This document shows, one piece after another, positions 1 through 64,000 of a stretch of 64,000 bases of DNA (position 1 is its first letter; every line of letters starts with the position of its first letter). The stretch lies in assembly GCA_034401795.1 (NCBI GenBank), contig CM067366.1:81938891-82002890 (forward strand). Reading direction: 5' to 3'. Below the pieces are notes generated by a model. The model saw only the letters and a program-made list of their open reading frames with translations, searched no databases and was not told where the DNA came from. Both the position numbers and the translations under genes were made by a program. This DNA comes from Chaetoderma sp. LZ-2023a. Taxonomy: Eukaryota; Mollusca; Caudofoveata; Chaetodermatida; Chaetodermatidae.

Positions 1-330
1 CATCATTAATTAGGTCACTGTGGCCTTGACTTTTGACACCAAAATTGATAGGGTTGTTTGGACCCCGAAACACCACCTCATGCCACCCCAACCCACCCAC
101 CACCTTCCCCCCCCCATCCCCTCCCAACCCCATATCATTGGTAAATATCCCTTCAATATACCTCACGCTATTATCCAGAAACTCAACATAATGTCCTTAA
201 TTCTGTCATATTGGGTCACAGTGACCTTGACATTTGACCTTTTAACCCAAAAATCAATAGGGTTCTTCAGGATGGCGAGGGAACCAACTGAGGTTGTTGA
301 TAATGGTTGTAGTAGAACTTTAGTTTAGAA
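1..330. repeat. Degenerate array with ggtcactgtggccttgac motif
   Basis: Two diverged units of about 195 bases. Both carry 'ggtcac.gtg.ccttgac.tttgac' followed by 'caaaa.tgatagggtt' (about 13-60 and 215-265). I recognise this type of tract as common in bivalve and gastropod genomes. Not coding. Confidence 0.55.
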
Positions 331-435
331 ATTGAAATCCGTTCTCTAAAATGATTAAAACTCGTAGAAAACCTACCACAGAAATTGAACGCAAATTCCA
401 TACACATTCTTACCGCCGTACCACTATGTTTAATG
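310..435. repeat. Fragment of the 'cctaccac.gaaattgaa' dispersed repeat
   Basis: The stretch 'gaaattgaaatcc.ttctctaaaatg.ttaaaactc' also occurs at about 30880-30945, and 'ttaccgcc...' at about 400 resembles the part at 10865-10905 in another arrangement. Confidence 0.5.
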
Positions 436-440
436 TAAGC

Positions 441-2759
441 CTAAACAAGAGACCCACGGGGCCTGTGTCGCTCACCTGGAGCACCATAAATTTTTGTCAA
501 AATTGTTGGTGGGTGGTTTAGCAGTCTTTTAAATGAGTTTGTGGACATTTTTGCAAGTGCAATATGGCCGCCAAAGACACTACATTTTGATTGGCCCACG
601 GCGCCCATGTTTTTTTTATGGATCAACTTCCCTTGGACAAATTTCGGCCTGATGCGTTCAGCAGTTCTGGAGGAGTAATTTCCGTGAAAACCAGGTCATC
701 CAAGATGGTCGCCGAACCATTTGGTCAATCAAGTCTTCTTGAACAAAATTGGCTTACCTCTTGGCCTAGATGAAGATTTCCCAAGTGGTTTCGGAGAAGA
801 TTTTTAAAGACATTTCCCGAAATTGGCTGAAATCCAAAATGGCCACTGGGCAAATTGGCCGATCGGGTTCATTTGAACAAACTTGGATCCTTATGCCCTA
901 AGGATGCTTCCTGTTAAATATAATTGAAATCGGCCTGGTAGTTCTCAAGAAGACATTTTAAATTTCCCATTGCTTTAGCATGGGAGCTTTTGACGAGAAA
1001 ATTATGCAAGATGGCCACCAAACCGTTTATCCGACAGTTTCGAAAATTGCAAATTTGAGCTCAGAATACCCAAAAACATATAGAGAACCAATTTAGGCCT
1101 CAAAATCCATCAAATAAAAAATCGAATATGTCCGCCAAACACGCTACATTTTGATTGGCCCACGGCAGGGATGTTTTTTGACGGAGCAACTTCCCTTGAA
1201 GAAGCTTTAATGGCCCTTAGTCCCTAATCATATCTCCCAAATTTTGGCCTGATCCATTCAGCGGTTCTGGAGAAGTCATTTTCGGGAGAACTAGGTCATC
1301 CAAGATGGCTGCCGAACCATTCGGTCAATCAAGTTATCTTGAACAAACTCGGCTTACCTCTCTGTCTAGAGGAGGTTTCATAAGTTTTTAATCGATTCCC
1401 CAAGCCGTTTCGGAGAACAAGATTTTTAAAGACATTTCTAAAAATCGGCCGAAATCCACACTGGCCACCGGCCAAATTGGCCGATCGGCTTTGTTTGAAG
1501 AAAATGAAATCTCTATCCCATAAGGATGCTTCCTGCCAAATATAATTCAAATCGGGCCAGTAGTTCTCGAGAAGAAGACATTTCAAATTTCCCATTGCTT
1601 TAGTATGGGAGCATTTGGCGGGAAACTGATCCAAGATGGCTGCCAAACCATTTATTCGACAGTTTCGAATATTGCAAATTTGCGATCAGAATAGCCAAAA
1701 ACCTATATAAAACGAATTTCGAGCTAAAAAATCCATCAAATAAAAAAGATCCAATATGGCTGCCAAACACACTATATTTTGATTGGAATCAACTTCTCTT
1801 GAACATCCATTAATCGTCCTTAGTTGCTAATTATATATCACAAATTTCAGCCTGATCGCCTCAGCGGTTCTGGGGAAGAAGTCGTTTTTGTGAAAACTAG
1901 GTCATCCAAGATGGCCGCTGAACCATTTGGTCAATCACGTTACCTTGAACAAACTTGATTCAGTACTTACCCTAGATCATATTTCGTGAGTTTTGAATTG
2001 ATCCCTCAAATAGTTTGGGAGGAGAAGATTTTTAAAGACATTTCTAAAAATCGGCCGAAATCCATGATGGTCGCCGCCCAAATTGGCCAATCGGGTTCGT
2101 TTGAACAAACTTAAATCTCTATCCCGTAAGGATGCTTCATGCCAAATATATTTGAAATCGGCCCAGTAGTTATCGAGAAGATATTTTTAATTTCCCATTG
2201 CTTTGGTATGGGAGCTTTTTCCGAGAAAATGATCCAAGATGGCCGCTAAACCATTTATCAGACAGAATCGAAAATTGCAAATTTGATATCAGAATAGCCA
2301 AAAACCTATATAAAACCAATTTCGGCCTCAAAATCCATCAAATAAAAAAATCCAATATGGCCGCCAAACATGCTATATTTTGATTGGCCCATGGCAGCCA
2401 TGTTTTTTGACTGATCACCTTCTCTTGAACAAATTTTACTGGCCCTTAGTCCCTAATCATATCTGCCAAATTTCGGCCTGCTCCCTTCAGCGGTTCTGGA
2501 GAAGTTATTTTCGCTAAAACTAGGTCAACCAAGAGGGCCACCAAACTATTTGACCAATTAAGTTCGCTTGAACAAATTTGGTCGAGTTCTTGCCCTAGAT
2601 CATATTTCATGAGGTTTCCTTCAATCCCTCAAGCGGTTTCGGAGAAGATTTTTAGACATTTCTAAAAATCGGCCAAAATCCAAGATGGCCACCGGCCTAA
2701 TTGGCCGATCGGCTTCATTTGAACAAACTTGGATCCCTATGCCAAATATAATTGAAATT
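441..2759. repeat. Diverged tandem array, about 600-base units, interrupted by DIRS-1
   Basis: Landmarks such as 'atggccgccaaa.acactac' recur near 561, 1128, 1757 and 2354 (spacing about 567-630). Each unit also has 'aggtcatccaagatgg' and 'ccgaaccatt.ggtcaatcaag'. The left edge carries 'tgtcgctcacctgg'. The matching other edge, 'ccaggtgagct', is past DIRS-1 near 10083. Units differ by many substitutions, so the array is not recent. Confidence 0.8.
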
Positions 2760-2799
2760 AAGTAAATTTATCAAATTTCTTTTTCACGAGTGAGATGAC

Positions 2800-2961
2800 A
2801 TACTTACCTCCCTAACACTCTTGATATACTAGTATATCGGCTCTAAATTCAATAATATTCAGAATTATAAAAAGTTAGGTGCCCCTAATGGGCAGGTGGA
2901 AGTACACAGTCATGCACATGACAAACACCACCCTCTGCGCATGCGCACACCGGTACTTCCG
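2800..2961. repeat. DIRS-1 inverted terminal repeat (3' side)
   Basis: Inverted match to 9789-9951, from 'tacttacctccc' to 'ccggtacttccg'. It includes the palindrome ctgcgcatgcgcac and a second one, tatactagtata. The outermost 40 bases (2760-2799) are not shared between ends, as in other DIRS elements. Confidence 0.95.
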
Positions 2962-3046
2962 TTACTAAATATTGGCTGACCTAGAAGCAACTATTCAATA
3001 GCCAAAGGACCAGGCCTCCGTGGGGTGGCGAGGCCGGGATCCTGTT

Positions 3047-3146
3047 AGGGAGGTAAGTATGTTATCTCACTCGTGAAAAAGAAATTTGATAAATTTACTT
3101 ATTTCACATCATGAGAACATACTTACCTCCCTAACACTCTTGATAA
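3047..3146. repeat. DIRS-1 internal complementary region
   Basis: The first half is the inverted copy of the left extreme end (2760-2815); the second half is the inverted copy of the right extreme end (about 9935-9968). The two meet near 3099-3101. This fused-ends arrangement is the DIRS device for rebuilding the termini through a circular intermediate. Confidence 0.93.
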
Positions 3147-3729
3147 AAACCAGATTTTGAAAGTAAATTTTGGTGGGAGGGAGGCAAGGTCCTGAAAACC
3201 CGCACACCCTCGAAGAGGCTAAGCTCTTTGAATTCTCAAGAGATTTAAAACATCTGGAATTGTGACTGAAACCACAACCAGGAATAGAATTTTGCATCGG
3301 ATAATCGACCGATGAAGAGAGATTGATCAAAAGGCAAATGCGCTCCCCCCCCCTCTTTCTGAGGAAGGTATAGGAAAAAACGCTGCTCTAAATGACTAGC
3401 ACGTTCTCTAATACTTAATGAAAGTATTACTAGACATTGGAAAAAGAAGAATTGCTTCTATTTCAAAAAAACTCTCTGAAAAACCACAATTAAGAGACAT
3501 CAACCATCACCATATTAAAAAATAAAATGACACCATCACCAAGACAGAAAATCAAAAAATGGTCATAACCACTGACCTTTGATGTCTTGGACGCGGCACT
3601 CATCTCTTCCCCCACCGGAAGAGGAGAAGTGTACCAGCTAATAGTAGGAATACCCTACCAACAAATGTGATATTTGCAAATAGCAGAGGAGGCAAACTAT
3701 TTACAAACATAAACCTCTGCATAACTATT

Positions 3730-4800
3730 TTATTTCCTGAGGACTGAGACGGCGAGTGGGTTAGAAGTGTCACGAAGGTAATGGTCGGTAAAACTTGACT
3801 CACAGTGCCACTGGGCTACTGACATAATGTCTTCAATCGAAACACCATTAAATAATGCCGTGGAAGTTACCACACCACGGACACTATGAGCCTTGGCTCT
3901 ATCTACCTGGATTCCAGTGGCTGTCTTATGACAGAATTGGATACATTCCACTATCCATCTGGAAATAGTGTCTCTTGACGCCCTACCATGGGGTACAATA
4001 TATGACAACCATAGGGAACATGGGTCCGTCCGCCAAACCTGAGTTCTTTTCTTGTACTTATTCAAAGCACGGACTGGACACCATACTTTAGCACCAGGAT
4101 CATATCTGGTTAAGGCAGGTAAAATAATAGGTTTACCCGGATACTTTAAAGATTGATTCTTAGCCAAGAAATTCAATCTAGGTAGAAGCTTAAGGCCTTC
4201 ACCTGTAACTATATAACGGTCAGGCTCAGCAGACAAGGCATGAATTTCACTCCTGCGTCTGGCTGAAGCCGCCGCCACTAAAAATACAGTTTTAAGTGTC
4301 AATAATTTTACAGATATAGCACTAAGTGGTTCAAAAGGCTTACCACTCAAAACCTGCAGAACCAGAGAAAGACTCCATGACGGTGTCAGTGGAGGATTTC
4401 TAGGTCTGAGATTGCCCATACCTTTAATAAGAGTATTTAAAACACTTACTTCATCACTTCCCCTCTTTGCCAAGCAAGGGATAACAGTCATCAATGCTGA
4501 TTTGTATCCAGCAACAGAATTAGGTTGAAGACTATAGGTATCATACAGGTGACATAGAAAATCAGCTACTACCTGAATAGATGCTTCCATCGGATTGATA
4601 CATCTCTTTGAGCACCATTCTGCAAATCTGTTGATTTTATAATTATAAGCTCTGGAGGTTGACCCCCTCCTGGCTCTGGCCATGAAATTGGCTGCTTGCT
4701 CAGAAAATCCCTCCTTAATTGCGGATTGTTTGACAACATCCATGCAGTCAATCAAAACATTGACGGATTGTTGTGAAGGGTCTTGCCCTGGAAGATAATA
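3730..4800 (-). CDS. DIRS-1 tyrosine recombinase
   Basis: Recombinase part of a longer frame overlapping the RT frame. The N-terminal core-binding part begins near VLIDCMDVVKQ. Catalytic signatures are visible: an Arg in SARRRSEIHAL, the HxxR box in AHSVRG and the Tyr in SSFTDHYLRD. The enzyme joins a circular DNA copy to the target without making a duplication. The neighbouring reading frame upstream shadows RNase H and is not part of this domain. Confidence 0.92.
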   Translation of the reverse strand, partial: YYLPGQDPSQQSVNVLIDCMDVVKQSAIKEGFSEQAANFMARARRGSTSRAYNYKINRFAEWCSKRCINPMEASIQVVADFLCHLYDTYSLQPNSVAGYKSALMTVIPCLAKRGSDEVSVLNTLIKGMGNLRPRNPPLTPSWSLSLVLQVLSGKPFEPLSAISVKLLTLKTVFLVAAASARRRSEIHALSAEPDRYIVTGEGLKLLPRLNFLAKNQSLKYPGKPIILPALTRYDPGAKVWCPVRALNKYKKRTQVWRTDPCSLWLSYIVPHGRASRDTISRWIVECIQFCHKTATGIQVDRAKAHSVRGVVTSTALFNGVSIEDIMSVAQWHCESSFTDHYLRDTSNPLAVSVLRK

Positions 4801-6968
4801 TCGTCCATCAGCGGCAGAGGAACCGGATTGCAAACCAGAAGGTCCAGCAGATCCGTAAACCATGATCGGCTTGGCCAATTCGGGGCGATCAGAAGCACTT
4901 GGCATTCCTCTTGTCTGATCTTCTGAAGGACTCTTGGAATCAGGATTGTTGGAGGGTATGCGTATGCATACATTCTCTTCCAACTGATAGCTAGCGCATC
5001 TATTGCGATAGCGCTTGGATCTGGAATCGGAGAAACGTACGTCGTCATCTTCGCATTCTTCTTCATTGCGAACAAATCTATGTTGGGATTTCCCCAATGA
5101 TTGAACAGGTGATCCGCCACACATTGATTTAGTTGCCATTCCGTAGGCAGAATACTCATCCTTCGGCTCAATGAGTCTGCTAACAGCTTCAGCCTTCCCG
5201 GAATATGAACTGCTTTCAAGGTGATCATATGATCCATGCACCAGCAAAGCAGCTTCCATGTCATCATACAGAGACTGGGCGACTTCGTTCCGCCCTGGCG
5301 GTTTATGTAACTCACTACTGTAGAGTTGTCTGAACGTATCATCACAAATTTTCCCTTCACCTCCCCTAGGAAGTGTTCCAGGCCTAGAACTACAGCCCGC
5401 AGTTCTAGCATGTTGATATGTTCCTTTGACTGTTCCAGATTCCAAAGCCCTGATATAGTGGCTTCTTCCAGGCAAGCTCCCCAACCCTCCATCGATGCAT
5501 CCGTAAACATCGTTACTTGAGGGTGGGGAGGGGTCAGCATGACCCCCGCCAGGAGATTTCCTCTCTCCATCCACCAATGAAGGTGATGAATGAGAGGGTC
5601 CAACACTTGAATGCGCGAGTCCAGTGATCCTGAACTCTGCGTCCACTGGGTCATGAGAAACAACTGAATCGGCCGCCTGCGTAAGGCCGCCTGAGGAATG
5701 ACCGGTTCCATTGAAACCATCAGACCCAACATTCTCAGATAGACCCGTGCTAGAATATAACGACTGTTGCACACCAACTGAATACACGAGAGGAAACTTT
5801 CCACTCTCTCCTGGGACGGATAAACATATCCTATCTCCAGATCGAAGAACATACCCAGGTAAACAAACTTCTGGGATGGAGTCAGCTCTGATTTCGGAAA
5901 GTTGATCATCCAGCCTAAATCTGTGAGAGTTTCCAAGACTATCTCCAGATTTGCTGTCAAACTTTCTGGGTTGTGTGCTTTTAGCAACCAGTCGTCTATG
6001 TAAGTGTGAACAGGTATATTTCTCCTGCGGAGGTATGCCGTGATAGCAAGTACCACTCGAGTGAAGACCCTTGGAGCCGTCGAGATGCCGAATGGAAGAA
6101 CCTTGAATTCCCATTGGCGTCCATGAAAAGCAAATCTCAGGAACCGACGAAGCCTCCTTGCAATTGGAATGTGGAAGTAAGCATCCTTGAGATCTATAGA
6201 TGCTGTCCACATCCCCTTCTCTAACCCCAACAACACCGATCTCACTGTTTCCATTTTGAAAGTCGGAGTGTCTAAAAACTTGTTTAGAGGCTTGAGGTTG
6301 AGAATTGGTCTCCACCCCCCGGTGTTCTTTGCCACAAGAAACACGGTTGAATAGAAGCCCGAGCAATCCTGCGCCGGTTGAATTGCTTCTTTTAGAACGA
6401 GAGAATCTATCTCCTCTTCTATGCACAACCGCTTGTCTGGATCTCGTGGAACTTGAGTCCAGACCGGTACCAGAGACAAATGCAACGGCGGACCTCTTAT
6501 CCAATCTGGACTGTATCCCTGCGAAAGCCATTGCAAGACTAAGCGGTCCTGAATTAACCGCGCCCACTTCTGAATGTGACAAGTCAAACGACCTCCCACT
6601 GGTGCACCTAGGGTTGACGGGGTGCCCATAAACTTCAGAAGTGGGTGTGTCTCTGATACGAGTGGCAACACCCCAGTGGTACTTGTGATAACCGGAAAAA
6701 ATTTTCTTGCGTCAGGCCCGGTTATCACGCGCCGCTCCCCGCGCGCCGCGACCAGCGCCACGCGCACCACGGTGCGCGGGCTGCTGCCTGGCAGGCTGCG
6801 CTTGAGGCGGCGGCTGTCGCACAACAGCACGCTGCTGCTGGCGTAGCCGACGCGGTCTCTGAAACCGGCCGGCCTGCTGGCCTCTGACACTGCCAGCCCC
6901 GCCACGAGCGTACGGCTGTCGAGCAGCCGAGGGCTGAACACGCACGTGTTCCCTGCGCAGCACTTCAA
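4752..6968 (-). CDS. DIRS-1 reverse transcriptase, RNase H and MT-like domains
   Basis: A frame of 738 codons. RT motifs seen: WRPILNLKPLNKF, DLKDAYFHIPI, LPFGISTAPRVF and the catalytic HTYIDDWLL. RNase H follows with FTDASMEGWG, MLELRA and IRSDNSTVV. The C-terminal block (NIDLFAMKKN, AYAYPPTILI, LLIAPNWPSRSW) matches the methyltransferase-like domain that DIRS elements carry between RNase H and recombinase. This polyprotein copies element RNA into DNA. Confidence 0.93.
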   Translation of the reverse strand: MKCCAGNTCVFSPRLLDSRTLVAGLAVSEASRPAGFRDRVGYASSSVLLCDSRRLKRSLPGSSPRTVVRVALVAARGERRVITGPDARKFFPVITSTTGVLPLVSETHPLLKFMGTPSTLGAPVGGRLTCHIQKWARLIQDRLVLQWLSQGYSPDWIRGPPLHLSLVPVWTQVPRDPDKRLCIEEEIDSLVLKEAIQPAQDCSGFYSTVFLVAKNTGGWRPILNLKPLNKFLDTPTFKMETVRSVLLGLEKGMWTASIDLKDAYFHIPIARRLRRFLRFAFHGRQWEFKVLPFGISTAPRVFTRVVLAITAYLRRRNIPVHTYIDDWLLKAHNPESLTANLEIVLETLTDLGWMINFPKSELTPSQKFVYLGMFFDLEIGYVYPSQERVESFLSCIQLVCNSRYILARVYLRMLGLMVSMEPVIPQAALRRRPIQLFLMTQWTQSSGSLDSRIQVLDPLIHHLHWWMERGNLLAGVMLTPPHPQVTMFTDASMEGWGACLEEATISGLWNLEQSKEHINMLELRAVVLGLEHFLGEVKGKFVMIRSDNSTVVSYINRQGGTKSPSLCMMTWKLLCWCMDHMITLKAVHIPGRLKLLADSLSRRMSILPTEWQLNQCVADHLFNHWGNPNIDLFAMKKNAKMTTYVSPIPDPSAIAIDALAISWKRMYAYAYPPTILIPRVLQKIRQEECQVLLIAPNWPSRSWFTDLLDLLVCNPVPLPLMDDIIFQGKTLHNNPSMF

Positions 6969-8814
6969 ACTGTGCCCGCAGCGCCCTCTGGTTGTTCACC
7001 AAAGTCACTGTCTCCTGCAGGTGCCGACAACCTTCACCTCCAAAGAGTCCAGGGCCCGCCATCGGCGCTTGCATCAAGCGCGACTTGAGCTCCTGAGACG
7101 GGCACAAATTGTCCAGTGCAAAAGTGCGCCTCGTCCTCAGCGACTTCGTGACCGACCTAGTCAGACAGTCCAACGCCAGGTTGATGCCATCCTGGATGGC
7201 TCGTTGGACTGTCACGGGACTAGGATGTTGCTGCACCGACGCTGCCACCACCCCCGACAGCAGCTGAGAGACATGCGACAGCGCACTGATCGCTGCTCGC
7301 GAGCTCTCCTCGGTGTCGCGCAAGGCGGCATTCGCCGAGCGCATAGCGCCCGAGCACAAGGCTCCCGTGTCAGCCCGGGAACCCGGCCGCGTATCTTCGC
7401 CCAGAGCGGCGCGGTCATCCGCGCTCGGTCTGGGCGCCAGGCCATACCGAGCATACTGACTGGCAGTAACCCGACATCGCCTAGCTACCTCGCGGGGGGC
7501 CTTCGCGAGGCGACCTTTCGGTCTGATCGACTCCTCTGCCGCCGTGAACATATCTAAGATATGTTCAGCATACGGCAGAGACAGAGCCGTGCTGGCCAAC
7601 GGCTTCGCCTGTAACCACGCCCGCGGGTTACCGGCGACCGTCTCGTCCACGGTGAGCTCTGGTCTTACAGCGAGGAGCCACGCACACGCCTCTGACCAGT
7701 CTTCATCCGTGGCTACTTGCGAACTGCCGACGAGCAACGGGCCCTCGTCATCCTCAATGGCATTCGCAGGTATGGCCGAGGAGGAGGCTATAGACGAACC
7801 TGGCTGCCCAGGGAACGTATACGGGCCCGCGAGGGCCGGCATAACATTCTCCATAGGCAAACCAAGCTCCAAGGCCGCGCTTGTGCGAGGGGGGTTACAC
7901 ACACCAGCGCGGCCCGGAACGTCCGTGTGAGATTCCACGTCCAACCGTGGAATCTTATACGGCCGGCCGTCTGCTCCAAAGCGGGCCACAGGCTGAACCA
8001 TGAAACCTGCTCCCGAGGGAACAGTGCCATAGGTGCGAGCGTTCACGCTCCCCACCAGAGGAGTGTAGGCGCTCACATCCATGTCTTCATGATCCACCTG
8101 TGGACCGAGCAGGTAGTCCTCATCATCTTCCTGGTCAGGAAAGTTAGGCTCTGGATTAGTAAGGAAAACTAACCCAGACTGACCAGGAGACTGCTCAAAG
8201 GCAGATGACGAGCTTACTCCGCGAGTGATCGTGGTCAGGCCCGTTGGTCGGGTCCCGCCTGATGCTTCTCGCGCCGCTGGCACCCCAGGCGATGCGAACA
8301 TCAAGCCTGGGTCCAAGACGGCCGCCCCTGGATCACTAAACGCATTGTCCGAGCTAATAGGCCATGATCCAGGGACGGGGGCTACCTGCACCGAGGTCGA
8401 TGCGCAGGAAGTTGAAACACCTGTGCCAGGCAACATGCCGCGAAGCATGTCAGGCATCAGGTCTTTCAAAGTCCTGCGCATCTCACTCACCAACTCACTC
8501 TTGAAGGCCTCGAGACCACTCTTCTCCGAGGCCTTCTTCTTACCGTCCTTCTTTGGTTTCTTCCCCTCCTCTGCCATCATCCTCGCCTGTAAAGAGAAGA
8601 ATTCAGAGGTTAGATTCCCCCCCCCCCACTTTTCACAAATAACACATTTGTTGGACAGCCTACAAGCTGAACACAGATGGCAAGGGTGGGGGAAGAATCT
8701 AGCCTTCATAGACTTGAGGCAGGACGGACACTTCTGAAAAGACGGATACGAAGACAATGAGTATGACAGTCTCAAAGCCTTGATAATGGATCTTTTAAGA
8801 AGAAACCAAAACAA
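6712..8814 (-). CDS. DIRS-1 Gag-like protein
   Basis: A frame of 700 codons at the 5' end of the element. The N-terminal part has a Cys/His cluster (CPSCL, HPCHLCSAC, CVIC) that probably binds zinc. The middle is acidic and Pro/Ser-rich. The C-terminal part is Arg/Gly/Gln-rich, as in nucleic-acid-binding Gag tails. Base composition is very GC-rich. Position and overlap with the RT frame fit a DIRS ORF1; the true start codon is uncertain. Confidence 0.8.
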   Translation of the reverse strand: MFWFLLKRSIIKALRLSYSLSSYPSFQKCPSCLKSMKARFFPHPCHLCSACRLSNKCVICEKWGGGNLTSEFFSLQARMMAEEGKKPKKDGKKKASEKSGLEAFKSELVSEMRRTLKDLMPDMLRGMLPGTGVSTSCASTSVQVAPVPGSWPISSDNAFSDPGAAVLDPGLMFASPGVPAAREASGGTRPTGLTTITRGVSSSSAFEQSPGQSGLVFLTNPEPNFPDQEDDEDYLLGPQVDHEDMDVSAYTPLVGSVNARTYGTVPSGAGFMVQPVARFGADGRPYKIPRLDVESHTDVPGRAGVCNPPRTSAALELGLPMENVMPALAGPYTFPGQPGSSIASSSAIPANAIEDDEGPLLVGSSQVATDEDWSEACAWLLAVRPELTVDETVAGNPRAWLQAKPLASTALSLPYAEHILDMFTAAEESIRPKGRLAKAPREVARRCRVTASQYARYGLAPRPSADDRAALGEDTRPGSRADTGALCSGAMRSANAALRDTEESSRAAISALSHVSQLLSGVVAASVQQHPSPVTVQRAIQDGINLALDCLTRSVTKSLRTRRTFALDNLCPSQELKSRLMQAPMAGPGLFGGEGCRHLQETVTLVNNQRALRAQFEVLRREHVRVQPSAARQPYARGGAGSVRGQQAGRFQRPRRLRQQQRAVVRQPPPQAQPARQQPAHRGARGAGRGARGAARDNRA

Positions 8815-9788
8815 CCACGAGAGAAGACATCCACTATTACGACCACCCTGACGGGACAGGCGACTTCTCTAGTTAATAACTCCAAATACAACCAGAACCC
8901 CACTCTTTTTAGATTAAGAGAGAGAGAGAAAGAACATGACTATCTAGATATCTCTCTACACTTCTTAATAAACAGGGGATGAACACATCACCGACTTCTC
9001 CAAACTAAGATTATGACATCAAGGAAAGAGAAACTCTGGTTGATTATGACATCAAACCTCACTATGCAAAAGCTCATACCAGGAGAGGGGACGTCAGATT
9101 TATGTAAGAAATATCTAGATCTCCAGACATTCTCAGCTCTCGACTAATATAATATTAAATTATATATACTCGAGAACCCATGCACACGCAAGAGAGAAAA
9201 TAGTGCAATAGCAAACGGCAGCAGAAAATGTAATTATTTTCAAATAATCATGCGCCATAATTAATAACTCCCTTAGCCTGGGCACAGGCAACCATCCTCT
9301 TGTGCAGGAAACACGTCCATCCATCCGCCGAGACTCCTCTTCCAGAAGAACTGATGAGGGGGGATGGGATAAAAGGAAGGAGATATTTTATTTATTAATA
9401 TATTATATCTCCAACCCTTAGACATATCTCGATGATAAGTCATCCTGGGACGTGAACACCTTCCAGAGAAGACCAGGCAACCTTGTATAGACACAAGACC
9501 GACCTGTAAGCATAAAACACAAGAGTTTATTAGCCCTAGGCGCTGGGAAAAAATTTACAAGGATTCCCAGCGCCTGAAAACGCGGTACCGCCGAAAACCG
9601 GTAACACACGAAAGTTACAAGTCTCAAATAAAAGCCAGGAACAATGTCACCTTGGATGATGACGAGGAGGGCTCCTCTGACATTTTCGCATCAGCCATGA
9701 TAGATTTGGATGTATTGTTCTCTTATGAATTCAGAAAAGCGCCTGTAAGGAATTTCCACCAGTTGCTTCCAGCCAATATATTAGAAAA

Positions 9789-9951
9789 CGGAAGTACCGG
9801 TGTGCGCATGCGCAGAGGGTGGTGTTTGTCATGTGCATGACTGTGTACTTCCACCTGCCCATTAGGGGCACATAACTTTTTATAATTCTGAATATTATTG
9901 AATTTAGAGCCGATATACTAGTATATCAAGAGTGTTAGGGAGGTAAGTATG
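9789..9951. repeat. DIRS-1 inverted terminal repeat (5' side)
   Basis: Partner of 2800-2961. It carries the NRF1-like palindrome tgcgcatgcgca close to its inner edge, a plausible promoter element for the minus-strand transcript. The outer part reads gggaggtaagtatg, a motif found in all four DIRS elements here. Confidence 0.95.
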
Positions 9952-9968
9952 TTCTCATGATGTGAAAT

Positions 9969-10094
9969 GGCCCCGCTGTTCTTGAGAAGAAGTCGTCTAA
10001 AGGAAAAGTTGACGGACGGACAATGAACGATGGACACACGACGGACAGTCGCCACGACATAAGCTCACTTGGCCTTTCAGGCCAGGTGAGCTAA
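9969..10094. repeat. Right-hand remainder of the 600-base-unit array
   Basis: Continues the unit broken at 2759: sibling units read 'gaaatcgg(g)ccagtagttctcgagaag', and here 'ggccccgctgttcttgagaag' follows the DIRS end. It closes with 'gacggacggacaatgaacg' and the palindrome 'ggcctttcaggccaggtgag'. Confidence 0.75.
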
Positions 10095-11040
10095 AAATAT
10101 CATCGTGTAAGTGAAATTATTAATGGGGCCACCTAAATATTGAGTATCTTCAATAAAGATCGTTTATTACATCAAAATCAATGCTACTTTTGACATAAAA
10201 TGTCGCCTAGAAAATATGGAAATCATGTGTCATTAGGAATGCGTAAGATCACCAGTTGTGTTTACTAGATTTCTTCTAATATCTGCCGTTCTCTATTTTC
10301 ATTGACTTGTACAGGACAATTTATCCAATCAGAACAGAGAAATAATAATTCCCTTCAGAAAAAGTTAATAATGGAACTGTTTTCTCTCGCATTGCGCATT
10401 AATTTTGTAATGCTGATCAACATTAAAGGATCCAAAACGGAATCAAGAATTAAAATGAGATAAAGCACTTCTTATGTTCACTTGGCGAGCCACTTGCTCT
10501 TTTGCGATTGGAGGCACCGTGTTCTCGCGAGATCTTATATGCTAACAGGAGTTGATTATAAAATGGGTACGGATCAGACCTAAAGTACAGTACTTAGTTC
10601 CTATCGCGCAATAATAATATATAGTATTCAGAGTTCCGAGTCCAGAATATTTTATCCAAGTACTCGCTCTAATTAAAAACAATCTTTTGCATTTGGAGGC
10701 GAATCATGTGATTTATATCTTTTCTGAACGCCATTTTATGTCAAATTCAGGATTAATTTTGATGTAATAAATGATCTTTATCAATGGATATACAATATTT
10801 AGGCTCCAATTTAATAATTTCACTTCTGCAATGATATTTTGAGGTATACATTAAACATAGTCGTAAGGCGGCGAGAATCTGTACCATGCGAAAATGAGTT
10901 CAATTTTCGTGCTATAATATTTTTGGGTTTTTTGGAAACTTGACCAAAAAATGTGCTCAAAGAATGTACTCGATTATAGGATGAACACTCTTCCTAGAAC
11001 ATGTAAAATGACAAAAAAACTGAGTCCTTTCCTCGAATCA
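10092..11040. repeat. Long foldback repeat with arms of about 120 bases
   Basis: 10092-10215 ('aagtgaaattattaa...cctaaatattg') is repeated inverted at about 10720-10850. The right side continues with 'cattaaacatagtcgtaagg' and 'tgtactcgattatagg', also seen near 31085-31200. Related arms occur at 30940-31110, 42600-42790 and 56080-56180. A non-autonomous DNA element is likely; I see no coding capacity. Confidence 0.7.
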
Positions 11041-11082
11041 AAGTGGCAATCACGCATGATCACATATCAAAGTCTGATAGCG

Positions 11083-11324
11083 TTAACGATTTAACCGTCA
11101 AATTTGTTTTAAAAAATTCCTATTTTCTCATAGAAAATGTCTATTTGCAGACTAAAAGAAGACTATTTTCGAAACTTTTACTACTGGAATGATGGGGCTC
11201 GGTTATCAAGCTATTCATTCCAGTGGTAAATTTTCGAAAATAGTCTTCTCTTGATCTGTAAATAGACATTTCTCAAGAGCAGTACAGAAGCCGTTTTGGC
11301 TGATGTGAGTGTTAAAAGGTTAAA
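11083..11324. repeat. Foldback MITE family A copy
   Basis: Near-complete copy with TTAA-type ends (ttaacgatttaaccg ... gttaaaaggttaa) and the central hairpin around 'catt.cagtggtaaattttcg'. It lies in intron 3 of the MGAT4-type gene, 48 bases past the donor at 11372. Confidence 0.8.
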
Positions 11325-11371
11325 TCTCTTACATGGTATTTATTATGCACAGTAAAGAATATGGGATTTAC

Positions 11372-11556
11372 CTCCAATGCGGTGTTGTGAGAGACTGAAT
11401 GCTGGTTTGATTGGTCCTTCAGGAACATGAGGAAGGTGACTATACAGGCTCGGCACAAACAGATGACCATCAATTTTCCCCACCTTTGATATGAGTGAAA
11501 TATTCTCAGTCACATGTGATGCTGCAAACCGCAGATGGCTAGAGACTTTACTATAT
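11372..11556 (-). CDS. MGAT4: MGAT4-type GnT-IV, exon 3 (stem to catalytic junction)
   Basis: Internal exon of 185 bases between acceptor ccttttcag (high side) and donor GGAG/gtaaat (low side). One base completes the codon from exon 2; then 61 codons are open, leaving one G. The decisive segment reads LFVPSLYSHLPHVPEG, then IKPAFSLSQHRIGG. From memory, human MGAT4A has VPSIYYHLPHLLKNEG followed by SLQPAVQIGNGRTG, and MGAT4B has LPTVFHHLPHLLAKE. This lies just before the GT54 catalytic domain, whose next exon should open with a motif like SIVMGIP. No such exon is visible to the left, so the catalytic part is outside the window. The three exons together encode about 149 residues of an enzyme usually near 535 long. 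Confidence 0.85.
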
Positions 11557-11726
11557 CTGAAAAGGAAACAGAAACAGAAAACATTATTCTGGTAAAACTG
11601 GTCTATCACACGAGGCGACTTTAACAGAAATGTAAAATATTTGACCGACTGACCGATTCACAACTCTTGCATATATACAGCTGTTAGTATGACCACAAAG
11701 TATGTCCAGACTATTGCAACAGCCAT

Positions 11727-11762
11727 GTCTGCCTGTCTGCCTGCCTGCCTGCCTGCCTGTCT
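11727..11762. repeat. (GCCT)n microsatellite
   Basis: Run of ctgcctgcctgcctgcctg with flanking imperfect units, inside intron 2. Confidence 0.85.
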
Positions 11763-11989
11763 ATTTGTATGTCTGCTCTGTTTAATGCAATAAGACATGT
11801 TCGCCTGGAGGGATCATCACCAAAGTTGGGCTATAGCAGCAACGGCTCCACTCCAAATTTCAAAATGTTTAACAGAATTTCTAATCAACTGTAATTTCAC
11901 TAAAGACAAGACATACAATTCAGACACATTCGTAATAATTGATTAAAATGTCAGATAATTGAGAGACAGATGGGATCCCTCCATTAAGA

Positions 11990-12600
11990 TGCAAGCAAAA
12001 TCTGATGCATACATTCATAATAATAGTCAGCTGGAGGCTGATATGCACCCGACGCCCCAACACCAGTACATCCCCTACATGAGTTTTTATCAATACCACT
12101 GATACAGTAAAAGTGAACGCAAATCAGTCATGCATGACCGATGCAAAAGCTTTTACCATTAGTCACATCCTTCGGTGTTTTACAATCACCCTGTCACGGT
12201 TCATCCAGTTCTCTCTCAAACTATAGGAGTTTCAGTGCCAAGATTTTTTGAAACTACATACAGAAATACTATGTTTATTGTCTCCCACCCCCCCCCCCCC
12301 CCCCCCCATCCACCCACATCAGTCACGCATTGCCAATGCTAAAAGCTTTCACACTAGGCACATCTTTGGGTGATGTACAATCATTCTGCTAAGTTTCAAA
12401 CAAGGAGTTGCAGCATCCGGGATGAATGGGACGGATGGATCTATTTATATACGGATGGATAGGATGGACTGATGAAAGGATTTAAAATTAGGCGCATGTT
12501 TGCGCGGGGGATAATCATCTAGTCACGGTTCAAATATTTCTCTCTTAAATTGTAGGGCTTGAGGAGTTGCAGCGACAAGATCTTCAGGACGTACAGACAT
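11990..12600. repeat. Degenerate array of about 195-base units in intron 2
   Basis: Three diverged units share 'gcaaaagcttt.ac', 'tcac.tc.t.gg.g.t.tacaatca' and 'gt.acggttc.' (about 12130-12215, 12325-12400, 12485-12545). A C tract of about 20 bases lies between units near 12288-12307. Confidence 0.55.
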
Positions 12601-12705
12601 AATGGATGGAATGAAAACATGCTATCCGTAGTGAATCGTGGGTATAATAATAGTAAAGATGGTTGAATCTATACATTCATACACTAGATGGCAATGCCGG
12701 CTTAC

Positions 12706-12880
12706 CCTGCATCGCGCACAGCTTGGGCAGGATGTTTGAGTAGCTGTCGACCACGCTGTTCCAATTGAGATTTCAGCTCAGCGAGGTCACGATCTTTCGT
12801 ATTGTACAGATTCTCAGCATGTTGGAGACGTTCTCGTAAATCCAGAAGCCGCTGCTCCAAGAGGTGCTCCTGAGTAACAT
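12706..12880 (-). CDS. MGAT4: MGAT4-type GnT-IV, exon 2 (coiled-coil stem)
   Basis: Internal exon of 175 bases between acceptor ttgtttcag (ending at 12881) and donor GCAGG/gtaag (12705). It is open in one frame: AT, 57 codons, GG. The peptide contains LLDLRERLQHAENLY and DLAELKSQLEQRGRQLL, heptad-like and strongly charged, as expected for the lumenal stem of a Golgi transferase. From memory, MGAT4A has LALKERLRIAEH at this place and MGAT4B LALRDRLHAAEQ, so 'LRERLQHAEN' is a good positional match. Entry phase 1 accepts the single G left by the exon at 57525; exit phase 2 accepts the first A of the exon at 11556. No interspersed repeat overlaps it. Alternative: another coiled-coil gene, but the exon 3 match argues against this. 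Confidence 0.82.
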
Positions 12881-12989
12881 CTGAAACAATGAATTAGACC
12901 AAGCCTTAGAGCATATGGACAAAATAACACTGAATATTAACATGGAAATTTGCATGTAGGATAATAAATATCTTCATGTTAAAGTAATT

Positions 12990-13410
12990 TTATTGACCCT
13001 GAATAGCTTGTAAGATGCTTCTTTGTCCTGACGCTTAGTGTCCGTTGAGTCTGGGTACCAGAGCACTGATGTTTGTGCACTCCTTTTATACTTTCTGGGA
13101 TACACTGGGTGTACCCGATTGTACCCGATGTATGTACTCGGTTTTGGTATAAGAATTATAATGTTGTAGTCGGTTTGTACCTGGTTGTCTGTGTAGGTGT
13201 ACCCGCTCAGTGGGGACTTGTGTGATTTTGTACCCGAAGTGTGGGGACTAGGTGTACCCGGTTGGTTGTGTATTGGTACGGGTGTATCCGGTTGTGGATA
13301 GTCTGTACCCGGTTGTGTGTTAATGTACAATGTAATTATAACATCTTGTACCTGGTTAGATGTTTGTACCCGATTTTGTTTTTTATTTGGAAATATTACT
13401 AGCAAAACAG
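12990..13410. repeat. Degenerate TGTACCCGG-type minisatellite
   Basis: 'tgtacccg(g/a)tt' and close variants recur about ten times at irregular spacing between about 13110 and 13375. The minus strand is open over most of it, giving a Pro/Thr/Gln-rich low-complexity peptide; I read this as a by-product of the repeat, not as an exon. Confidence 0.6.
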
Positions 13411-13591
13411 TCATAAAAGGTTAATTAAGTGGCTTTGGTCCGTTTGTTTTGGGGACCTTCCATAGTTGATCCAGACCCTTACATGTAGCATTTCGTGCCT
13501 GTGTTTAGGCTACACTACTCATTCAGAGGACTATATTCAAAATGTTATAAGATCATGATTTCCTGTAGTTTTAAAGTAACTTTATGTCTAA

Positions 13592-13779
13592 TTAACCCCT
13601 TTAACCCTTAAGTCAGCCAAAGACGGCTTCTGCAGTAGTCTTTAGAACATTTGCAGACTATGAAGACTATTTTTGAAAATTTATCATTGGAGTGACTGGC
13701 TCGATAACTGGGTCTACAAATTGATATTTTCTGAGAAAATTTTAATCTTGTTGAAGAAATTTGATAGTTAAATGGTTAA
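13592..13779. repeat. MITE family A copy, shortened right arm
   Basis: Left end ttaacccctttaaccc, usual left arm and centre 'gactggctcgataac'. The right arm is mostly missing before 'tagttaaatggttaa'. Confidence 0.7.
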
Positions 13780-13930
13780 TGATGATATACTCCATTTCAG
13801 GGTCAAGATGGCCAAAATGACTTCTGAATTGCTTTTGTGAAATGTCCATTTCTGATATAACAAAGCCAGTCATTCTAATGGTAGATTTTAACAAAAGGTG
13901 CAATGCCTTGACGCATAAAGACATAAGTAA

Positions 13931-14135
13931 CTGTTAATATTCTGGCCAACAGAAACTGGCCTCTACAGGTCTTGAGCAATATCTATATATAAGAAACAAT
14001 TTTTGAAAATTTAACACTGGAATGTTTGATGCTCAATAAATGAATCAGTTATTCCAGATGTAAATTTTCAAAAGTAGTCTTCTCTTGGCCTGCAAATGGA
14101 CATTTACTAGTTGTATAATGAAGAGAAATGCATAT
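13931..14135. repeat. MITE family A copy, diverged
   Basis: Central part 'tttttgaaaatttaacactgg ... cagatgtaaattttcaaaag' and 'cctgcaaatggacattta' are clear; the termini are worn. Confidence 0.6.
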
Positions 14136-14139
14136 TTTT

Positions 14140-14860
14140 TTTAACAATCTTAACAACTGAGGGGATACCCTCTTGAAAATACATGCTCTATATGGGATTA
14201 TGGACATTTAAATATTTTTTGTCAGAATAACCAAAACATAATTTGCTATCAAGTGAGATACCCAATGCTCATAATAATTAAGATGTTGAGAGTTATCTCC
14301 CTCAAGTCATTATCTAATTTATTATAATTTCTAAGGCTTGTAACTCTGTGGAGTTTGATATCAAATCAGCTCGATTTTTGCAACACAGATATTCGATGGC
14401 ATATGAACATCTTGACCAGGTTTGATGCTAATCTGTCCAGAAATAACAAAATATGCCACAATTATTCATGCTGGGTAGGCAAAGACAGACAGACAGAGAG
14501 ACAGATGGATGGTGGCAGATTGCTAAAATTCAGCTGACTGACAAATCAGCCGAATTAAAAAATGGTCTGTTTGCCTTGGCCTGCAAATGGACATTGAACA
14601 AGCATGAAATTTGAATTCTTTACCATAAACAGATTAAACATAAAGTAGGGCTTAAAACACCAAGCAATTATTATAAATTCCCTCAGAAATTCAGTCCTTG
14701 TTGGAATAAAATTTCAGAAATACAATGTATTCTTCATATATCGAAATCACGATGATTTCGTCTGAATTCAACCTATAGCTGATTAAGAAGCTCTCAGGCT
14801 CCATAGGCATCAAGATTTTAGGGGCTCAATGGATGAATACCATCTGTCAGTCAAGTATAT
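14140..14860. other. AT-rich intronic DNA, mostly unassigned
   Basis: Apart from the MITE fragment above there is a short 'gacagacagacagagagacag' tract near 14481-14503. I see nothing else in this stretch. Confidence 0.5.
14560..14625. repeat. MITE family A, right-end fragment
   Basis: Only 'ttggcctgcaaatggacatt' and the following AT-rich end are kept. Confidence 0.45.
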
Positions 14861-14880
14861 GATGTCATAATCAATTACGT

Positions 14881-15008
14881 CACATGGTTACCGAGCCAGG
14901 CATTCGAGTGGTAAATTTTCAAAAATAATTTTCTTTTGTCCTGTAAATGGACATTCATCAGGATGACTACAGTGGCTGGTTTTGGCCGGCTTGAAGATTA
15001 AAGAGTTA
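14881..15008. repeat. MITE family A, right half
   Basis: Starts at the centre ('gttaccgagccaggcattcg') and runs through 'cctgtaaatggacatt' to 'gattaaagagttaaaa'. The left arm is absent. Confidence 0.6.
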
Positions 15009-15019
15009 AAAGCCAAAAA

Positions 15020-15480
15020 TGACATGTACAGGGGTCTTGAGAAATGACATTTTTTAAATAACTACTTCTAAAATTTTATCACTGGCTCGATAAATGAACC
15101 AGACATTACAGCGGTACATTTTAAGCTAGAGTGGACAGTCGATCGCGCGCCATCGCAAATCTTCATGCTCCTAGGTTTGACCTTTTGACCATCCATCTGG
15201 GGTGGGGCCAGATGTAAATGTCCTCTTGCACTCGCCTATCATATGGGTAACTCACAATCCAAATCTACTTGAATTCCATCCAACGGTTTCAGAGAAGTTG
15301 TATTACAATCCATTTCCGCACAAATCGACAGATATCAGACAGATTGGCAGATGGATGGGGAGGAGAGCACAATACCCAGTTTTCTTCGAGAGATGTGTGG
15401 ATAACAATAGTCTTCTCTTGTCTTGCAAATGGTCATTCACTAAGTATAAGATGTTCTTGAGAAAGCTTGAGCATTAAATC
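15020..15480. repeat. MITE family A copy split by another repeat
   Basis: Left half at 15020-15134 and right arm at 15405-15480 ('aatagtcttctcttgtcttg') flank about 270 bases of the 'gatatgggtaactcac' repeat type. The order shows that the second repeat inserted into the MITE. Confidence 0.55.
15131..15400. repeat. 'tgggtaactcac / ttgaattc..tccaacggtttcagag' repeat, single unit
   Basis: Shares 'cgatcg' start, 'catcgcaaatc', 'gaccttttgacc', 'ggggccagatgtaaatgt' and 'aacggtttcagagaagtt' with the array at 34160-35375. Confidence 0.6.
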
Positions 15481-15540
15481 TTTCAACAACTACTCCTGTA
15501 AAATGCAGGAAATGTCAATTTCCCTTTCTCCGAGATCTAA

Positions 15541-15695
15541 CAATACTCACCATTCTGTTACTTCTGATATACAGCTGGCCTTGACAGCGGCTCTAGGATT
15601 ATAGACTTAGAAAGCTTTACCGACTCCTGGGAACCGGGTACTCGGCTCCCAACTGCCGAGTACCCGTTTACCATAGAGCTCATATTGTTTGCATA
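15541..15695. repeat. DIRS-2 inverted terminal repeat (3' side)
   Basis: Inverted match to 23528-23682. It contains the stem-loop gggtactcggctcccaac with its partner gccgagtaccc. Confidence 0.93.
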
Positions 15696-15752
15696 GCCAC
15701 CAAACAAGAGAAAACTATGGCTTGCCTCCGTGGGGCTGGGAGGCTGGGTCCG

Positions 15753-15856
15753 TAACAGAATGGTGAGTATTGTTAGATCTCGGAGAAAGGGAAATTGACA
15801 TTTCCTGCATTCTCCTTCGATCAATACTCACCATTCTGTTACTTCTGATATACACC
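15753..15856. repeat. DIRS-2 internal complementary region
   Basis: Fuses inverted copies of the two extreme ends: 'gacatttcctgcat' (left end) meets 'tctccttcgatcaatac' (right end). Confidence 0.92.
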
Positions 15857-16382
15857 AGATTTTATCAGTAACCTGGTGGGAAGGGGCAAGCCATAAATGC
15901 TAATTTTGCCCCTTGGAGAAAGATTTTAGACTTCAAACTTGACTAATGGAGACCTAAAAGGACCGTCAAGTTCACGGAACCGAATCACATTCGCGTCACA
16001 GCCCCCCACCCCCCACCCTTTTTCCTCCTAAGAAAAGGGAGAGAACTAACGAACATGTATCTCGCCTGAAAACACAAATATGCCAAGAGGGTTAACTACT
16101 CCCTGCATATTCCATGTATTAGCCTGGGAATGAGCATGAATATATAAGATGAATGAACATGATACATATACATAATACAAAAAACTCTCACTATTGAATT
16201 ACCTTATGATAATTGGACTTCAGACGTACCGCCTCCAACCATTCACCGGTTCGGCCATCAGTGGCACAATCTGGTTGACATCCTCTCGCCTGACCATGCC
16301 TGTGTCATGGGGCTATTAGGTCAGACATAGAGATTTCAGTGGATTATAATATATCAGTGATTTTACATATAATGTTGTTAGC

Positions 16383-17364
16383 TGTTATGACCAGAGCCTG
16401 TGTGAAACCAAGTGCGACGATGCCCAGTGTATAGTGGATCAAGGACAATAGCCCAATTACCTGTCAGAACAATCAATATACCTATAAGCCGGTAGTAAGG
16501 ATAATATCTTGAGTCTTGCACCTACCTGTAGATTGATTCATGTAGGCTTATTATTCTGTTTGTATTAAGTGTGTTTATAATCTGATGACCCTTTTCACTC
16601 TGAATTCCCACAAACATAGTTTTGAAATATTGGAATATTAAGCCTGCAGAATATTTTAGAAATGATTTGACTGAAAGTTGTTGCTGCCTAAAGCAGAGAA
16701 AACTTTCACTTTGATTATTTTCAAAATAGTCATCAGGATTTACTAATACTTAATCTTTGTAGGGAAAATATCTACTGCTAGTTAGAATTATTAAAGCGGT
16801 TAACTATATTATATTTCTCATTCATGTCTATAAATCCTGTATAATTAAAATGAACTATTATAAATTGATTTAAATTAGTTAATTCTTATAAATGCTTTTA
16901 GACATGTTTTGGAATCCAAAACATGTCTCTTGACTACATTTATGGCGTCACTGTTTTCATAGATACCACTTGTTATAAAAGACAGATGATTTTGTAAATT
17001 AGGGAGAGAGCTTTAGAGTTAGCATTAGAGACAGATAGGGTAGAGAGCATTAGACTTAGAATTAGAGAGACAGCTAGAGATTGATTGAGAGCTAGATTTA
17101 GAGATACAGAGTTAGTCTTTAGAGTTAGATTGTTAGAGTTATATTATTAATTAGTGTTTATAAAGTTTATTTTGAATCAAGTATATATTTGAAGTATAGT
17201 TCTGGATAGTAATAAAAGCTTAATAACAGTTATAGTTGAAGAAGATCTTACTTATTGTCTATTCGAGTATCTTCAACTGTCGTCTCATCCTGAAGTGTTT
17301 ACGACCTATTCCCACTCGGCTAATCCCCCGTGTTTCGAGATAGGTGGCGAATAGCGACATAACA
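16383..17364 (+). mobile_element. Probable solo LTR of an LTR retrotransposon inside DIRS-2
   Basis: About 980 bases bounded by tgttatga and cataaca (TG...CA with a 7-base inverted end). It has a TATA-like ttataaaag near 16974, an aataaaag polyadenylation-like signal near 17212 and a degenerate ttagag-rich tract (about 17000-17165). It sits in the 3' non-coding part of DIRS-2 and accounts for the extra length there. I could not find a convincing target duplication, and no internal retroelement genes are present. Confidence 0.45.
16645..16736. repeat. Diverged foldback family B copy
   Basis: 'gcagaatattttagaaatga' with 'gttgttgctgcctaaagcag' and a worn inverted half ending 'ttttcaaaatagtcatcag'. 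It lies inside the probable LTR. Confidence 0.5.
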
Positions 17365-17425
17365 CCTGCTTTAGGTTCTTTTCTTACCAAAGTGAAAAAA
17401 GGGTGAAGAGCAGTGTGGTCACTAA

Positions 17426-18470
17426 CTATCGTTTCAAAACAGCTAAAGCGAGTGGATTGGCTGAGTCTGACACATCCCTCAGATAGTAATCCGTGAATGA
17501 GGACTCACAGTGCCATTGTGCAATGGCCATGATGTCCTCTAACGGAACACCATTGTAAAGGGCGGTCGAGGCGGCTATTCCTCTGACATCGTGTGCCCTT
17601 ACGCCTTGCACCTGGTGCCCAGTCGCCATCTCGTGAGTAGTCTGAATGCATTCGACCACCCAACGAGAGATAGTATCCATGGATGCGGCGCCATAAGACT
17701 TTTTATGGCAGATCCACAGATGTCTATCGTTCGACCGCAACGAGTCAGTCCGTTTCTTGTACTTAGTCAAAGCACGGACCGGGCACCAGACACTGGCATC
17801 ACGATCAAACCTAGCTAACTTCGGTATAATGATCGGTTTGCCGGGATATCTCAAAGATTGGTTCTTTGACATAAACTCTGCTCTTGGCAGAAGACGCAGA
17901 CCTTCTCCAGAAACAATAAATCGGTTCCTCTCTGCCGAAAGCGCATGGATCTCACTGCGCCTTCTAGCTGAGGAAGCTGCCAATAGAAAGACCGCCTTTA
18001 GAGTCAAATGCTTTAGACTAGCCGAACGCAACGGTTCGAAAGGGTGCTTGGCCAGTACATTAAGCACTAAAGATAGACTCCAGGCTGGAATGACTACCGG
18101 TTGTCTCGGGCGGAGATTGCTCATTCCCTTCAACATCACATTTAACTGGGCCACCTCTGGACTATACCTGTTGGCTAGACAAGGGATAACTGATGCCAAA
18201 GCTGACTTGTATCCAGCAACTGTGACGGGAGCTAGTCCTGAAAAGAACAGCTCACAGAGAAAGCCTGCTATTTGCTGAATAGTGGATTGAAAGGTATCAA
18301 TACCCTTTTCTTCACACCAGTCTGCAAATCTGTTAACCTTGTTGTTATATGACTTGAAGGTTGACCTCCTTCTCGCAGCCGCGATGAAATCAGCAGCCTG
18401 TCGAGAAAAGCCTTCCGACGTGGAACGTTGTTTGATAACATCCACGCAGTCAATTTGAACATTTCGGGAC
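17426..18470 (-). CDS. DIRS-2 tyrosine recombinase region
   Basis: Signatures parallel DIRS-1: VQIDCVDVIKQ at the start of the core-binding part, SARRRSEIHALSAE, AHDVRG (HxxR) and ESSFTDYYLRD (catalytic Tyr). It integrates the circular DNA form. Confidence 0.9.
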
Positions 18471-20431
18471 GCTCGTGTAGGAAGCGTCCCTTGGCCTGGG
18501 AGATTATGTTCGGAATCTCGGGCAACTGCACAGGATTTTCCACCAGCAGATCTAGAAGATCCGTGAACCACGCCCTGCTCGGCCAATACGGCGCTATTAG
18601 CAGGACCAGACACGGTTCCTCCCTGACCTTCACCAATACCTTCGGTAGAAGAATGGTGGGTGGGTACGCGTAAGCGTGCATCCCTCTCCAGCTTATCGCC
18701 CGAGCGTCTGTATCGACGGCATTTGGATCTGGAATCGGCGAGACATATGTCATGATTTGAGCATTTTCCTTTGTGGCGAACAAGTCCACGTTGGGTTTGC
18801 CCCAATGCTCGAAGATCCGTCGCAGAACCGGAGGATTGAGGGACCATTCTCTTGGCAGGATTCTCTGTCTGCGAGACAAAGCATCTGCCAGAATGTTCAA
18901 TATGAGCTGCTTTCAAAACAATCGAGTAATTCCTGCACCATTGAATCAAGTGCCACACCCTGATACACAGAGTGGGCGACCTGGTCCCACCTTGGCGATT
19001 TATATATGATACTACTGTCGAATTGTCCGACCGTATCAATATCACCTTGCCCCTGATCATCGGAAGGAACTCTTCCAACGCCAGTTCCACTGCCATCATT
19101 TCCAACAGATTGATATGCAGCTGACTCTCCGGGAGAGTCCATGTGCCCGAGACCTGGTGTTCTCCCAGGCAGGCACCCCACCCTTCCAGCGATGCATCCA
19201 TGTAGACGGACAGCTGGGGTTGGGGTAGGTGCAGCGAAACCCCTAATAGGAGATTCTGACGCCGTTTCCACCATAGAAGATGCGATATTATCGGCTCCAA
19301 AACTGGCACCAGTTTTGACAGGGGTTCTGTTCTCTGTTTCCACAGAGACATCAGATACAACTGGATAGGCCTTCGCATTAGAGCAGCGTACGGGATAACC
19401 TGATCCATGGAGACCATCATGCCCAGCATCTGAAGGAACCGCCTCGCCTGAATGTGGTTTCCCACTCGAAAACTCTTGAGGATGGCTAACAGAGACACCA
19501 CTCTGGGCTCTGACGGGTAAACCCTGCCCTCCTCGAGGTCGAATCGCATCCCCAAATAAACGAAATGTTGAGTGGGCGTCAACTCGGATTTCTCCTTGTT
19601 GACTATCCAGCCTAGATCTGAAAGTAACTTCAGAGTCAGTAACTTCAGAGTCAGAGCAGTATCCACGTTCAACCTGGCTGCCGAGTCTGCCTTGAGCAGC
19701 CAGTCGTCTATGTAGGTGTGTAGAGCCACGTTCTCTTTTCTGAGAAATGCTGTCACCGCAAGGACCATTCTTGTGAAAACCCTCGGAGCTGTCGACAGGC
19801 CAAACGGGAGAACTGTAAACTCCCATACTTGATTCTGAAACGCAAATCTCAGAAACCTGTGCCAACTCCGATTCATAGGAATGTGGAAATATGCATCTTT
19901 CAGATCGATCGATACACACCACATTCCTTTCCTCAATCCCGCCATTACCGACCTCGGCGTTTCCATCTGGAACCGAGGCGTATGGATAAACCAATTTAAT
20001 GGCCTGAGATTGAGTATGGGTCTCCATCCCCCTGTGCTCTTGGGGACAATGAACATGTTTGAATAGAAGCCTGGAGTGTTCCGGTTTGCTGGTTTTATTG
20101 CTCCCTTCAGAAGCAAACCCGACACTTCCTTTTGAACGGCTTCTAACTTGTCTGGCTCCCTTGGTACGGGTGTCCAGACAGGTGCCAAAGACAGATTTTG
20201 TGGTGGAAAGTCCCACCACTCCGGCATGTAACCCTGGGATAACCATCCCAGGACCAGACTGTCTGACGTCACACCTCGCCAGGCCTCGACGAAACGCATG
20301 AGCCTTCCACCCACCATAGATGCCTCGATGTCTAACGGGGTTGTCCGGCTCGCAGTCCGCTCCCCCCCCTCTTTCTTAACGAGAGAGAGTGAGAACCATT
20401 TCGTTCTAGGCACGACGGGTATAACTGGCAC
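18268..20431 (-). CDS. DIRS-2 reverse transcriptase, RNase H and MT-like region
   Basis: RT boxes seen: WRPILNLRPLNWF, DLKDAYFHIPM, LPFGLSTAPRVF and HTYIDDWLL. RNase H boxes: YMDASLEGWG, LLEMMA and IRSDNSTVV. The MT-like block has NVDLFATKEN, AYAYPPTILLP and LLIAPYWPSRAW. Domain order is as in DIRS-1. Confidence 0.9.
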
Positions 20432-20488
20432 CGCTGTTCCTGTCGCACAGGCGCGGTCCAGGCGGATATGAAGGGAGCTTTCGTACCC

Positions 20489-22620
20489 TCAGGTACGCTT
20501 CGGCCCCTTCTGTCCACCCTTTGAGGCCTTACCCGTACCCTTCCCCTTGCCCTTCCCGCCTCTAGGGCGGTCAGGAGCAACATTGGGGAGGGTAGGCGCC
20601 TCTACAACCTTCCTGGGCTTCTTCGCCGGCGGCGGCTCCGAAAACCCAGCTGAAGCAGAAGTCGCAACAGGCCTAGCTTTCGCCTTGCCCTTATGCTTCT
20701 TCTGCTTCTTTGAAGGCTGTCCCGTTAGCGGTTTCCCCACAGCCCCTAGTGCGTGCGCCTGCCGCACTAGCTCTAGCTGTAGATTTACCGCTAACCGATT
20801 CTGCGCGATACTGGCGGTATCCTCTAAGATGGCCCGCGCTTGGCCACCGAAGATGCTAGGCCCTGTCAGGGGCGTCCCAAGAAGACGCTCCCTGACTGCC
20901 GTAGCCGGACGCATATGGTCAATGACCATTTGCCTCCTGGATTTCGTCACTCGCGCTTGCACCCTTGCCAATGCGTCCATCGACAGCACCAGGCCGTCAT
21001 TGACACATGAAAGTGCCACAGGTGGCACAGGGTGGCCTGCCCCCGCTTCAGCCCACACAGACTGAAGGAGACGATAAGAGTGGTTGACAGCGCTCATCGC
21101 TGCCCTCACACCCTCATCGCATAGGGACAGGACTTCTTCCTGGTGTACCTGAGACTTGTCCACCAGTGCCGGACCGGGGCCACCCGCCACGGCACTCTGG
21201 ACGCCCAGTACCCATCAGTCATCCTCCGTGACCGACGGGACTACACCATACCTGTCGTATCCCCCCCACGGAATACGACATCTTGCCCGCACCTCCCTGG
21301 AGGCCGCAGGGAGCTGACCCTTGGTCATCAGTTGTTTGCTATAAATAGCATCCAACAAATCTATGACCCGTGGATCCAGTCCCACTGACTGGATCCGGGC
21401 CGCGGGCAAAATCCCTGTCCTGATCGACGCAACCGACGGACGGGGCGCATCTTCATCGGCCGTGGCCGAAACCACAGACGGGTCAACTCTGGCTAGCCAC
21501 GCCAGAGCATCTGACCAATCTACCTCCGACGAAGACACCCCCGCAAACACATCACCCGTTGACGTGCTCACGGGCCTGCCAGCCACGGCCTCCCGGCAAG
21601 GAGCCACGGCTGACACGCCAGGCACTCCGCTACCACACGGTTCCGCCGCCACCCCATGAAACACTCCGGTCCATGGGGTAGGTCCGCACGGAAAACCGTA
21701 CGGACCCGTAGCAGTCGCGGAACCATAGCCGGACACGGGCGCCAACGGCACCCCACATCCGACTGCCGGACCAGGCGAGATAGGTGAGTACCACGCCTGG
21801 CCCGGCACACCCGTTCCCGTGACGGCTGGTGCCAAACCAAGCCGCACGGAACCGGTGCACGGTAACGGATTGGCCTCAGCCACAGGCGGAGCCGCTGACC
21901 TGGCTTGCGCCAAACCAGACAAATGGAGGCCGGTTCCGTCCAGGAAGGAATCAACCTCCATATTCTCCACCTGCAGCTTCACGGGCCGCAGCAACCTCTC
22001 CTCCTCGTCTTCAGACTCCGAAGAGTCGTCACTAGACGAGTCAACCGTGGAACCGTCCTGGCGGACGGCTCCCACACCTGACGGACCGGCCACCGCTACT
22101 GGACCACCCGGAGGTGGCCGCAGAGCAACAGAACCCGTCTGGCCGAAGCCAGACGGGACTGCCAGGGGGCCGTACGAGACGGCCCCCTCGGTAACCAGTC
22201 CAGAATCCTGTCCGAGGACAGGATCCGTACCAGGCATGGGGAGAAACTGCCCCCCAACCTTTGGTAGCAGGGACGACACCAGCGTGGGCAGAACGCTATG
22301 CAGAAAACCCTGCATAGCCGGACCAAACCACGCCGGCGGTGCCATCTCCGCCACCTCCAGCTGGGGACGTGGAGCACCCCACCGGCCGAACCGGGCGCTC
22401 CACGATTTCCTCTCGGACCGCCTGACCCCGCGTCAGACCCAGCCAAGTCCTTCTGGGCAAGAGTCTTAACCATCATCTCAACGGACCACACTGCACAAAC
22501 ATTACACCTATGATCAATATTACACAGGGAACACCTAACACAGGCATGGTCCTTGAACACGACACGGACAAACTTATGGCATTCGTCACATGATGGCGGG
22601 GCTGGCTTGGCCTATAAAAT
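20489..22620 (-). CDS. DIRS-2 Gag-like region
   Basis: GC-rich region at the 5' end of the element. It encodes a Cys cluster near the start (CVRCSLCNIDHRCNVC), a Gly/Pro-rich acidic middle and a Lys-rich tail (KKQKKHKGKAK, then GGKGKGKGTGK). Position and composition fit DIRS ORF1, although sequence similarity to the DIRS-1 protein is weak by eye. Confidence 0.72.
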
Positions 22621-23527
22621 AAGCACAAACCTACAATAAACAAGCGGAACGAGACCCGGATGGAAGGCAGACAATTAATTTTCAAATAATTTGACTCATA
22701 AATTAACTGTAACCCTCCCGCACCCCACCCCGCCACGTTACAACAACGATCGCATTGATTATGACGACAAGAACGAGGCGGGCATTAAACACACCCATAA
22801 TAGATCCTCCAGGATGTGTAATGGCTCCAGGAATCATATCGCATAGCATTCGGGGTATATTTACTAATCAATATAAATTATACTCCTAACGAAAGCAGCA
22901 CGATATGTGAATAAAACAACAAAATGTATAACAAACTGCTGTATCACACGGTAAAACCGCAGACCATGCATCTACTCAAGAATTTTGAAACCACCGATCA
23001 TTGCAAACCGATCGTGATCGCACGTAAACTTGATCATTCTAAAGTTTCCGGTACCATTTTTAGTACGCAGCACCCAGAACAAGATGCGCGAATTAATGAA
23101 AAATTTTCTTCACATAAACATCCGAGCAACCGGGTGTGACGTCACCCGCTTGGATCCTACGGAGAACGACGTCAGCCGATATTCGTGTTAGAAATACCGT
23201 AGCATAACACCTATTTTCATATCTGCCGATCGCCTGTTGGGGGTTAAAGAAGGCGATCGTCTGGCATATATCGTTGTTAGCACACGTCCCAGATTCTATG
23301 GGGTCAGAAATTGGAACATGCGACACAGCGAAATTTAGAGACCTAAGTCTTTTAACTATGGATAATAAAGAACGATACAACCTGGTTATCTTCGGCGGTA
23401 TTCTCCATAGTATCCTTAGTTAATCCTTTCACGAACACACAAACTATCACAGATTAAAGACTTAGATTTTCTGTCACAAAAAACACTAAAATCCTCAATG
23501 CAGAAAGCATGTATTTCTCTTGTTGCT

Positions 23528-23682
23528 ATGCAAACAAGAATGAGCTCTATGATAAACGGGTACTCGGCAGTTGGGAGCCGAGTACCCGGTTCCCAGGAGT
23601 CGGTAAAGCTTTCTAAGTCTATAATCCTAGAGCCACTGTCAAGGCCAGCTGTATATCAGAAGTAACAGAATGGTGAGTATTG
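23528..23682. repeat. DIRS-2 inverted terminal repeat (5' side)
   Basis: Partner of 15541-15695. The outer edge reads cagaatggtgagtattg, the counterpart of the gggaggtaagtatg motif of DIRS-1. The internal hairpin is at about 23558-23588. Confidence 0.93.
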
Positions 23683-23717
23683 ATCGAAGGAGAAAGTCTA
23701 TTCTTTACAATTTATAG

Positions 23718-24057
23718 CATATTCTGTTGAATATTTTGAAATTAATATGGCTGGAAACCATTGCTGCTTAACCCTTTAACCCGTAAAAATGTTCATGAAG
23801 ATTTCAATTTTCTCATAGAAAATCTCCATTTGCAGACGAAGAGAAGAGTATTTTTGAAAATTTACCACTGGAAGGACTCGCTAAGTTATCAAGCCAGTCA
23901 TTCCAGTGGTAAATTTTCAAAAATACTCTTCCCTTCATCTGCAAATGGACATTTCTCAAGGCCACTGCAGAACCCGTTTTCCGATCGTATGAGTGTTAAA
24001 TGGTTAAGGCAGCAATGGCTTCCAGTTTTATTAATTTCAAAATATTCAACAGCTTCC
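23718..24057. repeat. Foldback family B copy interrupted at its loop
   Basis: Left arm 23718-23767 (ttgaatattttgaaattaat, ending ccattgctgc) and right arm 24008-24057 (ggcagcaatggcttcc...) are exact-phase partners. The MITE family A copy between them sits in a TTAA at the hairpin tip. Confidence 0.85.
23768..24007. repeat. MITE family A copy nested in family B, with TTAA duplication
   Basis: Bounded on both sides by TTAA: gctgcTTAAccctttaaccc at the left and gttaaatggTTAAggcagc at the right. Taking it out leaves one TTAA at the tip of a near-perfect hairpin. This is the cleanest evidence in the window for the insertion habit of family A. Confidence 0.9.
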
Positions 24058-24100
24058 CTGTTCGTCTGCCATGAGATAGAGATACGGGGGGGGGGGGGGG

Positions 24101-24590
24101 GAATTTTATTCGTAACCGGTACAGTGTTACTACTGTTAGATGCAAATGTTGCGTGCATCCTTGCGTGAATAGCGGCAGCATATTTGATAGGAAGCAATGC
24201 AATTTCTACATAAATGATGCCATAAACACAATGTGACGTGTAACGCATGAGAGACCTGATACTTTACAACTCATAATAACCCCATGAATGGCACCTCTGG
24301 CATGACTCCCGGGAAACATTTTGAATGCATAATTACCATGGGGGGCGGGGGAATTTTATTCGTAACCGGTACAGTGTTACTACTGTTAGATGCAAATGTT
24401 GCGTGCATCCTTGCGTGAATAGCGGCAGCATATTTGATAGGAAGCAATGCAATTTCTACATAAATGATGCCATAAACACAATGTGACGTGTAACGCATGA
24501 GAGACCTTATACTTTACAACTCATAATAACCCCATGAATGGCACCTCTGGCATGACTCCCGGGAAACATTTTGAATGCATAATTAGCATT
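24101..24590. repeat. Tandem duplication, 250-base period, two copies
   Basis: 'gaattttattcgtaaccggt' occurs at 24101 and 24351; about 235 following bases are almost identical. The copies are separated by a G-rich tract (ccatggggggcggggg); a longer G run precedes the first copy at about 24085-24100. The near identity points to a recent event. Confidence 0.9.
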
Positions 24591-25027
24591 AATAATGCAT
24601 TTACATACAAAACAGTCATGTAACAGCAAATGACATTGAAAATATCTCACCACAACTAGATCAATAGATATCTCTGAAGTTCTACAGGACAGAGATTAAG
24701 TTATAAACATTCAGCAAAGATTGAGTCATAGGCAGAAACAGCATCCAATCAAACTAGCAAACAGTGTTTGTCACACAGGGCCTCCCCCTCCCCCCCCCCC
24801 CCCCACCACCCCCTCATTCGCTATATCTCCCTTTACTAATACATGACTGGAAACTAATTTATGAGAAATTTCAGAAGTGTTTTGCCTCGCCATAGGTAGA
24901 CACTGGATGTGTATTTATTTGTATTATATTTGTTTGTAAATATTGGAAACATACTCTGAGCCTTCATAAATATCCCATAGTATGGCTCCCTTTATAGTAG
25001 TTAAACTGGAGTTATTGTGTCAATAGC
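24590..25027. other. Intronic DNA, no gene seen
   Basis: Contains a C-rich tract (24782-24815). Otherwise I see nothing I can assign. Confidence 0.5.
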
Positions 25028-25130
25028 AAAGAAACTTGTGTACATTTTTCAACAATTTTGGTGGAAGATGTTGCTGTCTACGACAGCACCATCATCCACC
25101 AATTTTGTTGAAAAATAAAAACCAGTTCGT
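25028..25130. repeat. Short hairpin repeat (family E)
   Basis: 'tttttcaacaattttggtgg' is mirrored by 'ccaccaattttgttgaaaaa' about 50 bases on, with loop gctgtctacgacagc. A single-arm relative is at about 53560-53625. Confidence 0.75.
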
Positions 25131-25299
25131 CTTTTACTCTAATTTGAAAATTTTAAATTTTGACATCAGAGTGGTAAGAGTTTATTATGTAATGTAGAAA
25201 ATCAATCGGTTTACCATGCTTTAACTTCATGCTCTCAATTCATGCATAAGGTTAAACGAACAACAAAAGTAGCTTTCAATATTCAAAAAATTATTTTAA

Positions 25300-26065
25300 G
25301 CGATTTTGTATGATACAATATTTACGAGAACACTGAAATTTCTTTTGAGTTTTTTCATTAAAAAAAACATTTTCACCCAAAATCTTGGACCTATGAATTA
25401 GGTGAAATCTCTCAAAAGATCTGCGTATCGTAAGTGAGGTATGTACCAAGATTCATTAAATTATGTGAAGCAATTCTGTACGAGTTTTTGCATTAAAAAG
25501 CAAGTTTTCGCACAAAATCTCAAGTTCAAGTTCAAATTCATTAACTTTGATATACAATGTACAATTTTTAATTACACAACAGGTGGCCCACCAAAGGCAG
25601 AGCCTATATAGACGGTGGACCCCTACATAAAACACACAATAAATTACACAAATAGGACTGAATTTACAGGTACATATACGTAGGTGTGGTTATCTTGTTA
25701 ACTAAAATTCATCTTAACATTATAAGTTCATCTGAGTTTTAATTTACAGTAAATCATGTACCTATAAAGGTGAATCATTCAAAAGGCATAGCTACCAATA
25801 AAAAAGAAGCCACCTGCTAAATTTCATTAAATTATTTTAAGCGATTCTGTATCATATACTGTTTATGAGCTCATATGAAAGTTTTTGCATTAAAAAGCCC
25901 ATTTTCAGACAACATCTTTATAAAAGTGAATCATTCATTCAAAAGGAACATCTGCATACATGTTATAAATGAGACATTAATACGAAGTTTCCTTAAAATA
26001 TCTTAGGTGGTTCTGTACGATATGCCGCTTGTGGACGAATGGACAGACGCATGGACAGATAGATG
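25300..26065. repeat. Diverged array of about 190-base units
   Basis: Units share 'ttttgcattaaaaagc', 'gcgattctgta' and 'gtgaatcattcaaaagg'. The array ends at about 26060 with 'acgaatggacagacgcatgg'. The middle is split by the element at 25511. Confidence 0.65.
25511..25757 (-). mobile_element. Probable 3' end of a non-LTR element (LINE or SINE)
   Basis: About 245 bases inserted in the array. One edge is the short repeat caagttcaagttcaaattca, which on the minus strand would be a (TTGAAC)n-like 3' tail. The body includes 'gtggcccaccaaaggcagag'. I recall similar tails in mollusc retroposons. No coding sequence is left, and the class is uncertain. Confidence 0.4.
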
Positions 26066-26342
26066 GATAAACACAGCGATTACTATAGGGCTTCTACGGG
26101 CACTAATTAACTTTCAAAATATTCTACAGCTTACATGTACCTGTATTAAGTTACCTAGAAATATAGATTCTGAGAATTCAGGTTTCAAAGTTTCAAATTA
26201 ATATCCAATGTGTAAAAAAAATGGGAGGAGTTTAGCGAGAAATGGGTGTGGCATAGTTAGAAATGGATACAAGTGAAAATATAATACCAGCCAAAACATG
26301 GTGGTTCTTTAAGACAGGTGGTCCTTGAAACACCACCAAGCT

Positions 26343-26570
26343 TAACCCTTTAACCCTCAAATTTGTTCAAGAAAATTTAATTTTTCTCATGGCAAATGTT
26401 AATTTGCAGACCAACAGACCACCATTTTTGAAAATTTAGCACTGGAATGACCGGCTTGGTTATTGAGTCAGTCATTCCAGTAGTATATTTCCAAAAGTAA
26501 AATTCTTTTGGTCATTTCTCAAGACAACTGCAGAAGATGCTTTTGGACAGCTTGAGTGTAAAATAGCTAA
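26343..26570. repeat. MITE family A copy
   Basis: Left end ttaaccctttaaccctcaaa; central arms 'actggaatgaccggctt' and 'gtcagtcattccagtag'; worn right end. Confidence 0.8.
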
Positions 26571-26579
26571 AGAGGCACA

Positions 26580-27130
26580 ATATTTAAGCGTCAAAGGACA
26601 GGTGGTCTCTTACACCAGGTTGCCTGATACTTTTCTCCTTGACCAGGCTTGTTTCACGATCAATCATCTGACATCTCACAGGGCCTAACATCGATAATAC
26701 TGCATGGCGTGATACTGCCGTGATTGTTGCAGTGTACACCATCAGGAAATAGACCAACAATCATCATAGCCTGAACCATGACGACTAACCATTCTGAAAC
26801 GCATTGATCAATAATGACGCAGGACAATATCTGTCAAAACAGTAATGGTCAGTTACTGGGCAACAATTGTTTCTTCATGTACATGCAGCTTGTCATGAGA
26901 AATGTTCATTTATGACACAAGGCAGGCCTGTTCAAATTGAACATGTGCGCAACACATTTTTTGGTCATTAAGCAAATTTGTTTTACGTAGCCAAATCTGT
27001 TTTGTGTACCTATTTTTCATGTATTTACGTACAACATGGAAGGAATTGCGGGAACGGAAAACGGGTTGTGTCAGAAATATTTGCTGTAAACCTTGCGCGA
27101 ACGAAACTACATGTAGGTTACACCAATTTT
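26580..27130. other. Intronic DNA, no gene seen
   Basis: Open frames of up to 83 codons exist on both strands near 26910-27255, but neither has splice-site support and the right part runs into a MITE. I assign nothing. Confidence 0.5.
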
Positions 27131-27134
27131 CACA

Positions 27135-27306
27135 GGCCTGCAAGACCATTCTTTTGACAATTCACAACTGGAATGGCAGGCTCGATAACCGAGCCAGCCA
27201 TTCCAGTTGTAAATTGTCAAAAATAGTCTTCTCTTGGCCTGTAAAACGACATTGAATAAGCGAAAATTTCAATTTTCCTGACAAACCTTGACCATTAAAG
27301 GAATAA
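27135..27306. repeat. MITE family A copy with a well-kept hairpin
   Basis: 'ttgacaattcacaactggaa' mirrored by 'ttccagttgtaaattgtcaa'. The left end is truncated, and the right end is cttgaccattaaagg. Confidence 0.75.
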
Positions 27307-27389
27307 TCACTGGAGTACTTATTGCAATCCACATTTTTCAAGGATGTACTCAAAATGTCACTGATCAAGATCGAGTTTTAAGTTGTGAA

Positions 27390-27620
27390 ATTGAATTAGA
27401 AATAATCTAAATAATTTCACATTCCCAACTAAAAAATTATATTAATTTATACGTAATGAAATTCCCACATGTTAAGATCTATTTCGTCTCATTACATTGA
27501 GATTCATAAATTAAGCATCTAAAAGTACACAATTTTAACAATTTAACTTTCAAGAAAGTTTGGTGTAAATATATATGCGCCTTTAACTTTCAAGGATGTA
27601 CCCAAAATGTCTCTGATCAA
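27390..27620. repeat. Partial copy of the 'cccacatgttaagat' repeat
   Basis: Contains 'taatgaaattcccacatgtt' and 'aactttcaag.aagtttggtg', shared with 28009-28216 and 28590-28650 respectively. Confidence 0.55.
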
Positions 27621-28008
27621 GAGTTATCTCCCTTGTCGCCTATATCCAGTAATCCGTGTTAATTAGTCGCAGGCTCAATAATGCCATAACAAATATCAGT
27701 TATTAATTATTAACTTTCATGGCAATATGTCAAGACTACAAATAGCATATGACGGAGTAAACACCATAGCAACAATAGAACACAATGCAAAGCTTTTATG
27801 TATATAAATTATACATGTACTTTTATATGTATATATATTATATTCATGGATTGAATATTTGATTGCAAATAAGAGGAGCTCAATGTCTGCATCATGAAAA
27901 AATTATTAAAGGTGCATGGGACCACAGTATATATGGGATTCACACCAAAATGTTTGAAAATAAAATGGTTAAAATTGTATACTATTACGGTAGGTGCTTA
28001 ATTTGTGT

Positions 28009-28216
28009 ATCTCAATGTAATAAAACGAAATAAATCTTAACATGTGGGAATTTCATTAAGTATAAATTAATTAAAAAAATTTAAGTTGTGAAATTGAATT
28101 AGCGATACGAGTACCAGGAGTATATTAAATTCAAAACTAAAAAATCATATTAATTTATACGTAATGAAATTCCCACATGTTAAGATTTATTTCGTTTCAT
28201 TACATTTGGGTACACA
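28009..28216. repeat. Foldback repeat with arms of about 70 bases
   Basis: 28009-28082 (..aaatcttaacatgtgggaat..) is the inverted partner of 28148-28216 (..attcccacatgttaagattt..). Confidence 0.8.
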
Positions 28217-28238
28217 ATTTAACCCCTCTTATGTCAAC

Positions 28239-28486
28239 TTAACCCTTTAATAGTCAAACTGACCAAAAAACAACTTTGCAGTGGTCTTCAGACAAGGCTA
28301 TTTGAAAGGTATAGAGAAGAGTATTTTTGAATATTTACCACTAGAATGACTGGCTCGGTAACCGAGCCAATCATTCTAGTGTTAAAATTTCAAAAATATT
28401 CTTCTCTTGGCCTGCAGATAGACACTGGCTATGTAAAAACTTTAACTTTCTTTACTATAACCCCTTTAATGGTCAAGTCGGCGACG
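28239..28486. repeat. MITE family A copy
   Basis: Starts ttaaccctttaatagtc. The central palindrome is 'ctagaatgactggctcgg / ccgagccaatcattctag'. A close relative in opposite orientation is at 33650. Confidence 0.8.
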
Positions 28487-28689
28487 TCTTAAAATTAAAA
28501 TATCTTGAAAAATATTGACAATCAAAATGTTTAATTGAAATATCAAGTAGAATTTTGAGCGCTTCGAGGCATTGTTGACACAAACCTCTAAAAGTATACA
28601 AGTTTAACAATTTTATTTTCAAGCAAGTTTGGTGTGAATATGCAACTTTAACTGAAATTTTGTAGTATTATCCGCCTTAGGTTTTCATT

Positions 28690-29140
28690 GATTTCCCCTG
28701 GTAACGTTACCAATGATTTGACAATGGTTAAACCATGGTCAATCATGGGTGGTAAATGACAACATTGGTCAAACTACGGGTGGTAAATGGAATCAATGAT
28801 TAAACCAAGGCTTGGAACAGACATCAATGGCCAAACCATTGTCAACCATGGGTGGTTAATAGAATCAATGGTCAAACCATGGTCAGCCATGCTTAAAGTA
28901 ATTTGGTTGACATATTCAGAATCCCACCCTGTTATGACCATGATAAAACTTGAGTGGTCTGACCATGGGCATCCATGGTATATTTAATATTTAAATTTCA
29001 TATTTAATGGCCACGCCATGGTTTATGGCTACATATTCCTTCCATCCAACCATCCATCATAAATCCACATCTAGATTTGTAACAATTCTTGTTGTGAGTG
29101 AAAACCTGTGTGCCAAACTATATAGCCTACAACATACATG
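28690..29140. repeat. CCATGG-rich repeat (family L), copy 1
   Basis: Many 'ggtcaaaccatggtcaacc' variants and 'atgggtggtaaatg', then 'catatttaatgg' and 'gcctacaacatac'. The same order recurs at 61955-62360. Confidence 0.7.
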
Positions 29141-29194
29141 TACTGTTGAGTAATCTTTGTATGGCTGGCCATGATGACATTTAAACATGTAATG

Positions 29195-29431
29195 TTTTAA
29201 CATTCACGACAGCCAAAAACGTCTTCTGCAACCGGTCTTGAGAATTGTCCATTTGCAAACCAAGAGAAAACTATTAAAAAAATTTACCACTGGAATGACG
29301 GGCTCGATAGCTGAGGTAGGCCAGTCATTCCAGTGGTCAATTTTCAAAAATAGTCTTCTGGTCTGCCAGTAGACATTTTCTTCGACAAAAATGAAATGTT
29401 CTTGAACAAATTTGAATCTGAAAGTGTTAAT
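29195..29431. repeat. MITE family A copy
   Basis: Full-length layout, both arms present around 'actggaatgacgggctcg'. A few extra bases sit at the hairpin tip. Confidence 0.75.
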
Positions 29432-29475
29432 GTTCACGCCAGTCAAAACCAGCCTTATCTGCAATGAAGGAATCC

Positions 29476-29830
29476 AGTTTTAGCTATGCCCGGCACATCT
29501 ATAGCTAAGCTCCACCCATGCGCCTCCCATGTTGGGATCGGTCGATCTCCGCACTCTCTGAATCTCAATTTCCAGAAAACTATATACAGGTAAGCTGCTG
29601 AATATATTTGAAACCAATTTGACTGGGCGCTGTTTGCTGCCATATTTCAAAATATTCAATAGCATACTTAAGACATACAATTCATACAACGCGTCAGACT
29701 ATTAAGCTTCTAGGGAGGACTAAATCGAGTACTTCATTCATGATGTAATTGATTTAATGACGTCACCCTACACGAGACGTAGTTGATTATGACATCATAT
29801 AATTGATTTAGCAAATGGATTCATCAATTG
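29476..29830. repeat. Composite C-B repeat, copy 1
   Basis: 'gttttagctatgcccggcac' and 'atcggtcgatctccg' lead into a family B segment (29589-29662) and then 'gacgtcaccctacacg / atgacatcat'. The same order occurs at 52823 and 57915. Confidence 0.7.
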
Positions 29831-30027
29831 TTTTGGGAGATGTCTATTTGCACACCAAGAAATACTTTTGAAAATAATACCACTGAAATGACTATAAGCT
29901 CGACAGCCAAGCCAGTCATTCCAATGGTAAATTTGTGAAAATAGTCTTCTCTTGGTCTGCAAATATAAGGACATTTACAAAGCACAGGCTATAATTTCTT
30001 TACCTATTTTGAAAATTAAAGGGGTCA
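29820..30027. repeat. MITE family A copy
   Basis: Central arms 'accactgaaatgactataag' and 'ccagtcattccaatggt'. The ends are worn. Confidence 0.65.
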
Positions 30028-30118
30028 CAATGTCAGCATTCAGGTGTACTATAGCTATGTAACCATGTCCCAATGATCGGTTACCATGACTGCGATAAGA
30101 GCATTGAACACGGAGTAC

Positions 30119-30357
30119 ATTAACTATCCCTTTAACCCTTAAATTTATCAGAAAAATCTAAATTTTCTCATAGAAAATGTCCATCTGCAGACCAGTTTAG
30201 AGAAGACTAAGATTTATCACTGTGATGACTGGTTTGGTTATTGAGCCAGTCATTCCAGTGGTAAATTTTCAAAAATATTCTCTTTGTCTGCAAATGGACA
30301 TTTCTTAAGGGCACTGCAGAAGCAGTTTTTGGTGGCTTGATTGAATTAAAAGGCTAA
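30119..30357. repeat. MITE family A copy
   Basis: Left end ccctttaacccttaaattt, right end gaattaaaaggctaa, hairpin well kept. Confidence 0.8.
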
Positions 30358-30399
30358 CAATCTAGAAACAGTCACTAAAAATACAATAAATGTTTTCTA

Positions 30400-30612
30400 T
30401 TAACCATTTAACCATCAAATTTGTTAAAAAAAATGTCAATTTTCGCATACATGTAGATCATGTCAATTTGCAGACCAAGATTATTTTTGAAAATTTACCA
30501 CTGGAATGACTGGCTCAATAACCAAACCAGTGGTAGATTTTCATAAATAACAGGACAATTTTTCAGGGGCACTGTAGAAGCGGTTTTTGGCTGATATCAG
30601 TGTAAAGGTTTT
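30400..30612. repeat. MITE family A copy
   Basis: Left end ttaaccatttaaccatc. The right arm is shortened near 'ataaccaaaccagtggtag'. Confidence 0.75.
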
Positions 30613-30749
30613 ATTCATTGAAGTGTGGCCAAAACTGACAAAATACTTGTTTACATAGTAAGTTGTAACATGTAGCTACAGAGGCATCTATCAATGCTGA
30701 ATTAACCCTATAATACTAAAAGTGCATAAAAACATATAAATATTTGCTA

Positions 30750-31418
30750 ACCCTTTCACCGATGAATTCCCCATACCGTTTTTATTCGAGGAAAGGACGC
30801 TAGCATGTATTGGACGCAGGATAAATTTTTGCCCAAATCATCCCCAAAAATCATTATACTCATAGAAAGGACGCATAGAGAAATTGAAATCCATTCTCTA
30901 AAATGGTTAAAACTCATAGAACCTACCACGAAAATTGAATGCAATCAATATCTTTTCTGGACGCCATTTTATGTAAAATTCAGGATTAATTTTGATGTAA
31001 TAAATGAAATTTATTAATGGATACGCAATATTTACGCGCTCCAATTTAATAATTTCACTCCGCGATGATGTTTTGAGGTATACATTAAACATAGTCGTAA
31101 GGCGGCGAGAGTTTGTACCGTTCAATTTCCGTGGTATCATTAATTTTTATTACGAAAGTTGACAAAAAAAAATGTGCTCAAAAACTGTACTCGATTATAG
31201 GATGCACCACTTTCCTAGAACATATAATATGACAAAAAGAATGCGTCATTTTCAAGGCAATGATACAGGAAAACTTAAATATTTTGAGATTAATTTGACT
31301 GGAACCCATTGGGCAGCAAAAGCTTCCAATCAAATTATTTTCAAAATATTCAACAGTATAAGTTTTATATCATAATTAATGAATATACTTTTCCAGGGGT
31401 TTGTCAGTGAAAGGGTTA
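30750..31418. repeat. Larger non-autonomous element with TTAACCCTTT-like ends
   Basis: Left edge taaccctttcaccgatgaat; right edge cagtgaaagggttaa. Inside are the 'cattaaacatagtcgtaagg' segment shared with 10092-11040 and a family B hairpin (31277-31358). The ends resemble those of MITE family A. Confidence 0.6.
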
Positions 31419-31578
31419 ATTGAATGTCCCATTTGCAAGCCAGGAGAAAACCGGTTATCGAACGAGTAACTCGGGTAAATTGTCAAAAATAAGTCTTCTC
31501 CTGGCCTGCAAACGGACCACCCACAAGAGGACTGGCCTGCGGAATCTATGTTGACCGGCTTGACAGCTATAGGATTAA
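31418..31578. repeat. MITE family A copy, shortened
   Basis: Abuts the element ending at 31418. It keeps 'aaattgtcaaaaataag' and 'cctggcctgcaaacgg'. Confidence 0.6.
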
Positions 31579-31757
31579 ATGTGTTTGAAATCTCTTTATC
31601 TAGTATTAATCACTCCTTCCACTTATCTAGATATTGGATTATCTGTGTACCAGTAAGCAGTGACTCAGATTTGAGCCAGTAATACCTATGCATAGCTGAG
31701 AAATCAATCAGACATGGGATAGTAATCTAATACAGCATTATAAGGAATAGGTGCTTT

Positions 31758-31956
31758 AACTATGGTCGAGCCGGTTTTGGCACCAAAATTCGCATGTGCT
31801 TTGATCTTGAAAAATGTAGATTTTTATGCCAATAATTTTGAAATTTTATCACTGAAAGGAATAGTGCGACAACTGAGCCAGTTATTTCAGTGGTAAATTT
31901 TCGAAACAAGTCTTCATCTTCTCTTGACGTGCAAATAGACATTCACTAAGCATTGC
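31758..31956. repeat. MITE family A copy
   Basis: Diverged; 'gccagttatttcagtggtaa' and 'gcaaatagacattcac' are recognisable. Its right end runs straight into the 43-base array. Confidence 0.65.
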
Positions 31957-32346
31957 TAAGACCACCCTAAGTCACACACCCCGGCCCCTGTATTAAATGC
32001 TAAGACCACCCTAAGTCACACACCCTGCCCCTGTATTAAATGCTAAGACCACCATAAGTCACACACCCCACCCCTGTATTAAATGCTAAGACCACCCTAA
32101 GTCACACACCCTGACCATGTATTAAATGCTACGACCACCCTAAATCACACACACTGCCCCTGTATTAAATGCTGAGACTACCCTACGTCACACACCCCAT
32201 CCCTGTATTAAATGCTAAAATCCCCTATGTCACACACCCACACCTGTATTAAATGATAAGACACCCCCCCCCCTAAGTCACACCCCCACCCCTGTATTAA
32301 ATGCTAAGAGCACCCTAAGTCACACACCCCACACTTTATTAAATGC
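31957..32346. repeat. Minisatellite, about 43-base unit, about nine copies
   Basis: Unit has 'gctaagaccaccctaagtca' then 'cacacccc.cccctgtatt' and 'aaat'. Copies vary at several sites and two are shortened. Confidence 0.9.
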
Positions 32347-32420
32347 AAGACAAAATTCATTAAGCAAATATTGTCTGTTTGCTGATTACAGGACCTGATA
32401 ATTGAGAATTTTTTTTTTAA

Positions 32421-32483
32421 AGCCTGTCTTAGTAGCGCCATGATTAATGTAAAGCCTGTCTTAGTAGCGCCATGATTAATGAC
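32421..32483. repeat. Two-copy direct repeat, about 32 bases
   Basis: 'aaagcctgtcttagtagcgc' followed by 'catgattaatg' occurs twice in a row. Confidence 0.9.
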
Positions 32484-32553
32484 AGGTCAGTAGCCAGTAC
32501 CTGAATTCAATTAATAGTATACAGAAAATAAAGATGCTGGAGGCACATTTAAC

Positions 32554-32768
32554 ACATTAACAGGCAAGCCGGCTTCCGCATTAGCCTTGGGGAATGTCCA
32601 TTTGCCGGTCAAAAGAAGACTATTTACTACTGGAATGACTGGCTTGATTATCGAGTCATTCATTCCAGTAGTATATTTTCAGAAAATTGTCTTCTCTTAG
32701 ATTGCAAATGGACATTCAATAAGCAAATATTTTAATTTTCTTGACCAAATTTGATCATTAAAGGGTTA
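32554..32768. repeat. MITE family A copy
   Basis: Both arms are present around 'actggaatgactggcttg'. The right end reads atcattaaagggttaa. Confidence 0.8.
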
Positions 32769-32811
32769 AAGACATGTGATTGCTTGACCACATGTCCTTC
32801 AAACAACTGTT

Positions 32812-33007
32812 TTTACCATTTAATAGTTAAAATTTGAAAAGAAAATTAACCTGTTTTCTTAGTAAATGTCCATCTGTAGACGACTAGGAGAAGGCTATTT
32901 CTGAAAGTTTACCAGTGGTAAATTCAAATTTTCAAAAATAATCTGTTTATATGTAAATGAACATTTCCCAGAACTACTGGCCATTATAACTATTACGGGT
33001 TTAAATA
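32812..33007. repeat. MITE family A copy, centre deleted
   Basis: Left arm, then the 'accagtggtaaattc' right arm with no hairpin tip between them. Confidence 0.65.
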
Positions 33008-33279
33008 ATTGTACCATTATTTGGACCCATAACACAGGGGTCCCTTAGACCAGGTCATACGCATAGAACATGTTTGCTTAATTATTCATTGACATGGCCT
33101 CTGATTATAATCATGATAATAGCGAGCCAATGAAGATGTATTGATGTTTGTTCTGACAAACATTTTGTAACCAAAGCCACAGATGTGATAAATTAACCCT
33201 GGATTTGTGTCCACAGAGTTTTGCGGAAAGCAGTTGCTGCCATGAATAGGCACCAATTTTTTTTACAGCAATTCAGCAA

Positions 33280-33518
33280 ACCCTTTAAACCCTAATATCA
33301 GCCAAAAACAGCTTCTGCAAGTGGTCTTGAGAAATATCCATTTGCAGACCAAGAGAAGACGATTTTTGAAAACTTACCACTGGAATGACTGGCTCGATAA
33401 CCGAGCCAATTATTCCAGCAGTAAATTTTCGACATTAGTCCTCTCTTGGTCTGCAAATGGACATTTTCTATGAGAAAATTTAATTTTTCTGGATCAAATT
33501 TAAGGGTTAAAGGGTTAA
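33280..33518. repeat. MITE family A, best-preserved full copy
   Basis: About 239 bases: left end ccctttaaaccc, 'cttctgcaagtggtcttgag', 'atttgcagaccaagagaag', then the palindrome 'ccactggaatgactggctcg' / 'cgagccaattattccag', then 'tcttggtctgcaaatggaca' and right end gggttaaagggttaa. Ends CCCTTT with TTAA flanks are typical of the piggyBac superfamily. It has no coding capacity. Confidence 0.85.
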
Positions 33519-33649
33519 TCCCTCTTGTGACAACAGTACTTTCAAAATACCACTTGATATATCAATTAAACAGTTTGATGGTCAATATTTGTCAAGATAT
33601 TTTTGACTATTTTTGTAAATTTAATACTGAATTTTTTTCCGCCGCCTTG

Positions 33650-33882
33650 ACCATTAAAGGGGTAATAGCAAAGAAAATAAGTTTTTACTTACCCAGTGTC
33701 TACCTGCAGGCTGAGAGAAGAATATTTTTGAAAATTTACCACTAGAATGACTTGCTCAGTTACTGAGCCAGTCATTCTAGTGGTAAATATTCAAAAATAC
33801 TCTTCGCGAGGCCTTGCAAATACCAATGACTGAAGACCACTGCGAAGTAGTTTTTTGGTCAGTTTGACCATTAAAGGATTAA
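33650..33882. repeat. MITE family A copy, same subtype as 28239
   Basis: 'ctagaatgacttgctcag' / 'ctgagccagtcattctag' hairpin; both flanks carry 'gaccattaaagg'. Confidence 0.8.
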
Positions 33883-34018
33883 GTTGACATGAGGGGTTAA
33901 AATAATGATTACATGAATAATGCAAGCTGTAATTTAACACGCATGTTAACCCATATATGTCCCTAAATAAAACATACTTTCTCAAGATAACTACACCTGT
34001 TTTAGCTGGCTTGACCAT

Positions 34019-34150
34019 TAACCGCTCCACCGATGAATTCCACATCATTTTTAAGGCACCAATATAGGAAACCTGTTGAATATTTTGAAATTAATTTGAC
34101 TGGAAGCAGCAATGGTTTCCAATGATGTATGACTTCAAAAATATTATGAA
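34019..34150. repeat. Left end of a TTAACC...ccgatgaattcc element with family B part
   Basis: ttaaccgctccaccgatgaa, then 'tgttgaatattttgaaatta' and a worn inverted half. Confidence 0.5.
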
Positions 34151-34159
34151 ATTAGTTCT

Positions 34160-35375
34160 TAATACTAGATTGATCGATCGATGACACGTCATCGCAAATC
34201 CCCAAGTTCATCGCTTTGAACTTTTGACCCCACACCACAACCCACCCCAGGGGCTGGAGCCAAATGTAAATGTGCTCATCAACTCGCAGGGTTAGAAATA
34301 AATGAAAGGATGTAGTTGTCCGCAGGCAACGTTTGATTCCATTTCAGGCATTTTCAGGTTGCCCACCGCAGATTAAGGTTGTCCGTATACATGCATGTTA
34401 AGCTAAATGACAACGAAAATTAGAATCACTATTGCTTTGTCAAGTAAATTCTGAAGAATGGCTACAATTATTGAGAAATGGCATTAAGCATACTACTGGT
34501 TACTCTTTCTAATAATTAAATAAATAAATGGCTGTAAATTCTGAAGAATGGCTACAATTATTGAGAAATGGCATTAAGCATACTACTGGTTACTCTTTCT
34601 AATAATTAAATAAATAAATGGCTTAAAACAAAGAGTTAATCAGTACATGTAGGTATCAAAAACACAGTAAAACATGTATAATACTTTAATAGTCTGGAGT
34701 ATTTATCATGGTTTACCTGTGTACCATTAACAGCCAATGTTTAGTTGCCCTTTTGAAAACCATGTTGCCCCGGGCAACAGGGCAAATGGACATTTCGATC
34801 CCTACCTCCACATTGATATATAACTCCCATAAAAAATTTAGTTGAATTCCGTCCAATGTTTTCGAAGGAGTGGCATACTGTAACAATGAATTTCTTGACA
34901 CTTGGACTGCTTAGGGGTGGAGCCAAATCTAAATGTGCACTCCACATTGATATGGGTAACGTAATATTAAATTTAGTTGAATTCTGTCAAACGGTTTCAG
35001 AGGAGTTACATTACAATTAATTTCTTGACCTTTTGCCACCCATCCCCCCACCCAAAGGGGCCGGAGACAAATGTATGTGCTCATCCACTCAATATTAATA
35101 TGGTAACTCACATAGCAAATTTGGTTGAATTCCGTTAATGGTTTCAGAGGAGTTGCATTACAATCAATTCTTTTACCCTTTGACACCTATCCCCCACCCA
35201 CCCCTGGGGGTGAGGCCAAATGTAAATGTGCTCATGTACTCCACATTGATATATGGGTAACTTACATACCAAATTTCATTGAATTCGGCCCCCCCCCCTC
35301 CCTCCCACCCACCCACCCCCCCGGATGGTCGCCATGGCATAACCTCACTTGGCCATTCTGGCCAGGTGAGCTAAC
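34160..35375. repeat. Diverged array, about 140-base units, ending ccaggtgagct
   Basis: Four or more units share 'tccacattgatat.gggtaac', 'aaattt.gttgaattc', 'cggtttcagaggagtt' and 'ccaaatgtaaatgtgctcat'. The right edge 'ggccaggtgagctaac' matches that at 10083. It is interrupted by the duplication at 34444. Confidence 0.75.
34444..34623. repeat. Perfect-looking tandem duplication, 90-base period
   Basis: Two consecutive copies starting 'gtaaattctgaagaatggct' at 34444 and 34534. I see no difference between them. Confidence 0.95.
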
Positions 35376-35832
35376 AATAAATGGATATCTTTAAAATACA
35401 CATTCGATAATCATGATAATTATAATCTGTGTTACAAATCAGTTCCGTCTCTGATTTTGAACACTCCTAGTTCACAATGTAAACATCTGTGTACATTAAC
35501 ACCGATGTTTACATTACTTGACAATAGTTTCCTGGTTTAATTATGATAAGAGCAGATGGTAATAAATACAGGTGTTGAAAGCCATTATCACCATGCTATC
35601 TTTAATCAGGAAGGCCAGGCCTTGTGTCTACAGGATTATTTAATGGTGCTATAGAATGTCCTCATGAGATGCCTAAAGATGAAAGATTTGTAGGTTATTT
35701 ATAAAAGTATGCAAAATCATAAAAAAGCGGAAGCTGACGTGAAAATTCAAAATAATATAGCTTATGTGATAAATGGAATCTCAAACTGTTTGCTACTTCA
35801 TATCAAGTTCATATCATGATTAGTAGCAGTAC
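35376..35832. other. Intronic DNA, nothing assigned
   Basis: No repeat family or open frame that I can support between the array edge and the DIRS-3 boundary. Confidence 0.5.
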
Positions 35833-35876
35833 GACCCAGACGTATATATACTGGTCTGGCGTTTTGTTAGCTTACT

Positions 35877-36136
35877 AAAATACTTAGCACTCAATTCACT
35901 GTTTGCTATAAGTCACCTGACTTAGATATCTCAGAAAATGTTAACCTATTCATTCCCATGGTGTGGGTTCCCTTGAAACAAGGATAGCAGAGATACATCC
36001 CTCCACTGGGTAGTCTAACTCTAAAGCAGTCATTGCTCTAGGGAACCGGTTCCTCTATTCCTATAGAGAACATATAAACGAGTCTGTGAGCATGCGCACT
36101 TATGCTACTATGCATGCGACCGAGTCCAAGCCGTCA
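35877..36136. repeat. DIRS-3 inverted terminal repeat (3' side)
   Basis: Inverted partner of 44229-44502: 'cattcccatggtgtgggttc', 'gggaaccggttcctctattc' and 'gagcatgcgcacttatgc' all recur. Small indels separate the copies. Confidence 0.9.
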
Positions 36137-36203
36137 TTAATTAATTCCACAAATTTTTAATATTGATTTGCAATTTAATGACGTGGGGTGGCCGAGATGG
36201 GCC

Positions 36204-36325
36204 ACAGTGAATTGAGTGGTAAGTATTTTAGTTAACTAACAAAACGCCAGACCAGTATATATACGTCTGGGTCATTTTGTAACACAACAAAAATACTAAG
36301 CCACTCAATTCACTGTTTGCTAAAA
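36204..36325. repeat. DIRS-3 internal complementary region
   Basis: Joins inverted copies of both extreme ends: 'atatacgtctgggtc' (left) meets 'attttgtaacacaac' (right). The motif gtggtaagtat is kept here. Confidence 0.9.
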
Positions 36326-38504
36326 CATAGAATTGGTCAGAGCCCAAATACTAGGTGGGTTGGTAAATTGCAAATCAGGAATGAAAGGTTAATCACCAAA
36401 AATACTAAAACCAACTAAATCGCTGAAGTGCTGAAAGAGCACGAACAAACAAATGTTCTAAATAAAATACAATAATATAATGATAATTAGAAAATCTCAG
36501 CAAAGAGAATTTAAAAACAGACGTGAGATGGTGAAGAAGACGGCTGGCTAAAGAATCTAGGCAATTGAGCCTAGGTTTGAGTGGCGAAATGAGAAATGCC
36601 AGATTGTGAATTGAATCTCTGATCTTTCAGATAAAAATAATGTAGAATCTGACATTTATACTGCAACTTACATAATGTCGCCCACTGATAGATCTGCATA
36701 GAATGCGAAGGAGAAGGCCATACCACGAACATCGTGTGTCTTAACACTTACTGAGTGTCTCCTGGAGATACATTCTAGTGTCGATTAATGGTGTCTGTAA
36801 TCCAGTTGATGAGATGCGCGCTTACTAAACAAATTTGCATAAGTAACCTGAATGGTGTTTCAAAAAGATCTTTTAAATTGGGTATAGTTTTCGGAATGGA
36901 TTGAAAACAATTAATTAGGTCTTATATATATAAGATCTCTTCAAGGGCAAAGAATGAGGCCCGATCTCCTACCACCTAGAAAAGATCATTCACAAAAAGA
37001 ATATGAATATCAAAATGCCATCTAACAAATGCGGCCGCTAGTACAAAAAGAATGATTTCAGAGTTATACAATTAAACAGATGGACCCAAGAATGAATTAA
37101 TAGAGGAATTTATTATAGGTATTTGCCTTTGTGCTATACCCTAAAAATACCGGTACCATGGATAAATGATGTAAATACTTAATAACTCTCAAACCGGCTT
37201 CTAGAAAATAAAGAAGGATAGATGCTAGTGAAAACGATAACACCACCCCAGCATACAGAGATTTAAATCATCAAAAAATATCCCATGAATCTATGACTTG
37301 ATGATGGGATGCAGAATCGGGCGAGATAATGTGTTGTTCTAACAACCATTTGAAAACCTTAAATATACTCTGGTAAATTCTCCTGTAACAGATAGTTTGA
37401 ATTGATTAAGAATACTAAAGTTCAGACAAAAAAATCAATTTCTGAAAAGATGAACTGAAAGCTGCTGTTAAACGAGATAGAAAATCAGCAAAATTGGTAA
37501 GACGCTTTGGATTTCCACAAAGAGGACTACAAGATCCACTGAATAACTCTCACTGGGCCAAGAAGGAGTGATTAAAGGGATAATACATTCTGCTGACAAA
37601 AGTTCTTAAAGACAATTGTACTAGAAACTGCTGACAAAAGTTCTTAAATACAATTGGCGCTAGAAAGTTAAATTGAAGATATTTAAACAAAATGTGAAGT
37701 CTATGACTGGGCCACAGCATCTACCGCCAGAGCCTAGCCTGGAGGAAGAATATGAACATCAGATCTGGACACTATACTGAGTAGAAACTTAATGGGATGT
37801 AATAAATGAGCTACAAGGAAAATTATTCTACCTGGAATGTGAGCTGCTGAAGGTTTTCCTGACATCTCCACCGCAGGAGGAAGACCATGACTCCAGACAA
37901 AATATGATAACCTCAACTGCCCTACTTGTTGATGAAAGTCACTACTATAGAAATGACCGCATGAGCAGATAGGTGCTTGTGAAAGAGACAATATCTCTTC
38001 ATTGACCAATATTCCAGAGTATTGAAGAGGAATACTAGAGTATTAGTTCCTGTTCTAGTTCCTGAAAAGGAAGAGAGTAGTAAGACTACTTTATCTGATT
38101 CCATAGACACAAGAACGAGAGGAAATTCTATAGCGATCCCCTCCGAAAAACACGTAAGAACAAGACATCAAACTGGACCTGCAGATGGATAAACTGGTGA
38201 ATTGGTACCGATGACACCCAGCGAATGAAAATACAGTGTATGCAGTCGTGGTGAGGGACAAAATTCTGAATTACCAGACTTGACCTTCGTACACAAAACT
38301 GACTCCATTTGGCCCAAATTTTAACACAATTAAGGAACCTTCCAAGCCAGAGGAATCCCAGACTGGCCATGATGTAATTAAAAGAACCCAGATCCAGTTA
38401 GGATCAATTCTGTATGTATAGAAATATCAGAAAACAATGTCCCTTATCCTTGACGAGACCAGTGATGACTAGGCAAAATGACTCCATGTCCATATTATTC
38501 CTTT

Positions 38505-38646
38505 CATCGATGAACTCCATTTCTGAGACAACATATCAGGAAAAGAGTTGAATATTATAAAACGATTGACTAAGTAATTTTTGTCTCAAACAGTATCAAA
38601 GCAGCCATGGGTTCCAGACAAAATAATTCCAAAATATACAACAGAA
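38505..38646. repeat. Family B copy inside DIRS-3
   Basis: 'cctttcatcgatgaactcc' then 'gttgaatattataaaacg' and the inverted half 'ttccaaaatatacaaca'. Confidence 0.45.
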
Positions 38647-40664
38647 TTAGTATTAAATCATGAAGTGTAAATTTTTTGGAAGTTGTCAGAAAAGGATAAA
38701 TATATGAGTTGAAGATAAGAGCCGAGACCCTATAAAAGATGATCTGCCAACACCTCATAATCCTTAAAGTCTTTGGATTCTGCCATTCCTCCACTGTATC
38801 CTACTTGAAAAGAGCAGATATTTTTTGATCAGGAACAGAAGCAGGACTAATGTCAAAGGAGACCAACATGGTTTGATAGAAAAAAGGGGGATTCAATGAC
38901 TACATTGATTGTACCTTATATGTAGGAAATCTGCTACCTAAGACATGCATGAGGCTAGCTATACCCATCCCCACCCCTGATAGAGTAGAGATTATATAGA
39001 AGCGCTTAAGCATGACAGCTAGGACCAGAATAAACCTGCAGAATCTTATTTTACAAATCTAATTTTAAAACAAAGCTAGTATGATATGAGCCCAATTGTT
39101 AATATCTTTATCAGATGATTAAACAGGAAAGAAGTCCCTCAGACCTGTGACCAGATCAATGATGGATAAGGACAACTGACTGAAACTACACAGAAAAGTG
39201 AAAGGAAAAAACCATATTCCACAATCCATGCGAAGGCAATAATCCAATCAGCTTTGTTAGGCCCCCTTGAGGAATTTATTTAATAATGCCTGGGAAAGTT
39301 AGAATTTAGAAGAATAAAAATAGGCTTGAATAGATAAGGCTGAGAAGACATCTCCATATGAAAATAATAGAAATAGACATATCCCTAGACAAATAAAAAG
39401 ATCAAAATTTCTACTGAACTCGAGAAAGGAGCGGTGTAAATCTTGATAAGACAAAAAAGATTTTGTTATTGTGACAAGCTTACATTCACCCATAGATATG
39501 CTTCATAATGGCGAGGGATCCTACTGATAGAAAAGAAAGACTGAAAAACTATGTTAAAAATAAATCAGGCCAGATATGATACTAAAAGATAGCAAACCAC
39601 TATTCACAATTAAAATAATAAAGCCTGACGCACTTATTTGCAGATTGATATTAGGAGAATCGAAAGATGATTGATTCCAATTTTTTGAGAGAACAGGTCG
39701 AAAGATGGAGGCTGATAGGAAGAGAGTAATACATGAGAAGATTCAGGAGCAAAACGAAATCTAGTGAAATCAAAACGACAAAAGCGCTGCTAGGATCATA
39801 AGACAAAATTAAATCATTCCTAGAAGATAAATGCGAAGAGTTGGGTGTACACAAGGTTTCGAAGGATGAGGATAATTGGATGGTTCAGCCATTGCACTAA
39901 GAGCAACTAATAAAGAATTAAAGACTTAAAAATAAGAGCCCCTGAAATAGGGCATTTAAATTGTCAAGTGATTTAGAAACAAACAATACCAGCAAAACAA
40001 CAGAAGTGAATTGATTTGGCATACCTAAACCAGAAGTTTAATTATAATCAGTTGCTATACCATAAAAATTGAAAGTTATAATCTAGGTAATAATACTGAG
40101 CACAGGACAATTAGGCCTTATGGTCATCTCTTATTCATTTATCTCCATGCCTGTGCCATCACTTACGATCATGGTTTGCGAGTACGGTGTAGTCATGCAT
40201 TGCCTCTTGACTATGCCAAAGCCTACCTAAACCATTTTCGAATGGTTTAAGAGATGGTGTGGAAACAACATGTTCAGACAAACATTTCACAGTTTACACA
40301 CCCCTTAGAGAGCACATTTTTCTAACTAGGTTAGTTCTCCCCCTCTTCTGGTAGACTTTCAGATGATTTCCACGAGTAATAGTCCATTTGCAAGCAGAAT
40401 GTTATATTTGACTATAACAATTAATCGATTGAGAGCCGATAGACGGATCCATCATAGCCTGGGTACGTGCTCTATATATCCAATTTCACCCAAGTTAAGT
40501 ACCCGCAGAAAGAATTTCCAAAATGATGAGAGATTAGATTATACATTAAGTAGGGAAAAACCCCATCTTAGGGCTAATAAAAGTGGCTGATAGTCAAGAA
40601 CTTTCCTGATCCAAAGGCTATGCTTGCTACTAAAACACTGAGATCAACACACATCTCTGATATA

Positions 40665-42304
40665 TACACCTGTGCAAAAGTTAAGCACCACCCTATTTTT
40701 ACGCACATGCCAGGGTATATTCATGTGCTATGAAGAAAGCAATAGCATAAACATTTATGTACCCATCCATCTTAGTAGAGGAATGCTGATTATGATGGTG
40801 TGGAAACACTGTATGTTTTTGTTTGAACTTGAAAACGAGGCCTGAATATGGTTACGTTGACACAACTGACAACTATTGCCCTACAGTTGACACACGTGGC
40901 TAGATTGTCATTAATGGTGTCTGAAAACGAAGTTTAACATCTGTGCACGAGTTTGAGACTGTCATTATTAATACCGGGTATATCCACCTTGTGCCTGGAT
41001 GACGGCCTGGACACGACGTCTCATGCTGGTCACCAACCGACTGATACGCCATTGTGGTATTCGTTGCCATTCAAGATGGAGTGCGTCTGTTAATTCCTGT
41101 AGGTTCTGCACAGGAGGATCCCTCCTTCTCACCATGTTTCCCAGAATGTCCCAGATATGCTCAATAGGGTTCATGTCAGGGCTCCTTGCTGGCCATGGTA
41201 GGGTTTCGATGGCATTCTGGCGGAGGTATTCATGCACAGCTCTAGCACGATGTGGTCGGGCGTTGTCTTCCATGAATATAGGGTGGGTTCCAGGTGCATG
41301 ATTTACAAAATGAGGGACCACAACTCTATCCAGTATGGAATCTTGATATATTTGTCCATTTAGTGTTCCAGGTACAGTCAACAGATCCAGCTTACAATCA
41401 AATGAGATGCACCCCCATATCATAACGGAACCTCCACCAAATGGAACTTCTTCCATGATGTTACGTTGGTCGTACGCCGTGCGTCTGGACCTCCATACAC
41501 GAGTTCGACCATCTGTGGCATGAAGCAGGAACCGACTTTCATCGGACCAGTGTACCCGTCTCCAGGATCTCATGTTCCAGTGTCTTCTTTCGTTGCACCA
41601 CCTCAGACGCTCCTCTTTGTGGTGTGCAGTGAGGAGAGGACGACTGACAGGTCTCCTAGCTTTCATGCCAGCAGCATACAGTCTCCTTTTGACGGTAGAC
41701 ATTGACACTCTATTGCGCGTTTCCCATTGCTGGCTGAGCACTCTGCTGTTGGTGAATGGAGATCTCCTAACAAGGCGTACTAGGGCTCGATCATCACGGG
41801 CAGTAGTCTTCTTCGGTCTTCCAGATCTAGGCCTGTCCTTCACCTCGTTAGTTTGCCCATGTTTTGCAATCAAACGACTGATTACAGTATGGTTAATGTT
41901 CAGCTGTCTGCCAATCTCTCTGCATGACATACCAGTGGTATGCATGCCTATGATTTGCCATTTCACGCGATCACTTAACCTTCATCTTGCCATAGCGGTT
42001 CACAATCAAGAGCTAATTCTCTCTGTACAAATAAACTAAGGTCATGAACACAAAATTCCTAATCTTGTCGCCTAAATCTGTATGTAATGTTCTACACCTC
42101 AAACTGGACTTTTACATAACTGAACATGTGTGCTGTTTCCCGCCACGCACGGACATCAAGCGGCGTGAAGTCATGCATGCATGTGCATTTCGTACTTGGA
42201 ATTATGTCAGCTAACGCGGGGACAAAAAGTATGGCAGCCTAGTTGTACCATCATGTTTCTACGTTCTATTGTTTTTGCTGGTGCTTAACTTTTGCACAGG
42301 TGTA
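40665..42304 (-). mobile_element. Tc1-type DNA transposon, about 1.64 kb
   Basis: Ends are inverted repeats of about 26 bases (tacacctgtgcaaaagttaa and on) flanked by TA on both sides (40663-40664 and 42305-42306), the Tc1/mariner target. It contains one transposase gene on the minus strand and little else. It lies inside the old DIRS-3, so it came later. The nearly open transposase and matching ends indicate a fairly recent insertion. Confidence 0.95.
40968..41993 (-). CDS. Tc1-type transposase (DD34E), early stop in leader
   Basis: Cut-and-paste transposase. An N-terminal helix-turn-helix (about REIGRQLNINHTVISRL) is followed by a GRPKKTT hook-like linker. The catalytic triad is seen in HWSDESRF, FMEDNARPH and NPIEHIWD, with 34 residues between the second Asp and the Glu, i.e. 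DD34E as in Tc1. It ends at 40968 with GGYTRY. The expected family start is the ATG at 41993 (M-A-R...), but codon 4 is TGA (41984-41982). Downstream of it the frame is open for 332 codons from 41966, where the first codon is GTG, not ATG. The next Met is in IIGMHTTG. So this copy probably does not make a full-length protein unless it starts internally; a CGA-to-TGA change would explain the stop. Confidence 0.93.
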
Positions 42305-42589
42305 TAGTAAAACTTGGTCATCAAAGTTTGTAGCGTTTACTATCAAAATATTAAACATTTAACTCTCGAAGTTATTAGTCATAAGTTGCAACTGAAATAA
42401 GTTGAATCTGAATAAGTACCAGCAAATATGGGAGTGGCGTATTTACTTATAAATCCATAAATAGGTCGCACATTTATACTCAATTTACACGTTCTAAAAA
42501 ATTTGCGCGCACTATATACAAGGATAAAACTTATTTTCCTCTGAATTTTTAAACATCTTAACGTCTGAAGATACCACGAAAAAAAACCT

Positions 42590-42800
42590 GCACAAATCTT
42601 GTCACCTCGCGGCTATGCTTAATGTGTACCTCAAAACATCATTCGCAGAAGTGAAATTATTAAATTGAACAGCCTAAATATTGCGTATCCTTTTATAAAG
42701 ATTGTTTTTTCCATCAAAATTAATCCTAACTTGACATAAATGTTGTCTTTATAATATATAAATCAGAATCACGTGATAATCACATGATATATAAATCACG
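42590..42800. repeat. Foldback-arm repeat as at 10092
   Basis: 'gaagtgaaattattaaattg' with 'cctaaatattgcgtatcc' and 'ccatcaaaattaatcctaac'. It lies in the decayed 5' part of DIRS-3. Confidence 0.6.
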
Positions 42801-43700
42801 TGATATTATCTGACCAGATCAGGTTAAAGCAAATTTTAATGAAGTATCATAAGCGAGTACTCGGATAAAGTTATCCTGGAATCGGAAATTCGGCAATGAG
42901 ATCTACGCTTCTCGTCAGCGCCTCCAAACGGAGATTTACTTTGCCACTGGCTGGCTCACTAACATTAGACGCGGGCTACCCAGTTTAATTATCGGGCGTT
43001 CATGCAATTTTTCTACAGCATTACGTTTTAGATCATTTTATGTTGGTCACTCACATTACAATATAACCAGTAATATATATGATAAATTTTATCGCTAGAT
43101 TTAGAAATCAAGTGAACGTCAGTTTCTCGCTAGATTTACAAATCAAGTGAACCTGATTATGATAATCTGACACAGGCTTAATAGCCTATCTAACAAAAGA
43201 CGGTTATGTGATTACGAGGATTCAAATCAGTATCGTAATTTTGAACATCCGGGCATTCCGAGATCATCCGACATTTGCCAATTTACGACACACTAAAGAG
43301 GATATCCCATAGTAACGCAATGTTTACATTTTTCATGAAACTAAGGGCATAAAAAAAAAACTTGTGTCGAATAACCCCGCCCGGTATTTGAAAACATAAA
43401 ATCTCGAGTAATTTTTATAAGATATTAAATAAAAGGTAAAAAGGTTTCACGGCCCATTGCTTGTAATGTTAAATTAGCCTGCAAAAACGGCGCCAATTTA
43501 AAGCGAATCGCGAATTAATATGATGGTCTTGTCTTTATTGTAATACGACTGACATGACTGATCATCATGAAGTAATTGCGAGTTTCATGTTAGTTGGTTA
43601 GTAAAGGTCCTTAGAAGGACCTCTCGCTTTTCTTCAGGGGATGATCGTGGTGTACCCTTGTGGTGTTCATCCGGTCCACCACGCCTGTTTGCACCACTGT
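42800..43700. other. Decayed interior of DIRS-3, nothing assigned
   Basis: AT-rich with scattered CG. The location corresponds to the Gag-like part of a DIRS, but I can recognise no motif. Confidence 0.4.
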
Positions 43701-43708
43701 CACATTCT

Positions 43709-43950
43709 TAATAGATCCAATAACTTCCCAACCAGTATATTACATAGTTATGTAGGATACCTTATGTAGGATTCGATCCAAACCGGTATGTAGTATACCG
43801 TATGTAGGAAAGAATGACGCTCGGAAATACGTACCTAGTCAAAACTCTTAATTGATCCACTAACTTCCGGTATGTTACATATGTTATGTAGGATACCTTT
43901 CGTAGGAGATGTTCCAAACCGGTATATAGTATACCTTTCGTAGGAACGAG
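43709..43950. repeat. Two-copy direct repeat, about 138-base spacing
   Basis: 'tatgtaggatacctt.tgtagga' and 'ccaaaccggtat.tagtatacc' occur in both copies, at about 43709-43812 and 43849-43950. This is in the leader side of DIRS-3. Confidence 0.75.
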
Positions 43951-44228
43951 CCTCGTGGCTAAAATAGGATCAGAGTTATTGACTTCACCTGGCTTGTAAT
44001 GTGAAGCTAGCGCCATTTTCTTTCAACTTGGTCACAACGAACTTTCTGTTCATATTCACGTAAATTATAAACATTTTACATAAGTACTATGACTTATTCA
44101 ACAAAGACCACTTGTACTGTGGTATTCATGAAAAATCAAATGTGGATGTAGCTCCACAAGATTATGGAATGAATAGGATTTGTTGAGATAAAAGTTAGGT
44201 GTTTCCTGTAATACAGAAAATTTATTAA

Positions 44229-44502
44229 TGCCGGCTTGGACTCGGTCGCATGCATAGTAGCATAAGTGCGCATGCTCACAGACTCGTTTATATGTTCTCT
44301 ATAGGAATAGAGGAACCGGTTCCCTAGAGCAATTACTGCTTTAGAGTTAAAGAGATACTATCAAGACTACCCAATGGAGGGATGTATCTCTGCTAACCTT
44401 GTTTCAAGGGAACCCACACCATGGGAATGAATAGGTTAAAATTTTCTGAGATATCTAAGTCAGGTGACTTATAACAAACAGTGAATTGAGTGGCTTAGTA
44501 TT
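44229..44502. repeat. DIRS-3 inverted terminal repeat (5' side)
   Basis: Partner of 35877-36136. It carries gtgcgcatgctc near the inner edge, like the GCGCATGCGC palindrome of DIRS-1. Confidence 0.9.
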
Positions 44503-44689
44503 TTTGTTGTGTTACAAAACTGCAGATCTCATTTGGAACACCCTAAAAGCCTGCATGTTCAAAATGTGATCTTGTGTAATAAATTTGATACAAAATTACA
44601 ACTCAGTTGAGATCCTCAATCCATCATCAAGGTCATGTAATTTCACACGTAATTTTTCATTCCTAGCTTCTATGCAGGCACCTTCTGTT

Positions 44690-47600
44690 CAAATCTTTAA
44701 CATAATGTCTCCAGTCCCTCTCAGAGTGTGCATCCTGTCTCCAGTCCCTCTCAGAGAGTGTCATCCTCTCTCCAGTCACCCTCAGAGGGTCATCCTGTCT
44801 TCAGTCCCTCTCAGAGTGTCATCCTGTCTCCAGTCCCTCTCAGAGAGTGTCATCCTGTCTCCAGTCCCTCTCAGAGTGTGTCATCCTGTCTCCAGTCCCT
44901 CTCAGAGAGTGTCATCCTGTCTCCAATCCCTCTCAGTGTGTCATCCTGTCTCCAGTCCCTCTCAGAGTGTGTCATCCTGTCTCCAGTCCCTCTCAGATTG
45001 TCATCCTGTCTCCAGTCCCTCTCAAAGTGTGTCATCCTGTCTCCAGTCCCTCTCAGAGTGTCATACTGTCTCCAGTCCCTCTCAGAGTGTGTCATCCTGT
45101 CTCCAGTCCCTCTCAGAGAGTGTCATCCTGTCTCCAGTCCCTCTCAGAGAGTGTCATCCTGTCTCCAGTCCCTCTCAGTGTGTCATCCTGTCTCCAGTCC
45201 CTCTCAGAGTGTGTCATCCTGTCTCCAGTCGCTCTCAGAGAGTGTCATCCTGTCTCCAGTCCCTCTCAGAGTGTCATCCTGTCGCCAGTCCCTCTCAGAG
45301 TGTGTCATCAGTCACCCTCAGAGAGTGACATCCTGTCTCCAGTCCTTCACAGAGTGTCATCCTGTCTCCAGTCACTCTCAGAGTGTGTTATTCTGTCTTC
45401 AGTCACTCTCAGAGTGTGTTATCTTGTCTCCAGCCCCTCTCAGAGTGTCATCCAGTCTCCAGTCATTCTCAGAGAGTGTCATCCTGTCTCCAGTCATTCT
45501 CAGAGTGTGTCATCCTGTCTCCAGTCCCTCTCAGAGAATGTCATCCTGTCTCTAGTTCCTCTCAGAGTGCTATCCTGTCTCTCACATAGTGTCACCCTGT
45601 CTCCAGTCCTTCTCATTGTGTGTTATCCTGTCTCAACTCCATCTCAGTGTGTCATCTTGTCTCCAGTCCCTCTCATTGTGTGTTGTCCTATCTCCAGTCC
45701 CTCTCAGTGTGTCATCCTGTCTCCAGTCCCTCTCAGAGTGTGTTAGCCTGTCTCCAGTCCCTCTCAGAGAGTGTCATCCTGTCTCCAGTCCCTCTCAGAG
45801 AGTGTCATCCTGTCTCCAGTCCTTCTCAGAGAGTGTCATCCTGTCTCCAGTCATTCTCAGAGTGTGTCATCCTGTCTCCAGTCCCTCTCAGAGAATGTCA
45901 TCCTGTCTCTAGTTCCTCTCAGAGTGCTATCCTGTCTCTCACATAGTGTCACCATGTCTCCAGTCACTCTCAGCGTATGTCATCCTGTCCCCAGTCCCTC
46001 TCATTGTGTGTTATCCTGTTTCCACTCCCTCTCAGTGTGTTATCCTGTCTCCAGTCTCTCTCATTGTGTGTTATCCTGTCTCCAGCCCCTCTCAGTGTGT
46101 CACCATGTCTCCAGTCCTTCTCATTGTGTGTTATCCTGTCTCAACTCCATCTCAGTGTGTCATCCTGTCTCCAGTCCCTCTCATTGTGTGTTGTCCTATC
46201 TCCAGTCCCTCTCAGTGTGTCATCCTGTCTCCAGTCCCTCTCAGAGTGTGTTAGCCTGTCTCCAGTCCCTCTCAGAGAGTGTCATCCTGTCTCCAGTCCC
46301 TCTCAGAGAGTGTCATCCTGTCTCCAGTCCCTCTCAGAGTGTGTCATCCTGTCGTCAGTCCCTCTCAGAGTGTGTTATCAGTCACCCTCAGAGAGTGACA
46401 TCCTACTCAGTCCCTCTCAGTGTCATCCTGTCTCCAGTCACTCTCAGAGAGTGTCATCCAGTCTCCAGTCCCTCTCAGAGTATGTCATCCTGTCTCCAGT
46501 CACTCTCAGAATGTGTTATCTTGTCTCCAGCCACTCTCAGTGTCATCCTGTCTGCAGTCCCTCTCAGAGGGTGTCATCTTGTCCCCAGTCCCTCCCAGAG
46601 TGTGACATCCTGTCTCCAGTCCCTCTCAGAGAGTGTCATCCTGTCTCCAGTCCCTCTCAGAGTGTCATCCTGTCTCCAGTCCCTCTCAGAGTGTCATCCT
46701 GTCTCCAGTCCCTCTCAGAGTGTCAGCCTGGCTTCAGTCCCTCTCAGAGTGTGTCATCCTGTCACCAGTCCCTCTCAGAGTGTGTCATCAGTCACCCTCA
46801 GAGAGTGACATCCTGTCTCCAGTCCCTCTCATAGTGTGTTAGCCTGTCTCCAGTCCCTCTCAGAGTGTGTCATCCCGTCTCCAGTCCCTCTCAGAGTGTC
46901 ATCCTGTCTCCAGTCCCTCTCAAAGTGTGTAATCCTGTCTCCAGTCCCTCTCAGAGTGTCATCCTGTCTCCAGTCCCTCTCAGAGTGTGTCATCTTGTCT
47001 CCAGTCCCTCTCAGTGTGTCATCCTGTCTCCAGTCCCTCTCAGAGTGTGTCATCCTGTCTCCAGTCCCGCTCAGAGAGTGTCATCCTGTTTCCAGTCCCT
47101 CTCAGAGTGTGACATCCTGTCTCCAGTCCCTCTCAGAGAGTGTCATCCTGTCTCCAGTCCCTCTCAGAGTGTCATCCTGTCTCCAGTCCCACTCAGAGAG
47201 TGTCATCCTGTCTTCAGTCCCTCTCAGAGTGTGTCATCCTGTCACCAGTCCCCCTCTCAGAGTGTGTCATCAGTCACCCTCAGAGAGTGTCATCCTGTCT
47301 CCAGTCACTCTCAGAGTGTGTTATCTTGTCTCCAGCCCCTCTCAGAGTGTCATCCAGTCTCTAGTCCCTCTCAGAGTGTGTCATCCTGTCTCCAGTCACT
47401 CTCAGAGTGTGTCATCCTGTCTCCAGTCCCTCTCAGAGTGAGTTATCATGTCCCAAGACCCTCTCAGAGAGTGTCATCCTGTCTCTAGTTCCTCTCAGAG
47501 AATGCTATCCTGTCTCTCACATAGTGTCACCATGTCTCCAGTCACTCTCAGAGTATGTCATCCTGTCCCCAGTCCCTCTCATTGTGTGTTATCCTGTTTC

Positions 47601-49855
47601 CACTCCCTCTCAGTGTGTTAACCTGTCTTCAGTCCCTCTCATTGTGTGTTATCCTGTTTCCACTCCCTCTCAGTGTGTCATCCTGTCTCCAGTCTCCCTC
47701 ATTGTGTGTTATCCTGTCTCCAGCCTCTCTCAGTTTGTCACCCTGTCTCCAGTCCTTCTCATTGTGTGTTATCCTGTCTTATCTCTATCTCAGTGTGTCA
47801 TCCTGTCTCCAGTCCCTCTCATTGTGTGTTAATCTGTCTCAAGCCCCTCTCAGAGTGTGTCATCCTGTCTCCAGTCCCTCTCAGAGTGTGACATTCTGGC
47901 TCCAGTCCCTCTCAGAGAGTGTCATCCTGTCTCCAGTCCCTCTCAGGGTGTCATCCTGTCTCCAGTCCCTCTCAGTGTCATCCTGTCTCCAGTCCCTCTC
48001 AGTGTGTCATCCTGACGCCAGTCCCTCTCAGAGTGTATCATCAGTCACCCTCAGAGAGTGACATCCTGTCTCCAGTCCCTCTCAGTGTCATCCTGTCTCC
48101 AGTCCCTCTCAGAGAGTGTCATCCAGTCTCCAGTCCCTCTCAGAGTGTGTCATCCTGTCTCCAGTCACTCTCAGAATGTGTTATCTTGTCTCCAGCCACT
48201 CTCAGAGTGTCATCCTGTCTGCAGTCCCTCTCAGAGAGTGTCATCCAGTCTCCAGTCCCTCTCAGAGTGTGACATCCTGGCTCCAGTCCCTCTCAGAGAG
48301 TGTCATCCTGTCTCCAGTCCCTCTCAGGGTGTCATCCTGTCTCCAGTCCCTCTCAGTGTCATCCTGTCTCCAGTCCCTCTCAGAGTGTGTCATCCTGCCG
48401 CCAGTCACTCTCAGAGTGTATCATCAGTCACCCTCAGAGAGTGACATCCTGTCTCCAGTCCCTCTCAGTGTCATCCTGTCTCCAGTCCCTCTCAGAGTGT
48501 GTCATCCTGCCGCCAGTCACTCTCAGAGTGTATCATCAGTCACCCTCAGAGAGTGACATCCTGTCTCCAGTCCCTCTCAGTGTCATCCTGTCTCCAGTCC
48601 CTCTCAGAGATGGCCATCCAGTCTCCAGTCCCTCTCAGAGTGTGTCATCCTGTCTCCAGTCACTCTCAGAATGTGTTATCTTGTCTCCAGCCACTCTCAG
48701 AGTGTCATCCTGTCTGCAGTCCCTCTCAGAGAGTGTCATCCTGTCTGCAGTCCCTCTCAGAGACTGTCATCCAGTCTCCAGTCCCTCTCAGTGAGTGTCA
48801 TCTGGTCTCCAGTCCCTCTCAGAGTGTGACATCCTGTCTCCAGTCCCTCTCAGTGTCATCCTGTCTCCAGTCCCTCTCAGAGAGTGTCATCCAGTCTCCA
48901 GTCCCTCTCAGAGTGTGTCATCCTGTCTCCAGTCACCCTCTGAGTGTGTTATCCTGTCCCCAGTCCCTCTCAGAGTGTCATCCTGTCTCCAGTTCCTCTC
49001 AGAGTGCTATCCTGTCTCTCACATAGTGTCATCCTGTCCCCAGTCCCTCTCATTGTGTGTTATCCTGTCTCCACTCCCTCTCAGGGTGTTATCCTGTCTC
49101 CACTCCCTCTCAGTGTGTCATCCTGTCTCCATCTCCCTCATTGTGTGTTATCCTGTCTCCAGCCCCTCTCAGTGTGTCATCCTGTCTCCAGTCCTTTTCA
49201 TTGTGTGTTATCCTGTCTCAACTCCATCTCAGTGTGTCATCCTGTCTCCAGTCCCTCTCATTGTGTGTTATCCTGTCTCAAACCCCTCTCAGTGTGTTGT
49301 CCTGTCTCCAGTCCCTCTGTGTGTCATCCTTTCTCCAGTCCCTCTCAGAGTGTGTTAGCCTGTCTCCAGTCCCTCTCAGAGTGTGTTAGCCTGTCTCCAG
49401 TCCCTCTCAGAGTGTGTCATCCAGTCTCCAATCCCTCTCAGAGTGTGTCATCCTGTCTCCAGGCCCTCCAAGAGTGTGTTAGCCTGTCCCCAGTCCCTCT
49501 CAGAGTGTGTTAGCCTTCTCCAGTCTCTCTCAGTGTGTCATCCTGTCTCCAGTCCCTCTCAGTGTGTCATCCTGTCTCCAGTCCCTCTCAGTGTGTCATC
49601 CTGTCGCCAGTCCGTCTCAGAGTGTGTTAGCGTGTCTCCAGTCCCTCTCAGAGTGTGTTAGCCTGTCTCCAGTCCCTCTCAGAGTGTGTCATCCTGTCTC
49701 CAGTCCCTCTCAGAGTGTGTTAGCGTGTCTCCAGTCCCTCTCAGAGTGTGTTAGCCTGTCTCCAGTCCCTCTCAGAGTGTGTCATCCTGTCTCCAGTCCC
49801 TCTCAGAGTGTGTTAGCCTGTCTCCAGTCCCTCTCAGAGACTAAATATGAGGGTT
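44690..49855. repeat. 5.2-kb minisatellite with 27/29/31-base units
   Basis: About 170 units of the type tcatcctgtctccagtccct + ctcag + a variable tail (tg, agtg, agtgtg, agagtg). Unit lengths step by two bases. Variant units mark higher-order repeats: 'tctctcacatagtgtcac' near 45580, 45935, 47510 and 49013, and 'tcagtcaccctcagagagtg' near 45310, 46380, 46790, 47270, 48045, 48425 and 48545. Long open frames on both strands here are by-products of a stop-poor unit and are not genes. Confidence 0.95.
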
Positions 49856-49929
49856 ACATGGTTAATAAGCATGGAAACTGCGATTATATTATAATAGTAA
49901 TGTGTGATAGTCATAATAGTAATGCACCC

Positions 49930-50079
49930 AAAAATTGATCAATCAAAATTCTGAATAGATGTTCTAAAGCCTACCACTATAGAATCCATTTAGTTAAATT
50001 TGGTTATAATATGTCAAGCAGCTAAGGAGGAGTAGCATTTTGGCCATTTCCAGTAGATTTTTCATAAAATCCCGCCACA
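49930..50079. repeat. 150-base repeat unit (family F), left flank of DIRS-4
   Basis: 'aattgatcaatcaaaattct', 'gcctaccactatagaatcc' and 'tcaagcagctaaggaggagt', as in the array at 60855-61955. Confidence 0.8.
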
Positions 50080-50460
50080 GACCCCCCCCCCTGGCGGGTT
50101 GGTCTGTTGTTTTATTAACCACTATAAAACATACTTACCGTTCAATCACTACTTGCTAAATCAATTATCTGCATTTAGCTACCAGAATAAGGTTTTTATG
50201 CTTGCATACACTCCTCCCCATGCCTATTCCTATAAATATGGACCCTCAACCAGGCTACTGGTTAGGTCCATCTCCAGTATATTAACTGATATAGACTGGC
50301 ACCAGTCTGTACTCACTCCATAGTGACGCCTGTCACTAAGCGTGCTTGCGCATGCGCACTGGAGCCCAAATAGGAAACAGATTCACTTTTCTGAATTTAA
50401 GTGCCAAATATTATAGGCAAATTCTCAAATCAATTCCACGCGGGGTGGCCGAGGGCAGGT

Positions 50461-50594
50461 CATAGTGATTGAATGGTAAGTATGTTTTTATAGTGGTTAA
50501 TAAAACAACAGACCCACCCGCAAGGGGGGGTCTGTGGGGGGTTGTTATTACACCACAAAAACATCCATTACCGTTCAATCACTACTTGCTAAAC
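50461..50594. repeat. DIRS-4 internal complementary region
   Basis: First half mirrors the left end (gtggttaataaaacaacaga against tctgttgttttattaaccac). The second half begins with 'tctgtggggggttgttatta' and should be the image of the lost right end. Confidence 0.85.
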
Positions 50595-50815
50595 CCATAG
50601 ATTTGGTCAGTTCCCCACTTAAAACATTAGGTGGGAGGCGATTTGAGAATCAGCAAACAAGGGTAAAAATCAAACCAATCTTATCCAAATGTTAATAACA
50701 TAACATAATAGTGCATTTAAATCAATCACACCGTGATTATCAAAGAAGGAAAACTTGAACTTAGAGATAAATAAAAACCAAAATAAACTCTCACCATTTC
50801 TTACAGACGCCCAGG

Positions 50816-51180
50816 CTAACGAAAATGGCAAGAAGTGCTTCTTGGTAAATGGTCTTCAGCTATTTTGGTTAAAATCGTAATATTACGAAAGAAGGAGGCT
50901 GCTGCACTCTGATCTTTCAGATAAAAGGTTGTAAAAGAGGATTCAGATTTCCATCCTGCAACCTGCATGACTTCATCTAAATACGAACCGGCAAAAAGTG
51001 CAAAAGAGGAAGCCATTCCTCTAACATCGTGAGCTTTAATATGGGAGAGATTAATTTGTTCCGGAGAAGCAATCTCGTAACAAAGCTTAATCGTCTCCCA
51101 AATCCATCAGGATATCGTAAACTTTGAGACCGGCTTAGAATACTCTTCCGCATAAGAAAACCATAAAAGGGACGGAACAA
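50816..51180 (-). pseudogene. DIRS-4 tyrosine recombinase remnant
   Basis: Short recombinase-like stretches remain, the clearest being GWKSESSFTTFYLKD, equivalent to the catalytic-Tyr region of DIRS-1 and DIRS-2. Not functional. Confidence 0.8.
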
Positions 51181-51240
51181 ATCTTTTGAAATCAGATCGC
51201 TGTTTGTACATTCTTTGACACAGTAAATGGTGATAGAAGG

Positions 51241-51815
51241 TTTGTAACATGGGCAATAGTGAAATATTTGTTTTCTAAGGAATAATTAGTAAGTTCCAAT
51301 CATCAATGATTGTTAGTCAATGTGGTGTTACTTCCCAAGTTTTCAGTTACTCAATGACTAATTTAACTGAGAAAGTTATAGATTGTGGTAAGAAAGCAGC
51401 AGAACCAATAATATATAAATCCATTCGTTTACCTCTGGTCACGAAATAACAATACGGTTACAGATAAACAATCCGATAATCTCAATCATCAATGCGTGTC
51501 TTTGTTTACAATTTCCGAGAAAACTTACTCTTCAAATTACTAGCATTAATTAGGCCGAGTTGAGATGCGAAATCTGTCACATATATCGGCATCCCACTTC
51601 CCGATTGGCAATATGGTTAATCTAGTCATCCGTCTACTTTTTAGTTTGTGGCGTACAAGAAATATGCATAGATTGACATATTTGAACACACAACTATTTT
51701 GCAAAACAGCTGATCGTGTCACCATCTTGGCAGAAAAATTAATATTCATGATTTCCCGACCAATCAGACGTGTCAATCTTATAGCGCGTGATACGGTGAC
51801 GCCAATAACGGGTAA
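51241..51815. other. Unassigned DNA between DIRS-4 fragment and family F array
   Basis: Both strands are open for about 100 codons at 51546-51876, but I recognise no domain and see no splice support. Confidence 0.4.
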
Positions 51816-52395
51816 AAAAAAACCTCCAAATGGCCACAAAAAATTGACTGACCAAAATTCTGACAAGAAGTTCTAGAGCCTACAAGTATAGAATTCTTCC
51901 AGCCAAATTTGGATAAAATCCACCAAGAGGTTCACAAAATCTATGATTTTCACCAAAACAATTTATCCATTAAAATTCTGAATACATGTTTAGGAGCCTA
52001 CCGTGATAGGGTCCTGTCTAACCAACTAGGGTTGAAATCTTTCATGCGGTTACTGATGAGTAGCGTTTAGACAATTTCCGATAAATTTTTCATAAATTCT
52101 AAGGATTTCACAAAAACACTTGACCAATTAAAATTCTGTATATACCTTCTGAAGTATAACCCCATAAGGTCATTCCAGCCAAAGCACATGAAGTAAGCTG
52201 AAATCTGCCAAGTGGTTAATAAGGAATAGAGCTTTGACAATTTCCACTAAATTTTTAATAAAATCAAAGATTTTCACACAAATAAATTGACCAATCAAAA
52301 TTCTGTATAGGTACATGTTCTGAGACCAAGTCTGAATTCAGTTGAAATCTGCCAAGCGGTCCATCCAGCCAAATTAGGTTGAAATTCGCTTAAAA
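51816..52395. repeat. Family F array, about four diverged 150-base units
   Basis: Repeats of 'ttgacca.tcaaaattctg', 'gagcctac..ata', 'ggttgaaat' and 'taaaatc.a.gattttcac'. Confidence 0.75.
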
Positions 52396-52619
52396 GACAT
52401 GTTAAAAGACATGAATTGATGTGAAAATTTGAAATGTGAAAACATCCGTGAGAAAAGGAACTCATGGCATTACCTAAGGTACTGCTTTAACTACAATATT
52501 CTGACACCAAATCAACAGGAATTCAACAATACAGATCAAATGTACATATAAATGACAAATTCCTTACCATGTATTTCTGTTCACTATGTTCACTGTAATT
52601 TTACTGAATTTCTTCTACT

Positions 52620-52730
52620 GTTTAAGGCAGCAACAGTTTTCACTCAAATTACTTTCAAAATAGTCAACAGCTGGTTCATGTACAGTAAGTGACAAGATAC
52701 TGAGATTTCAGTGATGAAAAGGTTTTACTA
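52620..52730. repeat. Right half of a family B element
   Basis: 'ttaaggcagcaacagttttc' and 'ttactttcaaaatagtcaac', then 'tcagtgatgaaaaggtttta'. The last part matches the right edge of the element at 30750. Confidence 0.5.
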
Positions 52731-52822
52731 TTTTATTCCTGCACTAGAACTCAATTAAATTTGTTTTAGTATCGCGTTACCAATATATGAGTGTGGACTG
52801 CAAGACAACAATGGACCTTTCC

Positions 52823-53190
52823 ATTTTTAGCTATGCCCCGCCCATCACTAGCTAAGCTCCACCCACACCTCGCCGTGTTTGGATTGATCGATCGATCCCC
52901 GAATGCCCTAGCTATCAATTTCCTGAAAACTATACAGGGAAGCTGTTGAGTATTTTGTAACTAATTTGACTGGGTGCTGTTGCTGCCTATGACAGCAACA
53001 GCGCCCAGTCAAATTAGTTTCAAAATATTCAACAGACTATTTATTAAATAGTAAAAGCAAACAATTTGTACAACAACACATAGACCGTTTTCAAATATGC
53101 ATTCGTGACGTACTTATCGACGTCATTCATGAAGTCATCCATTATGATGTCATTCTAGACACCGCGTAGATGATTATGACATCATATGAT
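52823..53190. repeat. Composite C-B repeat, copy 2, with near-perfect hairpin
   Basis: 'gttttagctatgccccgccc' and 'gatcgatcgatccc', then the family B hairpin 52932-53036 (ctgggtgctgttgctgcc / ggcagcaacagcgcccag-like), then 'attatgatgtcat' stretches. Confidence 0.8.
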
Positions 53191-53219
53191 GGGTACATAC
53201 AAGTACTCCGGAAAGCTGA

Positions 53220-53640
53220 ATTACATGTACTTTAGGCTCTGCCTCCAAGTGTTGAGGGTGCGGCCAGGGTGAAGTTACTCGTCTGATTGCAGATTGTGAG
53301 ACAATGTTTACATTAGGCTCCGCCACCATGGTGCGGTTGGGGTGGAGTCAGTGGGTGATGGAGCATGCTAAACCTAATTGTTTATGTGAGATACCCATAA
53401 TGATTGCTGCTACTGAGATGACTTTTACATTAGGCTCTGCTTCACCCCCCCCCCCCCCCCCCCATCCCCTCAACCAGCCACCCCCTAACGTGCTAATGGT
53501 GCGTGGTGAGGGCGGTGCTGCAGATTATCAAGGTTGGCCGAAAGCATGGAGATTTGTGATAGACAGCAACATCGTCCACGAAAATTGTTGAAAAATATAC
53601 ACTAGTTTCTTTGATATTGAAACAGTAACAGATAGAATAT
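53220..53640. repeat. 'acattaggctc.gc' repeat pair plus hairpin arm
   Basis: 'tttacattaggctc' recurs at about 53305 and 53428, and a shorter 'tttaggctctgcc' lies at 53230. A C tract lies at 53448-53463. The right end shares 'gacagcaac.tcgtccac' and 'ttgttgaaaaatatacac' with the hairpin at 25028. Confidence 0.55.
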
Positions 53641-53799
53641 TGACATCAGAGAGGTACGGGTTAACAATCATACATGATATTCAGGGGTCACATGGGACAC
53701 GCTTTCATTACTTCTTAGGCTCCCAAGTTATATATTGGAGTATTTAACTTCATAAGGACCCTTATGAAAATCCCTGCCACTGTCAGTTGGTAAATGTGA

Positions 53800-53991
53800 C
53801 AGACTAAATCAAGCTGATAAGAAAATTTTCAATTACAAACTAAGAGATTATTTTTGAAAACTTGTCATTGGAATGATACACTTGGTCATTATTTCAGTGG
53901 CAAATTTAAAAAAATAGTTTTATTATGTTCTGCAAAGGCACATTTCTCAAATGCATTGACGAAGCTATTTTTGCCAGCTTGAGAGTTAACC
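53800..53991. repeat. MITE family A copy, diverged
   Basis: Its right end shares a TTAA with the next copy, so two copies sit head to tail. Confidence 0.65.
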
Positions 53992-54222
53992 CTTTAACAC
54001 TCTAATCAACCAAAAACGCCTTCTGCAGTGGTCTTGAGAAATATCCATTTGCAGACCAAGAGAAGACTATTTTTTTTAATTTACCACTGGAATGACTGGC
54101 TCGAAAGCCGAGCCAGTCATTCCAGCGGTAAATTTTTTTAAATAATCTTTTGGTCTGCAAATGGACATTTTCTATGCGAAAATTGAAATATTCTTGAACA
54201 AAATTTGAGGGTTAAAGAGTAA
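53987..54222. repeat. MITE family A copy, well preserved
   Basis: ttaaccctttaacactctaa at the left; perfect hairpin 'actggaatgactggctcg' / 'cgagccagtcattccag'; right end gagggttaaagag. Confidence 0.85.
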
Positions 54223-54487
54223 AATTAGCAGCATTGATCAATACAGAGCCAGAAAAATGTCTGCAAGCAGATTTATGTACAGCTTATAACACATGTCACA
54301 AGGCCCGGTCATGGAGAGCAGTTTAAATTTCATTAGCAGTGCACTAGAAATTGTCATGGCTACTCGCCCAACCCCCTCATAACCCAGCAATGAGTGGTCC
54401 TTAATCATGCCATAGGTTAATGGGTTAAGAATGGATGATTAATTTGATTAGCAAATTCTATGTGTATGAAATCTGATCCGAATATGA

Positions 54488-54552
<65 letters not shown>
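54488..54552. repeat. (TA)n microsatellite, about 65 bases
   Basis: Uninterrupted alternating TA. Confidence 0.98.
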
Positions 54553-54554
<2 letters not shown>

Positions 54555-54561
54555 AAATCTA

Positions 54562-54650
54562 AATCCTTAAAGTATATGTCCATTTGTAAGATATTTAGAG
54601 AAGACTATTTTGGAAATGTGACCACAGGAATCACTGGCTCATTTATCCAG
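54562..54650. repeat. MITE family A, left half
   Basis: 'atatgtccatttgtaag' to 'cactggctcatttatcc'; it ends at the centre. Confidence 0.55.
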
Positions 54651-54789
54651 CATAGGATTTAAAGAACCACCATACCATGTTCCTCCAACTGACGCCCCAA
54701 AGAAGATACAATTGTTGTCACACGCTATAGCATATGTCATTGTCCAGTCATGCTATGAAACCTAAATCGCATACACTGGTGTCATGGAG

Positions 54790-55213
54790 TGGTCAGACCG
54801 ATGAATCTTATAAAGGAAATCTCATCTTATCTGGCTTACCATATACTAACCATTCAGGTGATAGAATTTGCCACCCCTGATACATCCCTGACATTTTAGC
54901 TTTTTATCATGCAGCCAAGGAAAGATATTCAATCTTTAATAGATAAATGTTGCTACCAGCCTATGATGGCTGTCATGATTTACTTTTCCACCAATCAGAA
55001 AAAGCCTAGCATGTCCATCTCAGGAATTACGCTCTGTCATAGAGGTGCCAGCTATAGTTTGGGATAGAAGCAATCATACAGGTAAGCTGTTGAATATTTT
55101 AAAACTAATTTGACTGGAAGTTGTTGCTGCCATAGTCAAGTTAGTTTCAAAATATTCAATGAGATGAGTATTACATAATAAAGAATGTAATGCATTGGAA
55201 CTTACATGACATC
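54790..55213 (+). repeat. Family N element, copy 1, first part
   Basis: Inverted match to about 58550-59010: 'aggtgatagaatttgccac', 'gctttttatcatgcagcc', 'gcctatgatggctgtcatga' and 'cttacatgacatcacac'. It includes a family B hairpin at 55082-55160. The match stops at 'tatcgctt' and resumes at 57022. Confidence 0.7.
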
Positions 55214-55894
55214 ACACATTATCGCTTAAAGGGGAACACAAGAAGGGTCACCATCCTTTGCATAAAATATGCAGTTCTATAGTAGAGCCCATATTTAAGC
55301 TACTGTGTATAAATTTCCTGCGACATTTATATATAAACCCAATTAAAATGGTGTTAAAAAATGCTATGTTACTATAATTTTCTGCGAGTTAATTAAACCT
55401 ATGATGTCATAGGTTGAATCCCATCCGATGAGAACCATGATAATGGCACTCTGAAGACAGGAGTGCATGAATTTGGATGCTGATATCTCTATCGGTGATA
55501 ATGCTATCGACATTATTTATATATGTACAGATTGAAGAGACACAATCTCAAATTTATTGAATTTATTTGTTATTTTCATACATTAGTTGTCGAACCATAA
55601 GATGGTGGTTTTCTATGAGATGCCTGCCAATTACTTGACTATTACAATATCTCAGGAAGTTTTGAGGCTAGTATGAAAAACATAAGTATTTAAAGATGTA
55701 TTGGGATGTATGTAAGAACTATTTAGAACCTCATATTAATAGGTGAAACCTTAATAGCATTATCTGCCATAGCGCCTGAGTGCGAGTGTTGATTTAAATG
55801 TCCCAATTGTACTGATATACCTATTATATCGCATCATTCATTTATCGCAAGATCAAAACTTGATGTCAAAATCGGCACCATCCGAAAAATCAGA
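55214..55894. other. Unassigned DNA left of the hAT-like MITE
   Basis: AT-rich, no repeat partner and no supported frame seen. Confidence 0.45.
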
Positions 55895-55902
55895 CAACGG
55901 AC

Positions 55903-56956
55903 TAGGGCTGCACGGTTTGGCTTACAGCCATATCGGTTTCGATATGACTTCATATCGGTTTTAACCGAATATCGGTTTTATGGACATGAAGCAAAAAATT
56001 TAAATGATAAAAATTAGCACGAAAACAGAACGTATTTTCACGCCCTGATACATTTGTAATGTTTTACCCCTTTAAAGCTTAATAAAACTTATAATATCCA
56101 TCATCGCGGGAGTGAAATTATTAATTAGACCGCCTAAATATTACGCACAGTTAAATAAACATCGTTTATTTTGTCAAAATTAATCATAAATCAGCAAAAC
56201 AGGTTGCGAAAAGACGTAAATCACGCGATTATGATGTAATTATCTCCCTTTCTTCTTTCATTTCCAATTCGTCCCGAGGACGAAATCATGCCTTGAAGAA
56301 AATATTAACTGTAATATTGCGATCGCGAATTTCATAAGTTAATATGATATTGTGTATAGAAGATAACGTTTTAAAAACGGTTTGAGTAATAATTTTATTT
56401 AAAATTATATCCTAATCAGCAAAATGTATTCAGCATTATATTTATTCGCCAGATTTTGATGCATTCGGACGATTTAGTGTTGGGACGACTTTGCATTATG
56501 TTAATTAGCCGGTGACGTAAATAAAATGGATGCCGTTGTTTAGAAATGTTTTCCCCAATACAAATTTTAATGACAAATTCCCACATTAGTATTGTGTTTT
56601 ATATTGCAAATTTATCTGAGACTACCAGAGAAAAGATGAGTGGATATTTATTTAATTAATTCGCTGCTTGATTTCTCTCGGCGTACAGCGAGTTACATGG
56701 AGTTACACAATATGCGCAATTGGGGCCACGTTCAATTATTAGTTGCCCCGAACGTAGCTTAATGGAAAGTATGGCCATTATTATTCATTACGATTTTCAT
56801 GCCCGTTAGTATCTTTTATTTTTAACAATCCTGATACGAAAAACCGAAAATATGTTCATATTCGGTTTTTCGATATTTATTTTTTACAATCAGTTATGAA
56901 ACCGTCAGTGGTGGATATCGGTTTTAAATATGGTATCGGTATATCGCGCAGCCCTA
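55903..56956. mobile_element. hAT-like non-autonomous transposon with 8-bp target duplication
   Basis: Ends are inverted repeats beginning tagggctgc(a/g)cg, with 'atatcggttt' subterminal motifs on both sides. Flanks are CAACGGAC (55895-55902) and CAAAGGAC (56957-56964), an 8-base duplication with one difference, the size made by hAT transposases. At 1054 bases without a transposase frame it is non-autonomous. The interior (about 56080-56180) carries the 'aaattattaat..gaccgcctaaata' arm seen at 10092. Confidence 0.85.
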
Positions 56957-57021
56957 CAAAGGACTGTTATTATATATTCTTCAGCATTTCCGTAAATGTA
57001 GTTTCTATATTCCTAACACCG

Positions 57022-57135
57022 CTGAGTCAAAATGGTGGCGATCACTGTTCCACATTTACTCGACATTACAAAGCGGATAATTGTGATCAATACAGAAAAG
57101 GGAATGTGACACAATATGAATGATATGGAATCTAT
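57022..57135 (+). repeat. Family N element, copy 1, second part
   Basis: 'gagtcaaaatggtggcgatc', 'aaagcggataattgtgatca' and 'aatgtgacacaatatgaatg' match the inverse of 58440-58548. It continues the copy broken at 55213. Confidence 0.7.
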
Positions 57136-57242
57136 AAACCATAATTTATCTGTATAATACAATACTTGAGATGAAATTAGTGTCCCTCTAACTCCTTAAA
57201 TCAGAATATCAGATATCATAATTTCTTTTAGTGTAAAAAACA

Positions 57243-57312
57243 TTTTGTTGAAAATTTAAAATTAATTTGACTGTAAGACATTTCAATCAGACTACTTTCA
57301 AAATCTTCGACA
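57243..57312. repeat. Family B copy, short
   Basis: 'gttgaaaatttaaaattaat' with 'actttcaaaatcttcgacac'. Confidence 0.5.
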
Positions 57313-57524
57313 CTTTTCCTCCATGGCTGTCTTCAAACATAGATATTGGGAAATATTCTGAAGTTGAAATCAATTTGACAATATGGCACATTATCTTCCC
57401 GATAACAGTTTTCATGTACGGTTGCGATTTCGTGGATGAAGGGAAAAACAGTCAATATCTGAGAGATGAGCACCAAATGAAATGTACATTTAGTTCATAA
57501 GTGAACATAAAACATATACCGTAC

Positions 57525-57612
57525 CTGGTTTCAGGACAACAGACGTCCACAGTATCGGTATGGCAACGACAGCCAAAAGCACCCAGACTACGGTGGTATA
57601 TCGTCGACGCAT
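57525..57612 (-). CDS. MGAT4: MGAT4-type GnT-IV, first coding exon (membrane anchor)
   Basis: Start of a probable alpha-1,3-mannosyl-glycoprotein 4-beta-N-acetylglucosaminyltransferase, the medial-Golgi enzyme that adds a beta-1,4 GlcNAc branch to N-glycans. Seen: ATG at 57612, then 29 codons giving a basic tail (MRRRYTT) and a hydrophobic stretch (residues about 8-27, VVWVLLAVVAIPILW), a type II signal anchor. The exon ends AAACCAG followed by gtacgg, a good donor, leaving one base (phase 1). Known family: vertebrate MGAT4A/B begin MRLRNGT and run straight into a membrane segment. The leftover G joins the AT that opens the exon at 12880 to make an Asp codon, so phase supports the link. By itself the exon is too short to name; the call rests on exons 2 and 3. 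A short upstream ATG frame (MAAEAGC then stop) precedes the start. Confidence 0.72.
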
Positions 57613-57793
57613 CGGCTTGTGTTACTGCACCACCTAGCAACCAGCCTCCGCCGCCATCGTTGTTCCGTTGTAAGTAGTTCAAAGCAGCGGGTGAGGTCAA
57701 TTGTTGCTGCTGTTATACTTGAAGTGCTGCACCATTCTGTCCTGATTGTCAAGTGACTCACATCTTGCAATGAACTGTCACATCTTATCAATC
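57613..57793 (-). other. Probable 5' UTR part of the MGAT4-type first coding exon
   Basis: Upstream of the ATG on the minus strand, sequence without interspersed repeats continues to 57793. There a T-rich tract ending ttcag precedes GATTGATAAG, a plausible acceptor. If used, this is untranslated leader joined to a non-coding exon further right, which I did not identify. If it is not used, transcription starts nearer. Several stops occur in all frames before the ATG, so the start at 57612 is the first long-lived one. Confidence 0.4.
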
Positions 57794-57914
57794 CTGAACA
57801 TACAAAATACTAACATTACATTACAGCTCAGAAATAAGGTAAGATGTTTCTAAAACAAAATAAAAAGTACTGTTGAGTATTTTAAACATATTTGGATAGC
57901 CTTCCAATCCAATG

Positions 57915-58270
57915 GACCTATCCAGTTTTAGCTATGGCCCCCCCCCCACCCCACCCCCCTCTCTCTATCAAAGCTCCATCCACACATCGTCCTTGTTGGG
58001 ATCGATCGATCTCTGAACTCCCTGACTATCAAATTCTAGAAAACTATACAGGTAAGCTATTAAATATTTTGAAACTAATCTGACTACTAATTTGACTGGG
58101 ACCTGTTGCTGCCATAGGTGCTCAATCAGATTAGAATCAAAATATTCGACAGAATGTTTATTAAATGGTAAGGACATACAATTAGTACAATGTGCCAGAC
58201 TATATAGTTATTCATGACATCATACTACACGTCACGTGGTTGCTTATGATGTCATATGACATCATATTTA
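57915..58270. repeat. Composite C-B repeat, copy 3
   Basis: 'ccagttttagctatggcccc', 'gatcgatcgatctctgaac', family B part 58053-58152, then 'gacatcatactacacgtc' and 'atgacatcat'. It lies just upstream (5') of the MGAT4-type leader. Confidence 0.7.
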
Positions 58271-58439
58271 TAGATGGATAAACCGGGAAAGGTCCATTAT
58301 GTTCCAAAGATTCAACAGAATATTTCTTACTAATAGGTTTCTGTTTTTGTTTCGGAAACATTTAGCTTATTTGTACTGTAGTTAAAGCGATGCAAATCTC
58401 ATCTCAAATGTTATACTGCACCGAAAGATTATTGTATAT

Positions 58440-59010
58440 CGATTCCATATCATTCATATTTCGTCACATTCCAGTCACTCTATCACAATTATCTGCTTTG
58501 TAATATCGCCTAAATGTTAAACAGTGAGCGACACCATTTTGTCTCCTCAAGCGATAGTGTTTGATGTCATGTAAGTGCCAATGCATTACATTCTTTACCA
58601 TGTAATATTCATTTCCGTTAATATTTTGAAACCAATTTGACTGGAAGTTTTTGCTGCCTATGGCAGCACAACTTCCAGTCAAATTAGTTTTAAAATAGTC
58701 AATAGCTTATCTGTATCATTGCTTTTATAACACCTTGCCAAACTATAGCTGGCCGCCTCTATGACTGAGTGTATATACCGAGGTGGAAAAGCTAGGATTT
58801 TTCTGCTTGGTTGAAAAGCAAATAATGACAGCCAGTATAGGCTGTACAAATGTCACAACATTTAGATACTAAAGCCTGAGTATCTTTCTTTAGCCGCATG
58901 ATAAAAAGCTTAAAACTACCTGCATAGTTTATGAGTGGCATATTAGATCACCTGCATAGCTTTCTAGAGATGAGGTTAGTTATCCTTTATTAAGAAATGT
59001 CTGGTTGATT
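58440..59010 (-). repeat. Family N element, copy 2, inverted
   Basis: Unbroken copy of about 570 bases, opposite to 54790-57135. It includes a near-perfect family B hairpin at 58618-58710 (tgactggaagtttttgctgc / gcagcacaacttccagtca). Confidence 0.75.
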
Positions 59011-59130
59011 ATTTTGGATTGCAAGACATCGCTGCCTTAGATAATTATGTTTCAAAATACTCAACAGTACATTTTAGTTTGCTTTGGAACCATCTTAAGT
59101 TATTTCTGAGCTGTACTGTATATAGTTTTT

Positions 59131-59336
59131 AGTCATCAAAATTGGTCAAGAAAATATTCTCAGCGAATGTCCATATGCAGGCCATGTTAGAATGCTATTT
59201 TTGTACAATTTTCCACTGGAATAGCTGGCTCGGTCATAGAGCCAGACAGTCCAGTGACAAATCTCAAAATAGCCTTCTTGGCCTAGCGGCACATGGACAT
59301 TTCTCAAGATTGCTGCAGGCTTGACCACTGGTTAAA
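59131..59336. repeat. MITE family A copy
   Basis: 'ccactggaatagctggctcg' / 'agagccagacagtccagtg'; right end gaccactggttaaag. Confidence 0.7.
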
Positions 59337-59339
59337 GCT

Positions 59340-60010
59340 GGCATGATATTTTTAAATAGTCAATGTTAACGCCTACCTGTAACATTATAGTATTATCAAT
59401 AAATTTTAATTTTCCTTAACTCTGTTATGGGACCGGTTATTGATTTTTTAACTAAGATCTGCACAACTGTTCTGGCCCGCTCTGTAAAGATTCTCTCAAA
59501 TACACCGAGGTATCGGTATAGCAGGTCTAACAGGTGGGCACTATACGTCAATATGGACCTGTAATAACACAGCTGTTATCTGGATATTGGTTAGCTATCA
59601 TTAGTGCACACGCCAAAGCACACTGGCTGACTTAGATCTCCGTTCTGTATGGAGCGAATCCTTTATTATAAAACACCAGGAATGCTAAGCAGTTCTTGTT
59701 TGAAGAATCAATACCTAGCCTCATAACAGAGGTATCGAAAACAGAAAATTATTAATAACATTATGTTACTCATAGAGGTAATCATTGGCTATATTACCAT
59801 AATAATGACAGCTTTAAGACATTATTAAACAGGACTAGAAATTAACAATTTTTAATCGTGTTCCATATGGATCAGTCTACCTGAAAATTCAGATATCTGG
59901 AATTTTGTACTGATCCATACTGTCATCACTGTAGACTCTGTAGTACTGCATAGAATATAAAATTAATTACATGTTCTGAATGCACCATTTACAGCATATT
60001 ATTATGATAT
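59340..60010. other. Unassigned DNA right of the MGAT4-type leader
   Basis: AT-rich. I see no repeat partner, frame or promoter signal I can support. Confidence 0.45.
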
Positions 60011-60014
60011 TTAA

Positions 60015-60223
60015 TCATTTAAGGGGCAAAATATTTTCATGCTTAATGTCCATTTGTAAGCCAAGATAATATTTTAGCAAATTTCTCATTGGAATTACTG
60101 GCTCGTTTATAGTTACTCATTCCAGTGGTAAATTTTCAAAAATATTCTCCTTGCCTGCAAATGGACAGTTCTCAAAACGATAGCAGAGGACATTTTTGGT
60201 CGCTTTGACCGCTAAATGGTTAA
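60015..60223. repeat. MITE family A copy
   Basis: Left arm diverged; right arm 'cattccagtggtaaattttc' and end gctaaatggttaag kept. Confidence 0.7.
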
Positions 60224-60479
60224 GACACCACAGATTATGCTAACTGGTTGATAAAGTAACCCGTAAATCCTGTTTTGAATTGTCTCAAAACTACTCCCGC
60301 TGTTCAAAACATAGTGATCCAGCCAGATCAGTTACTGGCCTAAAGCAGTGATCCATTACTGATCCACAAACAAAACAGGCCTACATATCACAGGATCATT
60401 GGTTAATTTCTAACCCATGTCTGAAAAAACACTTAACTAGACACAAAATGCTCTGATCGGATGGTCTGGTAACTAGCCA

Positions 60480-60740
60480 ATGCGGAACCAGTAAACCGCC
60501 ACCACGGGCCATGCCATGCTTGCTCTATGGATGGCTATATTCACTGCACGCACGACGGCAAGAATGTCTAAGAGACAATTTGCCTTCTCTACGCATGCGC
60601 CGCCCAGCCCCGACTTGGAAAGGTTTTCTTTCACAAGGTAAGACATGACCACGTTCATGTATTGCCAATGACTGTGGACACTTTTAGGTTGTATATATAA
60701 TCTTTGCACGATTTCTTCCTCGAAATAATGGCCATAATCA
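60480..60740. promoter_or_regulatory. CpG-rich, repeat-free patch; possible promoter
   Basis: Locally rich in CG dinucleotides (cgcacgacggc, acgcatgcgccgcc, ccccgac) in an otherwise AT-rich region, with a TATA-like tatatataat near 60695. It could serve the plus-strand candidate at 60564, the upstream end of the minus-strand MGAT4-type gene about 3 kb to the left, or both. Confidence 0.3.
60564..60637 (+). CDS. Candidate first exon of an unidentified plus-strand gene
   Basis: In a CpG-rich patch (60480-60740) an ATG with A at -3 opens 24 codons (MSKRQFAFSTHAPPSPDLE then RFSFT) and reaches a strong donor CACAAG/gtaaga. The patch has an NRF1-like half site (acgcatgcgc at 60590) and lacks the surrounding repeat families, which suits a promoter-proximal exon. 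I do not recognise the peptide, and no second exon is visible before the window ends. The opposite strand is also open here, so this could be chance or a non-coding transcript start. Confidence 0.28.
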
Positions 60741-60838
60741 CAAGTTTCCGGGAATGTTTGGTACCATTACAAAGCCTGACTATTCAGCCTCCTCAAGGTG
60801 ATAACCACGAGTCAAATCAAGAAAAAAGCGACTTCTGA

Positions 60839-60856
60839 ACCCCCCCCCCCCCCCCT
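60839..60856. repeat. C tract
   Basis: Eighteen or so cytosines at the left edge of the family F array. Similar tracts at 12288, 24785, 50084 and 53448 also adjoin repeats. Confidence 0.9.
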
Positions 60857-61955
60857 GCCCATCCAAGAAAATCCAAGATGGGCACCAAAATATTTACCAA
60901 TTAAAATGCTGCATACAAGATCTGAAGCCTGCCACCATAGGGTCCTTCCTTCCATCCAAGTTGAAATCTCCTAAGCAGCTAATGAGTAGTGTTTTAAAGG
61001 AGCCGCTAAATTTGAATAAAATTCAAGATTTTCACCAAAAAATTTACCAATCAAAATTCTGTATACAAGTTCTGAACTAGGGTCCTTCCCGCCAAACTAG
61101 GTTGAAATCTGTCAAGCGGTTAATGAGGAGTAGAGTTTTGACAATTTCTGGTAATATTTGTTTTACAAAATCTAAGATTTTCACCCAAAAAATTGATCAA
61201 TCAAAATTCGGAAAAACCTACTACCATAGAATTCATCTCACCAAATTTGGTTAAAATATGTCAAGCAGCTAAGGAGGAGTAGCATTTTGGCCACTTCTGG
61301 TAGATTTGTCATAAAATCTAAGATTTTCACCCATAAAATTTACCAATCAAAATTCTGTATACAAGTTCTGAATTCTGCCAAGTGGTTAATGAGGAGTAGA
61401 GTTTTGACAACTTCTGGTAATATTTTCTTTACAAAATCTAAGATTTTCACCCAAAAAATTGGTTCTAGAACTTACCACCATAGAATTCAGCTCGACAAAT
61501 TTGGTTAAAATATGTCAAGCAGCTAAGGAGGAGTAGCATTTTGACCATTTCTGGTAGATTTGTCATAAAATATAAGATTTTCACCCAAAGGATTTATCAA
61601 CCAAAATTCTGAATAACAGTTCTAGAGCCTATTACTATAGAATCCATCTAGTAAAATTTGGTTGAAATATGTCAAGCAGCTAAGGAGGAGTAGAATTTTT
61701 AACATTTGACCATTTCTGGTAGATTTGTTATAAAATCTAAGATTTTCACCAAAAAAACTGATCAACCAAAATTCTGAATAACGGTTCTACAGCCTACCAC
61801 TATAGAATCCACTTAGTCAATTCTGTTTGAAATATGTCAAGCAGCTACGGAGGAGTAGCATTTTGACAAGTTCCGGTACATTTTTAATAAAATCTAGAAT
61901 TTCACCCAAAAAATTGATAAATCAAAATTCTGAATAGAAGTTCTAGAGCCTACCC
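60857..61955. repeat. Family F array, about seven 150-base units
   Basis: Landmarks 'gtcaagcagcta.ggaggagt', 'aaatctaagattttcaccc' and 'aaattgatcaatcaaaattc' recur. The last three to four units are most alike. It passes directly into family L at 61955. Confidence 0.85.
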
Positions 61956-62360
61956 ATGTTAAATTACCATGGTTCTTGACCATGGTAGTCCATGGTTTGA
62001 CCATGGTCGAAACATAGTCGACCATGGATGGTAAATGGCATTATGGTCAAACCATGGTCGACCATGGCCATATATTATAATACAAAAGAATTTGCTCAGT
62101 CACAGGTGGTTCGAACATAGTCGACAATGGTCAAACTTAATAGTTTTGTCCATATTTGGACCATGATAGACTATGGTCTATACATGTAGCTCGAACATGG
62201 TCAGACGATGGTCGACCATGCTTTGGAATAGTATATTTAACATGTAAATATGTATTTAATGCCAGCAGAGCATGTTTTATGTCCATATGCCATTATGTCA
62301 GCAATCCAAGTTCACTTATGTAAAAAAAAGTGAACGTGTGCCAGAGTGAGCCTACAATAT
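61955..62360. repeat. CCATGG-rich repeat (family L), copy 2
   Basis: 'catggtttgaccatggtcg', 'gaccatggatggtaaatgg', later 'atgtatttaatgcc' and 'gcctacaatattg', in the same order as at 28690. Confidence 0.7.
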
Positions 62361-62775
62361 TGTAAACACAGGTCATGAGCTACGGTAATAGTCATGAAGA
62401 TATATAATAATGATGAAGATTTCTGCATATGAATGACTATGAAAATCTTGCATTGGCATTATTTGAGAAAAGATTAATATATTCAGGTTTTATATTATTA
62501 TGTTTCTATGCATATGGTATTTACTATTTAAATGTCAATACATGTATTAATGATGATTACATAATTTATAGGTAATTGAACAAGACTGTGTCGCTCACCT
62601 GGAACATTTACAACTCAACTAATCTTTATGGAGTTTTACATCAATCAGTGCCACTTCCAATGACTTTCAGTCAAATGGTTGATTTTGCAAAGGTGCTTTT
62701 GAACAATATTTAAGCAAAAATAGAAGACATCAGTACTAACAACAGAAATTGATGACATGCAGTCAAACTTGTATT
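62360..62775. other. AT-rich spacer with 'tgtgtcgctcacctgg' edge
   Basis: The motif near 62587 is the same left edge as at 462 ('cctgtgtcgctcacctgg'). It suggests that the satellite that follows lies inside a similar element. Confidence 0.5.
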
Positions 62776-63940
62776 AAGACACCCCTCAAGTGAGAATCAG
62801 AAGACAGCCTCTTATGTATTAAGACACCACTCAAGTGAGAATCAGAAGACAGCCTCTTATGTATTAAGACACCACTCAAGTGAGAATCAGAAGACAGCCT
62901 CTTATGTATTAAGACACCACTCAAGTGAGAATCAGAAGACAGCCTCTTATGTATTAAGACACCACTCAAGTGAGAATCAGAAGACAGCCTCTTATGTATT
63001 AAGACACCACTCAAGTGAGAATCAGAAGACAGCCTCTTATGTATTAAGACACCACTCAAGTGAGAATCAGAAGACAGCCTCTTATGTATTAAGACACCAC
63101 TCAAGTGAGAATCAGAAGACAGCCTCTTATGTATTAAGACACCACTCAAGTGAGAATCAGAAGACAGCCTCTTATGTATTAAGACACCACTCAAGTGAGA
63201 ATCAGAAGACAGCCTCTTATGTATTAAGACACCACTCAAGTGAGAATCAGAAGACAGCCTCTTATGTATTAAGACACCACTCAAGTGAGAATCAGAAGAC
63301 AGCCTCTTATGTATTAAGACACCACTCAAGTGAGAATCAGAAGACAGCCTCTTATGTATTAAGACACCACTCAAGTGAGAATCAGAAGACAGCCTCTTAT
63401 GTATTAAGACACCACTCAAGTGAGAATCAGAAGACAGCCTCTTATGTATTAAGACACCACTCAAGTGAGAATCAGAAGACAGCCTCTTATGTATTAAGAC
63501 ACCACTCAAGTGAGAATCAGAAGACAGCCTCTTATGTATTAAGACACCACTCAAGTGAGAATCAGAAGACAGCCTCTTATGTATTAAGACACCACTCAAG
63601 TGAGAATCAGAAGACAGCCTCTTATGTATTAAGACACCACTCAAGTGAGAATCAGAAGACAGCCTCTTATGTATTAAGACACCACTCAAGTGAGAATCAG
63701 AAGACAGCCTCTTATGTATTAAGACACCACTCAAGTGAGAATCAGAAGACAGCCTCTTATGTATTAAGACACCACTCAAGTGAGAATCAGAAGACAGCCT
63801 CTTATGTATTAAGACACCCCTCAAGTGAGAATCAGAAGACAGCCTCTTATGTATTAAGACACCACTCAAGTGAGAATCAGAAGACAGCCTCTTATGTATT
63901 AAGACACCACTCAAGTGAGAATCAGAAGACAGCCTCTTAT
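62775..63940. repeat. 45-base satellite, about 25 near-identical copies
   Basis: Unit: tattaagacaccactcaagt + gagaatcagaagacagcctc + ttatg. The only variants I see are 'cccctcaag' units near 62783 and 63817. Because 45 is a multiple of three and the unit has no stop in one minus frame, the minus strand encodes a 15-residue repeat (LSGVLIHKRLSSDSH) for 383 codons. No start context, splice site or conserved flank supports a gene. Confidence 0.97.
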
Positions 63941-63955
63941 GGTAACTGGTTTCCT

Positions 63956-64000
63956 AACCCTTTAATGCTCATGATTTTTCAGTAAAACAAAACTTTCAGG
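63956..64000. repeat. Left end of another MITE family A copy, cut by the window
   Basis: cctaaccctttaatgctcat resembles the left ends of the other copies. Confidence 0.5.

Follow-up and report, generated by a model that had tools for sequence, protein, structure and literature searches.

Three small exons on the reverse strand of a 64-kb stretch of chromosome 8 (C8) of Chaetoderma sp. (Caudofoveata, Mollusca), a worm-like deep-sea mollusc with a large genome, hereafter the window, very likely mark the true beginning of an ordinary gene for an N-glycan branching enzyme, as read from their sequence (Table 1). An earlier note on this DNA had assigned the exons to an MGAT4-type (GT54) gene and had expected further GT54 exons to the left of the window. 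Such exons, encoding both the catalytic and the lectin domain, were found there on the same strand, the nearest of them 1.55 kb from the window. In the assembly searched (2,753 contigs; 2,438,752,110 bases, or 2.439 Gb), a profile of the MGAT4 catalytic region yielded eight matches, four of which are exon-sized and lie on C8, on the same strand and no more than 13.1 kb from the left edge of the window, while the four others are larger and lie on chromosome 12 (C12); a lectin-domain profile matched C8 twice and C12 three times. A COX1 search of this assembly matched nothing but a bacterial contig. The published Chaetoderma genome, as a passage of its report describes it, consists of 5,340 sequences and 2.45 Gb, a make-up that differs from that of the assembly searched, although the lengths of chromosomes 8 and 12 are the same to the base (PMC10810820).

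The DNA between the profile matches was read to complete the exon set. The resulting model has 13 exons and 561 codons (1,686 nt including the stop codon), with GT-AG borders at 12 of 12 introns, phases that all fit and no internal stop. It spans 85.3 kb from ATG to stop (C8:81996502 to 81911239), reaching 27.7 kb beyond the left edge of the window, and its introns 1 to 12 measure, in order, 44,644, 1,149, 12,925, 563, 2,319, 4,030, 983, 2,004, 874, 10,417, 431 and 3,239 nt.

The three exons proposed in the earlier note keep their places in this model: their borders are GT-AG and their phases match at junctions 57525/12880 (phase 1) and 12706/11556 (phase 2). Exon 3 joins an MGAT4 catalytic exon in phase, and further same-strand exons complete the stop-free 561-codon frame; exon 3 is therefore not a chance frame, and the GnT-IV order, with VPSLYSHLPH just before the catalytic domain, is borne out. 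Exon 2 fits both of its neighbors and aligns with the stems of provisional human MGAT4A and MGAT4B sequences. At 29 codons, exon 1 is too short for proof by similarity, and so are exon 5, at 50 nt, and exon 13, at 30 nt. The last two are the least certain parts of the model: exon 5 is the best-scoring candidate (30 versus 25 for the next) in a search guided by provisional human peptides and one composed peptide, and exon 13 was selected visually from listed pattern matches. Neither an Rfam nor a tRNA scan gave any match in the 64-kb window. A Chaetoderma RNA-seq run, SRR26949954, is named in the text of PMC10810820.

Table 1. Exons, introns and repeats in the window, in window numbering
Feature	Position	Strand	Description
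Exon 1 (model)	57525..57612	-	ATG, 29 codons + 1 nt; short basic tail and predicted membrane anchor; MRRRYTTVVWVLLAVVAIPILWTSVVLKP
Intron 1	12881..57524	-	44,644 nt, GT-AG, phase 1
Exon 2	12706..12880	-	Coiled-coil-like stem
Intron 2	11557..12705	-	1,149 nt, phase 2
Exon 3	11372..11556	-	End of stem with VPSLYSHLPH; phase-1 end at 11372; joins exon 4 (C8:81937336, 1.55 kb left of window)
Intron 3, part	1..11371	-	12,925 nt whole; extends left of window
DIRS-A	about 2753..9968	-	DIRS-1-like; inverted terminal repeats, internal complementary region, RT and RNase H ORFs; intron 3
DIRS-B	about 15502..23696	-	Full-length DIRS-1-like; intron 1
DIRS-C	about 50071..51208	-	3' fragment with end of putative recombinase ORF; intron 1
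Tc1-type transposon	40665..42304	-	337-codon open frame, TA target duplication; intron 1
Minisatellite	44706..49839	.	31-bp unit, about 173 copies; intron 1
hAT-like element	55903..56956	.	Non-autonomous, 1,054 bp; short TIR TAGGGCTGC; imperfect 8-bp duplication GTCCTTTG/GTCCGTTG; intron 1
Old interspersed repeat	12991..13570	-	Contains TATAAAAGG; AATAAA at edge; gene-sense; ends 110 nt before exon 2

The predicted protein and its first exon

The Pfam domains of the predicted protein match the MGAT4 assignment. PF04666, the conserved catalytic region of MGAT4, scores 336.5 bits (E = 1.2e-100; cut-off 51.5) over residues 136-396, and PF23524, the C-terminal lectin domain, scores 151.7 bits (1.7e-44), far over its cut-off. 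PDB matches at residues 402-558, the lectin region, are all named GnT-IV (7xtl, 2.8e-31; 7vmt, 3.2e-29; 7xtm, 1e-22). A DXD-type motif, EDD, is present at residues 276-278 within QLEDDIIAK. Further, the four residues that form the sugar (GlcNAc) site of the mouse GnT-IVa lectin domain, given in a passage of PMC9296478 as Y394, W410, D445 and W513, are all kept, as Y421, W437, D472 and W547 (mapped by hand on the PDB-match alignment). The predicted protein supports the order of MGAT4A, B and D, that is, tail and anchor, stem, VPSLYSHLPH, catalytic domain and lectin domain. Searched alone against PDB and Pfam, the N-terminal part returned only chance-level matches, of which most were coiled coils (E of 1.2 and 0.018 at best), so that the N-terminus is unassignable by itself and the exons to the left decide.

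Exon 1 is very likely, although not proven to be, the first coding exon. A scan of the sequence upstream of exon 2, over 71,120 bases, gave 70 ATG-to-donor candidates in phase 1, and an anchor-like stretch occurs in seven of them, from four places. Of these seven, exon 1 ranks first in hydropathy and in donor score and shares first rank in N-terminal charge (+3). Its 17-residue Kyte-Doolittle mean is 2.64, with the +3 lying before the anchor, which predicts, provided that exon 1 is right, a single N-terminal anchor behind a short basic tail. An in-frame TAG at 57636-57634, 21 nt before the ATG, means that the frame cannot begin further upstream inside exon 1. Exon 1 is also the one candidate of the 70 to begin with MRxR, as human MGAT4A and MGAT4B presumably do. 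Plain alignment to the provisional human N-termini was tried as a way to single out exon 1, and was set aside, because six of the 70 candidates score higher.

These same numbers leave some room for the gene being real but its true first coding exon lying elsewhere, either nearer exon 2 or farther upstream, in which case 57612-57525 would be a chance frame and intron 1 would have another length. Exon 1 is neither the only candidate with an anchor-like stretch nor the one with the best donor overall (better donors occur in eight of the 70), and three of the six that outscore it against the human N-termini come from a single place, 61539-61566, with a stronger donor. However, the candidates at 61.5 kb have hydropathies of 1.2-1.4 versus 2.64 for exon 1 and are without a basic tail, while the three remaining anchor-like places comprise two inside DIRS-B and one (29919) with a weak donor and, again, no basic tail. 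Together with the MRxR start, and with a search of the genome in which the exon 1 peptide matched one place, this makes a first exon elsewhere improbable, and we retain exon 1 in the model.

Repeats in the introns

The earlier note had counted three DIRS elements in the first intron. The elements themselves are present, but DIRS-A sits in intron 3, so that intron 1 holds two, the full-length DIRS-B and the fragment DIRS-C. Beyond the window, intron 10 carries a fourth piece, DIRS-D, and in the upstream flank of the gene further DIRS pieces occur at about 80.1-84.0 kb (window numbering). Both DIRS-A and DIRS-B are full-length and have (i) inverted terminal repeats (2791-2992/9957-9761, 95%, in DIRS-A; 15524-15713/23696-23514, 92%, in DIRS-B) and (ii) an internal complementary region (3101-3145/9968-9924 and 15810-15854/23694-23650, each 100%), a combination that we take to define DIRS-1-like elements. 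Their RT matches to PF00078 are over cut-off (6.6e-22 in DIRS-A and 5.6e-21 in DIRS-B), and their RNase H matches are under it (0.0016 and 0.00013).

The Tc1 transposon and the minisatellite that had been placed in the first intron are both within it. The Tc1 occupies a TA site within an older repeat, and a related copy of that repeat upstream of the gene (about 78318-78321, beyond the window) has the empty site. The element at 55903-56956 is provisionally classed as hAT-like from features typical of hAT elements. A high CpG ratio at 55.5-57 kb was considered as a promoter and rejected, since it falls mostly on this element. In all, identified repeats occupy 18.1 of the 44.6 kb of intron 1 (41%), a lower bound from a hand-picked list (DIRS-B, DIRS-C, the Tc1, the minisatellite, the hAT-like element, a 43-bp array and the repeat beside exon 2) that is therefore not directly comparable with the 55.8% of the genome paper.

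DIRS-A and 39 other full-length copies are listed with 100% identity across 1.2 kb; they are the 40 scored of 5,464 candidates, presumably the closest ones, so that near-identical copies exist in a number that the matches do not show. One 79-base match is also among the DIRS-A matches listed. For DIRS-B, 39 other copies are 94-98% identical (best 40 of 2,757 candidates), and for the Tc1, 39 other full-length copies are 97-99% identical, alongside two short matches (best 40 of 834 candidates). It is conceivable, although we think it rather unlikely, that DIRS-A belongs to a currently spreading DIRS lineage and that its insertion in the MGAT4 gene segregates in the population. If so, a comparison of alleles that carry DIRS-A with alleles that lack it would test naturally how well a Golgi enzyme gene copes with a newly inserted 7.2-kb retroelement on its sense strand.

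The suggestion in the earlier note that the repeat load of the intron is noteworthy survives in a weaker form, given that one of the three DIRS elements belongs to another intron and that the genome is rich in repeats and long introns. According to passages of PMC10810820, transposable elements make up 55.81% of the Chaetoderma genome, DIRS elements account for 4.05% (64,436 pieces; 99.0 Mb), and the high transposon ratio and long introns make gene prediction challenging. By bases, DIRS sequence amounts to 27% of the gene (23.2 of 85.3 kb) and 21% of intron 1, versus that 4.05% genome-wide, and the four DIRS pieces and the Tc1 share the gene-sense orientation, as might be expected if the load were exceptional and functional, for instance by slowing transcription or holding enhancers. 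We nevertheless regard an exceptional, functional load as very improbable. By number, the gene has four DIRS pieces where 2.2 are expected, an unremarkable excess (a count of at least four has probability 0.19), all the more as the gene was chosen after the fact; five of five elements on one strand gives p = 0.06 (two-sided, computed by hand); and other Golgi enzyme genes of this genome also have gaps of more than 10 kb. These gaps, between stretches that adjoin in the profile, are 13.2 and 15.1 kb in an MGAT5-type gene and 10.4 kb in an MGAT1-type gene, all below 44 kb, in a comparison that covers located gaps and not the first introns of those genes. Across eukaryotes, first introns are longer in general, as stated in a passage of PMC2518113. 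We consider intron 1 ordinary for the Chaetoderma genome, as a judgement from the few genes compared and not as a test.

The many insertions, one of which (DIRS-A) has near-identical copies elsewhere, could also suggest a decaying pseudogene that is being broken up by transposons, but this is extremely improbable for a locus whose 13 exons join without stop or frameshift, whose introns all keep GT-AG borders and whose active-site and lectin-site residues are kept, and for which the GT54 matches in the genome include no second A/B-type copy. The modelled gene looks intact. Almost certainly, then, the window carries the 5' part of a Chaetoderma MGAT4A/B/D-type gene (beta-1,4-N-acetylglucosaminyltransferase IV, GnT-IV, CAZy GT54), with the repeats of intron 1 as probable passengers. 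The 44.6-kb intron would be transcribed and then spliced out in one piece, and its DIRS, Tc1, hAT-like and satellite content would have accumulated as passenger sequence in a genome of which transposons make up more than half.

Comparison with known elements and GT54 groups

The DIRS elements resemble known DIRS-1-like retrotransposons in their inverted terminal repeats, internal complementary region and RT, RNase H and putative recombinase-like ORFs. Nothing unusual was seen in them; the putative recombinase ORFs of DIRS-A and DIRS-B have only weak Pfam matches, to the SAM-like N-domain and under cut-off (E = 0.0083 and 0.0018, respectively).

The gene itself adds one more member to a known enzyme family and brings little surprise and no new mechanism. 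Its value lies in a complete model of an A/B/D-type GnT-IV gene from a caudofoveate, spanning introns at which automatic annotation might readily break the gene, although the annotation by the genome authors may already contain the gene. For annotation of such genomes, the lesson is to seek short anchor exons tens of kilobases upstream.

Like MGAT4A, B and D (GnT-IV; PF04666 with PF23524/CBM94), the Chaetoderma gene has their domain order, the EDD motif, the lectin-site residues and, as modelled, many exons, and its product is 47% identical to human MGAT4B and 44% to MGAT4A, versus 30% to MGAT4C (provisional human sequences). Unlike them, it is a single A/B-type copy, the only one among the GT54 matches found in the genome, and not separate A and B genes. 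GT54 comprises two groups, with 14-16 coding exons in the vertebrate A/B/D genes, compared with 13 here, and two to three in the other group, as set out in part of PMC12616123. The four C12 copies encode the catalytic domain within a single large open frame, as in the published group of two to three exons, and side with the provisional human MGAT4C sequence of the MGAT4C/E/F/G group, outside which the C8 gene falls. Both GT54 groups are represented by sequences in the Chaetoderma genome. One split, with 100/100 support among eight rows (human rows provisional), sets the C8 gene, MGAT4A and MGAT4B against MGAT4C and the four C12 copies, and this split mirrors the two GT54 groups described in PMC12616123.

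Repeats and a short frame around the 5' exons

The MGAT4A/B/D-type gene is flanked or interrupted by the features listed below.

Features in and upstream of the gene, in window numbering
Feature	Position	Strand	Description
Old interspersed repeat	12991-13570	minus (gene-sense)	carries TATAAAAGG; AATAAA at edge
Upstream frame, seven codons	57657-57634		ATGGCGGCGGAGGCTGGTTGCTAG; in frame with exon 1 start
45-bp array	62770-63941		26 copies, 99% alike; upstream of gene

The old repeat, which ends 110 nt upstream of exon 2, has at least 42 other matching stretches at 68-82% identity (40 of 610 candidates scored), and transcripts could in principle begin or finish within it. The Tc1 element and the four DIRS elements found in the gene (window 2.7k-51.2k and chromosome 8 to the left of the window) share the gene's own strand. 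By the Kozak rule, the start codon of the seven-codon frame lies in a better context than the exon 1 ATG. Farther upstream, the 45-bp array gives rise to a 383-codon open frame, which is probably meaningless.

MGAT4C-like copies on chromosome 12

Four MGAT4C-like copies (L001-L004) are carried on chromosome 12. Two of these, L003 and L004, are close duplicates separated by 169 kb. The open frame of L001 ends before reaching the lectin domain.

A bacterial-looking contig in the assembly

Both COX1 matches in the genome (L022 and L023) lie within long frames on C18, a contig of 4,762,156 bases in the same assembly. For the one match that was read, a gene for a second oxidase subunit adjoins COX1, and the top matches of the COX1 protein are in Gammaproteobacteria (67-68% identity). 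C18 looks bacterial. The dominant gut bacterium is given as SUP05 in the published account of the genome (PMC10810820).
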